Origin: Bugula neritina
Lineage: Eukaryota; Bryozoa; Gymnolaemata; Cheilostomatida; Bugulidae
Assembly: GCA_964035545.1 (NCBI GenBank)
Contig: OZ037768.1
Coordinates: 14,260,175-14,324,174 of the forward strand
Direction of reading: 5' to 3'
DNA: 64,000 nucleotides
Shown: positions 1-64,000 of the stretch, piece by piece
Position numbering within the stretch: the stretch's first letter is position 1
Layout: each line of letters starts with the position of its first letter
Translations under genes and position numbers: made by a program
The notes under the pieces: model-generated
Told to the model about the DNA's origin: nothing
Database searches by the model: none
The model's input: only the letters and a program-made list of their open reading frames with translations

Positions 1-390
1 TACTATGCTGAATGAAATGTTATAGCAAACAGCCAAACATTATTCAATTGAGATTTAAAATATACCTTTTTTAGACAGTAGGGAAAATTTCAGGGAGCTT
101 GCTATACTTATACATAATATATTTTACAGCCGAAGTACAAAGTTGAAGCGCCTCAGATACATATAAAACTGTTGGCGAGAATATTTTCACTAATTAGCAT
201 TACCAGAATATATTATGTAAATGAAGGTTTCCAAGAAACTTACATTAGCTGTTAGCTTAGCAACAAGTACATGCTCTATAGTCTATACTCTATACAATAG
301 TAAGGACAACCAGCAACATTGTTTCAACTAGATCAGACAGATAATGTTAGACCGGTTTACACCCAGAACAAAGAGAGATGCTTAAAATAC

Positions 391-3259
391 CTGGGAGAAA
401 TCAGTGTTTGCTTGTCGTGGAGTTCCGATATAAACAACTTGCCAACCATTGGAGGTGATGAGGCAGAAAAACCACTATTACTGCCATTTGCTGGAGTATG
501 AAAAGCAGTGCTTTCTACTTCATTGGACATTATACTGTCCTCTAATACTGAGATATTGTCTCCAGGTGAGTCAATCAAAGGTAGCTTACCCTAAATAAAA
601 TGTATAATCCAATGTTTGCACACGACAACTTGCAAATAAAGTTATGCTTAGCTCTTCTTGTTTTATTCAATGAGGAACCAAAGCATCTACTAACCGTTGA
701 AAGTGATGTACAGCTCTCTTTATTCTTTGTTTTAGGAGTTACTAAAGAGCTGCTCCCTACAGTAGCATATGGTGAAAATAGGACTGACTTGACACTGTTC
801 ATAGCTTGTTGCACATGACCAGCTTGAAAAATTTTTTCTGGGTCAGGCTTCCCACCTAAAAATTATTAACATATAGTTTTATCAAACTTTACAACAGGAA
901 CATGGACTAGTATATTTTTTTATAAATTCAAACCCAAGATTACATAAAACGAAGCTTGAATAGTACTTAAAGAAATATTTCTTGACTAAAATATTTATGT
1001 TTTACTACAACAGTTTTGTTACCGTAGTTCAATGATAACAAATTTAAATTACAGCATGACTATTGTGTGAGCACATTGGTGTCCATTGAGCATTTTCGAA
1101 GTGTTTCACTTCCATCAAAGGTAAACTTTGAAAAACAAATCTTAAGATTTATATAATGTTTTCGTGAAAAAGTGCTACAAGTTTAATTGAAAAAACACCT
1201 ATGATTTAAACAATATAGCAAAGAATAATATTTTGACTTAAAATGAAAACAATAAAACATTCTAAATGAATCAAAATAAATTCAAAAATGTAATCCCACT
1301 TTTGAAATACTTGAACTGGTTGCCAATTAATAAGTAAAGTTTAGTTATTGAGGTGAAAATTGTTATATCTGTTGGTATATTGAGTATATAAAGACAAAAC
1401 AAAACAAAATGACGAGGGATAAAAGTAAGAAGGTGATATGGTAGGATAACCAAAATGATCTTCAATTTAAATATGAGTTTTCAATGAATTACTAAAGACA
1501 TATACAAATAAAATATCTTGAAGATGCAAGGTATACCTAATTTGCATATGTTAGAAAAGCTAGACCATAGAAACGGATTGAGAGAAAGGCTAGCATAATA
1601 ATATTCCAAAGCTTTGTCCGGTCTTTCTGTCTTTCTACAAAAAAATACTGCATCAAGTGATATTGGTCCAGGCTTTGAAGTATGTTAGTATGTATTACCA
1701 TTTACCATAACATGTACAATTAGGCAGGTTTTTAGGGTGTACCTAATCATTACACCTGGCTTGATATTTTAATTGTTTGCTAATAACACAATGCATTATG
1801 TTGAAGCTCTGCATTAATCTACCAGCAGAGCCAAGTATAAATATATCTGCAAAACCATGAAACATTGAACCATATAATATAACTCAATATTTACAATTCT
1901 TATACCTAAAATTCAGTTATGCAAGGCTAAAAATAGATTTGAATTAAACTCGGATGTTGAAAGAAGCCTTAAAAGCCTTATAAGATGATGATAACTCCAG
2001 CTGCAAATGGAGACTGAGGGTCATGTTAAAAAAAGGGCAAGCCATCATCTATGATTTTAAACTGAGTAAACAACCTACCTGTATATGTCAGGTAGGAGAC
2101 TAATAGTAAACAACCTACCTGTATATGTCAGCTAGGAGACTAATAGTAAACAACCTACTTGTATATGTCAGGTAGGAGACTAATAGTAAACAAACTACCT
2201 GTATATGTCAGCTAGGAGACTAATAGTAAACAACTTACCTGTATATGTCAGCTAGGAGACTAATAGTAAACAAACTACCTGTATATGTCAGCTAGGAGAC
2301 TAATAGCGAAAGGTGCTGTATCTCCATACTCATCAGAAAAATCTTTTACAGTTTTAGACTTCTGTGGAGATTCATTCGTTAAGATTAGCTCTGCTTCATT
2401 TAATCTAGCAATACAGATTTGTGTTTAAAGACACTAGATATTAGTGATAACTTTGTATATAAAAATACTGACGATAATAGTGCATTTCTGGGAAAACACA
2501 GAGTGTTGTTCAAACATGTATAATATCGAACATTCGGTTAATTTTGTAGAAAAGAAACAATAGCTTGCTCTAAAGCCAGATTTCAACAAAAATCACTATT
2601 TCCAGAGAAAGAGAAAAAAAAAATTAAGTTAGCTAACCATAAGATGTCTGTTTAACTAGAAACTATTGACTTACTTTCCAACGTCAAAGCAACACATGCT
2701 AAACAGATACTTGCACCTAGCTGTAGGGTATCCATTGTTTCTTAGAAAACGATATGCCTGAGACTTCTTCCCGGCCTGATAGTAGCATGAAGCTAAGAGA
2801 AACAATGTGGAATCTGTAGATGCTAAAATAGAAACAATCAACCGATGAACGGATTTATAAGCACTGAGCAGTAAAATTATATAGTTATTTTTGTTTACAA
2901 ATACAATTCAGATGATTTCAACTTGATAAAAATATTCAGATACTAGCTTTTAAACTACTTATTTAGCTAGCATGTTATTATTTCACTAGTATGCTTTACC
3001 AACTTACTATACAACATATTTTAATATCAAGTAGAATATAATTCTAGACTTTAGAGCATGAAGTAATAAAATGACTTATTTAAGCTGTGAAACTGATATA
3101 GTAATTATGACAAATTATTCAGTAGTGATGACTTCAAACAGAAAACTTTTGGGGAACTTGAAATCTCAACTATGTTAACCTACCTTCAGCAAATAGTCTT
3201 TCACCAAGAAATATTGCATCATCATAATAGCAGTTGTTTAACGCAAGGACAATTGCTGC
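391..3259 (-). CDS. CDC27: CDC27/APC3, N-terminal half (partial, six exons)
   Basis: CDC27 is a TPR scaffold subunit of the anaphase-promoting complex, a nuclear ubiquitin ligase of mitosis. I assembled six exons on the minus strand: 3184-3259, 2675-2822, 2279-2404, 1537-1634, 695-855 and 391-590. All have GT/AG borders and phases 0,1,2,2,1,0,2 that join without a stop. The translation follows the family N-terminus: an AAIVLALNNCYYDDAIFLGE block, then TLFLLASCYYQAGKKSQAYR (TPR-like helices), then a SLSLNPFLWSSFSNICKL block, then GGKPDPEKIF, matching the vertebrate SLSLNPFLW...GEKPDP segment. After that comes a Ser/Thr/Pro-rich linker (exons 5-6), as expected before the C-terminal TPR array. 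The first exon with the start codon was not found upstream of 3259, and the 3' half lies beyond position 1. The end of exon 3 is the founder unit of a splice-site minisatellite. Family assignment is by recognition of these blocks; the exon borders are inference. Confidence 0.85.
2064..2306 (-). repeat. 40-bp tandem repeat made of a CDC27 exon end and splice donor, six copies
   Basis: Six 40-bp units stand in tandem. On the minus strand each unit reads as the last coding bases of CDC27 exon 3 (CTAGCTGACATATACAG) followed by a GT donor and a short piece of intron. The unit at the high-coordinate end is the real exon end (boundary at 2279). The next unit carries the best consensus, CAG|GTAAGT; another carries a weaker CAA|GT. 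Each unit also contains CTACCTG...CAGGTAG, a 7-bp inverted repeat that is intact in some units and broken in others. Confidence 0.85.
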
Positions 3260-5590
3260 CTAAACAAATGCAGATAATAGTTATTTAATTAAAACGTTTA
3301 ATTGAACTACAAGTTTTACTTTGATTAGATACACAATAATCATATTACATTGTTGATTAAAACAACGCTAAGTTTTTCACTCAAATCCTTGAATAATTTT
3401 TGGAGTGCAAAACTTTTGCAAAATTGTCAACAATGAAAAGTGACATTTTTTAAAAGTGATCAACTCTCTAAAAATGACCTAAGTATTTGAGTCGAAGATA
3501 AATAGTGTTTGCTTTAACAAGCATTTGACTACATTTTAAGCTGATTGTGATTACCATTTAGAACATATTCAAGTATTCGTATTAAATTATACAAAATTAT
3601 TATCACTACAGAAGTCTTCAAAATGATGAAGCTGACTATAAAATTAAGTTGAAAATATACTATGTAGTATGTCAACATCTACAATAAACTTTAAATACAA
3701 AGATCATTAGTTCAAATTTGAGAGGATAACACATGAACAATAAAATTTATACTTTCAAAAGAAGTTGTAAAAACGTTAAATGCCTATTATAGTTGAAATA
3801 GAGTTTATTAAACCTGGACAGGATCTTGAGGCAATATCATTTCCAGTTCTTTGATTAGTCTACTACTTCAGAATGATCTCATATTGCTGCTAGGCTAATC
3901 CAAATCTTTAAAAATATTAAACAATTACAGCAAGACACAACTAGTAAATTACATATGTAATAGTTTCACTACCATGAAGTAGAAGTAAAAAACTTGGTTA
4001 TTATAAAAACATACTAGAAGTACTAGCAAAAGAATATATCAGCTCAACACAGTAGCTTAAGAAAAGTCGGTAATTACTGTAATTATAATTGTAACTTAAA
4101 TATTCTTTGTAATGTGGAGTAATCAAACAGTGATGAATAATCTCCAACTGTTACAAGACAATTTCTGTCTGCTTCTTCTCAACAGACATTATTCTGCGTG
4201 TACATTTTTAGCCCGTAACTACATAATTATCATGACCACAAATAAATTCAAAAGTTGATGAATGCACTCAAGATAGCACTTGGAGTATAACATTGATGAA
4301 TATTTCTTTTACAATTATAACTACATTTTGATTGCAACCAACACACAGTTTTAACAGATAACTTATAAAATTTGGATCGTGGCTAAGATAAAACTATAAA
4401 ATTGTTATGGTACTTTATATCATGTATGTTTGGATAGCTGTTCTATAAAATTTGATTATAGTTTTATGAGTAAATATTTAGCATAAAAACTAATATACAT
4501 ATGTCAATGTTGACTAATTACTATCCCACTAATTTTAAAAATAGAAAATGCACATAAGAATATGGTTTTAAAGTTAATTACTACACAACAATGGACAATT
4601 TTAATGAAAGACTGAATTTAATTACCTGTCAGCCTAATCCTCCTATAATTTTAGTAAGTAAACACAATGGTTATCAAATAAGGATATTATATTCTTTGTA
4701 ACTCATACTTACTGGACAAAACAACTTACAAGCCTATCATACACTAGCGAAAATTTAAGCTAGATTTAAAAAAGCTAAATCTTCAGCTTAAAGTTACTAA
4801 AACTTCTGTAACTATCAATATGATTTTTGCTACTTAGAAACGAAACTATCTGCTATCTTATTGTTATTTGATTCATAATTTTATCAATGATACTTTGCTT
4901 ATATCAAATCACCATTATGAATAACTTTTTTTTGTTAATGTGCCCAGTGATAATAGCAACTATATAATCACATAATCATACTGCTTACAATAAGTTGGGG
5001 TTCATGATGGCAAAGTCAAACACATTGTGTCTACTATATAGTATAAGTAATACTCTGACTATATAAGTAGATATTAGTAACACTCCCATAATAGTTACCT
5101 CAAGCTTAGCTCACTATTTTTAAAATATAATTGTAAAAAAGACTGGAACTAATAAAAAAATACAAACCTAAATAGTAGATACTTTCACAATAAAAAATTA
5201 GCTTTGTAATAGGTAAATAACATTAAATATAACTATAGCTACAATCTACACTTAACAATGAATCAACTTTAATGGCATTAATTAGGCATTAAATTAAGTA
5301 TTAATAATGCTAGGCTTAATAGTATTACTGCTTATATGAAAAAGTTATAATTTATAGCTAATAATGATTATCAATTTATTATTATGCTATTACAATACCA
5401 ATAAACAATATTTTAACCATAACTCATTATCAGCACTATTTCAGCTTCAATTCTTATTAATTTAAATCAATTCTATTTTATAGCAATGTGTTATGATTTT
5501 GCGGGTTTAATGAAATAGACAAGTAGTCTGCATGCCAATACTTGTGATTGTTAAATAAAAGTCTTTGTAAAATGTTGATTCTAATAGCCT
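3260..5590. other. AT-rich non-coding stretch, probable CDC27 first intron/5' region
   Basis: No coding exon, RNA gene or repeat family is recognisable here. The first CDC27 exon should lie in or beyond this stretch, but no ATG exon with a phase-0 donor stood out. Confidence 0.4.
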
Positions 5591-5687
5591 TTATTGATGT
5601 ATATAGTAGTTTCCTCTGCGAGCTCCAGTGTTAGACTCATTTGTTACAAAAAATGCTCGCCCTTATATACTGGCCAGAAAAATGCCT

Positions 5688-5815
5688 GCCACGTAGGGGT
5701 CCGAAGTCGGCCGAATTCGGAGTTCTGCCGTCCGAATTCGAATGGGTTCTGTCCGAAAATCGGACAGACTCCATCCGAAATCGTACCTTGGTTCCGAATT
5801 CGGCTCACATACTTA
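5688..5815. repeat. Cluster of CCGAA/TTCGG palindromic motifs
   Basis: A GC-richer island in AT-rich DNA. CCGAA occurs about six times in roughly 110 bases, twice as part of the palindrome CCGAATTCGG and once as CCGAATTCGA. The copies are spaced irregularly, so this is not a simple tandem array. An open frame of 143 codons crosses it, but the composition looks repeat-driven and I do not call a gene. Confidence 0.5.
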
Positions 5816-6059
5816 TTTATTTATTATACAAAGAAAAAGTAGCAGGGGAGAACAACTCAAATAATAACAAAAAAAGTGTGTGCTTGATTTCCACAACAAA
5901 TGTATATGCTTTTAATTGTAGTGAGAAAATACAAAAAGTAAAACTTAAAGCAAATATAGAAGCAAATATAAATATGACTGACTTATTTTGGGACTATAGT
6001 AATGAAGTGGTTCTACTTCTGAAATTACTCCTAATATTTAATAATGAAATAAAAAAAAC

Positions 6060-7043
6060 AACTCAACGGTAATAGTTAACAATTACAATTACCATTAGTA
6101 TGAGTAGAACTATTAACTCTTTTTGCTTTATCTCAATATTAGTGCTAGAATAAGCATTACCAATAGTAATACTAATAGTGAGGTGCCATTACAAAAGTAA
6201 TACTATTAGCATTATCATTATTTTTAAATATCTCACATTACTCAATATAGATTATCATTACTAGCAGTCAGTGCATTTAGTTATTTAGTGCTTACTCATT
6301 AGTCATTAGACTTACTCTCAGTAATGTATAAATATAATAACTAATAATAAAACTAAAACTCAATTAAAGAAGTAATAACTATATGTAGAAAATTAGGCAT
6401 AAACATTAGACTTAGCATTACTATTATTACAAGTACAACTATTAATACTAATAGTACTATAAGTTATACTAATACTATGTAATTATAAGTATAATTACAA
6501 CCATTAGTATTAGTATTAAATATTTTGATTCACTCTTCCATTACCATTAGTATACGAATATGTATTAGATTTAGTACGGCAATCACAATGAATATAAGTA
6601 TCAGTTACTGTTAGATACGGTAAGTCAAAGCCAAAGTGTAGGTACAGTCATTATGATTATTAAATTATTGGTTCAAATTTATATTTAAATACTAAACTTA
6701 ATATTATAAACTTATTTATAATTTATTATCATCTGATAATAAATAAAGTTAAAATAAAATAGAACTTAAACTAACTCTTAGTCTTACTCTTAGCCTTAAA
6801 GTTAAATGCATAGCTATAAGTATAAATCTAATCAGTAATAGTAATTGGTTAGACTATTAACAATGAGTCGAATCAGTAAATCAAAATGAAAATCTAATGA
6901 TAATCACTATTACTAGTAGTATTACATTTACCATATCAAATCACTACCACTATTACTATTAGTATTACTATGTTACTGACTATGCCAATGTGAATGTCTC
7001 GGTCCATGTCTAACTCTATGGACTATGACTATATTGATAATGA
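6060..7043. repeat. Low-complexity ATTAGTATTAC-type sequence
   Basis: Degenerate runs built from TTA, AGT and ATT words (attagtatta, tactaatag) continue for about 1 kb. Only cryptically simple DNA is seen; no gene. Confidence 0.6.
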
Positions 7044-7143
7044 AACTGAATGACTGATTGTCGATCACAATGGCAATGTCATAATCATAATTAGCATTAT
7101 GATTATGACATTGCCATTGTGATCGACAATCAGTCATTCAGTT
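7044..7143. repeat. Perfect 47-bp inverted repeat with 6-nt loop
   Basis: Arm 7044-7090 is the exact reverse complement of arm 7097-7143, separated by TTAGCA. The arms are not simple-sequence DNA (they include GATTGTCGATCACAATGG). A transcript would fold into an uninterrupted 47-bp hairpin. Confidence 0.9.
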
Positions 7144-7159
7144 TGTTATTAGTATCAGT

Positions 7160-7410
7160 ATAACTATGAGTATGAGTATCAGTATGACTATGAGTATGAC
7201 TATGACTATCTCCAAGTCTATGAGTATAAGTATCACTATCAGTATGAGACTGAGTATCAGTATCAGTATGACTATGAGTACCAGTATGAGTATGAGCATG
7301 AGTATCACCATGAACATAACTATAAGTATAAGTATAACAGTAACTAATACTATCAGTCTATCACTATCACGTCTATCAGTATCAGTATGACTATGAGTAT
7401 GAGTATGACG
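7160..7410. repeat. Hexamer repeat tract (TATGAG/TATCAG/TATGAC)
   Basis: Roughly forty degenerate hexamers of the form (T/A)ATGAG, TATCAG and TATGAC in tandem. They produce spurious open frames rich in Met, Ser, Ile and Thr. No gene is inferred. Confidence 0.8.
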
Positions 7411-7481
7411 ATTTCACGGATTTGATAATTGATTTAAGTCCAACGTTGAATTTAATTATTCAAAATTATTGCTTTAAGTTC

Positions 7482-7623
7482 AAGTTTAAAAATTAAAATT
7501 AATTTTTACTTATAGTTATACTATAAGTATAACTATAAGTATAAGTATAAGTATAACTTATAGCTATAACTATTAGACAATTAGTATTACTATAAGTATA
7601 AATTAATTTTAATTTTTAAACTT
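7482..7623. repeat. 34-bp inverted repeat around a TATAAG-rich core
   Basis: Arm 7482-7515 (AAGTTTAAAAATTAAAATTA...) matches the reverse complement of 7590-7623 with few mismatches. The core is (AGTATA)n-like. The rest of 7624-8110 shows no gene I can support. Confidence 0.6.
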
Positions 7624-8110
7624 AAACAGTTATACTGAAAGTCAATAGATCTTCTATCTAAAGTGCACAGTGATAACCATGAGGATTTTGTAATACTTGT
7701 AATACTCTAAAGGTGAGCTTCAGATTGTAATAAAAAATTAGTTATTGAAGCAACTTCAGGAATTAATGTATGCTTATGCTATCTTACCGTAGAAATTTAA
7801 ATCCACTCTATATGCATTTCATTGCCAATTCGTAGCCGATTACAACGAGTTGTCTTCTTTTCTCGAAGCAATTTCTCGATCGTGATGGGCATCTAAACAC
7901 TGCGAAAGGTTAAACTCTTTAATTCGCATTCTATTATATTTTAGAAGGGCAGTAAACCAAAGTATAGAGTAAGATTTGCAATGTTTTCAACAATAGGACA
8001 TTCGCTACATGGTTATAGTTATGCTAAGTGTTTATTATATTGATATAGCCTCTTAAATATTTTACATAATGTTTTTATTGAAATAGTGTGTTGACTCGAT
8101 CATGTAATAT

Positions 8111-8556
8111 TGTCATGGTTGTCGGAAGTAGGAGTCCTCCTGACCCCTGCTGAACATTGGTCTAGATATATTATAGTTCTGCTAGTTGTAACGTTTGCCC
8201 CTAGTCTTCCCGTTTTGCATACGGCAGACAGCGTGGACTGGTATATAATACTGTGAAGCTGTTCTCCAATCAGCGTAGACTAAAGCACCTGACCTAACCT
8301 TTATAAACAGTACCTTCCGGAGTGCACAGCAGAGCCGGCTAGACTAGTAACTAGATAGTTAACCTTCGCATTCTTGTGCCCTTGTCTTTTGATCAACTAA
8401 TGTGAAGCTTTTCTTAATTATATCTTGCTTATAAAATATATATACTTCCTCACGTTCCTGATCATTGGTTTGGTTGATTACATAACCTCCATGTGATGCA
8501 GTAATTGACAACATACAAAACAGACCCACAAAGTTATAGTTCTGAAAACTATAACA
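8111..8556 (+). repeat. 5' LTR of element 1 (446 bp)
   Basis: Starts TGTCATGG and ends ATAACA. It matches the 3' LTR at about 98 percent. TATA-like candidates are TGGTATATAATACTG and CCTTTATAAACAG. Confidence 0.9.
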
Positions 8557-8557
8557 T

Positions 8558-8574
8558 TGGTGGCAGCGGTGGGA
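8558..8574 (+). other. Primer-binding site, tRNA-Leu type
   Basis: TGGTGGCAGCGGTGGGA begins 1 nt after the 5' LTR. It is the reverse complement of a tRNA 3' end reading TCCCACCGCTGCCA plus CCA, which is the 3' end I know from animal tRNA-Leu. The same 17-mer is at 18017-18033 (element 2) and 40136-40152 on the minus strand (element 3). Confidence 0.85.
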
Positions 8575-8621
8575 TCTTGTATGCAATGCAACTGCCATCG
8601 GAACAGTGAACCAGGATTAAC

Positions 8622-9562
8622 ATGGCAGAAAATGATACAGGAGTACCCTCAGCGGCAAAAGGGCATGCGCAACCTCCACGACCTATAGAAGGTGAGCCTA
8701 TACGTACAATAGTTCGAGAGGACCCCGCGCCACAAGGTGAGGAGGCATACAGGTATCGCCTGAAAGCCCCTATCTTTACTGGCCAGGAAAATGTCGAACA
8801 GTTCATTCAGGAATTCAGCGATGTAATAGCCATTACCCAATGGCCACCACATGTGGCCCTGATACAGTTGCAGCTAGCGTTGACGGAGAAGGCCAAGTCT
8901 TATGGGTTAGGACCTAAGATCGACGAGATCTTTGTTGCGCTGCGGGCCTGCTTCGGTATCTCCGCTGTAGACATCAGGGTCCGTCTGCAAGGGTTGCGGC
9001 GCGACCCGCGTTCATCTCTTCAGGAACATGCCGCTACGGTTAAGAAGCTGGCACAGATCGCGTATGGCGACTTGCCCCCTGTTAACCAAGAGTGTTACAC
9101 TTACAGTTTCTTAACGACCTGGGTCTCCATCACTAGCTTCTGGCAATGGAAGTCGTGACGGTCGAGGATGCCTTGCGCGACCGTGAGGCTTACCTGCCAC
9201 CTACCCAGCTACATAGGGGTCGCATGAGTTCCCGACAGGTTAATGTAGATCAAGCAAAGAATCACTATGACCCTTCTTCCACAACTCAGGTAGTGGCAGC
9301 CATCGCAAGCTCTCCATTAGATGCGGAGGTCACCTGCATGACTGAGATAGTGGAGAAGCTGGTGGCAGCCCTAACTTAATCCAAGGCAGCGAGCCCCGCC
9401 TGAAGACCCCTGCAGTCGCGGGCAACACCGCGGCAATGACCGTCTGCCACGTGCTGGGAATGTGGCGGTCGCAAACATCTCCGCTTGAAGTGCCCAAAGA
9501 TGAAGAGGTAGTTAAACTCTCACGGCCCGCGAATGTTTCCGCTCACCGCGGGCCGCGGGTGA
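8622..9562 (+). pseudogene. gag of element 1, broken
   Basis: Gag forms the retrotransposon particle and packages RNA. The start ATG (MAENDTG) aligns with element 2's MAEDGTE. The capsid-like region is recognisable: YRLKAPIFTGQENVEQFIQE, then QWPPHVALIQLQLAL, then FGISAVDIRVRLQGL. A small deletion near 9107 shifts the frame before the DLGLHH segment. A zinc knuckle (CWECGGRKHLRLKC) lies just before the slippery site, preceded by further frame changes. A TAG stands immediately before G TTA AAC. The gag frame would end at 9560-9562. Compared with element 2 (316 residues) this copy is disrupted at least three times. Confidence 0.8.
9511..9555 (+). promoter_or_regulatory. Predicted -1 ribosomal frameshift signal, element 1
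   Basis: G TTA AAC (9511-9517), 5-nt spacer, then stem arm CGGCCCGCG (9523-9531) pairing with CGCGGGCCG (9547-9555). The -1 frame continues as LSRPANV, matching LPRPADV in element 2. Confidence 0.7.
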
Positions 9563-12500
9563 GAGACTCTTCATCGGGGAACCGTCAGCCGTCCGTACGG
9601 ACGCGACGAGCAACCCCGCAAACATTGCAGGTGCCACGCAGGACAGGTCGACCGTACGGTCGGCCTGATACCTTCACTCTGCCACTCCGCAATAGCTTCG
9701 GCGGATTGCCAGAACCAAAATCCGAGGGGGACAAGAATCCTCAAGGACCTGTTCACAACTGTTGAAAGTTACGTCAGTCACAGCTCAAAGCGAGAGAGGT
9801 GTCTTCTGCAAAGACACAGCGCACTAGGGAGTACGGGTGCAACCCTACGGGGGCATCTACTTCTTATCAAGCAAAGTAGCCGGTAAGGCTGTCACCTTCC
9901 TGCTGGATTCAGGGTGTACCACGAGCCTCCTAAGTCGCCAGCTTTTTGACACCCTCAGCGCTAAAGATAAAGCTGAGTTGGGACCATACGACGGGGAAAA
10001 TGGCATGTTGGCGAACGGGTCATGTATTCCCTTCTATGGTATAGTTGAATTGACGGGACGTGTCCGGGATCAGGCTATCCAGGAGATGTTCATTGTCAGT
10101 CAACTCAAAGAGGATACTATCCTCGGGATGCCGTTCTTGGAGAGCCTCGAATGCCATATCGACTTTAGCAAATCTGCAGTGGTTATGGCTGGGCGTGAGC
10201 TCACCTGTGTCGACAAGTTCGGTCGTCCCCTAGTGCGAGGTGTGCAGGTAGTACAGAGCTGTACAATACCTGGCCGCTCTTGCGCCACTATCTACTGCAG
10301 GGTGAATAGTAGGCAGATCTCAGGACTAGGAGTGGTGAAAGGCGCGTACGATAGAATCCAACTTGCCAGCAGCTTAAATCAGTTGACTGCACAAGGAGAG
10401 ATCATAGTGCAGTGCATCAACCTTTTTACGGAGTCGATGGATCTGCCAGCTGGGTCCTTGGTGGGCCGGTTTCACTTCGTCCAAAAAGGAGATGTGAGGC
10501 CATCGTTGGGCGAGACAACGAATGACCCCTGTCGATCTCAGCAGGGAGGTCAGGGACCGATCCCGGCACACGTCAAGGACTTGTACGAAACAGCCTGTCA
10601 GAGCTGCACGAGCAACGAAGAACGCCTGGCCATGGCGAAGTTGTTGCAGGAGTACAAGGACGTGTTCAGTAGCGGAGACCATGACGTGGGCCTGACACAA
10701 GCTGTCTGTCACGAGATTCCTCTGGCTGCGGGAGCGGTCCCAATCCGGCAACCTACATGTAGGTTGGGACCGAAAAAGGAGAAGGTGGTGAACCGACAAA
10801 TCCGGGATCTTCTGGACCGCGGCCTCATAGAGCCAGCACACAGTGCTTGGAGCTCGCCGGTTGTTTTGGTCCGGAAGAAAGATGAGAGTTGGCGGTTCTG
10901 TGTGGATTACCGCAAGCTCAATAGCGTAACTATACAGGATGCATACTCTCTTCCCCGCATTGATGAGTGTCTGGATGCCCTGGCCGGCAGCAAGTACTTC
11001 AGTTCGTTAAACTTGCTTAGCGGGTACTGGCAGGTTCCCCCTTAGTTCTGATGCTCAGGATAAGGCTGCGTTTATAACGCGGGACGGGCTCTGGAAATGG
11101 AAGGTGTTGCCGTTCGGGTTGACCTCTGCCGCGGTCACTTCTCAAAGACTCATGGAGCAAGTCCTTAGTGGACTCCACTGGAAGACACTGCTCATCTACC
11201 TCGATGACGTCATTATGATCTCCCTAGACTTTGCGACCCATGTCAGCTGTCTGAAGGAGGTTTTCGAATGACTCAGAGGTGCCGGTCTAAAACTGAAACC
11301 CTCCAAGTGCGCTTTGTTACAGCCGGAGGTTAAATCCCTAGGACACGTCGTTGGTCGAAACGGCGTGGCGACGGATCCCGAGAAGGTATGGGCAGTGGAG
11401 AACTAGGGTACTACCGGCAGTACATACCAGACTTTGCGGGGAAAACAAAGCTGTTAAATTGGCTCACCGCAAAGGGGGTTCTTTAACAGTGGACTCCGGT
11501 CAAACAATAGGCATTCGACTGTCTCAAGGGTTGCTTGCTTGAAGCGCCCGTCTTGGCCTACCCCGACCTCGCTTGGGAAAACATCCTGGATACAAACATC
11601 AGGGACCATAATGTCAGTGCTGTGTTGTTGCAGGTCCAAAAGGGCCGAGAAGTAGTAGTAGCCTACTACAGTAAGTCTCTCTCTGCCGCCAAAAAGAATT
11701 ACTGCACTACCCGGAACGAGCTCTTGGCAGTAATCAAAGCGGTGAAACACTTCAGGCCTTATCTTTGCGGCAGAATGTTCCGGCTGTGTACGGACCATGC
11801 CTCATTGATTTGGTTGTGTAAGAGAGCCGAACCTTCCAGCCAGGTCGCACGGTGGCTTGAAATCCTGGCGGAGTATTCCTACCGGATCGAGCATCGACCC
11901 GGGAAGAAACACGGCAATGCAGGCGGGCTGAGCCGGCGACCTGATGGAGGATGCAGACAGTGTCTCAGCATCGACAGGAGAGATGGAGGCCCTTCACGAT
12001 TCGAGTTGGAGACCCTGCCTGGATATAGAGCCGAGTACAGCTGGGAGCACGGTTAGCTGATGACGGCGGCTGGTAAAAATGCGAAGGCTGTACGGACTCT
12101 TCGCGCTAACCCCGTTTTGGCCAGTAACGTCTCTGAGCTGAGGAAACTTCAGGAAACTCTCCCTGGAGTGGTAGCCGATGTATACCGGGCCAAGACGGAA
12201 AGGAGGCGGCCCAGTGAGGAACAGCGGAGGCAGGGATGCTTCAAGTTCTGGCTATTCTGCCAACGCTGGGACTCCCTACAGATCAACGAGAATGGGCTCT
12301 TAACCATCACATTGGCCGCCAACGGCAGACACCCGGTCTGCCCCACTGCTATCCGCCGGGAGTTAATTTGAGACACTCATAAACAAGCTCATGCAGTTGT
12401 CCAGAAGGTGTTTGGCAAATTGTCACTCCGGTGGTACTGGCCAAAGATAGGGGGTGACGTACGGCTTAATTGAGACAGTGTGAGATCTGCCAGGCCAGTA

Positions 12501-13904
12501 AGCATGGCCATCTTCCTGGTGAAGCAAGACGGTGAAGGATATATGCTGGCTGGCCCTGGCAAGTGGTAGCTGTCAATCTGGTCGGTCCTATGCCTCCAAC
12601 ACCTCGAGGCAACAGCTGGATCTTGGTGCTCACTGACCACTTTACTAGGTGAGCTGACGCCCTGGCTATCCCAGACGCGTCGGCTCCAACTGTGGCCCAT
12701 GTGCTGGACCAGAATGTATTCTGCTACTTTGGCCTCTGAGCAGACACATTTGGACCAAGGTGCTCAGTTTCAGTCTCAATTGATGAGCGACCTTTGTCGC
12801 CTCTGGGGGGTGAATCAGAGCAGGACTACTCCTTACCATCCACAAGGCAACAGGGTGGTAGAGCGTAACAACCGCATGTTGGGTAATGCGCTCCGGAGCT
12901 TGCTCCTGGGCTGCGGTCAAGAGGAATAAGTTACGGTGCTCCCGCAGATCATGCGGGTCTACTGCAGCACTTCACACACCAGTACTGATGAAACGCCCGG
13001 GTCCCGGACTCGGGTCCCCGACTACCTCACTAACCATGTTCCTGACCATGATAACTCTGTACACGAGTATGTGGGGGAGTTGGTAGAGTGCATGAGAGCC
13101 GCACACGAAATGCTTCGAGAGAAGCAATGGCAGGTGCGGACTGAGGACTTTGATGAGCCTCCCCTCTAACAGGTAGGGGACTGAGTCTGGATGGCTAACT
13201 ACCGCAGGCGTCGCGGACAAGTGGCTAAGTCACAGCCCAAGTTCGTGGGACCTTACTTAATAGTCGAGGCTATGCCCAATCATACGTACAAGATTGAGTG
13301 CTCAGGACAGGTGTCATTCCAGAATGAGGCTCGCTTGAAACCGTATTGGGCTAGCCCCGATGCGGTAGAAGAAGCGCCCCCGTTGCTTGAGCCCAGGAGG
13401 CAGACAGCAACGCGCGGGCGGCAACGGCACAGACCAGAGTATAAGGTGGTAGTGCCGCGGGACCCGGACCTGGTAAGAGACGAGCGATCACTTCCTCCAC
13501 CCGAAGTGAGTCCGCCGCCTCCTGTTCGAGCCCCAATATCGTCACTTCCGGAACCCAACGCTGGTCTGGAAGTGGGAACCCCGGCAATAGAAGAAGCTTC
13601 CGTTTTAAGAGACGGAGGAGGAAGCAGAGAGGGATCCCCCGCTCCCGCCCCGGCTGCCCCACCCGTGGAACTTGCGAGTCTACCTGTGGAGGCTCCGCTG
13701 TTTTTGAAGAGAAGTCAACGCGCTAGACAACCCCCGCCCTATCTCCAAGACTTTGAGTGTGACTGCGTACAAAACGGCAGATCTATGAGTCAAGCGGTGG
13801 GTGTCGCGGGGGTTGTCATAACTAGCGCGGGAGTTGTACGCTCGAAAGAGAAAGGAACTTTTATGAGGGCGGAGCAGTGGGTGGAATTCATCCCCCAATT
13901 GTGA
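9517..13904 (+). pseudogene. pol of element 1 (PR-RT-RH-IN plus tail), broken
   Basis: The domains run in Ty3/Gypsy order. Protease has LLDSGCTTSLLSR (about 9900-9940). RT starts near 10730 with RQPTCRLGPKKEK and keeps the VDYRKLN block; its catalytic YLDD is encoded around 11195 after a frameshift near 11041. RNase H fragments (11535-12056) keep RTD-type and NAGGLSRR remnants, with D replaced in the DTDAS motif. Integrase fragments keep HQGNRVVERNN but have lost the first catalytic region to stops. A GPYLIVEA motif (GPY/F module) stands near 13247. Stops or frameshifts lie near 11041, 11268, 11403, 12055, 12370, 12473, 12735, 12928 and 13168. The proline-rich tail (13191-13904) is open and in frame with the GPY/F module. 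Confidence 0.9.
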
Positions 13905-14008
13905 AGTGCCCCAGTCACGCACGACAAGTTCAGCCTTTTCATATGCTGACACAGTCAAGGGTAGACGGACTAGTAGCTCTCTATAATAATTATCCTCAAA
14001 CATTGAGT

Positions 14009-15054
14009 ATGTCTTTGAATACCAAGTTACGAGGTAAGTCCACACAGACCTAGTATTCCTAGCTATAAAAACGGGTCTATCATCAGTTAACTCTGGCTTA
14101 GTTGATTCAACTGAGTTAAAGTTGCTGGTAACTATGTCAACTGTGAACGACGACGAAAGTGTAGTGATGTCTGACGATTTTCTTGATTTTGAGCTGGATG
14201 CTATGGTTCTCAGTCAATCTACACGTTTGCCTTCAGTCTCCCGAGTGCCTTACAAAAGAGTTCGTGACTCTCAGGCTATGAACAGCCGATTTTCACAAGA
14301 ATTATGTTGTAAAGATCCGAGTCGATCTAACAATAATTCTGCTCTTTTAGAAGCCACTCGATCTCCGCTACCTGATGGCATGCCACCAATGAAGATAGCT
14401 TGGAACGAGGGCCTCCTTCCGGAACGGTCACTCGCTCCTGTTACCAGTAGACGACTACCACCTGCTCTCAGAGCCAAATCTTGTTGGACCTCGTCACGCA
14501 CGAAGCAAACTGTTTTGAAGGCTCGAGGAGACATTGACAACACCATGTGCTGCCTCTGTCAGCAGCATTTTACTACTCCCCAGAGGCTGCGAGCTCACAT
14601 GCCGCAGCACTTCATCACCACCTTCTGCCCATGCGGGGAGTATAGCTACCACCGGGATTATATCCTGCGACATCAAAGAACCATGAACTGTTTTATAGGA
14701 CACCTATTCGGGGTAGACCAGCCTTCTTATTCCCAGTTTCTGGATCTGATCAAACCCTTCGTACAGGATCCGAGCCGGTTGGAACGATTGTTGCAGGGGT
14801 TTCCAGCTCTTCGGGCTATTACTCAGGGCCCGACTCCTAAACCCCCATGCTATAAGAAGCAAAAATCTCGGTCCTACCTCAATCGCTGGCAGTTTTCCCG
14901 GGTAGTGTTACAGCGGGTGTACACTAACCCCGTCTCTGACGAACATATCCGGCGTTCTCTCTCCAGATTCCGTCCTCTCCAGCTCGCAGCGGAAAAGACG
15001 CAGAAGCTCCCCTTCTCCACTCTGCGCACCTTCTACAGCCAGGAGTATACGTGA
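14009..15054 (+). CDS. ORF3 of element 1: spliced C2H2/C2HC zinc-finger protein
   Basis: Predicted exons are 14009-14033 (ATG plus 25 nt in all, MSLNTKLR, donor GAG|GTAAGT) and 14102-15054 (acceptor GGCTTAG), joining in phase 1 to give 325 residues. The second exon also has its own downstream ATGs. Features in order: an acidic N-terminus (DDESVVMSDDFLDFELD), a conserved ELCCKDPSRSNNNS block, a classical C2H2 finger (C-x2-C-x12-H-x3-H, CCLCQQHF...HMPQH), an adjacent C-x-C-x12-H-x5-C unit (CPCGEYSY...C), then SYSQFLDLIKPFV and a basic C-terminus. The element 3 protein is closely similar. No signal peptide or membrane segment is seen, so it is not an envelope protein. A DNA- or RNA-binding accessory role is inference. 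The frame is open although gag and pol of this copy are wrecked. Confidence 0.7.
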
Positions 15055-15140
15055 AGTAGAGGACCGTATATCTTCCTTAGAAGGCAAGTTGCAGAGGCTC
15101 ACTCCCCAAGTCTTGGCTGCGACCAGCAAACTGCAGTTAC
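15035..15140 (+). pseudogene. Out-of-frame coiled-coil tail of ORF3, element 1
   Basis: In the +1 frame just before the ORF3 stop the sequence reads REVEDRISSLEGKLQRLTPQ and onward. This aligns with NVEERLVRLQAEFTQLAPD in element 2 and REVEARANELVHEVYRLAPR in element 3. The heptad-like leucines suggest a coiled coil. Confidence 0.6.
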
Positions 15141-15426
15141 TTACCCCCATGTATATCTGTGTGACATTTGTCTCTCTCATACATGTCTGTTACGTATATC
15201 TGTGTGGTATCATCCCCTTTCGTGACATGTCTCCTGTGTATATGTCTGTGTGATACTTGTTCTTTCCATGGCAGTTGCTATATTATACTGCGTTTCTTGA
15301 CTTTTGTTAATATTCATTCGATATATTATTATTATATTAGTTGTGTATGTACATGCACTTTTTTTCATTCTTTATTTTATACATTTATTACAATTTTATA
15401 CACTTCCTCCCCATTTCTGAATTTAT

Positions 15427-15457
15427 CAGAAAGTGGGCTTCCTGCTGGAGGGGGTGG
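15427..15457 (+). other. Polypurine tract with upstream hairpin, element 1
   Basis: CAGAAAGTGGGCTTCCTGCTGGAGGGGGTGG ends directly at the 3' LTR, in two parts: CAGAAAGTGGGCTTCCTGC and TGGAGGGGGTGG. The AGAAAG...CTT(T/C)CT inverted repeat and GCTGG(A/G)GGGGG recur in all three elements. Confidence 0.75.
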
Positions 15458-16249
15458 TGTAATGGTTGTCGGAAAAAGGAGTCCTCCTGACCCCTGCTGA
15501 ACATTGGTCTAGATATATTATAGTTCTGCTAGTTGTGACGTTTGCCCCTAGTCTTCCCGTTTTGCATACGGCAGACAGCGTGGACTGGTATATAATACTG
15601 TGAAGCTGTTCTCCAATCAGCGTAGACTAAAGCACCTGACCTAACCTTTATAAACAGTACCTTCCGGAGTGCACAGTAGAGCTGGCTAGACTAGTAACTA
15701 GATAGTTAACCTTCGTATTCTTGTGCCCTTGTCTTTTGATCAACTAATGTGAAGCTTTTCTTAATTATATCTTGCTTATAAAATATATATACTTCCTCAC
15801 GTTCCTGATCATTGGTTTGGTTGATTACATAACCTCCATGTGATGCAGTAAGCCTAGGGCCACACGGTGCGTATTTCCGCATGCGAAAATTGAAATCACA
15901 AATAGCAAAGGTGTCCACTGCGCGCGTTGAGAAAACCTTCGCACTTGTCGCTCTGCATTCTCAACGCAAGTGCGAATCGTCTCTGTCGTCGTCACCTAAT
16001 TGGCTGATAGTTATTCAGCGACCCAACTTCTTTATTTTAGTGCTACATTCCAGTAAATTGCGTTTTATTGAAAGCGAGTGCGATTTAAAAATGAAAGCTT
16101 TATTTATCAAGCATCAGTGATGCTACAGTGGACACCTTTGCTACTTGTGATTTCAATTTTCGCATGCGAAAATACGCCCCGTGTGGCCCTAGGCTTATTG
16201 ACAACATACAAAACAGACCCACAAAGCTATAGTTCTGAAAACTATAGCA
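15458..16249 (+). repeat. 3' LTR of element 1, split by a MITE
   Basis: 15458-15851 and 16195-16249 together equal the 5' LTR. The interruption is a 343-bp terminal-inverted-repeat element. The LTR ends ATAGCA, followed by the ATAT duplication. Confidence 0.9.
15852..16194 (+). mobile_element. 343-bp MITE, copy 1 (Harbinger-like, TWA target)
   Basis: Terminal inverted repeats of about 69 bp begin GCCTAGGGCCACACGG and contain CGCATGCG. Flanks are TAA at 15849-15851 and TTA at 16195-16197, and removing the element restores the LTR. The 3-bp TWA target and GGGCCACACGG-type end fit PIF/Harbinger MITEs. No coding capacity. Confidence 0.85.
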
Positions 16250-16719
16250 ATATGTAGGTCAGGAATATGTAGGCCATGAACATTATGCTTCTAAAAGTAT
16301 GTTGTTTGAAAAGGAATATGTTCAAACCTCTTAAGATCGGAATTAATTGATCAATTAGACTTTCTGTCCAGGCGCACAAATTAAGTCAGACTTCAGAAAA
16401 AAAATTACATAGGTAACTATGAAAAATGTAACGTTGTTTGAGAGTTTAGACTTTAGACCTCTAAGTTAAGTACAGGCAGTGAGATTTTTATAATTAGGTC
16501 TTTTGATAGAATGGGGAGAATGGTTTTACAAAACTTTGACTTGTGAGCAGCTATAGAGGAGAAACTGCTGGACAGAACTCAACTAAAGCATTGCATGATA
16601 TTTTATGATTACCTTACAATAGATGTTGCTATCTAAATAGGACTGTTATCTTGTTTTTGAATAATAGCCTATATGCCTATTATCTAACGCTAATTGTGTC
16701 TTCTAAAATTAATATATAT

Positions 16720-17010
16720 ATATATATTAATAGGCTCTCATACAAGTTCAATTATAAATATATTATTTTCCTTTTATGTTTATGATTATTGACTTAGACT
16801 TTAGAGGTGCAGCAAGCAAATCTCATCCATATTTCATTTCTATAATAATTATGTAAAAAAGCTAGAGTTCCTACACACATGCTTGTACGTGAATGTGTGT
16901 ATGTATGTGTGTATGTATGTGTGTACATGTGTGCATGTGTCACCAATGTATGTACATGGGAGGTATGTGTGTATGTATGATGTACATGTGTGTAAGCATG
17001 TATGCATGTC
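16720..17010. repeat. Simple repeats: (TA)n and GTATGTATGTGT tract
   Basis: A short (TA)n near 16712-16728 and a long GTGTGTATGTATG/CATGTGTG tract from about 16890 to 17010. Open frames on both strands here are repeat artefacts. Confidence 0.85.
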
Positions 17011-17658
17011 TGCAGCATGTTATAGCTTGTAGCATTTACGAGAACTTAGCAGAAATTTTGAGAATCATTATCGTACACATGCACTATTTAGTGCAGGGCT
17101 GTCCAGCAGGAGGCCTTATTGTAGTGAATTTCACAATTCACTATATTATGTGTGGGTCGACTTAAACAAAGCCACTACACCAGGTTGTTGACGTTATGAT
17201 AAATTTATTTATCACAAGATACAAGAAGTTTTATTTACTGCTAACATGAATAGAAACGATTACATAATAAGTGAGCTTTATACACAACTACTCTAAATGA
17301 AGTCCCAAGCTGCTCTGCCCGGCTAGCTACTCAGTGCGCTTCCACTACGAGTAGCTAGCTCCACCTGCTATCAATTATAATGTCAGTCCTGATTGGTGGT
17401 TACTAGTGGTGCCACTGTTGGCCATAGCTACAAGTCGCAAGAGGTCGATGTAGTCGATCTCCACAATAGCATACCATATAGAGTCGACCCTTTCGATATA
17501 ATACTAACAATAATGACACCACTAAAATCCATTACATTATGGCCGGATGTGGTCCCAGCCTACATTTATATGCATAGCCCTCAAAAGCATAACAAGTACA
17601 ATCATTTTGCACACTATTATGAATTAAAGTGGAAAACCACTATTTAAATGCCTTATAC
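17011..17658. other. Unassigned intergenic stretch upstream of element 2
   Basis: About 650 bases with moderate GC (GGCTAGCTACTC...GTAGCTAGCTCC inverted words near 17322-17360) but no gene. Part may be an old retroelement end, since AGCAGGAGGCC precedes TGTAGTG at 17122. I could not find a matching second end. Confidence 0.3.
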
Positions 17659-17662
17659 ATAC

Positions 17663-18015
17663 TGTAGTGAGTAGTGCAAAGTACAAATACGGGAATCGCC
17701 CTCTCTCTACTCTTGGAATACTAAGACCCTTATGTAGCAACCAATTAGCAGCTCCGGAAGATATGCTTCCGATTCCCGTGACACTTCCCGGGTTATTAAC
17801 ATTATATCACGTTGTTGTAAGCGGAGGCTTGAAGTAGTAACATGTGTTAGTAGTTGACTGATGTATAGGATAATTTGATGTGATGTTTGTTTTATGCTTT
17901 ATTGTGGATAATAAATATAATTACTCGACAGCTACCCTAGTAATTACTAGCAGAATAACCAACTAACTATACGCAAGTAGATAACTCACGCTCAGTAATT
18001 GCACAAATTACTACA
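17663..18015 (+). repeat. 5' LTR of element 2 (353 bp)
   Basis: Begins TGTAGTGAG and ends TTACTACA. An AATAAA signal lies at 17910-17915. The sequence is unrelated to the LTRs of elements 1 and 3 by eye. Confidence 0.95.
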
Positions 18016-18050
18016 GTGGTGGCAGCGGTGGGATCTTGCGTATAGCAGTC

Positions 18051-19001
18051 ATGGCAGAAGACGGCACGGAGCTACCCATTCCACTGAATGAAGGTGAGAG
18101 AGATAATGTTGATATATCTGTGGAACCAGTGGTGTTAGATGAAGAAGTGAGAATTCCTAGAGAGCATGGTGAAGACAGATACCGGCTGAAAGCGCCCACC
18201 TTCACAGGCGAAGAAGCAGTGGAGCAGTTTATCCAAGAATTCCAAGATGTGATGGAGATTGCACAGTGGCCACCAACGGTGGCGTTGCTCAAGCTCAGGA
18301 TGGCGCTGACGGACAAGGCTAAGCCGTATGGAGCGGGACCTGACATAGACGGAATCTTTGCTTCTCTGCGGGCCCGCTTTGGCATCTCCCCCATAGATGC
18401 GCGGGCCCGTCTACAAAGGATGCGGCGTGATCCTCACACGTCGCTACAAGAGCACGCTGCCACGGTGTACCCACTAGCGCAGATCGCGTTCCGCGATCTG
18501 CCTCCAGTACACCGTGAGAGGTATACTTATGATGCCTTCGTGCAGTCCATCAACGACTTGGGGCTCCACCATCAATTCCAAGCGAGGGGAGTCACCACGG
18601 TCGAAGATGCACTTGCGGTGGGAGAAGCCTACCTCATGGCGACTCATATGCACCGCAACCGCGTGGCCTCCCGCCAGGTGACCACGGAGCACATTACTGC
18701 TCATGCCGAACCAAACGCGGAACCCTCCGCGGTGGCTAATGTGAACCAGATGTCACTAGCGTCAAAAGTCGCACAGATGACTGACATGCTAGATAAACTG
18801 GTCGCCACATTAGCTCCCCCAAGCCAGGTAGATACTGCCCGTGAGCCTTGCGGGCCGCAGGTACAATCACCAGGCATGGGGCACAACTTCTGCTGGGGAT
18901 GCGGAAGGCCAGGACATTTCCAGAGGAACTGCCCTCAACTCCCACAAGGGTTAAACTACCACGGCCCGCAGATGTTCCCACCTCCTGCGGGCCGTCTGTA
19001 A
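18051..19001 (+). CDS. gag of element 2, intact
   Basis: I take the start as ATG at 18051 (MAEDGTELPIPL), 17 nt after the primer site, because it aligns with the gag start of element 1. The product is 316 residues. Residues about 45-190 form a capsid-like region: YRLKAPTFTGEEAVEQFIQE, then FGISPIDARARLQRM, then LQEHAATVYPLAQIAFRDLP, then FVQSINDLGLHHQF. A CCHC zinc knuckle (C-x2-C-x4-H-x4-C, CWGCGRPGHFQRNC) lies about 25 residues before the stop and would bind RNA. The slippery heptamer G TTA AAC is in the gag frame at 18950-18956. No stop or frameshift is seen, unlike the other two copies. Confidence 0.9.
   Translation: MAEDGTELPIPLNEGERDNVDISVEPVVLDEEVRIPREHGEDRYRLKAPTFTGEEAVEQFIQEFQDVMEIAQWPPTVALLKLRMALTDKAKPYGAGPDIDGIFASLRARFGISPIDARARLQRMRRDPHTSLQEHAATVYPLAQIAFRDLPPVHRERYTYDAFVQSINDLGLHHQFQARGVTTVEDALAVGEAYLMATHMHRNRVASRQVTTEHITAHAEPNAEPSAVANVNQMSLASKVAQMTDMLDKLVATLAPPSQVDTAREPCGPQVQSPGMGHNFCWGCGRPGHFQRNCPQLPQGLNYHGPQMFPPPAGRL
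18950..18994 (+). promoter_or_regulatory. Predicted -1 ribosomal frameshift signal, element 2
   Basis: G TTA AAC (18950-18956), spacer TACCA, stem arm CGGCCCGCAG (18962-18971), 13-nt loop, arm CTGCGGGCCG (18985-18994). The A-T pair replaces the G-C pair found in element 3, a compensatory change. Slipping back one base enters the protease frame directly (LPRPADVPTS). Confidence 0.8.
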
Positions 19002-20203
19002 ATCACCCAGGGAGGCCCGCGCGTCTGTCGCCCCGCTGGGCGCCGCGCGGAGATGCTGTGAAGTGGCGACCCCCGCGGCAAGTAGGCTCAAGCCACTCGC
19101 CGCCTGGGTCCTCTACGCCACTCCAACACCAACACGGAGCCGGCAGACGGTTGACCTCAGAGCCTGCGAGGGAAACGGTACAGGCGCCACAAGGCGTACC
19201 GCCCCAACCTCGGCAGCTGGTCAATAGTCGTCACCAACCGTGGACCCCTCGACCCACAGCGAGGGAGGTGCAACCACGGCACACACAGCTGCAGCCACAC
19301 GGAAGTAGCTACTTCCTGCCAGGAAAGCTAGCCGGCAAGCCTGCCAACTTCCTCCTGGACTCAGGCTGCACCACCAACCTCCTTAGCCGTCAATTCTTTG
19401 ACACCCTCAGCGCTAAGGTCAAGGACGGGTTGGCACCGTATGAGGGGGATCATGGCACCCTGGCAGACGGGTCGTGCATTCCCTTCTACGGCATTATTGA
19501 GCTAACTGGTTACGTCCGTAACCAGGCCATCCAAGAGACGTTTATCGTCGGGCAGCTCAACGAGGATGCTATCCTCGGGATGCCATTCTTACAACGACAC
19601 GGATGTCGCATCGATTTCAGTAAATCTGCGATGATCATGGGCGACAGGGAGCTCGCTTGTGTCGATAAGTTTGGTCGTCCTCTAGCGGGAGCAGTGCAGG
19701 TAGTACGAAGCTGTACTATACCAGGCCACTCCCGGGCTACCGTCCGCTGCAAGGTAGACGGTGGCCAAACCTCTAAGTTGGGAGTTGTCGAAAGTACGCA
19801 CTCGAGAGTCCAACTTGCCCATAGCTTTAGCCGGCTTACGGGACAAGGAGAGATCTCAGTGCAGTGTGTCAACCCCTCCTCAGAGACAGTAGACCTACCA
19901 CCCAGATCCATGCTGGGCCGCTTCCATCCTGTCCAGGAGGAAGCCATTGGGCCGTCGTCGGGAGCTACGACGGAAGGTCCTCAGCAGAGCCCGTCTCAAG
20001 GGCGGAGGACCGTCCCAACCCACGCCTCCCATCCTCCAGGGACGCGTGGCTGCACAGGCAACGGAAAGCGCCAGGCTATGGCTAGGTTGCCACATGGGTA
20101 CAGTGAGGCGTTCCGCCACACAGACCACGACGCCCGCCTAAATAGAGCAGGCTGTCGTGAGGTACCACGGGCGGCGAAGACCGCCCCTGCTCAGCCACTC
20201 TAA
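18956..20203 (+). CDS. Protease-containing pol N-terminus of element 2, RT deleted
   Basis: This frame is entered by -1 frameshifting from gag. A basic proline-rich linker leads to an aspartic protease domain with active site LLDSGCTTNLLSR (about 19354-19392), then FIVGQLNEDAILGMPFL and IDFSKSAMIMGDRELACVDK, matching the PR and post-PR region of element 3. After PR the frame continues to KTAPAQPL and a stop at 20203. In element 3 the equivalent point (VPVRQPTRRL) enters RT. Here the sequence jumps to the pre-integrase linker (TPPEAVQSLRAKPV), so about 1.4 kb of RT and RNase H is absent. A protease without RT is unusual and fits a non-autonomous derivative that may still process Gag. Confidence 0.8.
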   Translation, partial: LPRPADVPTSCGPSVNHPGRPARLSPRWAPRGDAVKWRPPRQVGSSHSPPGSSTPLQHQHGAGRRLTSEPARETVQAPQGVPPQPRQLVNSRHQPWTPRPTAREVQPRHTQLQPHGSSYFLPGKLAGKPANFLLDSGCTTNLLSRQFFDTLSAKVKDGLAPYEGDHGTLADGSCIPFYGIIELTGYVRNQAIQETFIVGQLNEDAILGMPFLQRHGCRIDFSKSAMIMGDRELACVDKFGRPLAGAVQVVRSCTIPGHSRATVRCKVDGGQTSKLGVVESTHSRVQLAHSFSRLTGQGEISVQCVNPSSETVDLPPRSMLGRFHPVQEEAIGPSSGATTEGPQQSPSQGRRTVPTHASHPPGTRGCTGNGKRQAMARLPHGYSEAFRHTDHDARLNRAGCREVPRAAKTAPAQPL

Positions 20204-20205
20204 CA

Positions 20206-20745
20206 GAGGGCTGACACGCCCCCGGAGGCTGTCCAGAGCCTCCGCGCCAAACCTGTATAGGCTGGTAACGTTAGGGAGCTGCCGAAGCTCCAGGAAAGCC
20301 TTCCTGGGGTGGTAGCCGACGTGTACCGAGCGAAACAGGAAGGGCGACGACCCAGTAGTAAACAACGGCGACAGGGATGCGCCGAGTTACGGCTGTACTG
20401 TCAACGTTGGAGCTCTTTGCGGGTCGGGCCAGATGGTCTGCTGACCATGACCTTGGCCGCCAACAGCAGACAGCCAGCCAGGAAGAGGGCTGTCTGCCCA
20501 GTTGCCATCTGCCGGAAGTTGATACAAGACACCCACGAGGAGACTCACGGAGGAGTCCAAGAGGTGGTCACCAAGCTACAACTCCGGTGGTACTGGCCCA
20601 ACATGGAGCGGGATATCCGGCGCAGAGTTTGACGGTGCAAAGTTTGCCAGACCAACAAGCATAGCCGTCTCCCTGGTGAAGCGGGGCGGCAGACGCATTG
20701 TGCGAGAAGGTCTTGGCAAGCGGAGACTGTCGTCCTGGCCGGAAA
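20206..20745 (+). pseudogene. Integrase zinc-binding remnant of element 2
   Basis: Contains LQESLPGVVADVYRAKQEG and the HHCC-type domain (THEETHGG...LRWYWPNMERDI...CKVCQTNKH), with a stop replacing a codon at 20630 and another at 20258. Just after GEAGR the DDE catalytic core is missing and the sequence continues with the pol tail. It cannot be a working integrase. Confidence 0.85.
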
Positions 20746-20752
20746 CACCTCC

Positions 20753-21641
20753 ATGACACGTCAGGAAGACTTGGCGAGGCGAGAAAGGCCACTTCCGTCC
20801 TTGAAAGTGTGCCCACCGCCCCCAACGTCAAGCCTGCCATCACCACCACTTCCGGAACCGGAAACGGGTCCAGAAGTGCAAAAACCCCCCGTGGGAGGGG
20901 CTCCGCAAGGAGATACCGACGTAGGAACAACCGTCACAAACAGGCTGGAAAAATCACCCGTGAGACATAACAGTCCACGGGTGAGCACACCGCCTCCCAC
21001 AGTGACGACGCCTCCAGGACCACACACTAGGCAACTTCCAGCGTGTCTCAGAGACTGTGTACGTGACCGCGGTATAAGCCTAGGGCCACACGGTGCGTAT
21101 TTTCGCATGCGAAAATTAAAATCACAAGTAGCAAAGGTGTCCACTGTAGCGTCAGTGATGCGTGATAAATAAAGCTTTCATTTTTAAATCGCACTCGCTT
21201 TCAATAAAACGCAATTTGCTGGAATATAGCACTAAATAAAGAAATTGGGCTCGCTGAATAACTACCAGCCAATTAGGTGACGACGACAGAGACGGTTCGC
21301 ACTTGCGTTGAAAATGCAGAGCGACAAGTGCGAATGTTTTCTCAACGCGCACAGTGGACACCTTTGCTACTCGCGATTTCAATTTTCGCATGCGAAAATA
21401 CGCACCGTGTGGCCCTAAGCTAAGCGGCAGTAACGAAAGTCTAGAGAGGCCTCGCATGGGAAAACAGGCAAAGAAACGTGGGAGTTGTGAACACCACGGA
21501 AATCTCAACTTTTGCCTCGGCGGAATCTCACACGAGATTCATCCGCTGGAAGTGAAAAGCCCTAGTCACGTTTCACAACCACGCTGTTCGGTCTTTTCCT
21601 ACGTTGATGCAGTCAAGAGTAGACGTGCCACTAAACAGTAA
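20753..21641 (+). pseudogene. pol C-terminal tail of element 2, split by a MITE
   Basis: The proline-rich tail (SLPSPPLPEPETGPEVQKPP) corresponds to the tails of elements 1 and 3. It continues as RQLPACLRDCVRD and is interrupted at 21077 by the MITE. It resumes at 21421 with a Cys/His motif (SCEHHGNLNFCLGGI) and ends CSVFSYVDAVKSRRATKQ. Its conservation in all copies suggests function, but the reading frame is broken here. Confidence 0.75.
21078..21420 (-). mobile_element. 343-bp MITE, copy 2, opposite orientation
   Basis: Exactly the same length as copy 1 at 15852-16194, but its interior is reversed. The target duplication TAA is perfect (21075-21077 and 21421-21423). The ends are GCCTAGGG and CCCTAAGC. 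Confidence 0.9.
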
Positions 21642-21665
21642 TCATTTACCGCTCTCATTCCAAAA

Positions 21666-22428
21666 TGTCTTACTATTCTGGATCGAAGGGTGAGTTAATT
21701 ATGTTTTTGGTACGATAACTAGACTGCATCAGTCAGCTTTAGCTACACTAGCTAGCGAGCTGGAGATTCGATAATGATAAACAGTGGTGGGAATACACGT
21801 CGACTTTGATTTTAAATAATCTGCCATAGCGAGTGTGTTCTCCATCAACTATTCATTAGCCTGAATCTCACGAGTGTAACTGAACAGAGTACCGGTCAGG
21901 CTGTACACGCCGACGGTACCTCAGTGTATAACCTTTAACACTGCTACTCTTTCAGATCACACTCGAGTGACCACCTCCCGGTCACGGGACCAGCCAACCT
22001 CTCTGCCTATGGAAGAGGAACCTGTAATGGAGAATGGCATACCCGTGGTGCTCCGTCGACGACACCGCTGGGTGTCACCCACGACGGAAAGGAGAATTGA
22101 GGAAGCCTGGGGACCCAGTGGACCCCACCGAACCTGCCAGGTCTGCTTTGAGGAGTGCCCGTCACACCGCTCCCTGCGTCTACATGTAGACGCCCATTTT
22201 CTACTCCACTTCTGCCCATGCGGGTTCCACGACGTATACCCGTATCCCGTGACAGTCCATAAGCTGAGCTGTTTCGCCGGAGAGAACCATACTGTCGATG
22301 AGGACAGTTTCCCCCAATACCTGGATATCATCAAGCCAGTCATCAGGAAGGCTATCACCCTGGCCGCACTAGCGTCAGGGTTCCAAGTACTGCTGTTATC
22401 CGCCCGCCATAAGTCCCCTATGGTTTAG
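21666..22428 (+). CDS. ORF3 of element 2: spliced zinc-finger protein, short form
   Basis: Predicted exons are 21666-21689 or 21690 (ATG, MSYYSGSK; donor AAGG|GTGAGT with the first intron base at 21690 or 21691) and 21956-22428 (acceptor CTACTCTTTCAG). Counting 25 coding nt in exon 1 as in the other copies gives a phase-1 join (D-HTRVTTSRSR) and 165 residues. The C2H2 finger is CQVC...HVDAH (C-x2-C-x12-H-x3-H), followed by CPCGFHD...HKLSC (C-x-C-x12-H-x3-C) and SFPQYLDIIKPVI. Sequence identity to elements 1 and 3 is modest, but every zinc ligand is kept. A TAG ends the frame. The same frame stays open afterwards to 22722 and encodes the coiled-coil segment. Confidence 0.7.
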
Positions 22429-22722
22429 GGCCTGTCTCCTACCCCCGTCAACCCTAGCAACACCCCCGAAGTAGAAGAAACAACAATACCCCCTCTAACA
22501 GAGACTACTACAACCCCGCCAAGGCCTAGCCAGCTGGCTAATGTAGAAGAGCGGCTTGTAAGACTACAAGCCGAGTTCACACAACTTGCCCCTGACTTGC
22601 TGGATACGACGACAGGTCTATACCAGTTAAAGGACTCAGTGGGGCGACTGAAGAGGCGGCTACGTGCCCGACAGGCTCGACACAGAGCACGATCGCTACA
22701 AGAGTCAGAGTCCACCCAATGA
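22429..22722 (+). pseudogene. ORF3 coiled-coil extension after an in-frame TAG, element 2
   Basis: In the ORF3 frame after the amber codon the sequence reads through a Pro/Thr-rich linker into NVEERLVRLQAEFTQLAPDL and LYQLKDSVGRLKRRLRA, ending with TGA. Leucines and basic residues fall at heptad-like spacing. The matching segments in elements 1 and 3 are also just beyond the ORF3 stop. Confidence 0.65.
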
Positions 22723-22985
22723 GTATGCCTGGGGTAGGCACCTTCGTTGAGCTGTAACTCGTCTGGAAAGTGACGAGTGCTCCGACATTGGCCCGCGTGC
22801 TGGTAAGCACCCTCTCTCTTTATAGCTGACTAGATGTGTGTGTTCGATCACCCTGTTGTCTTCTGTATGTAAATGTTGTCGTACTCAACTATTTCTCTTC
22901 TTACTCTTTGTGGGTTTACTTATGTATGTTTTTCTTTTTGGATTATTGTATAGTTTTTCATTATGTGTTTTTTTTATTGTGTTAT

Positions 22986-23020
22986 CAGAAAGTAGGGCTT
23001 TCTGCTGGGGGGGGGGGCGG
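22986..23020 (+). other. Polypurine tract with upstream hairpin, element 2
   Basis: CAGAAAGTAGGGCTTTCTGC is followed by a long G run and CGG directly before the 3' LTR. AGAAAG pairs with CTTTCT. Confidence 0.75.
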
Positions 23021-23373
23021 TGTAGTGAGTAGTGCAAAGTACAAATACGGGAATCGCCCTCTCTCTACTCTTGGAATACTAAGACCCTTATGTAGCAACC
23101 AATTAGCAGCTCCGGAAGATATGCTTCCGATTCACGTGACACTTCCCGGGTTATTAACATTATATCACGTTGTTGTAAGCGGAGGCTTGAAGTAGTAACA
23201 TGTGTTAGTAGTTGACTGATGTATAGGATAATTTGATGTGATGTTTGTTTTATGCTTTATTGTGGATAATAAATATAATTACTCGACAGCTACCCTAGTA
23301 ATTACTAGCAGAATAACCAACTAACTATACGCAAGTAGATAACTCACGCTCAGTAATTGCACAAATTACTACA
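23021..23373 (+). repeat. 3' LTR of element 2 (353 bp)
   Basis: Same length as the 5' LTR with one substitution. Followed by ATAC. Confidence 0.95.
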
Positions 23374-23377
23374 ATAC

Positions 23378-26057
23378 TACAAAACATGCAGCTTGCAGTA
23401 TTTATTTGGGCTTCATTGTGTAATGATTCATATAATTTTTGAATAAAGTAACTTGAAAAGTACTGATATCATGGCCCCCAGCTTAAGCTAAATTTCACAA
23501 AATAACCCTCACTACGAGAATATTTCAGTTCAGTGGCTAGTTGTTATTTGTTTAGTGGTATAAGAGCCTAGTCTCCACTCTCCACTCTATTATGCTATTT
23601 CTTCTTGCCTCTTGGTTGATTTATATTGTAAGGATGACTTTTATAGGTATGTAATAATAGAAATGAGCATCGGTCATTAACATAGAAAAGATAACTCTGC
23701 AGCTTTTACTTCGCCCCATTTTACCTATAGAACTTCTCGTAATTATATCACACCATTGAACAAAGGGAAGTAAAGCAATAAAGTTGAAAATATGAATTTA
23801 TTTTAGATGCTGGACTTGGTTACAGTTTGGTCTGCGAGCACTATAATATAGTTTATTATGTATTATTTTTTTGTAATTTTGCAATTTCATTATCTCTTAT
23901 CAATAGTTTAGCATATTAATATAAAGGAAATAATATGATGCTCCTAGTCATTTTAATTTTATAATATTTCAGTAGAATGTTCGAGACGCGAAACTTCGAT
24001 TTCGGAAAGTCCACAGCCTGTGGTTTACCTAGTATCAAATAAATTGCTATAGGCGCAGCTTACCTTATCAATTCTATATTAGCGGTTGAGCCCATACGAA
24101 TAACTTTTTTGTAATCTTAGATTCTCAACTACAAAACCTCAATGTTGCTGAATCACCCAACAATTACAAACACTAGTCACAGGGCTTAGACTGTAATTGT
24201 TGGTTCTTCTCTTGTTTTTCCTCAACTCTTTGTGACTACTGTAATGAACAGTGTCTATGAAATACTCATTCTGATACTGCAATACATTTAATTTTATTTA
24301 AACTTCGTAGGCTTGAAGTTAATTAATATTATTTAATATTTTGTGAAAAAGCAGACTGAGACCCGGTCTGAGAGTGAGAGTGAGTCAGTGACTGTCACTG
24401 TGAGTCTGAGAAGTGAGATTAAAACTCAGTTTAACTTTTAAGTTTCAGATTGAAATTGTCTTTGTGATACTGATTCAGATTGTCATTCACATTTAGTTTC
24501 ACATTGTGATTCAATCGCAATATGAATCATTGAATGTGATTCAATCTGAATCACTGATAGTCAAAGTGATACTCTGATAGTGATAGTAATGTGATAGTGA
24601 TTGTCACAAACTCAAACTGACAAAGTGAGTGATTCGGATTGTTATTAATATTATCATCATTAGTTTGTCATTCAAAACGAGTGGTTCGTTCACATTTCGA
24701 TTGTCATTGTGATACTGATAGTGATAGTGATTATGTTATTGTTAACATTATTAATCATAATGATATTGATATTGCGTACAACTACAAGTAAATGTATTGA
24801 CTATTGAGTATTACTATGGGTATCATAATCAATAAATTTTTTTAATACTTAAAGTTAATAGTGATTATTAATTCATTATTAATCGCCTACAATATCAGTA
24901 ATAGTATTACTAATACTAATACTATTAGTATTAGTATGACTATGAGTATGTAGTTGACTAATTGTATGATGCCGATAGTCATAGTAATATCACTGATAGT
25001 CATAGTTACTTAGTGATAGTCTTAGAGCTGGCGATAGTCATAATAACTATGATAGTGTATACGGGGATGGATCATTATTCCAAAGGCCCATTGCTCCGAA
25101 GGTCCATTAGTTTAAAAAATGTTGCCTATTATAAATTTACACACGTTTATCGGTTTATGGCAAGCCATTTTTGGGGTTTGAACCTGAAATATATTAACCA
25201 CAATGTGACAAAAAGGTTCCAACAAGACTGAATATGTTGGATGTACAAAGTGTACATTTGACCAACGTTGTATTGGCAATAAGATTTGACCACACTGACA
25301 CATTGCCTATAAAATCGTATTAGTTCTATGGAAATAGGAGTGTTGCGCTACATCCATGGCATCAGCCTGGAAGAGCACAGAATTTTCTTCATCTGCAATT
25401 TGTCAGACTGAAAGTTCAATTATTTTAAGTGCAAAAGATATAAAAAAAAAGAATATTGAGTTAACTGTCAATTTTAAAAATATATTATGTAAATATTTCA
25501 TGAATATTTAAATTTCGATTTGGTAAAATGTTTATGAATTTGATGTTTCCAGTAAAAACCTGCACACGAGAGCAGCCTTTAAAACTTGTTGTGCACACTT
25601 AAAATCATAATCTCACGCAAGGATTATGCTTTAAAAAGCAATCAGTTAGTCATTTGTTTTGTCCATGTTAATTTTATCATTTTTGCATCTGGATCTTAAT
25701 AATAGGCATATTGTAATGAAAACTGCAATAAGTATTTATATTCTCAACATTTGATAAGCTTTATGTAAAACTTTTTTTTCATGATCACTGATTCATGTTG
25801 GCTGCAGAAGTTTTGAGTAAATCCTACAGCCTAAAGTTGAGTTGAATTGTTACAAATATCAAGACTAAAATTACAATAATCATAGCATTTTTCTTCCTTC
25901 TGACTTCAAAATATAATAATTTTAGTCATGTGCAGTATGCTATTTCAACTATTGGCTACAAATATCAAACTTGGTCAAAAATATTTTGTTAGCCCAATTA
26001 TAAAACTCATTCTTCTTTATGTCATGTTATACATAACTGTTACAAGCCAATTTTGTT
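23378..26057. repeat. Intergenic AT-rich DNA with a GTGATAGTGATT-type low-complexity block
   Basis: No gene seen. 24360-24960 is cryptically simple (GTGAGAGTGAG, TGATAGTGATAGTG, ACTAATACTATTAG words). The last bases end in a probable splice acceptor (TTTGTTTCTAG at about 26062) ahead of the CNC gene start codon, so a 5' untranslated exon probably lies somewhere in this stretch. Confidence 0.5.
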
Positions 26058-26091
26058 TCTAGGTGAACCTCATAGCATTTGATGATAAAGG

Positions 26092-29000
26092 ATGAGACGT
26101 AGGTGGAAATCTCTACTTTCTGAGAGTTTGGTGCATTTAGCTGTAGTACTTAGCTTGCTTCGTACTGACTTGCGAGTATATCTCAGAAGATATTCACATC
26201 ATCCAGAGGTACAACAAGCACTGCTCGGACATTCTGTTGGTTTGCAGTTATCAAATAATCATCATCAAAGTTTGTATCCCTCCCATAAGTATGTTGAGGA
26301 TGGCGATTATATTTTGAATGAAATCAATAGGCTAACCAGGTCACCATTTCATGATCAAAGATTTGAAATTAATTCTCATGGCACAGTATCAGCATGGCTT
26401 CTTACAGAGGATCAGTCATCCTGTTCTTCAAGTCCACCAGCTGCTGGTGGTTCGACTGAGAATGAGCTGAGTGTACAGGTATGCTGGAGGTTTTATTTAT
26501 TTATCATTTGTGTAATTTCCAAACATTAGCTGTAAATACAGCAGCTGTAGATCAGTTGTGCTGTCAAAAATCAATTGCTGTCTTTGCTAAAACATGTGGG
26601 GGGGGGTAATTAATATACATTGTACTTTATGTTATAGTATTTTAATGTATGCTCCTGTTTTATTCACCTTATGCTAACCTATGTGTTACTATATAAGTAC
26701 ATATAGAGTAACTGAATATATGTATAAAACATTTAAATATAATTACAAACTCTTATGACTTGTAATGTTTTGTTTACCATTGGTGTAAGTATTTGCTGAA
26801 GAAAATTTTTGAAAACTCAAATTAAGACAAATACTTAGTCTGTATAGGAAGTCAGCAAAACTATTGTTTGAATTTTAGTAATTTTTCTAATTTGATAGAT
26901 AATTGATCTTACAAGTATTTTGTTAAATAATTCTATCTGGTCACTGATGCATGTTTTGGCTGTGAGTTTATCCTGGTAAAATAGTTTAGCCAGTGTATGT
27001 TTTTCTACTCTTGAAATTTGCAGGATGTTGAGTTAATAGAACGATTATGGAAGGAAGACTTGGAGTCAGGGGTTAGCCACAGTGCCATTGAATGCAGTCC
27101 CAAGGCCTTGGTGAGCAGCAGATTAGATTAAAGACTTTCAAATATCTGCATAGTTGAATTAGTTTTATTCTTACTATGATGAGCAAGAAAAAAGCACCAA
27201 GTTCAAGCTGAATTATTTAACTTTAGGTCTAATTAAATTTGTGTTTGATAGGCTGACACCTATCCAGACTTTATGGCTGAAGACACTAATGATGTTGATG
27301 TGCCATTCCCTGCAGACTTTTTTGGAGATAGCAGGGGTATTCCATTGACAGGTTAGTTGAGAATTGCTTGAAACAGCACTAAGGTTGTGCTCACTGAGAG
27401 CAGTGGGAGGGGGGGGGCTGGGGTTACAAGCACTGCACTTAATGACCCCCAACTTTGTGCTGTTGCAGGTTAGTCACTCACTAATTATATTTGTGCATCA
27501 TCTGCCTTTGCCTGATTAAACCTGCCTTATCAAAGTTGGCAGTATTTCCATTGGGTATTTCTGGCATCCAAACTGATTTGTAACTCACAGCTACCTTAAT
27601 CAAGTGTTCCTAACAAATAAATCATAAGTTCCAATAAGATTCTGATCATGACACATGAAGCTTTCATCAGCTGGCATTTTAGCTGGTATATTATGTAATG
27701 GTGCAGCCCCCTTTTTATTTTCATTAGGCAATACCTTTTAAATGTGTGACTACTAGTACGTTTTAGAATTTCATAGGGTGTTGGCTGTTGATAAAACACA
27801 TAATGTTGTATTATATAATCACATCACTCAATATATGTTTTGTATAGAAAAATATATCATTAATATAATATAAAGCATGCTTTGTGTCAATACAGTTTAT
27901 AAATCTCCACTAATGCATATTTTGACTCGACTGATTTGCTTTGTTTATACAGTAGACCTATCAAATGCAGCTGCGAGACCACACCCACCCTACAACACTC
28001 AGTCCTCTCTGCAACGTGACCTGCTGGATTTAAGTGCTCTGTCTGGGTCATCTCAAGTCTCTCCATTGCCAAATTATAATACTTCAACCAATCATTTCAT
28101 GTGGCAGCCAACAATTGATGAACCGCCTAATAACAATATTTTGCAAGAAAATTTTTATCCCAACAATACAGGTAGTTGTTCAAGTATATTATTATTATCG
28201 CTAAGCTATGCATACTGTATTACTTCATGCACTGACAATTGGTCACTATTATTTGTAATCTACTATAAACTCATCAGAAGTGACAAGTTTGAAGTGCCAG
28301 TTAAGTAAGTTATGTATATATATTTGTATGACTCAAGATGGCAATGGAAGCTATAAGAATAACTCGTTCCAGTAGTATACTTGCAATCTACATTGGCAGG
28401 ACTATACAAATTGCTTGTTCACTTTTAGTTTCCATTCTTTATTATTAGCAGTTTGAATGTTTAATAATTTTTGTGTTAGATCTTCCTTGGGAAATCAGCG
28501 ATTCAGAAATTGAACCTGGATTTCGTTCAGAAATTGAATCTGGATTCTTAGAAGAAACAGCCTTTGATAATGATGTCTTCAGAGATCCAATTTACTCAAG
28601 TTTGCAGCCACCGTTAAATATTCTACTTGATGATATGGATGTAGAGTTTGATTTAAGTTCAGTAGATGATTTGGGCAAGTTGTGGGATGTTAGTGGCAGC
28701 ATAAGTGGAGATTCAGCCGTTTCTTTGACAGATAGCCCTCAGCATGTAAGTCTTATAGCATATTGTAGATAACTACACGCACTCACAGCAATCTCTCCAT
28801 GTCCACTCTGCTCCCACAGATCTATGCAAACTACTGCACTCAATCATCCATAACTGAAGCTGCTGATAGAACCATTCCACTCACACCTTCTTGATTATGT
28901 ATTCACAATATATGTATTTATTACACACATACTACTGTATTTACCAATCACATTGTTTGTAATATCACACTTGCCACACCTATATTGCCAGAGCAAATAT

Positions 29001-31549
29001 TTTGTATTACTGGAACCAAATTTACTCGAATTATGGTTGTGCTCCCTGCATCACAAGGGTTATAACTGTTGACAAATTCAAAATTGTGACATAACCAGAA
29101 GCAAAATAACTCAGTTATTATTAATGCAAGCTGACTGCTATTTTTGCTAGACACGCCATTTGAATCTTGTAAGGAAAAGTTTTGTTGATTCTCACCATTG
29201 GTATCAGTTGTCCCAACAGATGTAATTGTTCAATTTATATTTCGAGAACCAGTTTTACCAGTTTTTTAAAAATGGTGAATGTTTTATTAGCTAGAAATGC
29301 AAATAACTAGACTCGCCTTTCTAGCATTGATCAAGTTTTGTAACTTTGCACATGTTTTGTTTCGTTTCGTTGCTGTGAATGTTCGATGCCTTTTATATAA
29401 AAAGTGTTTTGAGTATTTACCTCCAAAAGGAGGCTTGATGGCAGATCTCAATCCATTTCAGCTGACAGCCGAGAAAGTGAAGCTGGTAGAAAATTAAAAT
29501 TTTTCATTGATATTCTTAGGTATCTGAACAGTCTATCACTTTCTCTTCCTAGCTTTTAAACTAGATTATAAAACAGTCTCAGTGAATCTAGTTGCTGATT
29601 CATTGGGGAGAGTCAGCAAGTTGTCCCCCCTCTCTCCTTTGACACCAATAACAATATTTTTCAGAGTAATACAAAGCCAGTTTTGGTTCTTGTTTTCATT
29701 TCTAGCATTAGTTAATTGAATTAACTTTAGCAAGATACAACTGGTTACAATAATGAAAACATAAGCTGCTCCCAGAAAATGTTTTGCAGTGTTTTGGTTG
29801 GTCTGAGTCAAGCCCTAAAATTGTTACTAGTACTATATTATATCGTAGTAGGTGAGCTTGTGCAGTTTTTTATATAATACACTGGTGGGATGTGCATGCC
29901 AGCTCTATACATGTATTATGTTGAAACTTATCATTAATAATCCATGTTATACAAAAATCTTAGATATATTTCAAATATGTATAACAATTACTTGTGTGAT
30001 ATATACAGACATGTGTAGTTTGTTTATGTGGATGAATGCAATTAAATATATTATATCTTTAGAGCTGGGTAGACCCATTGTCTGACATCAGCAGTGAAAA
30101 TTACTCCATCTCTGATGATCTGTTAGGATTAGAAGATGGAGCTACAGGTTATAGTGAAACTAAACAAGAGGCCTACTATGATAATGGCTTTTTTGATTTT
30201 GAAGCTTATTCTCAGCCAACAAAGTCCGATAAGAGTGCGATAATGCATGACCATACTTATGGTGCTCCTCCAGGAGGCCAGCCACATGTCCGTAAAATGG
30301 ACATTAAGGTAAATTCTAGCCTATTATTTGTTTTGAGTGCGATACATGTAGTATTCCATATTTGAAAACAATACAAGGGCTTTTTATAAAAGTTGCCTGA
30401 AATTAAACCTTTGTTGCCTAAGCTATTGTGCACTTTATCAAATTTTTCTATTTATGATTAGTCTATAGTTCTGTGTAGAGTTATCCATATACATAATGTA
30501 TGTTATAATTTTTTAGACTACTAAAGTACCCAGTAGAGGGTTGGTTCATGATGAAGCTATGCGCAAAAGGTTGAATATTCCCTTTTCTGTTGATGCTATC
30601 ATAAACATGCCTTTAGACCAGTTTAACTCCCTTATAAAAAAACATCAGCTTACATCAAAGCAAACTACCCTAGTAAAAGATATTAGAAGGCGTGGCAAGA
30701 ATAAGGTATTCGATTAATATTTTGATAGTCATCATTTGCTACTAAGAAAATCTCATAAACAAGTTTTGTGGTAGTTGTTGGGAGTTATGTTCTTGTTTGT
30801 GGAAAAAAGCATGAAGTGACAGCAAAAATAAGATTTAAAGCCAACTAAATTGTCACATTTAAAGATGCTGAAATTCTGTTCTGTGCAGTTAAAAAATTAA
30901 CATTGAATGGTATGTAGTTTTTTTAAACCAGTCTTGTAAATTTTGAGTAATGATACACATTTTAACCAAGTTTTTTATTGGCTATTTGCTTATTTGTGCT
31001 GACTACAAACTTTCTGTTTTTTATGAAGTTAAAAATAAGGTTTAAACATAGTGATAATTATGTGCCTTGCTCATGAAAACAGAAACAATCCAAAGTTGTT
31101 TTCTTTAAAAGAAAATTGTTCTCCATTGCTCACCTTTGGTCACATTCAACTTGTCACTACAATAAGTAGTCAACAAAATTATTTTACTATTTCTCCTATT
31201 GATTATGTTTGTGATATTTTAGATGGCTGCCCAAAATTGTCGAGAGAAAAGAGTGGGTGCATATTCTGAAATGGAAACTGAAGTTGAATCGCTACAGTCT
31301 AAACGAGATGTTCTGCAACAAAAGAAAACTCTCTTGTTAAATAAGTCAACAGAACTCAGAAAGCACATAGACATTATGTCTGCGGAGATATTTCGTACCC
31401 TTCGTGATGAAAATGGTGTTCCTTATGACAACACTCAGTTTAGTCTAGAAGTTGGTGCGAATGGGGAAATTGAACTAGTATCCACCAATCAATCGTCTCG
31501 AAAATCTCAAAACTCAAAAAAGAGAGACAGTAGCAAGCGAAGGCGTTAA
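26092..31549 (+). CDS. NFE2L1: CNC-bZIP transcription factor, NRF1 (NFE2L1)-like, eight exons
   Basis: CNC factors bind antioxidant-response elements with small Maf partners. NRF1-type members are ER-anchored and switch on proteasome genes. Exons: 26092-26478, 27024-27110, 27252-27351, 27953-28171, 28480-28745, 30063-30308, 30517-30705, 31223-31549. All are GT/AG with matching phases, giving 606 residues. Residues about 10-32 (ESLVHLAVVLSLLRTDLRVY) resemble the NRF1 N-terminal ER anchor, and VSAWLLTEDQ resembles its EVNAWLVHRD. Exon 2 (DVELIERLWKEDLESGVS) matches the Neh2 DLG-type element. Acidic exons 3-6 include a DSAVSLTDSP degron-like stretch and HDHTYGAPP. The CNC domain (RKRLNIPFSVDAIINMP) runs into the basic region (DIRRRGKNKMAAQNCREKR) and leucine zipper, then RDENGVPYDNTQFSLE, and a basic tail. 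No clear ETGE motif is visible. Confidence 0.92.
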
Positions 31550-31840
31550 ATATCTAACCAAGATAGTTTTTATTTTGTGAACAATATCAGGCTGGTGTTG
31601 AATCTGATGTTCTATTTTGTATATAAATGTATAATATTATATGTTTCATTATTATTATCATTATTATTATTGTGAGGGTTCCTGCCATTCTAATCTTCAT
31701 ACTAAACCCTATTACATTGCCAATCACAATGTCTATTATACTTTCATGCTCAAGTTGAGAGACTTAAATTAAGCATATTTTATTATCGGTTTTGTGTTAC
31801 TTGTTTATGTGTCTCACTTGACAGTTACATTGTAATTTGT

Positions 31841-31846
31841 AATAAA
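31841..31846 (+). terminator. Poly(A) signal of the CNC-bZIP gene
   Basis: AATAAA about 290 nt after the stop codon. The interval 31550-32490 is 3' untranslated and intergenic sequence with no further gene seen. Confidence 0.6.
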
Positions 31847-32490
31847 ATTATAGTCAATGAATCACCAGTGAAATAATCTTCTGTTGGACATGACAATATA
31901 TGGTATCTGCGATTGATGGTGTTGTACTATTTAAAGCTACTTTGGGTGGTCCTAAAACTGGTCAAGTGAATATTCACATACCTAGTCAATAGGTCTGTGG
32001 GTATTCTTAGGTGCAGGCACTGTCAAAACCACCAACAGTGCTTAGTACAATTGCATGGTCCCTCCCTACTTCATTTGGTAGATGGCAGTTGGCTTATGAA
32101 ACGTTTGTCTGCACGCAACGATGGTACTGGATTGCTTGGTAGCAGTAGCAGGTGGATAAACCTGACAGCTGACTATACTTGAAAGACCAAGTGTAAGGCA
32201 GCATTGACTAGTAGTTTTACTTTGTTTATTAAGTTTACTTCATCACATTGAATTCTGTTTACTTACAAAAAGTTGGGTTAAGAATCCATAACAGAATGAC
32301 CGTTCAATCATTCAGACAGAAACCTACTCCACCTTGCTGTCAAAACTTCATGAATTACTTCCGACAAGTACGATATAAAGTAAACTTGGTATTTGCTTAA
32401 AGTCTGGGGCAAAATGGTTGATTTGAGTTCATATTTGTGAGATATTGTCTTAAGATACTTTTAAAACTAGAAATTGTCAACTAAACATAT

Positions 32491-32792
32491 TATGTTTTCC
32501 AGAATTAGGGTAGATGTGCAACCAAGAGAGTCTGCTTACTACTAGAGAGACTTCACCGTGATAAGTCGAGTAGATGTTGTTATATTTCGATACAAGAATA
32601 CATAATAATAAAGTTATACAACAGTTAAAAATACACGCATCTATTTAGTTTACTACACTATCTTCAACTGGGCTAGTAGCGCGAAGCTACTACTATTACT
32701 CATGAGCAGCCTAGCTAATTGGTTAATACATTGTTCCGGGTCAATACGCAACCTTGCGTATTGTGTTACTGGTAGCTCCACGAGCCACCACA
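32491..32792 (-). repeat. 3' LTR of element 3 (302 bp)
   Basis: In element orientation it begins TGTGGTGGCTCG and ends GGAAAACATA. Confidence 0.95.
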
Positions 32793-32823
32793 CTGCCCCC
32801 TCCAGCAGAAAGCCCTCTTTCTG
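32793..32823 (-). other. Polypurine tract with hairpin, element 3
   Basis: Minus strand: CAGAAAGAGGGCTTTCTGC then TGGAGGGGGCAG, directly before the LTR, as in the other two copies. Confidence 0.75.
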
Positions 32824-33069
32824 ATAAAATATAATTCACATAAAAAAACGTATACTTCGTTGGGCTGAGAGAGGACAATATAAAAGTATATACAAAAACC
32901 AACTGATTAGATATACAAGTATATATATAAAAAAAATATGCACAATATGTAATATGTAAAAGAAAGTCCTATTTACATGTAGAGTACGTGCCACCATAAC
33001 GGTAGGGAATGCCACAGAGAGGTAGGGGAAGAGTAGTATGGAGTTGGAGATAGACTCATGTCAATCGTG

Positions 33070-33185
33070 GGCCGCCCGCTTCATGCGTTTAATAGACTCC
33101 TGTAGATACTTGAGTTCACTGGATGCAGCATGCACACGCGGGGCCAGTCTATACACTTCATGCACTAGTTCGTTTGCCCTAGCTT
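33070..33185 (-). pseudogene. Out-of-frame coiled-coil tail of ORF3, element 3
   Basis: One frame away from ORF3 the minus strand encodes REVEARANELVHEVYRLAPR then ELKYLQESIKRMKRAAHD and a stop. It aligns with the corresponding segments of elements 1 and 2. The frame offset relative to ORF3 differs from that in element 1. Confidence 0.6.
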
Positions 33186-34189
33186 CTACTTCACGTAAGT
33201 TGCGGGCCAGACGGGACGACGAGAGAAAGTCTGCTGTCTGTGCCTTTTTCGTTCTGAAGACGGAAGTGGAGGAGGGAGTGTATACGCCTTCGTGTCTACC
33301 CTCTGTAGTACGACACGGGGAAGTGTATGCGGTTGGCGTAGAGGACTGTGAGGTGGAGAGTTAGTTGATTTTGTAGGCTTATCCATGATTTCAGAGATGA
33401 TGGGTCGAGGGGAGGGAAAGCCTTGTTCCAGGCGAGACAGCCGAGCTGGGTCGGTGATGAGGGGTCTGATGGCGTTGAGGAATGCGGGATATGATGATTC
33501 GTCTACTTCGTAGACGTGTCCTTGAAAGCACTGCATAGTGTGTTGGTGACGCAGTAGATAATCACGATTGTAACTATATTCTCCGCAGGGGCAGAACGTG
33601 GTGATGTAATGCTGCGGCAAGTGTACTTTCAGCCTGCGGTGGGTTGTAAACCGCTGCTGACATAGGTGACATTCGCGGTTACTGTCACCTCCTCTACGAG
33701 TCTTAATCTCTTTCTCCTTGGCAGGGGTAATCCAGTTAGAGGTTGCTTCCAACTGGGGTGGCAGTTGTCTGGTTGTGGAAGTTGTTGGGGCCGGCTCTGG
33801 GTCCCACGCCATCTCTAGAGAAGGCATGCCCGGAGAGACGGGCGCGAGTGTGTCTACAAAAGTAGAATTATTGTTAGATCGCGGTGGATCTTTACAACAT
33901 AATTCTAGTGACTGTCGACTGTTACTAGCCTGAGAGTCACAACTTTTGGAATGCACTCGAGGAACCAGTGAATCATGTGTGGACTGACCAAGAACAGTGT
34001 CTAGCTCCAGGTCTAACAGACCGTCGGCCATTACAGTGTCCTCATCGTCATTCACATGAAACGTGGTTCCCAGTAATTCTGATTCAATCTGATGAATTAG
34101 TTCAGAATTTACTGGCATCGAGCCCGTTTCCATGAATAGGAATACAAGACTTATACTGGCTTACCTGTGAACTCGGTATTAATGTCCAT
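33186..34189 (-). CDS. ORF3 of element 3: spliced C2H2/C2HC zinc-finger protein
   Basis: Predicted exons are 34165-34189 (ATG, MDINTEFT, exactly 25 nt, donor CACAG|GTAAGC) and 33186-34078 (acceptor GAATCAG), joining in phase 1 to give 305 residues. Without splicing a 315-residue frame starts at 34133. Features: acidic N-terminus (VNDDEDTVMADGLLDLELD), LELCCKDPPRSNNNS, C2H2 finger C-x2-C-x12-H-x3-H (CHLCQQRF...HLPQH), then C-x-C-x12-H-x5-C (CPCGEYSYN...C), then SSYPAFLNAIRPLI, VVLQRVDTKAYT and a basic end. It is about as similar to the element 1 protein as the pol proteins are, which suggests constraint. No membrane segment is seen. Confidence 0.75.
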
Positions 34190-34789
34190 ACTCAACGTTC
34201 TTGGTAAGATTGGAGCTGGTTGTGAGATACGTCTGCCTTTGGCGATGTCAGCGTAAGAAAGGGCTGAGCATCGTTTCTGAGGCACGAGGTCGGAACTATT
34301 TGCTTTACGCGCATTAATTCCTCCCACTATTCCGCCCTCGCAAAAGTTGATATTTGCGTGGGGTTCACAACTCCAACATTTTATCGTACGGTTTTCCCCT
34401 AGACTTTCATGCCTGCCGCTTTTAATGCAGTCACATACGAAGTCTTTTAAATATGGTGGGGGTTTCCTCGTACGTTGTCCCCGTTCTAGGGGGGGCGACA
34501 CGCTTTCTGGTTTATTAGTAGGGGCCTCTAGTGGCGTCTCTACTTCACCGTTAGCGGTCACTTCTTCTTGTTCTCCGGATGGAGCCCCTCCCTCCGTGGG
34601 GGTTTGCACTTCCGGAACCGGCTCGGTTTCTGGAAGTGGTGGAGTTAGACTTGGCGGCGGCGGGCATGCTTCTGTTGGTAGAAGCTGTCTTTCTTCTCTC
34701 ACCAAGTTTTCTTCCCGCGGTATGACCACTTCATATTCAGGTCCATAGCGCCGTCGCCCGCGCGTTGTCTGCCTCCTGGGCTCCAACAA
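34151..34789 (-). CDS. pol C-terminal tail frame of element 3
   Basis: A proline-rich frame (LEPRRQTTRGRR, SLTPPLPETEPVPEVQTP) that in element 1 is continuous with the integrase GPY/F end. Here a 1-nt difference (GAAGCCCCCC versus GAAGCGCCCCC) puts it in another frame, overlapping pol by 91 nt. It contains RTRKPPPYLKDFVCDC and the Cys/His motif CWSCEPHANINFCEGG, then RCSALSYADIAKGRR. The ORF3 start ATG and splice donor lie inside its last codons in a different frame. Confidence 0.7.
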   Translation of the reverse strand: MLEPRRQTTRGRRRYGPEYEVVIPREENLVREERQLLPTEACPPPPSLTPPLPETEPVPEVQTPTEGGAPSGEQEEVTANGEVETPLEAPTNKPESVSPPLERGQRTRKPPPYLKDFVCDCIKSGRHESLGENRTIKCWSCEPHANINFCEGGIVGGINARKANSSDLVPQKRCSALSYADIAKGRRISQPAPILPRTLSMDINTEFTGKPV

Positions 34790-37700
34790 CGGGGGGCTTC
34801 TCCTACTGCGTCGGGGCTAGCCCAATACGGCTTCAAGCGAGACTCATTCTGGATAGACACCTGTCCTGAGCGCTCAATTTTGTACGTATGGTTGGGCATA
34901 GCCTCGACGATCACGTAGGGTCCCACGAACTTAGGCTTTAATTTGTCAGCCTGCCCGCGACGCCTACGGTAATTGACCATCCACACCTTATCTCCGGTTT
35001 GATAGAGAGGTGGTTCCTCGGAATCTTCGTGCCGCACCTTCCACTGCTGTTCGCGCAGTATATCGTGTGCGGCCTTCATCCGTTCCACTAGTTCACTGGC
35101 ATACTCGTGAACCGAGTTGTCTTGCTCTGGAACGTGGTAGGTAAGATGGTCAGGGACACGAGTCTCTCTCCCAAGCATCAAGAGGTTTGGGGTCTCACCA
35201 GTACTGGTGTGTGGGGTGCTACGGTATGCACGCATGACTTGCGGCAACACCGTATCCCATTCCTCTTGGCTGCGTCCAAGGAGGAGACTCCGGAGCGCAT
35301 CACCTAACATCCGGTTGTTGCGCTCCACCACCCCATTACCTTGTGGGTGATAAGGGGTGGTCCTGCTCTGATTTACTCCCCAGAGGTGGCAAAGGTCGCT
35401 CATCAGTTGAGACTGGAATTGAGCGCCTTGATCAGAGTGTATCTGCTCGGGGAGCCCGAAATAACAAAATACGTGTTGGTCTAGCACCCTGGCCACTGTC
35501 GGGGCTGACGCATCTGGGATGGCCAGAGCATCCGCCCACCTAGTAAAGTGGTCGGTTAATACTAATATCCAACTATTGCCTCTGGGGGTCAGGGGCATGG
35601 GTCCGACCAGGTCTACAGCGACTACTTGCCAGGGCCTTCCAGCATATAGCCTCCGCCGTCCCGCTTCGCCAGGGGGACGGCTATGCTTACTGGCCTGGCA
35701 GATCTCACACTGTTTGACTCTGAGTCGGACGTCACGCTCCATTTGTGGCCAATACCACCGGAGTCGTAATTTGGAGATCACTCTCTTGACCCCTGCGTGG
35801 GCCTGTTTGTGAGCATCCCAAATCAACTCATGGCGGATGGCCGTGGGGCAGACTACCCTCTTCCTCTCTGGGTGTCTGCCGTTGGCGGCTAGAGAGATGG
35901 TTAGTAAACCATCCTGCCCGATCCGCAGCGAGTCCCAACGCTGACAGTATAGCCGGAACTTGGCGCATCCCTGTCTTATGCGTTCCTCGCTGGGTCGTCG
36001 CCCTTCCTTTTTGGCCCGATATATGTCTGCCACGACTCCAGGCAGCTCTCCTTGGAGCTTCTTCAGCTGTCGGACATTATCGGCCAGTACAGGGTTGGCG
36101 CGGAGGTTTTGTACAACCTCCGGGAACTCGTCAACCTCCTGTCTGAGTTGACCTTGGTCCCAGTCAAACGGTGCTCCGTGATGAGCCAGCGTCTCCAACT
36201 CGCATCGCGGGGGACCTCCATCCCTCCTCTCGATGTTGAGACACTGTTTGCAACCTCCATCAGGTCGGCGGCTCAAACCATCCGCATTGCTGTGTCTCTT
36301 GCCCGGTCGGTGTTCGATCCGATATGAGAATTCAGCTAGGATTTCGAGCCACCGGGCGACCTGACTAGAGGGCTCTGCTCTCTTGCACAACCAAATCAGC
36401 GAGGCGTGATCCGTACGCAGCCGGAACTTCCTGCCGTACAAGTATGGTCTGAAGTGCTTCACTGACTTGATTACTGCCAGCAACTCTTTGCGGGTAGTGC
36501 AGTAATTTCGTTCAGCGGGTGAGAGAGACTTGCTGTAGTAGGCTACTACTACCTCTCGGCCTTCCTGCACTTGTGACAGCACAGCGCCAACATTTTGGTC
36601 ACTGGCGTCAGTGTCGAGGATGTACTCCAGAGTGGGGTCTGGGTAGGCCAAGATGGGCGCCGTTAGTAGGCAGCCCTTGAGGCGGTCGAACGCTCCTTGT
36701 TCGACTGGGGTCCACTGCCACGTCACTCCCTTTGCGGTGAGCCGGTTTAACGGCTGTGCTATGCCCGCAAAGTCTGGTATGTATTGCCTGTAATACCCTA
36801 CCAGCCCCAAGAAAGCCCGGAGTCCGGTCAAGTCTTGGGGGGTGACCCAGTCTTCTATTGCCCGTACCTTCTCGGGATCCGTTGCCACGCCGTTTCGACC
36901 GACAACGTGCCCCAGGTACTTAACCTCTGGCTGCAATAGAGCGCACTTGGAAGGTTTGAGCTTAAGACCGGCACCTCGGAGTCTCTCAAAGACCTCCTGC
37001 AGACGACTGACATGCGTCTCGAAGTCTGGGGAGATCACGATGACATCATCGAGGTAGACCAGCAGTGTCTTCCAATGGAGCCCGCTAAGGACTTGCTCCA
37101 TCAGCCTCTGGAAGGTGGCCGGGGCGGAGGTTAACCCGAAGGGTAGCACCTTCCACTTCCACAACCCGTCCCGTGTGATAAACGCCGCTTTCTCCTGGGC
37201 GTCGGGACTCAGAGGGACTTGCCAATAGCCGCTCAGCAGGTCTAACGTACTGAAGTACTTGCTGCCGGCTAGGGCGTCCAATGACTCGTCAATACGAGGT
37301 AGAGGGTAGGCGTCCTGTATGGTTACGTTGTTGAGTTTGCGGTAATCCACACAGAACCGCCAACTGCCGTCTTTCTTCCGGACCAGTACGACCGGTGAGC
37401 TCCACGCGCTATGGGCGGGCTCTATGAGGCCGCGGTCCAGAAGATCCCGTACTTGTCGGCTAACCTCCTTCTCTTTCTCCGGCCCCAGCCTGCGTGTGGG
37501 CTGCCGGACAGGGACTGTCCCTGCAGTCAGCGGTATTTCGTGTCTGACAACTCCAGTCAGCCCCACGTCATGATCTCCGCTACTGAAAACATTACCGTAG
37601 TCGCGTAGCAACTTCGCCATAGCTTGGCGTTCCTTGTTGCTCGCGCAGCCGCCACAGGCTGTTTCATATAACTCCCGGAGATGTGTTGGGACTGCCCCTC

Positions 37701-38439
37701 GCCCCTGAATAGGGTGTCGAGGGGGTGCCTCCGTCGCGTCACCCAGCGACGGGCCCACGTCCTCTTCCTGGACGGAGTGGAACCGGCCCAGCATTGACCC
37801 AGCTGGGAGCTCAATGGGCTCGGTAAAGGGGTTGACACACTGCACTAAGACCTCCCCTCGCTCAGTTAGTCGGTTTAAACTACTGGCGAGTTGGATCCTT
37901 TCGTGCGCGCCTTCAACGACCCCGAGCCTGGCTATCCGGTTGCTGTTCACTCGGCAGTGGATAGTAGCTCTGGAGCGTCCGGGCACGGTGCAGTTTCGAA
38001 CTACCTGAACACCGCCCGCCAGAGGACGCCCAAACTTATCCACACAGGCGAGTTCTCGCCCGCCCATCAGCACCACCGACTTGCTAAAATCTATTCGGCA
38101 CTGGTGTTGCTTCAAGAAGGGCATTCCGAGGATAGCATCTTCCTCCAGTTGGCTTATGACAAAGGTCTCCTGTACAGCCTGGTCTCGGACACGCCCAGGG
38201 AGCTCGATAATACCGTAAAAGGGAATACATGACCCGTCTGCCAGGGTGCCATGTTCCCCCGTATACGGTCGTACTCTATCCCTGTCCCGGCGGGGCAGTG
38301 CCTCAAAGACTCTACGACTGAGAAGGTTGGTAGTACAACCAGAGTCGAGCAGGAAAGTGACGGCGTTGCCGGCCACCTTTCCGGGTAGGAAATAGCTCTC
38401 TCCATGTGGTTGTATTTTCACCCCCCCGCATGTGCTGTC
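34699..38439 (-). CDS. pol of element 3: PR-RT-RNase H-integrase, intact
   Basis: The frame opens at 38439 after a stop; counting from the GTG at 38421 gives 1240 residues. Protease active site LLDSGCT is at D26. RT spans about 320-500 with VDYRKLN and catalytic YLDD at 456-459. RNase H has D603/D605 (LDTDAS), E646, D671 (RTDHAS) and D714 (NADGLSRR). The integrase HHCC zinc site is H871, H875, C905, C908. The catalytic triad is D937, D997, E1033 with 35 residues between the last two (DD35E). The GPY/F motif is at 1167-1169. These enzymes make and integrate cDNA. RT-RH-IN order identifies Ty3/Gypsy. No stop or frameshift interrupts the catalytic domains. The initiator is probably gag by -1 frameshifting, not the GTG, but a further frame change in 38440-38700 separates them in this copy. 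Confidence 0.95.
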   Translation of the reverse strand, partial: DSTCGGVKIQPHGESYFLPGKVAGNAVTFLLDSGCTTNLLSRRVFEALPRRDRDRVRPYTGEHGTLADGSCIPFYGIIELPGRVRDQAVQETFVISQLEEDAILGMPFLKQHQCRIDFSKSVVLMGGRELACVDKFGRPLAGGVQVVRNCTVPGRSRATIHCRVNSNRIARLGVVEGAHERIQLASSLNRLTERGEVLVQCVNPFTEPIELPAGSMLGRFHSVQEEDVGPSLGDATEAPPRHPIQGRGAVPTHLRELYETACGGCASNKERQAMAKLLRDYGNVFSSGDHDVGLTGVVRHEIPLTAGTVPVRQPTRRLGPEKEKEVSRQVRDLLDRGLIEPAHSAWSSPVVLVRKKDGSWRFCVDYRKLNNVTIQDAYPLPRIDESLDALAGSKYFSTLDLLSGYWQVPLSPDAQEKAAFITRDGLWKWKVLPFGLTSAPATFQRLMEQVLSGLHWKTLLVYLDDVIVISPDFETHVSRLQEVFERLRGAGLKLKPSKCALLQPEVKYLGHVVGRNGVATDPEKVRAIEDWVTPQDLTGLRAFLGLVGYYRQYIPDFAGIAQPLNRLTAKGVTWQWTPVEQGAFDRLKGCLLTAPILAYPDPTLEYILDTDASDQNVGAVLSQVQEGREVVVAYYSKSLSPAERNYCTTRKELLAVIKSVKHFRPYLYGRKFRLRTDHASLIWLCKRAEPSSQVARWLEILAEFSYRIEHRPGKRHSNADGLSRRPDGGCKQCLNIERRDGGPPRCELETLAHHGAPFDWDQGQLRQEVDEFPEVVQNLRANPVLADNVRQLKKLQGELPGVVADIYRAKKEGRRPSEERIRQGCAKFRLYCQRWDSLRIGQDGLLTISLAANGRHPERKRVVCPTAIRHELIWDAHKQAHAGVKRVISKLRLRWYWPQMERDVRLRVKQCEICQASKHSRPPGEAGRRRLYAGRPWQVVAVDLVGPMPLTPRGNSWILVLTDHFTRWADALAIPDASAPTVARVLDQHVFCYFGLPEQIHSDQGAQFQSQLMSDLCHLWGVNQSRTTPYHPQGNGVVERNNRMLGDALRSLLLGRSQEEWDTVLPQVMRAYRSTPHTSTGETPNLLMLGRETRVPDHLTYHVPEQDNSVHEYASELVERMKAAHDILREQQWKVRHEDSEEPPLYQTGDKVWMVNYRRRRGQADKLKPKFVGPYVIVEAMPNHTYKIERSGQVSIQNESRLKPYWASPDAVGEAPRCWSPGGRQRAGDGAMDLNMKWSYRGKKTW

Positions 38440-38701
38440 CTAGATTGGTAGGACGGCGAGGGTTTCACCCGTGGTTTACGGGGTTTCCGGCGGCGAGGTT
38501 GGTGCCGGCGGGGTTTGGGGCTCTCCACTGAGCCTTCTGGCTCCATTTCAGTGGCGGGCTCCTCTTCCCGAGGTAACCGGTGGAACCGGTTGGCGAGTGG
38601 CAGGGAGAAGGTACTCGGCCGTTGTGCGGGCCTACTAGTCCTGCGTGGTACCTGCCACTCGGGGGAGTGTTCCGTCGTGTCCCACCATACTCCTTCAGTT
38701 G

Positions 38702-38746
38702 CGGCCCGCGGGGAGGGAGAGCGTCCGCGGGCCGTGACAGTTTAAC
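38702..38746 (-). promoter_or_regulatory. Predicted -1 ribosomal frameshift signal, element 3
   Basis: G TTA AAC (38746-38740) in the gag frame, spacer TGTCA, perfect stem CGGCCCGCGG (38734-38725) with CCGCGGGCCG (38711-38702), 13-nt loop. Confidence 0.8.
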
Positions 38747-39093
38747 GCCCCCTGGTATTGGGGTCGTCCTTGCTGTCTATGGTCTTGACCAGCACTACTC
38801 CAGCCTGGCCCCACAGGTGTTGGGGGCAACCGCAGGGCCTGACCGGGGCCAGCGCCGGCCAGAATTGTTACCAGCTGTCCCAGCATCTCTACCATACGGT
38901 CCACTTCGGCTTCCAGCGGGGGGGCTTCGGGGCCTGTTGTAGCCCTGGCAGCGCTGACTCCAACTACTGGTGGGTTCCGTTGTGCTCGATGCATTTGGGT
39001 AGCCAACAGGTAAGCTTCTCCAGCCTTTAGGGCATCCTCTATCCTGGTTATCCCTTTTGCTCGGAGCTGATGGTGTAGGCCCAGGTCGTTGAG

Positions 39094-39647
39094 TGTCACA
39101 AAACTGTTGGTAGCAGTGTGACGAGTTCGAAAAGTCTGGTAGTCAGAAGTGTATAGACAAGTAGCATACAGCTTGCTAATCCAGTTGTGAGTAAATAGAG
39201 TTGTGAATATAAGTAGACTTTATTTCTCTATAGTAAGATATGCACAGATGGATTTATAAAAATGAACTCCGAGAATGAACTTATAAAAAGGAACTGATTC
39301 GTAAACCCAACTGCCTCAGTATTTATAGTAAACAAAACACTCTAGAACATTCTCAAGCATTCCAGTATAGAAGATTCTAGTAGAAAACATTCCTCACATG
39401 CCAATACTATTTATAGAAAATCAAAACAAAACAAAACATCGGAATTTCCATGGTTATTTCGCAATTATTGCGCAATACCTTGTTTACATTGCTGGGCAGT
39501 AGTTAACATGACTAACGAAAACAGTAACAATGAACAATGACCCATCTCTTTGATTAGTCTAGAATATTTATGAACATTCCTGTATAATCATTAGGAAAAA
39601 CCCGGTAAGTCTATTTATAGGTATATGTCCACTCAGAATTTGTGACA
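39094..39647 (-). mobile_element. Solo LTR of another LTR retrotransposon inside gag
   Basis: A 554-bp insertion begins TGTCACAAA and ends TTTGTGACA with 5-bp target duplications TTGAG (39089-39093, 39648-39652). TG...CA ends, the 5-bp duplication, a minus-strand TATAAATAC and a minus-strand AATAAAG favour a solo LTR over a DNA transposon. It has no coding frame of note. Confidence 0.75.
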
Positions 39648-40135
39648 TTGAGTGACTGGACAAAGGCGTCGTATGTGTAACGCTCTTGGTGTTGTGCGGG
39701 CAGATCGCCGTACGCAATCTGTGCCAGCTTCTTCACCATCGCGGCATGTTCTTGCAGCGAGGTCCGCGGGGCGCGGCACAACCTCTGTAGCTTGGTCCTA
39801 GCATCTATTGCGGAGATGCCAAAACGGGCCCGCAGCGCAGCCAGTATTCCGTTTACGTCCGTTCCCACTTCGTACGGCTTTGCTTGCTCCGTCAACGCCC
39901 TCCGCAATTGGATAAGGGCCACTCTATGCGGCCATTGAGCAATCTCCATTACTTCTCTAAATTCTTGTATAAACTGTTCGACATCTTCTGACCCAGTAAA
40001 GGTGGGAGCTTTCAAGCAATATCTATAAGCTTCTTCTCCCTCACGATTCACAGGATTAACATCATTTCTACGCTCACCTTCTACTGGGGGTGGTTGCATT
40101 CTAGCATTTTCAGTCTCCATCTTTGATGTGCACTA

Positions 40136-40152
40136 TCCCACCGCTGCCACCA
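40136..40152 (-). other. Primer-binding site, tRNA-Leu type, element 3
   Basis: Minus strand TGGTGGCAGCGGTGGGA, identical to elements 1 and 2, four bases from the LTR edge set by the target duplication. Confidence 0.85.
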
Positions 40153-40156
40153 CTGT

Positions 40157-40458
40157 TATGTTTTCCAGAATTAGGGTAGATGTGCAACCAAGAGAGTCTG
40201 CTTACTACTAGAGAGACTTCACCGTGATAAGTCGAGTAGATGTTGTTATATTTCGATACAAGAATACATAATAATAAAGTTATACAACAGTTAAAAATAC
40301 ACGCATCTATTTAGTTTACTACACTATCTTCAACTGGGCTAGTAGCGCGAAGCTACTACTATTACTCATGAGCAGCCTAGCTAATTGGTTAATACATTGT
40401 TCCGGGTCAATACGCAACCTTGCGTATTGTGTTGCTGGTAGCTCCACGAGCCACCACA
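40157..40458 (-). repeat. 5' LTR of element 3 (302 bp)
   Basis: Differs from 32491-32792 by one base (GTTGCTGG versus GTTACTGG). Confidence 0.95.
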
Positions 40459-40532
40459 ATATGTTTGTATACTTTCATTTAATATTTACTGCTCCACCAA
40501 CTCACCTGTGTGTGGAGTATAAGGGTTATGTT

Positions 40533-42301
40533 CAGGGATGTAGTGGCAAAAATATTCTAGGCCACACTCTCAGGTCGGGGGGGGGGGGTCCAGGGGGCTG
40601 CCCTAGCCCCCTGGAGCTTCTGATGCAAATTTATGCAATTTAAAGCCATTGTGAATTATAATTCTTCTGAAAAAAATCTGTGTTGAAATGTGCACCTCGC
40701 TATTATTTTCATACCATACCAGCTACATGACGACTGGGCATTGCTGCAAACTATATAAATATTCAGTATTGTCCCATACCTGTTGACTGTAATTTTAAAT
40801 GTAGTCTTACTCAACTGCAGTTAGGTTTGTTTTGACACTACTAAGTCCAACCTGTACAGAAAAATTGCTGAAGATCTCAAAAAGATGGAAGGATAGAGTC
40901 AAGTAACAAGTGCTCTCCAAATGCAACCAGATTACTTTAAATAACTAATACACTGCCGTGCATAGAAAAAGAATAATATATCAGATCGAACAGAAGAAGA
41001 TTGCAAATCAGAAATTGTGTGTTGGTTATTTATAAAGAGCAATTTGAATTGATAACTCATTATGGCAAGCAGATGTTGGTTGAAAACCTATTTGGAGTTT
41101 ATTAGAGTACTAGTCTAATCCATAAGGAGATACCACCACACCTCCTTTCACACAATAAAGCACACCCAAGAAGAGTATTTTAACTTGGTTTTAAAATAAA
41201 ACTCCTGAGTTTCCACTAGACACATCAAGGAAATATACCCCAAAAGAACAAATTTGACAGGTTTAATATGTGTTAACCTAGAAGATGATTAAATGTAAAG
41301 CCAGACGTTAGTACAATCGAACATAACAGGTTACTTATGGTGGTGTACAGTTTGCAAAACCTCATGCAATAACGCTGCTAGGTTTTTGACCAAAATATGG
41401 ATATAGTACCTGTAGACCTCAGTGATCAATTTTCATTAACCTCTCCTACACACCTGGTACTGTTTCCTGAAGACATTTTGATTTTATTTCTGGATTTCAT
41501 GTTGGTTTTTTTCCAAATTCCATTGCTTATTGACAAAATGCAAGTCCACACAAGATAGATAAGAGCAACCTTCTAGCTGTCACTGCCTTGCTGAAGCCAC
41601 ATTATTGGTATATTATAAGAATTCAGTCCTGCCAAATAAAACCTCACTTAATTGTGCTAGAATTAAAATTTAAAAACCATGTTTTAGATCTTCCTGTTCC
41701 TCAGAGCACCTACTTTTCCGAGTTTCCAATATTTTTTTTGCAAAGTTATAGACAAAAATCTACCTATTTTTGGCCAATTTTACCTGAAAAGTTTATTTTT
41801 CAATCCCTGCCAAATATCTCAGCAGGAAAGCATGGTATTCAAATAGAACAAACACTGTTGGAAACCTGAGAAATTTATGCATAGCAAATTTTTTTATCTT
41901 TTCAATAGCCTTCATAGATTTTCTACAAATTAGTGATTTATACACTGAAAATGAAATATTTTTTCCTTAGTAATCACCAATGCACAGCACTTCGCGCTTC
42001 AGTGAACACGTAAAGATGAGAGGATGGAATGTTGATAGCTGCTTATTATTCATAGTGTAATCTTAGGCTAAACAATTACAAGTAGGCAACACGCATGCCA
42101 TCCACATAGCAATAACATAACAAGAACTTACACTAGATTGTGTGCGAAATTTACGATATTCTCAGTGAGGATGCCCTAACTATCCTGTGCACTAATTATC
42201 TTTCAAAAAACATATGCCCATACGGGCGTATGGCCTGGAACAGTCTAATTTCTTCTAGGCCATATGGCGTATGGGACCGTATGGGTACCACTACATCCCT
42301 G
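40533..42301. mobile_element. Non-autonomous hAT transposon, 1769 bp
   Basis: Ends CAGGGATGTAGTGG and CCACTACATCCCTG. The flanks carry a perfect 8-bp duplication GTTATGTT (40525-40532, 42302-42309), the hAT hallmark. Inside are a GC-rich hairpin (CCAGGGGGCTGCCCTAGCCC...) and near the right end an inverted pair of GCGTATGG words. A 93-codon open frame at 41588-41869 is not recognisable as transposase. Confidence 0.85.
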
Positions 42302-42407
42302 GTTATGTTAGTGTAAAGATTGATCAAAGCACATTTTATTCTAATATTAACATTTATATTTTTTATAGCGTAGCCTTTACATATATGTAAATTGTAATAG
42401 GGGTAAC

Positions 42408-42429
42408 GGGGGGGGGGGGGGGGGGGGGG
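42408..42429 (+). repeat. Run of 22 guanines
   Basis: An uninterrupted G22 followed by AGGAGGAGGG, able to form G-quadruplexes. Shorter G or C runs lie at about 40578 and 43600. The rest of 42430-43190 shows no gene. Confidence 0.9.
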
Positions 42430-43204
42430 AGGAGGAGGGCACAACGGGCTGAATTTTTAATTCTTTGCTCTCATTCGTCTGTTTTTCAAGTTACTAGTTC
42501 AATAATCTCTAGTCTAAATGCTACACCAGTTGTCTATTATAGGTAGGTATCAGTTGGCTGTTTCTATCTCTTTCACAACTTTCAAAATAAGGAAATTTTC
42601 ATGATGAAAAAAATAGCCCAATGTGCCCGGTACTGGAGTAAAATTGGCCACTGGGTGGGACACAACAAATATATTGAAAATTTGCTGATTTGGTTGCATC
42701 TGATTTTTATTTATTTAATATTACAAATAAATAAAAATATTATTTCAGATCTACAGCAAAAATCATGTTTTAGCTGTACAGTTTGTGCCACCACAGATAG
42801 CAGGGGGAAGCAAAATCAAATGCACATCACTCATTTCTACAGTTCCACTATCATTAGGAGTAACGGGGGCACACCGGTCATGGCGGTACAAAAAGCCGGT
42901 CAAATTATGAGAGAACTTATTGACTTAGAGTTGGGATTTTTTTACTAAAAAGGTATTGACATAATTATTCAGCCATTGTAGTTTAAACACTTGCGAAGCA
43001 TACATGTTGAAGAGACGAGTCAAAAACTGTTTTTACCTACTTTTTGTACATTTTTCAAGATGTCATTAAAGCTTTATAACTTTTTACACTCGAAGGTAAC
43101 AAGCCTATATTTTACTGATATTGTTTCCATTGCTTGTCTCTACACTGCTCAACTAGTATAACAGCAAACTCTAAATTAAATTTTCTTTGATCCTCATTTA
43201 TTTT

Positions 43205-43275
43205 CAACTTGGCCACCCGGGGCACAATGGGCCACCCTGACCGGGGTACAATGGGCCACCCTGACCGGGGTACAA
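43205..43275. repeat. Short tandem repeat (GGGCCACCCTGACCGGGGTACAAT-like, about three units)
   Basis: A unit of about 24 bp containing GGTACAATGGGCCACCC repeats with small changes; it causes a spurious repeated frame (SGWPIVPR). Confidence 0.7.
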
Positions 43276-43709
43276 TGAGCCACTTGATCATTGCACCCTG
43301 ATCACTGTTTTTAGTTTGTTTGCCCAAAAAGTTAGTTGGAATGTTAATAAAATCTATAGATATAGCCATTTCTGACCTTTTTGTAAAATATCAAAGACAT
43401 CATGGTAAGACTATCAAACTACAAGGTGAAGCTCCCCTAATATGTACATCTGGTGAGTTATAGCTTTCCCATTTCATTCATCATACAAAACACTCTGCTG
43501 TTGCTACTAGTGAATAGTCATGATATTCATTATACATTATATCATTGAGGGAATATACATGTATTTGACTAAAATAAATTGTGATTTGCTCATTTCCTCC
43601 CCCCCCCCCCCTTCGTAGTAAATACATTATAATAAGTAATACTTGTAATTGATCAACTAAACCTATCACTGAACTAGAAATAACTTCCATTGAAGCATAT
43701 TGCCTAAAT

Positions 43710-43950
43710 CAGGGGTTGGCAACTGGGGACCCAGGGCCACCTGTGACCCTTTGCCAATTTTTGATGGCCCTTTAAAGTTTAAATGCTCAAGATAAGTGAA
43801 ACCTGTTATATGCATTTTAATCAACACAGTATACGATTGGTAACAATTTACTTTATTATAACAAAATTTAATATGTGTACAATTATGTGGCCCCTCGTTT
43901 TGTCTAACTTCTGAACCTGGACCTAATGCAAAGGAAGTTGCCCACACCTG
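43710..43950. mobile_element. Old hAT-type MITE, 241 bp
   Basis: Ends CAGGGGTTGGCAACT and AGTTGCCCACACCTG are near-perfect inverted repeats of the common hAT form. The 8-bp flanks (GCCTAAAT, ACCTAGAC) match at five positions, as expected for an old insertion. Confidence 0.6.
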
Positions 43951-44339
43951 ACCTAGACCTAAACCATGTACATTATACAACAATGAACTGTTATTATTTT
44001 TAGATGTATAACCAATGAACTCAATAATATTCTTTTCCAGCTCAGTGTGTATAACAGGGCGGCAAGCATAAATCACTAAAATACTACCTTTATGTGGTGT
44101 GGGTCAAATAAATTTAAGCTAGACTTGGGACTTTGGATACAGCGGAAGAACTTTCTCCAATTTTCGCTTTTTCACTACACAATGAAAATTGCGAGCTAAA
44201 ACTCTAGGGCCTAGATAATAAATTAAAATTGGAAATCTGAAGATCAACTCGATCAATTCGGAGTATTTGGTTTGGTTTATGCCTTAGAGTTTTGGTGCAG
44301 GGAGTTATTAAACACGCAAGATAGTTTTATTCGTAAGTA

Positions 44340-45080
44340 TAGCATCACTCTTACTCCTAGTATAAATTGATAATCGTTCTAATTCTATTAGTATTACTAT
44401 TAGTATTAGTATTAGTATTAGTATTACTATTAGTATTACTGTATTACTATAGTATTAGTAATACTAATAGTAGTATTACTATTAGTATTACTATTACTAC
44501 TATTAGTATTTATATTAGTATTAGGCCTAGTACTACTAGAGTCTAGACACTCACACTAGTACTAGTAGTGCTAGTAGTACTACTACTAATAGTAGTACTA
44601 GTAGTACTACTAGTACTACGAGTAGTACTAGTATTAGTAATACTAGTACTACTCGTAGCTCACTACGAATACTAGTGCTGTTTCAGTTTGTAATAGTAGT
44701 AGTATTACTACTAGTACTACTAGTACTACTAGTACTAGTAGTGGTACTGGTGGTGAACTACGAGGTTGAGCTACACTTTGACCTACAGTTATTTATAGTT
44801 ATACTGCGAGTGTTAGACTTAGAGTTAGTGTCAATGTTATTTTTGGTTCTACTTTCTAGTCTACTAAAACTACTAACTCTAAGTACTATAGGTATGCGTC
44901 TATAATAATCAGTATCAGATTAAGTATGACCGAGTATGACATTGACTGTAAAGTCTGTAAGTCTGTGAGACTGAGTAGTATTATTGTTGTTATTAGACTA
45001 TTATTATTACACTTAGTCTTATAGTTACAGCATCAGTATTAGTATTGCTGTTAGTATAATATTAGTCTTAGATTTAAATT
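44340..45080. repeat. Low-complexity TAGTATTACTATTAG / CTAGTAGTACTAGTAG block
   Basis: Several hundred bases of trinucleotide-like ACT/AGT words with many local palindromes. Open frames here are artefacts. Confidence 0.8.
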
Positions 45081-45959
45081 CACTATTCAGTAAGTGCAAC
45101 AATAGCATTGACTATCGTCAAAAACATATCAACAATTCAGAGTCAAACTAGATCTTAGGCCCAAGGTGAAGGAATTCTGCATTCCCCGTACAAACCAAAA
45201 TAAATTTTACAATTTGAGACTTGAATATTGAAGTAAATGTAACAGCGTAGAGCACAGTACCATGCTGCATTCTTATCACAGACAGGCTATCCAGGCCTGT
45301 TTTGAATCTACTGTAAATTATTTTTGAATATATATTTATGCACTATAGATGCATACATATAACCCATGATTAAAAATGTGGTACACCCCTTCTACCCAAC
45401 ATGGCGGTTTAGTATGAAGAAAGATTCGACAGGTATCAGACTTTGACCTTAACTTGCAGTGCAACCTACAGTGTAAGACCAAATCATACTGATACTAAGT
45501 GTTTATCATTGTAATTCAGCGTTATTCACTAAGTCTAACTGTATCAGTATGTTGAATAAGTATGAAGCCCAATATGAAAATCTTAATCCATATCACATAT
45601 CACAAATGTCCATGGCTTATCAATCATACTCATTGGATAAAGATTTAGTATGAGTTTCAGTATTGTTATCAGTATGACTGTGATTTTTTTCATATTCTAT
45701 ACTGTTGCTCTATAATTATAATGCAGTATAGTAATAGTGAGTGTGATAGATATAGTGATGATGAATACTGAACAGCAATAAAACTACTATCAGATTCAGT
45801 AATGAGTATCAATAATTAATGTGACTTTCAGTATCTTTAATAATTGCACTTATAATAATGATGCTAATAGACATAATCCACAATCTAGTGCATTTTTCAA
45901 ATGGTCCCAAGCCCGGATAGAGACAAAAGGTTTGGTGTCAAGAAGAGCATTCGGCCTGT

Positions 45960-47562
45960 AAAACCTCATGCCTCATAGACAGCCAACAGAAAAGCAGTGA
46001 TAGATAGGGCGTTACCCCTTCAAAGTGATGTGCAACAGCAACCTAGCTTCAAATAAGTGAGCAAGGCGAACTACAAAATTGAGGGTAGTAACGCAGGAAA
46101 TTGGCGCTCTTACTGGCAAGAATCGTGAAATCACCAACATGATGGTGAGAAGGAGAATAGATATACTGTGTTGGCAGGAGACAAAATAGACAAGAGAAAA
46201 AATGGGGAAGAGCAAGGCACATGGAAGATAGTTGCAATTTATACCAAGCAGGAGGGAAAAACTATAGAACGGGGTTGGGATATGCCTAAGTAGTAAGTGA
46301 CAAAAAGAGTAGTTATAGTAAAGGGAGAATTGGACAGGATTATGGCACTTAAGCTATTTACACTAGACAAAACATATCAGTATAATATGTACCATGGCAA
46401 GCCTGTGACCCGAAAGAGAATGATTCTTGGAAACCAACCAGAAAGGAAATGAATAATATACATGAGACTAAAGCAGGTGGCAGGAGATTTAAGTAGACAT
46501 GTAGATAAAGAGCCAGCTGCGTTTGAAAAATGGCATGGTAGGAAGACAATTGGCCTGAGAAATGACTTGGGTGGCCCTATACTAAAGATGGTTCAAACAT
46601 ATGATATGGTGATTGTGAATACCTTCGTCACTCAAGACAAGGAGAAACTGGTTACATTCAAGGGTGGGGATAATGGGACAGCGAGTAATTAAATTTGATG
46701 AAACATATGCAATTAGGAAATGTGGAGAACTGTAAGATTATACCTAGGAAGGCAGTGGCAACTCAAATTCCTCACATTAAAAACAAGCCAAGAACAGGAA
46801 TTAAAATCAGGTGGGGGAAAAGTATTTAGTCATGGTTTTGGAACCCGGTGGTTGCAAAAAAGATGTGGAGCAAAAGCTGCATATAAGTAGTGGTAAGCAA
46901 CAAAATCAGAAAAAAATCGTGAGGTCTACAAAAAAGTGAACGAGGTTGCAAAACAAGCTGTGACATTAACAAAAGGAAAGGGTTAAAAGGAGTTATATCA
47001 GGACTTAGGAGTTGGAAAACAGCAAGCCAAAAGTAATCTACAGACTGGCTAGGACTAGGAAAGGGAGAGCTCAGGATATTGATCGTTTGGTATTTGGGAA
47101 AAACCAGCAGGCAAAGGTACTGACTGCAAATGAGGCACTCAAGATCAGGTGAGAGCAGTATTTTGACACATTGTTAAATACCAGAAACACCAGAGATAAG
47201 TTGATCGAATTTGAAAGAACAGAAAGACCAATACCAAAAATTAGTGTGGCTTCACGAGTGGTGGAAGTGGACTATGGACATGTTCTCTCGTTTGAGACAA
47301 AGACAGGAATAGTGTATGAAGCAGGACATGCCACTTTATGCTGTGTTCATTAACTTGACTAAAGTCTTTGACACGGTGTCAAGAGATAACCTTTGGCAAG
47401 TTTTCACCAAGTTTGAATCTTCTGCTAAATTTGTGAACATTGTGAAATTTCTATGTAATGGCGTTCAAGTTTCTGTAACTCATGAAACTGGTCAGAAAAT
47501 ATGGAGAAGGCATCTGGAGGGACGGGTCTCAAACTGATCAGAAGAAAAACTGGAACACCTTG
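45960..47562 (+). pseudogene. RTE-type LINE remnant (endonuclease and RT fragments)
   Basis: Decayed endonuclease: GNWRSYWQES...MMVRRRIDILCWQETK across two frames, then YDMVIVNTFVTQDKEKLVTF and a PRKAVATQIPH segment, typical of RTE/CFDP2-like LINEs. The RT start is at about 47330: LYAVFINLTKVFDTVSRDNL, KFVNIVKFLCNGVQVSV. Stops and frameshifts are many, and a stretch between endonuclease and RT is shortened. The 3' part of RT resumes at 48790. Confidence 0.75.
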
Positions 47563-47744
47563 CAAGGTTGGGGTAATTGTAATTTGTAATTATAATTGGT
47601 TGTAATTAATTTTATTTTTTTTTCAAGTAATTGAATGTAATTTGTAATTGATGTAGAAAAATGTAATTGTAATTTTAATTGACAAATTTTTAAGTAATTG
47701 TAATTGTAATTAATTACATTCATATGTAATTGACCCCAACCCTG
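47563..47744. mobile_element. Small MITE with GGTTGGGGT ends and AATTGTAATT interior
   Basis: Left end AAGGTTGGGGTAATTGTAA; right end, reversed, CAGGGTTGGGGTCAATTAC. The interior is (TAATTGTAAT)n-like. It is inserted in the LINE remnant. Confidence 0.6.
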
Positions 47745-47765
47745 ACACCTGGTACCAGCTGGTAA

Positions 47766-48787
47766 TAGCTTATTCAGACACGACGAATTTTCATTCGTTG
47801 GGTCCAACGAACAATCATCTTTGTCACGCCAACTGCAGTAGTAGTGTATAGTTGCTTAGCAATGGTGCTTTTACTAGTAAAGTTGTTACTAGTTAAATTT
47901 AATCATAGTTGTGCGATAACAACGTAAAAGTTTTGTGTTAATAAAATAATTACAATCAAATATAACAAATTTAAATTATGACAAATTTAAAATTCATTAG
48001 CTAAACAAAAGCTGAAATTTTAGTAAATCTATGGTTAACAACAGTTGGGACTGTGAAAAGTAAATGAAAATGACTCGTTAAACTGAATGTGTTTTTATAT
48101 CAAACTCAAACTGATTATTTATTCTTTTGTAGCATTTCACTACTTATTACTTATATTTTTATTGTTACTGAATAAAAAATTTAAATGCCCTGTTTTATAG
48201 TATTTTCTCTATAAAAGAACTATTGCTAAAACTTAGCTGGACTAATTATAAAATACAATATAATCTGGTAGTGTCTACTTTAGTTGAAATGATTCAGATG
48301 CATCAATTTCAATTTAACCACATTTTAACTTTTTTCAAATCACTGCCACTTATTGTGCACATCGACTCAGTTGCTTACGTGCATCTTTGTAGTCAGGATC
48401 AGAAAAATCCTACTGATACAGTGCAGCTTGTCAAGCTCTGACAATTGTTATAAAAAACCTGCTTCTGCCATAGAAACTGCTTGAAATAATTTTAAGATGC
48501 TGCTGACTAGCAAAATAATGCTTCCTACAAATTTATTTTAATTATTATTTATTATTATTATTAATATTACTAAAATAATGATTATTTAATTTAGTTACAA
48601 GCAACCCGCTTGAGCAACTTGTTTGCCATATGAACTATGCTTGTGCTTTTTGCTTTTTGAAATAAGCCAATGGAGTGCTATCAGATAAAATTCGTCAGCT
48701 GGAACCTAGCTGGGTCAGGTTCCAACGAATTTCTGAAAACGTGATTCAAACCGAGCAAAATCATTCGTTGACCATCTGAATAAGCTA
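47766..48787. mobile_element. DNA transposon, about 1.02 kb, TAGCTTATTCAGA ends
   Basis: TAGCTTATTCAGA at the left and TCTGAATAAGCTA at the right form 13-bp inverted repeats flanked by TAA (47763-47765, 48788-48790). Both ends carry AACGAAT/ATTCGTT motifs further in. No transposase frame is seen. It splits the RTE LINE. Confidence 0.7.
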
Positions 48788-48789
48788 TA

Positions 48790-49045
48790 ACACATTTAGG
48801 TTGATAATTGAAAAATATGATAGAGAGGAATATACTAAGCTCCCACAAGCAAAAAACATTTAAATATCTTGGCCCAACAATCCACCAAAATGGGGGCTGT
48901 AAAGCATAGGTAGAAAAAAGAATAGGAAAACATGGGACAAGTGGAGAGAAGTACCTGGCATGTTGTGTTTCAACTAGACTGAAGATGTTGATGTACAAAG
49001 TTCTACTGGCATTGTCGTATGGCAATGAAAGATTACCACCGAATT
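48790..49045 (+). pseudogene. 3' RT fragment of the RTE LINE
   Basis: KTFKYLGPTIHQNGGCKA, then VEKRIGKTWDKWREVPGMLC, matching the conserved region after the RT domain of RTE LINEs. It continues the fragment ending at 47562. 49046-49552 then holds no recognisable feature before CPSF4. Confidence 0.65.
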
Positions 49046-49552
49046 CAAATTCAAATGATCAATCTAATAGCAATGTTTCTTATGCTATCGATTATTAAGT
49101 CAGCTATATTATTCTAGTACTGATAACATGGCTTAAGGGTTTTGATCTGGCATAAAAGAAGTTCGGTATTTATTAAAAATTAGCAGCTTTGTATGCGTTT
49201 TTACAAATAAAATGAACCTTCTAATATTCTTTCAACTGATTGCTATGGTCTATCATATTATTTAATTTATAATTTAGTTTGGCGTTGTCCTTCAGATATA
49301 AAAAGGAAATCTACAATTGGCTCTGCATGCAATGCTGAGAAAAGTTTTACCTTGTACTGTGTTAGTTGTAATGAATGTGTGGCAAAGGCTATATTCTTGT
49401 TACTGGTGAACTGTAAATTGAGTTCCATTGTTTACCCAATGAATCAGAAGCTTAGCATCAACATTTTTAATAGTTTTATTAGACATATTAATTTTACTGC
49501 TACTTTGGTTTGTTTTAGTTTTTTACTTGGGTATAGCTAAACTAGAATCAAT

Positions 49553-52500
49553 ATGCAAGCTCTAGTGGCACCTGTTCAAGATGTTAAATTTGATATTGAA
49601 ACTGCATTGGAGATGCAACTGGGCGCCAAACCTCTTCCTTTTCCTGGAATGGACAGTAGGTAGTTAGTATATAGCAAGAACATTTCATTTATAGGTTTTA
49701 TGCCCTTTTCTAAATTTGTAGAATTGACTTACTTATATCATACATTTGGTACTTTCCGTCACTCCGGTAGAGTTTATATGTGATTGAGCTTTTAATTCAT
49801 ATACGTTATATTTAGTATATCTTGTTACATAGTATTGATACTTTGAAAAGCTAAACTCAGTTTAACCAAAATCAGCTACTATGTGCCACCAACAATAGTT
49901 GTTTTTAGGAAGTCTCATTTAGTTGCGACATGAAAAAATAGATGTTTGCAGCCATTGTATAATATTTGCCCAATAGAAAGTTATAAATGTAGTAGATAGT
50001 TAGGCTAATATTTTGTAGAATGTAATAAAAATTATTATAGCTAGAAAATGGGATTTCTTCCACTAACGCATATAGACCCTTTTTCAACGTCTCCGATTTT
50101 TCATTAATAATTGTACTGTAATTTGTGCCTTCTTAGCAGGCACATACCGTAATTGAGCTTCCAGGGTGGTAGCAACCAGCACACAGCATGATTAAAATGA
50201 GATTTATATCCTAGCTGCCGCTACAGAACTTCTCAATAAACAGAATACCACAAACATGGTTTCAAGTTCTTTTTTCCAAAATTTACTGTGAAGAAACGCT
50301 ATTGAGTAATTTCTTGAAATACTTTAATATGTGTGCTACTACCAAATTTTTGTTTTCTAAAAGAACAAGTATATATCATAGTTTGGGTTTTATGTAGCAG
50401 TCAAACTGTACATTTTTAATGAGACTGCTTTATCTAATAAGATTAAAGTATGCACCAGCAGTTATAAATTGAGTAATAGGGAAATTGAAAAAGGGTCTAT
50501 TGGTTGTATTATTTGCATGGTACTATAGTTTTTGTACCAGCCTTAAGCTGTTCTAAAGTTTGCCTAGATACACACTTGCTCTGGGATAGCTCTGCATGCC
50601 ATACAAGTATGTGTTTAGCAGATTTCTAGATTTTATAAATAAATTTTATAAAAATGTATGCACACAGTGCTCTGTACAATGCTTGGAATAACTTTTAAAG
50701 GAAGTTAACATGACTCTTGTTGCCTTAGCTAGTTGTACACTGCTTGTACATTAATCTAAAATTATCATTACTATAATAGTGTAGGTGTCGTTTGCTATAA
50801 TCTGCTGTATGCACTTCAATTACAAATCTGTATTGTTTTAATAATAGCCTGTTACATATCTTGCTGCGGTTTTTATTATCTCATGAGAATATTGTTAGCC
50901 ACTCACTGTTGAAAAAATTTTCAACGAAATCCCCTATTTTATTCTCTAGAATCTGGATCAGGAATTTGCACATTTCACCTGCGGAGTATCTGTGATATTG
51001 GTAGAACATGTCCATTTCGTCATGTGAGAGCTGAGAAAGCTGTGGTATGCAAACACTGGCTCAGAGGTCTCTGTAAAAAAGGAGATGATTGTGAATTTCT
51101 TCATGAGTATGACATGGCCAAAATGCCAGAGTGCTACTTCTTCCAAAAGTTTGGTAAATGCTTCTCAAAGCCTGCTAAAACTTATTTTAATATTGACTCA
51201 CTGTTTATTCATTCTCTCATAGTTACTGCGTATGAATGAGGTGTGAGTCTTGCCTGCTTATTGTTCATTTATTAGCATCTCTTAAGTAACTGCTGTTTTT
51301 ACAATTAATAGGAGAATGTGGCAACAAAGAATGTCCATTTCTACACATAGATCCTGAAAGCAGAAGAAAGGATTGCGAGTGGTATGACAGAGGGTTTTGT
51401 AGACACGGTAATTTTATTACTGACAATTCCCCCTGTTTATGTTTATTAACTAGTGGCCTAGTTGCAATTGATTGGTGCCAATTCATGTACTTATCTACGT
51501 GAAATAAACTCATTACCATCTGTTACATCTACCAATACTATCTTAACTAGGAGCAAAAAATTTGCTGAATTAACAAGTAACATTGGAATGGAATTTTTAC
51601 AATTTATTGGGCTGTGTTTTCTACTTTTAGGCCCTGCTTGTAAAAACAGACATGTTAGGAAAGTAATATGTCAGAGTTATGTCACCGGTTTTTGTCTCCA
51701 TGGACTTAAATGCAAGTCGTCACAGTAAGATTGAAGTTATGCACTCCTATTTGCTATTTCTGCCTAAATCATTCTATGCTTTTGTTTAATGCAGCTTACT
51801 ATGTTCATTTTTTCATGAAGAACTCAACTTTAAGTTTTATCGGGCTCTGCTGTAAATATTTTTTTATGAAATTATGTAGCCCTAAATGGACTCTACCTGT
51901 TGTGAAAACTGATGGGCAGGTCAGACAGAAGCCTATCTGCCATCATTGTGGAGAAGTTGGCCATGTTGTTCACAAATGTTTTAAGGTAATCAACACAATA
52001 TTCTGGCTGCCTTATAAATAAAGCTTCAAGTCAGCATAATATGGTTTGCTAAGATTTTGTAGTGAAAAATTTAGATCTATGCAAAACTTTTATAGCTCAA
52101 AAATTTGTTTTGTGTTTTTGAATTACTGAAAATAAAATTTGCTAGAAATAAATATAAGATTCGGACTTCCCTGTGATTAAGAGTAGCTAACTAAATTACT
52201 ATGTAATGTGATTTATAATGCTCGATGACATCTTAAAGCACAGCTGCCTAGCCACATTTATATAGTATTGTAATCTATGATAACATCTCAGCTACAAAAT
52301 AAAATATACTGTTTTGAAGCTGCTGCTTGAATGAACTTAATTTCATATATATTTTGTGTACACATTTTTCAATTAAATTATTCTTTAAACCAACTGCTGA
52401 TAACTTGAGCTAGCTCAGCCACCATGGCGTTCTAGAAATAATACGATTTGATGTTCTTACAAATTTTTCTTAGGCAAATTACATTCTTATTCTCCTGGCA

Positions 52501-55500
52501 GATTCAACATGATTATATAATACCAAAGAATATTACTATCACTGACAACTCGTTTACAATTTTCTCAAAAATTATCTTTGAAATTTAATTTAATTTGTTC
52601 CACAGCCAATGTTTTTGCAAATTTTAATACTTCATAAATGTAATTAGACAGCTGTGCTTTAAATAATGAAACTCACTTTTTTATATTTATTCTGGCTCAT
52701 AAAAGAAAAACAATTTGCTTTTGTATTTAGAATAAAGCTGCAAGTATAAAATTCATAGCATATTAATACTTTAATGACGATTCATATTTATATTCTACTG
52801 AATGTAAAGATGCAGATATTAATTTTGTAGTTAACTGAAGAACAGAGAGCGAAATACCACGAAGAACAAAATCGTAGAGTTGAACAACAAGCTGTTTTAC
52901 GTCTACAGAAGCAGCAGTTTATACAGAATCTTACACATGTAATACACTTAGATTTTAATGTATAGCAGTATAATATACTCATATATAATATACTGTACTA
53001 TGATGCTCTACTGTATAGCAGTATAATATACTCATATAATGTACTATGTTATATGTTACCCACTAATTGGTTAAGTACATGTAGGGTAAGACAACTCTGA
53101 TGTTGATTACAAAACCTGTATCTAATAGTAATATTATTCCATTGATATGTAGTCTCACCAGTCAGCAACTAGCCAAATGCAAACTGTAACTCTGGAACAA
53201 GAGAGACAAAAGGAGCGACTTCCATTAGATGAAATCACATGTTACAAAGTATGTTTCACTTATTATACTATGTGCTTGAAGATTTGCACTTCCAAGATAT
53301 CAACTGCTGTTTAATGAATGTTTGTATTTGACTGATGTTTGTAGTAATAGTTATGGGGATAGCAGTGTTTATAGTCGCCAAAATTCATAAACACCATTAT
53401 AGCTTGTATCGAAATTTGAATCATCACGATGCAATCAGCAATAAAATATATACATGTTTCCAGTTACACCTAATCTGAGATATGGCTGCATTGGATGAAT
53501 TCACAATGCCATGTACTGTAACTAGCGTATAATATAACTTGTGAGTGGTCTAAACTCTTCAGCTATGCAATTGTTTTTTTTGTATTACTCAGTCAATGAT
53601 AGTTTGTTGTTGAGACATGTCGCAGCATGTAGCGCACAAGTTCTCGTGACATTGAATGTATTGTCACCAAAACAGAGCAATTACAAGACAAGAGAAGTAT
53701 AAATATGTAAGACTTTATTATTATAAGTTGTCATTATTAAAAATACAATACAAAAACAGTGCATCACCTTGACATTTATAAGCAAGCACTTCTGGTATCA
53801 CGTACCCTCAACACTTCTGGTATCACATACCCTCAACACATCTGGTATCACGTACCCTGAACACATCTGGTATCACAGACCCTCAACTAATGAGCTGATA
53901 TTTTGGATTTTGCAATTTATTCACTTTTAGTGAAAAGAAATGGAATATTTACTTGAAAAATTTGAGTAGTTGACTTTATTAAGCAACATAAATAGGCCAA
54001 TTCTTGGGTTTCAAACAAATGCTACACAATCATAATATTGTTTTGAAAAACCTAATTTGTATGAAGTACAATTAGAAAGGAGAGGACAACTCTTTTTTTT
54101 AAATTTCTGCCATTCTTTGACAGGTCATAAGTAGTACTTGAGTTTCAATAGACTCTTGTGCTGATATAAAATTTTAATGTATGTCAATAAAAGTGTGATA
54201 TTGCATATGACCAATAACCTTTTAATACAGCCAGCCTGGAAGTGTACAATATTGCTCGTTTTAGTGTGCCATTCCTACACACAAGCCAACACTCCAGCCA
54301 TAAATCAAGCATTCTCTAGTACTTACCACGTTACTGTTTAGAAACTCTTGGTTTTAAGTAATTTGCATCTTGATCTAGGTTAGTTTCAAGGCTTCTTGGA
54401 TAGAGTCATAGTAGCACCTCCAGAGCAACCAGGCTCACCAATTAAACTTTTTTACACACTGGTGTTTGACACCCTAAGAAAGCAGCCATGGTCTAGGCCC
54501 TAGGGGTTAAGGTACTGGCTTAGTAAGCGGGATTAGTGGTTCAAACCCCAGTAAAGGCCATTGGTGATGTTAGGAAGGGCATTAAGTCATAATTGCGCCA
54601 GTGCACCATATGAATAAGTCCTTAGCTTGCTTTAAAAATAATTTCCATCAGCGTTTCTCACAGAGATGGTGACTAAAAGCCCATGTTAGTTATTTGACTT
54701 CACCTTGAATCATTTACACGCTTGCTGATGGAAAACACTAGACAGGGCTTTCTGCATTTCAGCTCCTCTTTTGAATTGACTTAGTTGAGGGTCTTTTGTC
54801 AAAACTAACACATCTGTGATTCAAATCCACAACCTGATGTTTGTTCCTTATATATATTTTATTTGCTGTGCTGTCCTGCCCACTTTGCATAATATAAGAA
54901 GGCTGTAGATATAGTGGGCTTGGTTGTATAACATTTGCTTGATATTTATAATAGACCTTGCCAATAATAATTGCTATAACAAATTAGGCTCTATGAACCC
55001 TATCATAGTTATTACTACGGTAAGATAGTTTTACTGGTTTGTTATCTCATCCTGTCATACTGCAAATTCAATAAGGTGAAAAGTTTTTATTTAAGCAACT
55101 TTCTTAATAGTATTAATAGAAGCTGGAATCTCAATTAAGTTATGGAATGACAACTCTGAAAGCTTATGCAATTGACATTAATAATTAGCATCATTTCAAT
55201 GTAGCCATGGACAGCATATGTGCAGAGAAAAAGAGTATATTAACTACGAAAATTCAGTTATATAATGACGTCATGTCCATTTATACACTGAGATTTTGAA
55301 AATAAATTGACATAATATTACCCAATTGCTGTAGTTTAAGCTATCGCTCCCCCATTGATTGTTCCCAACAATAATTCTACTTGGGATAATTACTTATTTT
55401 ATTAAGTAGTAATAGTAATGACGTTTGGGCTACTTGCAGCTACTTTGCCGTAGTAATATTATAGCTAATCATTATTTTACCAGAGCTTTTTCATTGTAAA

Positions 55501-57105
55501 ACTAGAACTACATACCCTGTAAAAATTCCACAACAGGAGTAACTTGCCAGCACGGATAAAACCGGAGTGACCAATTGTATTTACCTTTACTGTTATTTTG
55601 TTTTAAAATCTGATTTTCTATTTTCCATAATCGGCAACTGATGAAATAAAAACATAAAACTTAAGAAAGTAGAATGGCTAAATACCTCGAAAACTTTTTT
55701 TAAGTATTCCATCAGCATTTAGACCATATAAGATCCCGCAAAACTGTTTCTGTTTCGCTGCCTGTTTTTGTTAGTTTCCATGCGAAAATCTACACTATGC
55801 GCCATCTAGCCTATCTTCATGAAATGCAGACTACATTGGTTAAGGTTTTATTAAATTGAAATTGACAAAAATATCAATTTTTACAGTTACTCTAAACATA
55901 TATGAGGTCAAAAATTTCTAATACATTCAAATAAAATATAATATTATAATATATAGCGATTATAAGACTTTTTTCAGCAGAGGTATAAACGAAACTTTAA
56001 TTCATGAATTAGTTTGATTATTTATATTTTTTGGTATTGCATTTAGCAATTTCTGACTTGACTTTAAGCATTGTTTGATTCACTCTGTTAACCGGTACCC
56101 CCAATCACTGTAGCTCTTCTCATTTGAGTTGCTTCAGCTTCTAGAAATGAACATTTCGATTTTAGAATGTAGTTTGCAGCTGAAAATGTGCTCAGTTAAT
56201 AGTTCGCTCAACTTATTATGCAGAAGTGGCATTGTTGAAGCATAAGATAGCTAAATTTTGATTTCACGATTTATTCATTTGTAACAGATTGCTGATAATT
56301 ATGTTTTCTAAATCAATATTGCATCTTAAGATATTACAATATAATATAATATAGTGACACTAATTGGTGTTGATATACGCGAGCAGTAACAGATACCGCA
56401 ACTTCTATCCACCCCAGTCCACATTTCAACAGTGTATTGGATGTTCGTTTATTTCTCTCATTTTTATGACAAATTAGCTGACTTCAACAGACAATTCCAC
56501 TTCATTAGTTTCACTGAGTCTTACTGTGAAACAACACTAATACTTTGTTTTAATGTGCAGGTGGAAACTTTTAATTTTCAATTTTTATTTCCTTATTCCA
56601 CAATTACTTTTCATTCCCCTCCTGTAGATATACATTGCATTCAACTTTCAATACTTACAGTTTTGCCATAACCTATTCTCAGCTATGCTAAAGCTGTTCT
56701 CTTGTTTCCTACAGTTTTAGTACCAGCAGTCCATGTTCTTTGAAAATTAAATACGTATAATAAGATAGCATAGAAACAGCATACATTGAGTGACATAATG
56801 CATCTTTGATATTTACAACATCCTCTATTGCAGATCACTTCTAGGATTATTGTATAATGCATAATCATTTTATAAATACTTTGAAAAAATATTTTACTAT
56901 AAAAAGTTTATCTGAGAAACCTGAAATGACTGCACTAAAAGGTTAATAATTGAGTTATTTAAAGTTATTACTATGATGTTTTTATAACGTATTATTTCTA
57001 TTTTAGTGTGGTGATGTTGGACATTTCGCCAACAAATGTCCAAAAGGTCATTTGGCATTTATTAGTTTGGCAAAGAACCAACCACATGCTGGTGCAGAGC
57101 AGTAA
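49553..57105 (+). CDS. CPSF4: CPSF4 / CPSF30 polyadenylation zinc-finger factor, eight exons
   Basis: CPSF4 is the RNA-binding subunit of the cleavage and polyadenylation specificity factor that recognises AAUAAA in nuclear pre-mRNA. Exons: 49553-49655, 50950-51153, 51312-51407, 51631-51724, 51880-51985, 52831-52938, 53153-53248, 57007-57105; phases agree, giving 301 residues. The N-terminus (VKFDIETALEMQLGAKPLPF, then PGMDKSG) is near identical to vertebrates. Five CCCH fingers follow (CTFHLRSIC..., CKHWLRGLCKKGDDCEFLH, CYFFQKFGECGNKECPFLH, CEWYDRGFCRHG..., CQSYVTGFCLHG...). Two CCHC knuckles are present: CHHCGEVGHVVHKC and CYKCGDVGHFANKC, separated by a charged Gln-rich stretch encoded by exons 6-7. 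The C-terminus is KGHLAFISLAKNQ. The donor in exon 1 was chosen at 49656 because it restores the MDKSG junction. Confidence 0.95.
53788..53888. repeat. 25-bp minisatellite, four units, in the last CPSF4 intron
   Basis: Unit CTGGTATCACGTACCCTCAA plus five bases (CACTT/CACAT) repeats four times with minor changes. Confidence 0.8.
54483..54645 (+). mobile_element. tRNA-derived SINE with RTE-like tail
   Basis: A-box-like GGGGTTAAGGTACTGG and B box GGTTCAAACCCC (54538-54549) stand 35 bp apart, as in a pol III tRNA promoter. They are followed by GTTAGGAAGGGCATTAAG, resembling the GGAAGGGCATCC tail shared by RTE LINEs and their SINEs. It lies in CPSF4 intron 7 (53249-57006); the rest of that intron shows no gene. 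Confidence 0.65.
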
Positions 57106-57297
57106 TGGTAGAGCTTGAGAGCACTACATCTACGCTGAGGATATATTAGAGTTGATGTCATCATATAAAGAGTAGGCTACTAATTCATGGTGAATTAGTT
57201 TTAATGAAAATTTATCATCCTAAATTTCAGTTATTTCTGTCACTATTTTGTAAATACTGTTTTCCAAAGTTGTTACTGTATATTAATCATATATTAT

Positions 57298-57303
57298 AAT
57301 AAA
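57298..57303 (+). terminator. Poly(A) signal of CPSF4
   Basis: AATAAA about 190 nt after the stop. No gene is seen between here and 58101. Confidence 0.7.
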
Positions 57304-58101
57304 CTGACTAATTGCATTTTAAATTTATTTGTTTTCTATAGTTTATCAAATACTATTTATAGTTGTCACTTCTTGATTAGAATTCTGTACTCAAATAGAT
57401 GCGTTGGTAGGGTTGCAACAGTTCCTTTTTCAGACATCTTCAAGTTAGTCCAAGCCATGAAATGTCTACGCTAGTTTGTATGTGGTTATTAAATTTCCGT
57501 TTGATTAATCATGTTGAAAAATCATATCCTGATATGCTTAGTTTCATATAATTGATCAAATATTTTTTGTTTGCTTCAATTCATTTTCATTTTATAATAT
57601 TTACATCCCATCAAGGTTGTGCCATTGAGGAAAGATTTTATTGTCGCCCACACCTAAATTTGTTAATTGGCTTTGTAATGTCTAGAGCTTTTATAGAATA
57701 ATATGAATCAATACACTGCTGTTGAACTGAAGTTCCGTTTGCAACTACTTTATTGCAAATAGAAAATATGAAAGCCTCAAGCTTCTCTCACGTGGCAGTC
57801 GATATCTGCTTAACCATTGGATAAACTGGCTTATTGCGATAAGGTACTCTATTTGTCAATTCATTAAGAAACTCATCAGGGGAGTTGAGATTTACATACA
57901 ATTACCAAGAAATAACACTGCAACGTAGGTATATAAGCATGGGCCAAATCTTCGTATATCATTGTGAATTGTTTTTGCTAGCAGCTAAGAATCTAACTAA
58001 TAATTTGAGGCAGTTTTATGCTTAATATAGTTGATCAGCTTATAAGTAATCTTGAACTATACTGATTTTTGTTTTGTTTCAAGTGTGTATTCTTGGAACA
58101 A

Positions 58102-58776
58102 ATGGAATTAAAACTACGTCAATTACTTGTAATTGTAACTTTAACCTCGGGTGAGTAATATTAAGTCAAATAATAGTTTATCAGAGTAATGATTGAATTA
58201 GTTAAACAGATGCCAAATGGTTGCTTAAGCCCAATCATTTATATTGTCTCAAAGTTAAAAAATAGTTTTAAACTCGTACTTTTTAAAATACCAATTGAAC
58301 CTCAAAGAACACAAAATTTGCAAGCTAGTTGCGCCAACTTTGTGCCATTTCTTTCATATGTACAAATAAGTGCTGTTTGTTTTGCAGCCATGTTCTGCAT
58401 TACCAGCAGCTCACCTGTGCGTCAAAAAAGAAGCATGGGAGGAATGAGGTATGGGAAACGACTGTCATATACAAGTCCAGAAAATTCATTGGACTCAAAT
58501 GTTGGAAGTAAACATAGATATGGCCAAGTTTCGAATTTTTACAAAGCAGCCCAAAGGTTGGTTGAGGAGTTGAAGGAAGAAGAGGCTAGACATGCAAGAA
58601 TAGCATATATTGCCAACATCCTTATCCAACTGTATGAAGATCTTCCAATATCTACCAGCTTATATCAGCAACCAACAGTTCCACCAGGTTCTGAAGTTGA
58701 GCGAGAGAAAAGCATAGAGCAAGTTGTTGCTCTTCTTAAAAACATTAGAAGTGGTGGTCTAGGAACAAATGAGTAG
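58102..58776 (+). CDS. Putative secreted neuropeptide precursor (SMGGMRY-amide)
   Basis: Exons 58102-58150 (donor G|GTGAGT) and 58388-58776 (acceptor TTTGCAG) join in phase 1, giving 145 residues. The start was chosen because the spliced N-terminus reads as a signal peptide (MELKLRQLLVIVTLTSAMFC), whereas the unspliced frame starting at 58189 has none. A classic processing cassette follows: QKR, SMGGMRY, GKR. Cleavage at both dibasic sites and use of Gly as amide donor would release SMGGMRY-NH2. The remainder (about 105 residues) contains a charged amphipathic segment (FYKAAQRLVEELKEEEARHA) and no cysteines. The G-M-R-Y-amide end recalls GLRY/GLRF-amide ends of kisspeptins and RYamides, but the rest matches no family I recognise. 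Secretion and processing are inference from motifs. Confidence 0.7.
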
Positions 58777-59084
58777 GATTTGCAAACTTGTAGTTTAAAA
58801 GTAATTCCACAATGGTGCCGATTGCAATGTTGCAATACTCAAGCTTTTTATTTCTCAGACAATTCTGTTGCTTTAAAGCAACTGTAGTAATGGAACCAAG
58901 TTATTTTTTAATCATGTGCTGTAATATGCGATTGGTTTAAATAGCAAATACACTACAGTGTACTTAATACTGTTGTGCTATCATTAACTATTAACTTTTC
59001 AACATATAGATATCTAATGAAATTATGAATGTTTAGTTCAAAGAATATTTGTAAGCAAGCTTAAAACTTAGTATTCAGAAAACA

Positions 59085-59090
59085 AATAAA
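59085..59090 (+). terminator. Poly(A) signal of the neuropeptide gene
   Basis: AATAAA about 310 nt after the stop. From 59091 to 60199 no gene is supported. Confidence 0.55.
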
Positions 59091-60199
59091 GTTGAATAGC
59101 AAATAGCAAATATGAATGGGGTTTAGTCAATCTTTAGCTGATTATATTTATATTAATGAAATTGATGAAAAGATATAATGAAAAATATTGCTATACAGAA
59201 TTTCAGCTAAAATATCATGCAACTATTATAAAGAATTACTTTCAGGAATTAGAATTCAAAATAATTGACATGGTAATTTGCAGTTTCCTAAATTTAATGT
59301 CATTGAAAATAAATACAAGGACAAGAAAATTTGCACATGTTCTTCCATATTAAAAATCTACTTATTGTTCTATAAATTATTCATCAGAATGTACACAATT
59401 TTCTTATGTAGTTCGATTATTTAAACACATAAAAAACGATGCCACAAAAATACAAGAAACATCAGCAAATGAATAACATTAAAAATTTAACAGGATTAGG
59501 CAGAGTAGATTAGACTACTGCGCCTAATCCTTCTGTTGAGGTGGTTTAGTGCCATTATTTAGTGTCATTAAGTAAAGGACAGCAACTTCATTGCAGGTTG
59601 TCATCATCTATCTTCTGATTTATTTCATCCATAAAATTAGCCATGCATGTAGTATGAGCCTGAGGACCAGTGAAAATACCTGTAGAAATATCTGGAAAAA
59701 ATTCAATCAATGGTTTTAATATGCACATGGCTCTGCCATATTGCCCAAGGCACACCTGCCTAACTAGAAGATTGTCTGTAGAATAATTGCATAGCAACTC
59801 TACTCTTGGAAGCCATAATCGTATAACTCTCCAGCCAGCTTACCAATATCCACCTTGCCCTTGCCAGTAACACAAATGAATTTTTCTTTTCGATAATCTC
59901 ACCAGCTATATTACTCACCATAATTTCTCCATCTAGGTTTGTTCAGGCAATCAATTAAAACCATAAGATGCAGATAGTAGAACCATAAGATTGATGGGTG
60001 CATCATACATCACCAGGAGCGCATTTTGATTCCAGCAGCAGAGACCATAAGTAACCCACGTCATAGACACTTCACTGAGCAAGTGCAGCGGTAGCCCCAC
60101 AACCATTAAGCATTCAATTTAAATGAGAGTCTTGAAGGCTATTTCTCATTTGATATTAAATAAATGGAAACAATGATTTTCCTACGACCTTAGAACATA

Positions 60200-60205
60200 T
60201 TTATT
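60200..60205 (-). terminator. Poly(A) signal of the LENG8-like gene
   Basis: Minus-strand AATAAA about 210 nt past the stop at 60416. Confidence 0.5.
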
Positions 60206-60415
60206 ACAAGATGCATCAGTGTCCACTGAATTGATTCATTCATCTTTTCATCTGAAATTGTCCTTTAAAATGTCTATTTTAGATGACCAAAAAAGGCTAC
60301 CTCCGTGCATACCATATTGACGAAGCACTTAAAATTAAATTGCAGAATTTCTATAAATAGATAATTCCAGAATGAGGCCAAGATTCATCAACTTTAGAGC
60401 CTTATTTGGCTATGG

Positions 60416-64000
<3,585 letters not shown>

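Follow-up and report, generated by a model that had tools for sequence, protein, structure and literature searches.

A zinc-finger, coiled-coil third gene in a Ty3/Gypsy clade of Bugula neritina, with evidence for splicing in some families and Pol fusion in others

Three LTR retrotransposons in a 64,000-nt stretch of the Bugula neritina genome (the window; all coordinates are positions within it) carry a third ORF (ORF3) in the env position, raising the question of what this gene encodes, how it is expressed and why it is kept. To our knowledge, non-env third genes of Ty3/Gypsy elements have seldom been described and are mostly of unknown use. An earlier note on this DNA, made from its letters alone, held that the three third ORFs are related, and we found the ORF3s, the spacing of their zinc ligands and a shared motif where it had placed them. 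Element W1 (8111–15851, + strand) is a decayed copy of the autonomous type in which tblastn recovered pieces of PR, RT, RH, H2C2, rve and GPY/F between LTR pieces (8111–8504 and 15458–15851) that are 98.2 % identical; the match to the 3′ LTR ends at about 15851 because a MITE-like insert adjoins the LTR there. Element W3 (32490–40458, − strand), also of the autonomous type, has pol domains and a pair of LTRs (32490–32792 and 40156–40458; 99.7 % identity). Element W2 (17663–23373, + strand; LTRs 17663–18015 and 23021–23373, 99.7 % identity) is of a non-autonomous type, encoding gag, a protease, an integrase H2C2 piece and ORF3. One identical 18-nt primer-binding site, which we take to be the complement of the 3′ end of tRNA-Leu, is common to all three (W1, 8558–8575, +; W2, 18017–18034, +; W3, 40135–40152, −). 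The Ty3/Gypsy pol order PR-RT-RH-integrase was recovered from W1 and W3 using hmmscan and tblastn, and the integrase C-terminus is of the GPY/F type, the W3 GPY piece matching W1, L050 and L043+L061; the W2 copy itself does not show this order and is without RT and the integrase core.

In the small ORF3 protein, the N-terminus is variable, the conserved core holds two zinc fingers that lie between helices, and the C-terminus is a coiled coil with a basic end. Finger 1 is a C2H2 finger that fits the tandem C2H2 definition (two C-x2-4-C-x12-H-x3-5-H), whereas finger 2 (C-x-C-x12-H-x3/5-C) falls outside it on account of its C-x-C start and final Cys, and a profile search (hmmscan) returned no zf-C2H2 model at cut-off. 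An alignment of 11 diverse ORF3 rows has 19 invariant columns, including seven of the eight zinc ligands; the remaining ligand, the final His of finger 1, is conserved at a level of at least 90 %. AlphaFold prediction of the finger region, a check that had been proposed for this locus, gave beta-beta-alpha folds for both fingers in L010 (pLDDT 92–98 in blocks of ten over residues 131–250, with a C-terminal helix at 317–365) but not for finger 2 in L049, which is modelled without its helix. The claim that no ORF3 contains a membrane segment agrees with our data: the highest 19-residue Kyte–Doolittle mean over 13 ORF3 rows, by hydropathy alone, was 1.55, just below the customary cut of 1.6 for a membrane segment, and by the same measure no env-type signal peptide or transmembrane anchor of the errantivirus-like kind was seen in these rows.

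The ends originally assigned to the three ORF3s proved to be those of decayed copies. The main exon, exon 2, has an open extent of 14087–15054 (+; fingers 14548–14691) in W1 and of 33186–34111 (−; fingers 33671–33528) in W3, while that of W2 (21956–22428, +; fingers 22135–22272) ends at a stop at 22428 that is absent from most of the relatives listed. Intact relatives have open frames of 366 and 280 aa that continue into the coiled coil. In the window copies, the coil lies in a different frame or behind a stop: as a C-terminal remnant in another frame than exon 2 in W1 (15047–15142, +), as a remnant beyond the stop in W2 (22540–22695, +) and in W3 in another frame (33064–33198, −) that is in frame in intact relatives. 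This C-terminal coiled coil had been missed in the first reading of the sequence.

Upstream of exon 2, each ORF3 has a mini-exon of 25 nt that includes the ATG and ends in phase 1 (W1, 14009–14033, +, donor GAG/GTAAGT; W2, 21665–21689, +, AGG/GTGAGT; W3, 34165–34189, −, CAG/GTAAGC), and in the W3 copy the upstream tail frame is open through this exon. The earlier description of a short ATG exon with a consensus donor agrees with this, with the 25 nt counted to include the ATG and the middle ATG placed at 21665 and not 21666. The exon measures 22, 25 or 28 nt in relatives, a length equal to 1 modulo 3 in all 11 rows, which are related to each other and represent about four lineages. Between the stop of the upstream tail and the mini-exon ATG lie 9 nt in L044 and L046, 23 in L049 and 24 in L050, a short gap that might point to reinitiation of translation or to evasion of RNA decay.

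For the outer elements, W1 and W3, we consider it more likely that ORF3 carries a 53-nt intron (W1, 14034–14086, +; W3, 34112–34164, −) than the introns of 68 and 86 nt proposed previously, whose acceptors are probably wrong, since the 53-nt acceptor is homologous in position across five families. The proposal that these ORF3s are spliced draws comparative support from the constant 53-nt interval, its conserved AG and its lack of codon periodicity. Alternatively, ORF3 of the W1/W3 group could be unspliced, with translation beginning at an ATG inside the interval, which we judge unlikely although several observations fit it. Such an ATG is present in W3, L044, L045 and L046 and opens most metagenome proteins that extend that far upstream (a frequency that is biased, because gene callers favour ATG starts); the middle position varies least over the seven codons that follow from it (0.4, 0.2 and 0.314); and no intron-less copy was found in this group, the genome returning none of the W3 type or of the L046 type. 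However, over the whole interval substitutions are equal across the ORF3 codon positions (0.328, 0.324 and 0.322; five rows), while in exon 2 they concentrate at the third position, as is usual for coding DNA (0.255, 0.261 and 0.405; four rows). Moreover, W1 and L029 have ATA in place of the internal ATG, and in all 26 usable proteins the codon following the AG has G as its first base, specifying V, D or A (53 proteins, 30 pattern matches, of which four were off target at an internal motif).

The W2 intron (21690–21955, +; 266 nt, GTGAGT...CTTTCAG) is precisely missing in four genomic copies. The W2-type spliced-junction pattern occurs at four genomic places (one perfect match and three that differ by a single base) and the L050-type pattern at four exact places, the L050 protein being about half identical to the W2 type; reversed-pattern controls for the two types returned 0 and 0 genomic matches, and the spliced-junction matches in both families exceed chance. 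Alignments of the intron-less copies revealed that the DNA is gone exactly from donor to acceptor, and in six of the eight copies the reading frame that starts at the local ATG stays open through the whole coil (263–270 aa), the other two stopping at 239 and 48. The proposed splicing of W2 ORF3 is supported by precise intron-less copies both within the W2 family and in a related one, and these genomic DNA copies support splicing of the W2-type and L050-type ORF3s at the phase-1 junction. Intron-less L051 and L054 have an 84-nt deletion in common with intron-containing L016 that is absent from L052 and L053, making at least two independent intron losses likely in the W2 family. We had considered this gap, which lies upstream of the junction, as a second intron but dropped the idea as intron-bearing L016 has it too. 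A history in which the ancestor lacked the intron and acquired it only afterwards, so that the intron-less copies would be no evidence of splicing, is highly improbable: intron-less and intron-bearing copies are somewhat more divergent downstream of the junction than upstream, as might favour such a history, but the intron occupies one position with similar ends in L047, L049 and L050 (ORF3 identity 60 % for L049–L047 and 51 % for L049–L050), the intron-less copies lie near intron-bearing L016 and L050, and repeated loss is far simpler than gain.

The ORF3 acceptor may also take a second partner. A phase-1 donor is present in four of four gag starts read, including those of W1 (gag start to donor 8622–8691, +, GAAG/GTGAGC), W2 (18051–18093, +, GAAG/GTGAGA) and W3 (40078–40120, −, GAAG/GTGAGC). 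The W2 stretch is a relative of that joined to ORF3 exon 2 in the metagenome protein P0075, the single case of a gag start fused to this exon; the gag-start/ORF3 junction had 0 matches in the Bugula genome itself. One foreign sequence and the conservation of the donor speak for a possible joining of the gag donor to the ORF3 acceptor, which would produce a retrovirus-like subgenomic mRNA. The conserved gag donor was not remarked on in the earlier note.

Searching for further copies, as had been advised, returned more than 100 ORF3 relatives in the same 216-Mb genome, which is a lower bound. The dN/dS test proposed alongside gave 0.08–0.37 in 17 of 20 pairs, several of these values being rough because dS is >1, with the remaining three left out because dS was too large to compute; between the intron-less copies L055 and L057, dN/dS was 0.09 (dS 0.73). 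ORF3 is under purifying selection. In L041, RT, integrase and finger motifs lie within a single open frame, and L042 has integrase domains and fingers together; in families of the L041/L042 type, the ORF3 module continues the Pol frame as its C-terminal part and involves no splice. No chromodomain family was listed for W3 pol (E value up to 1) or for L042 and L061 (E value up to 0.01). W2, L047 with L059 and L049 with L060, read from gag to ORF3, returned no match to RT, RH, rve or GPY/F, nor to the W3 GPY piece; PR and H2C2 are present and ORF3 has been kept. The Pol-fused families and the loss of RT and the integrase core in the W2 family are both additions to what had been noticed before.

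The explanation that we favour overall, and hold at about even confidence, is that ORF3 is the third gene of a Ty3/Gypsy clade, spliced or Pol-fused, encoding a dimeric nucleic-acid-binding factor of the particle or pre-integration complex. RNA with the local ATG exon spliced in phase 1 to the finger exon would have been reverse-transcribed and re-inserted in the W2 and L050 types, the donor near the gag start would join the same acceptor to give a subgenomic mRNA, and other families would make the module unspliced as the Pol C-terminus. The protein would dimerise via its coil, bind nucleic acid of its own element inside the particle or pre-integration complex and help nuclear entry or tethering, mainly to the benefit of the copy encoding it. 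A function within the particle is suggested by the Pol-fused families, and a benefit in cis by the retention of ORF3 in a lineage that has to borrow RT and integrase. The predicted beta-beta-alpha finger pair fits the nucleic-acid-binding accessory protein envisaged earlier, and binding itself we infer.

Two other roles deserve consideration. ORF3 could be a Rev- or CERV-like factor, translated from spliced RNA, that would attach to unspliced genomic RNA while this is still in the nucleus and export it past splicing control. W2- and L050-type genomic RNA would hold an intron that is spliced from part of the RNA, the C. elegans Ty3/Gypsy element Cer1 is described as encoding a protein of this kind (CERV) where env would lie (PMC10309623), the gag-sharing design of P0075 is like that of the CERV mRNA, and an RNA factor acting in cis would explain the retention of ORF3 in a non-autonomous family. 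We nevertheless regard this role as doubtful: in the L041/L042 type the Pol frame terminates in the module, which would come from unspliced RNA already exported, too late for an export factor, and the fingers resemble DNA-binding C2H2 pairs, while CERV is described with a possible C4 finger (PMC10309623). ORF3 could instead be a dimeric, sequence-specific DNA-binding protein whose acidic N-terminus activates its own LTR. The finger pair of DNA-binding type and the coiled coil would suit such a transactivator, as would the N-terminus of the W1/W3 group, which is acidic (in the L010 frame, the 159 residues N-terminal to finger 1 include 24 D/E and 9 K/R) and has a conserved acidic-hydrophobic stretch, presumably similar to activation domains. 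This stretch is absent from the W2/L050-type ORF3s, whose N-terminal charge is about balanced, and an activator acting in trans gives no account of the retention of ORF3 in a family living beside autonomous relatives, leaving this role quite unlikely.

A wider reading, to which we would give roughly one chance in two, is that the zinc-finger, coiled-coil module has moved back and forth, inside a single clade of Ty3/Gypsy elements in one genome, between a Pol C-terminal domain and a separate spliced gene, that a single phase-1 acceptor takes two alternative first exons (the gag start and the local ATG mini-exon) and that the module has been of sufficient use for a long-lived parasite lineage, which has discarded RT and the integrase core, to retain it. 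In this one genome, the module occurs as part of Pol, as a spliced gene and as a gene retained by non-autonomous elements, and natural intron-less copies that continued to transpose are present as well; together these open the role of the accessory protein and its action in cis to comparison and experiment.

A literature search of titles and abstract starts, with Repbase and GyDB outside its scope, brought up no description of Ty3/Gypsy elements whose third ORF encodes C2H2 fingers. Among cellular proteins, the ZBTB7A, ZNF217 and Kaiso chains (PDB) share with ORF3 the finger 1 spacing and, going by the L010 model, two serial beta-beta-alpha fingers; ORF3 differs in its C-x-C-x12-H-x3/5-C finger 2, its scores under Pfam cut-offs and its conserved flanking helices, which are not known from these three. 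In Ginger elements, the extra domains described after the Gypsy-type integrase are OTU, Ulp1 and PHD, and the C2H2 finger is the N-terminal finger of the integrase (PMC2836005). Env-less Ty3/Gypsy elements of the MDG1 group (412, mdg1, Stalker) likewise encode accessory proteins, sORF1 and sORF2, that evolve at low non-synonymous rates and of which sORF1 is nuclear, but they are described as lying upstream of gag, without splicing, and as helix-turn-helix-like and membrane proteins (PMC11952523). The L041/L042-type module is appended after integrase, as is the chromodomain at the Pol C-terminus of chromoviruses (PMC12440569), but consists of zinc fingers and a coil, with no chromodomain found, and is a separate ORF in other families. 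Closer in arrangement are the LTR retrotransposons of bdelloid rotifers, with captured non-env ORF3s downstream of pol, some of them coiled-coil, that are stated to be expressed from spliced messages; their types (GDSL, DEDDy, CC and TM) differ, and the word "zinc" is absent from the main text of that report (PMC5408684). CERV of Cer1 is, like ORF3, a third protein in the env position that is not env-like, is spliced and has a cysteine-rich region; as described, its mRNA shares its first exons with the gag frame, its cysteine loop is required for export and it is predicted to form a multimer (PMC10309623). With 517 aa encoded in five exons and a possible C4 finger (PMC10309623), CERV differs from ORF3, which has two exons, a C2H2 + C2HC core and a long coil at its C-terminus and is fused to Pol in some families.

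Three LTR retrotransposons were delimited in the window from LTR pairs and repeats: W1 (8111-15851, forward strand), W2 (17663-23373, forward) and W3 (32490-40458, reverse). They have one 18-nt primer-binding site in common, and the Ty3/Gypsy pol domain set is present in W3 and W1. As the earlier note had proposed, all three carry a third ORF after pol (ORF3), and both its zinc-ligand layout and its SY/SF-xx-F/YL-xx-I-x-P block match the earlier description. The window copies are decayed, with the coiled coil in another frame in W3 and W1 and behind a stop in W2; relatives elsewhere in this genome that are still intact stay open over 366 aa (W3 type) or 280 aa (W2 type) and finish with a coiled coil and a basic tail. 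By eye, all three elements show a conserved hairpin-like stretch (CAGAAAG...CTT(T/C)CTGCTGG) immediately ahead of the purine-rich tract at their 3′ LTR (approximately 15427-15450 and 22986-23010, forward; 32800-32824, reverse). A further conserved peptide, which combines a Cys/His cluster (GSCEHHGNINFC-like) with an FSYADxVKGRR-like end, is encoded in the post-pol tail of the split-ORF3 families (about 34220-34385, reverse, and 21478-21641, forward; also at the related loci L044, L046 and L050); none was seen by eye in L042.

ORF3 is abundant: four queries returned at least 126, 151, 126 and 150 matches in the 216-Mb, 295-contig genome, the four lists overlapping and the counts being lower bounds. 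Among the best-scoring W3 ORF3 candidates listed, 113/126 lack an internal stop. One match (G000:C2:22724118-22724516) is given with a 63007-aa open frame, which may be a run of N. A database of 5.8 billion proteins yielded 53 homologues of the W3-type ORF3 and 59 of the L055-type ORF3, with a name or Pfam domain shown for none of them. dN/dS was 0.08-0.37 in 17 ORF3 pairs, several with dS above 1 (3/20 pairs were not computable), 0.10-0.18 in six pairs inside the W2 family (L047-L049, L051-L053) and 0.09 between the intron-less L055 and L057. The earlier note had named a dN/dS near 1 as an outcome that would speak against its proposal; the values found are all well below that. Across 11 diverse ORF3 rows, 19 columns are invariant, including seven of the eight zinc ligands; the eighth, the last His of finger 1, is kept at 90% or more. 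The sequences support ORF3 as a gene that is conserved and under selection, and they also support a spliced form of it in two families.

The splicing evidence is most direct for W2, where the predicted 266-nt intron was borne out by intron-less copies. The predicted exon 1-exon 2 junction occurs at four places in the genome (one exact, three with one mismatch), and the corresponding junction of the L050 type, whose ORF3 protein is about half identical to the W2 type, at another four, all exact; the reversed control patterns gave 0 matches in each case. In alignments, the intron is gone exactly from the W2-type copies with the flanks kept on both sides, and in 6/8 intron-less copies (W2 and L050 types together) the reading frame stays open between the mini-exon ATG and the end of the coil. 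Such copies are, judging from these alignments, the footprint of an RNA that was spliced and then reverse-transcribed. The W2 family probably underwent at least two separate intron losses, as L051/L054 share an 84-nt deletion with the intron-bearing L016 that is absent from L052/L053. Intron-less copies are 97.2-98.6% alike at different places, which suggests that they kept transposing. Parts of the W2-type intron (window 21690-21955; L047 intron) are well conserved across families, e.g. just behind the donor, perhaps more so than an idle intron would need.

Splicing of the W1/W3-group ORF3 is also rather probable, although the acceptors proposed earlier (introns of 68 nt in W1 and 86 nt in W3) are probably wrong: the conserved AG sits elsewhere, at a homologous place 53 nt from the donor in W1, W3, L044, L045 and L046. 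Two decayed copies depart from this layout: the AG is missing in L031 and the ATG of the mini-exon in L029. Substitutions in the 53-nt interval are even across ORF3 codon positions (0.328, 0.324, 0.322), while the next 110 nt have a coding pattern (0.255, 0.261, 0.405). In 26/26 usable metagenome proteins, the first residue encoded beyond the AG is V, D or A, and the codons of these residues have only a first-base G in common. Against splicing counts an ATG inside the interval that is widely kept in the group; the seven codons from this ATG alone give 0.4, 0.2 and 0.314. It also counts against splicing that the genome yielded no intron-less copy of the group, either with one or the other acceptor or in a search for mini-exons with a base other than G behind them (W3 and L046 types).

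The gag start may serve as a second first exon. GAAG|GTGAG occurs at phase 1 in all four gag starts read (W1, W2, W3 and L059), and in one metagenome protein, P0075, a gag start comparable to that of W2 is joined directly and in frame to ORF3 exon 2 at the same acceptor. P0075, one of 112 proteins with starts inspected (many too short to tell), appears to be the product expected of a gag donor spliced to the ORF3 acceptor, as in retroviral subgenomic RNAs; no such join was found in the window's own genome. The mini-exon is 22, 25 or 28 nt long in relatives and at phase 1 in 11/11 rows, so that both first exons fit one acceptor.

ORF3 also occurs in other settings. In L041, a single open frame (1432 aa, measured up to the locus edge) contains RT, integrase and GPY motifs and closes with the fingers and coil; L042 is similar from the integrase onward, and, the 63007-aa outlier apart, open frames reach 1998 aa among the listed copies of this Pol-fused type. 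The L050 pol end is W3-like (96% in the GPY piece) but its ORF3 is closer to the W2 type (52% to L049 vs 29% to L010), a mismatch suggestive of module exchange. W2 and the two relatives for which sufficient sequence was available (L047 with L059, L049 with L060) matched PR and H2C2, and no match was obtained in them for RT, RNase H, integrase core or GPY/F. Judged by this content, the W2 family is non-autonomous, and the partial L048 is consistent with that pattern.

The LTR elements show a clear target-site preference centred on TA: of the four bases adjoining the 3′ LTR, the middle two are TA in 26/30 insertions (ATAT 14, ATAG 6), against a background TA frequency of 0.107. The count used the 3′ flank only, of L015-L036, L050, L051, L054-L058 and W2 (23374-23377), leaving out two LTRs that lead into the PBS, L052 (46-bp match) and W3 (no clear end). 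A MITE-like insert of roughly 350 bp breaks the W2 pol tail (21074-21421), and an inverted copy, 93% alike, meets the W1 3′ LTR end (15851-16198). Elsewhere in the window lie large inverted repeats (62656-63598; 310-nt arms, 95% complementary, palindrome around 63217) and a tandem array with a 40-bp step and copies up to 96% alike (2025-2344).

In the AlphaFold model of L010, residues 131-250 form, with high confidence (pLDDT 92-98), a core made up of helices and two beta-beta-alpha fingers, and the model also has a long C-terminal helix; in that of L049 the second finger lacks a helix and the C-terminal helix spans 62 residues. The N-terminus is mostly of low confidence. A search of solved structures gave weak matches to tandem C2H2 proteins (best E 8e-5), and no membrane segment was seen in ORF3, as noted previously. 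Of the earlier proposal that a spliced mRNA expresses a nucleic-acid-binding protein, the splicing is supported in two families, and we infer the binding: the product would be a dimeric nucleic-acid-binding protein. It would work in the particle or integration complex, since the module is Pol-fused in some families, and act on the RNA or DNA of the very element that encodes it, since the non-autonomous family retains ORF3. The main rival readings are that it may export RNA by analogy with CERV, the env-position protein of C. elegans Cer1, to which the sections consulted of PMC10309623 ascribe such a role, or that it may be an LTR transactivator.

Third or extra genes other than env are known, namely CERV (PMC10309623), the bdelloid ORF3s (PMC5408684), the small ORFs of MDG1 (PMC11952523) and the additional ORFs of plants (PMC9289625). 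Neither a C2H2 + C2HC/coiled-coil ORF3 nor one alternating between Pol fusion and splicing is described in the consulted sections of these works, or in the titles and abstract openings returned by a literature search. Within that literature, non-env third or extra genes are already known, and the C2H2 + C2HC/coiled-coil type that is either Pol-fused or spliced appears to be new.
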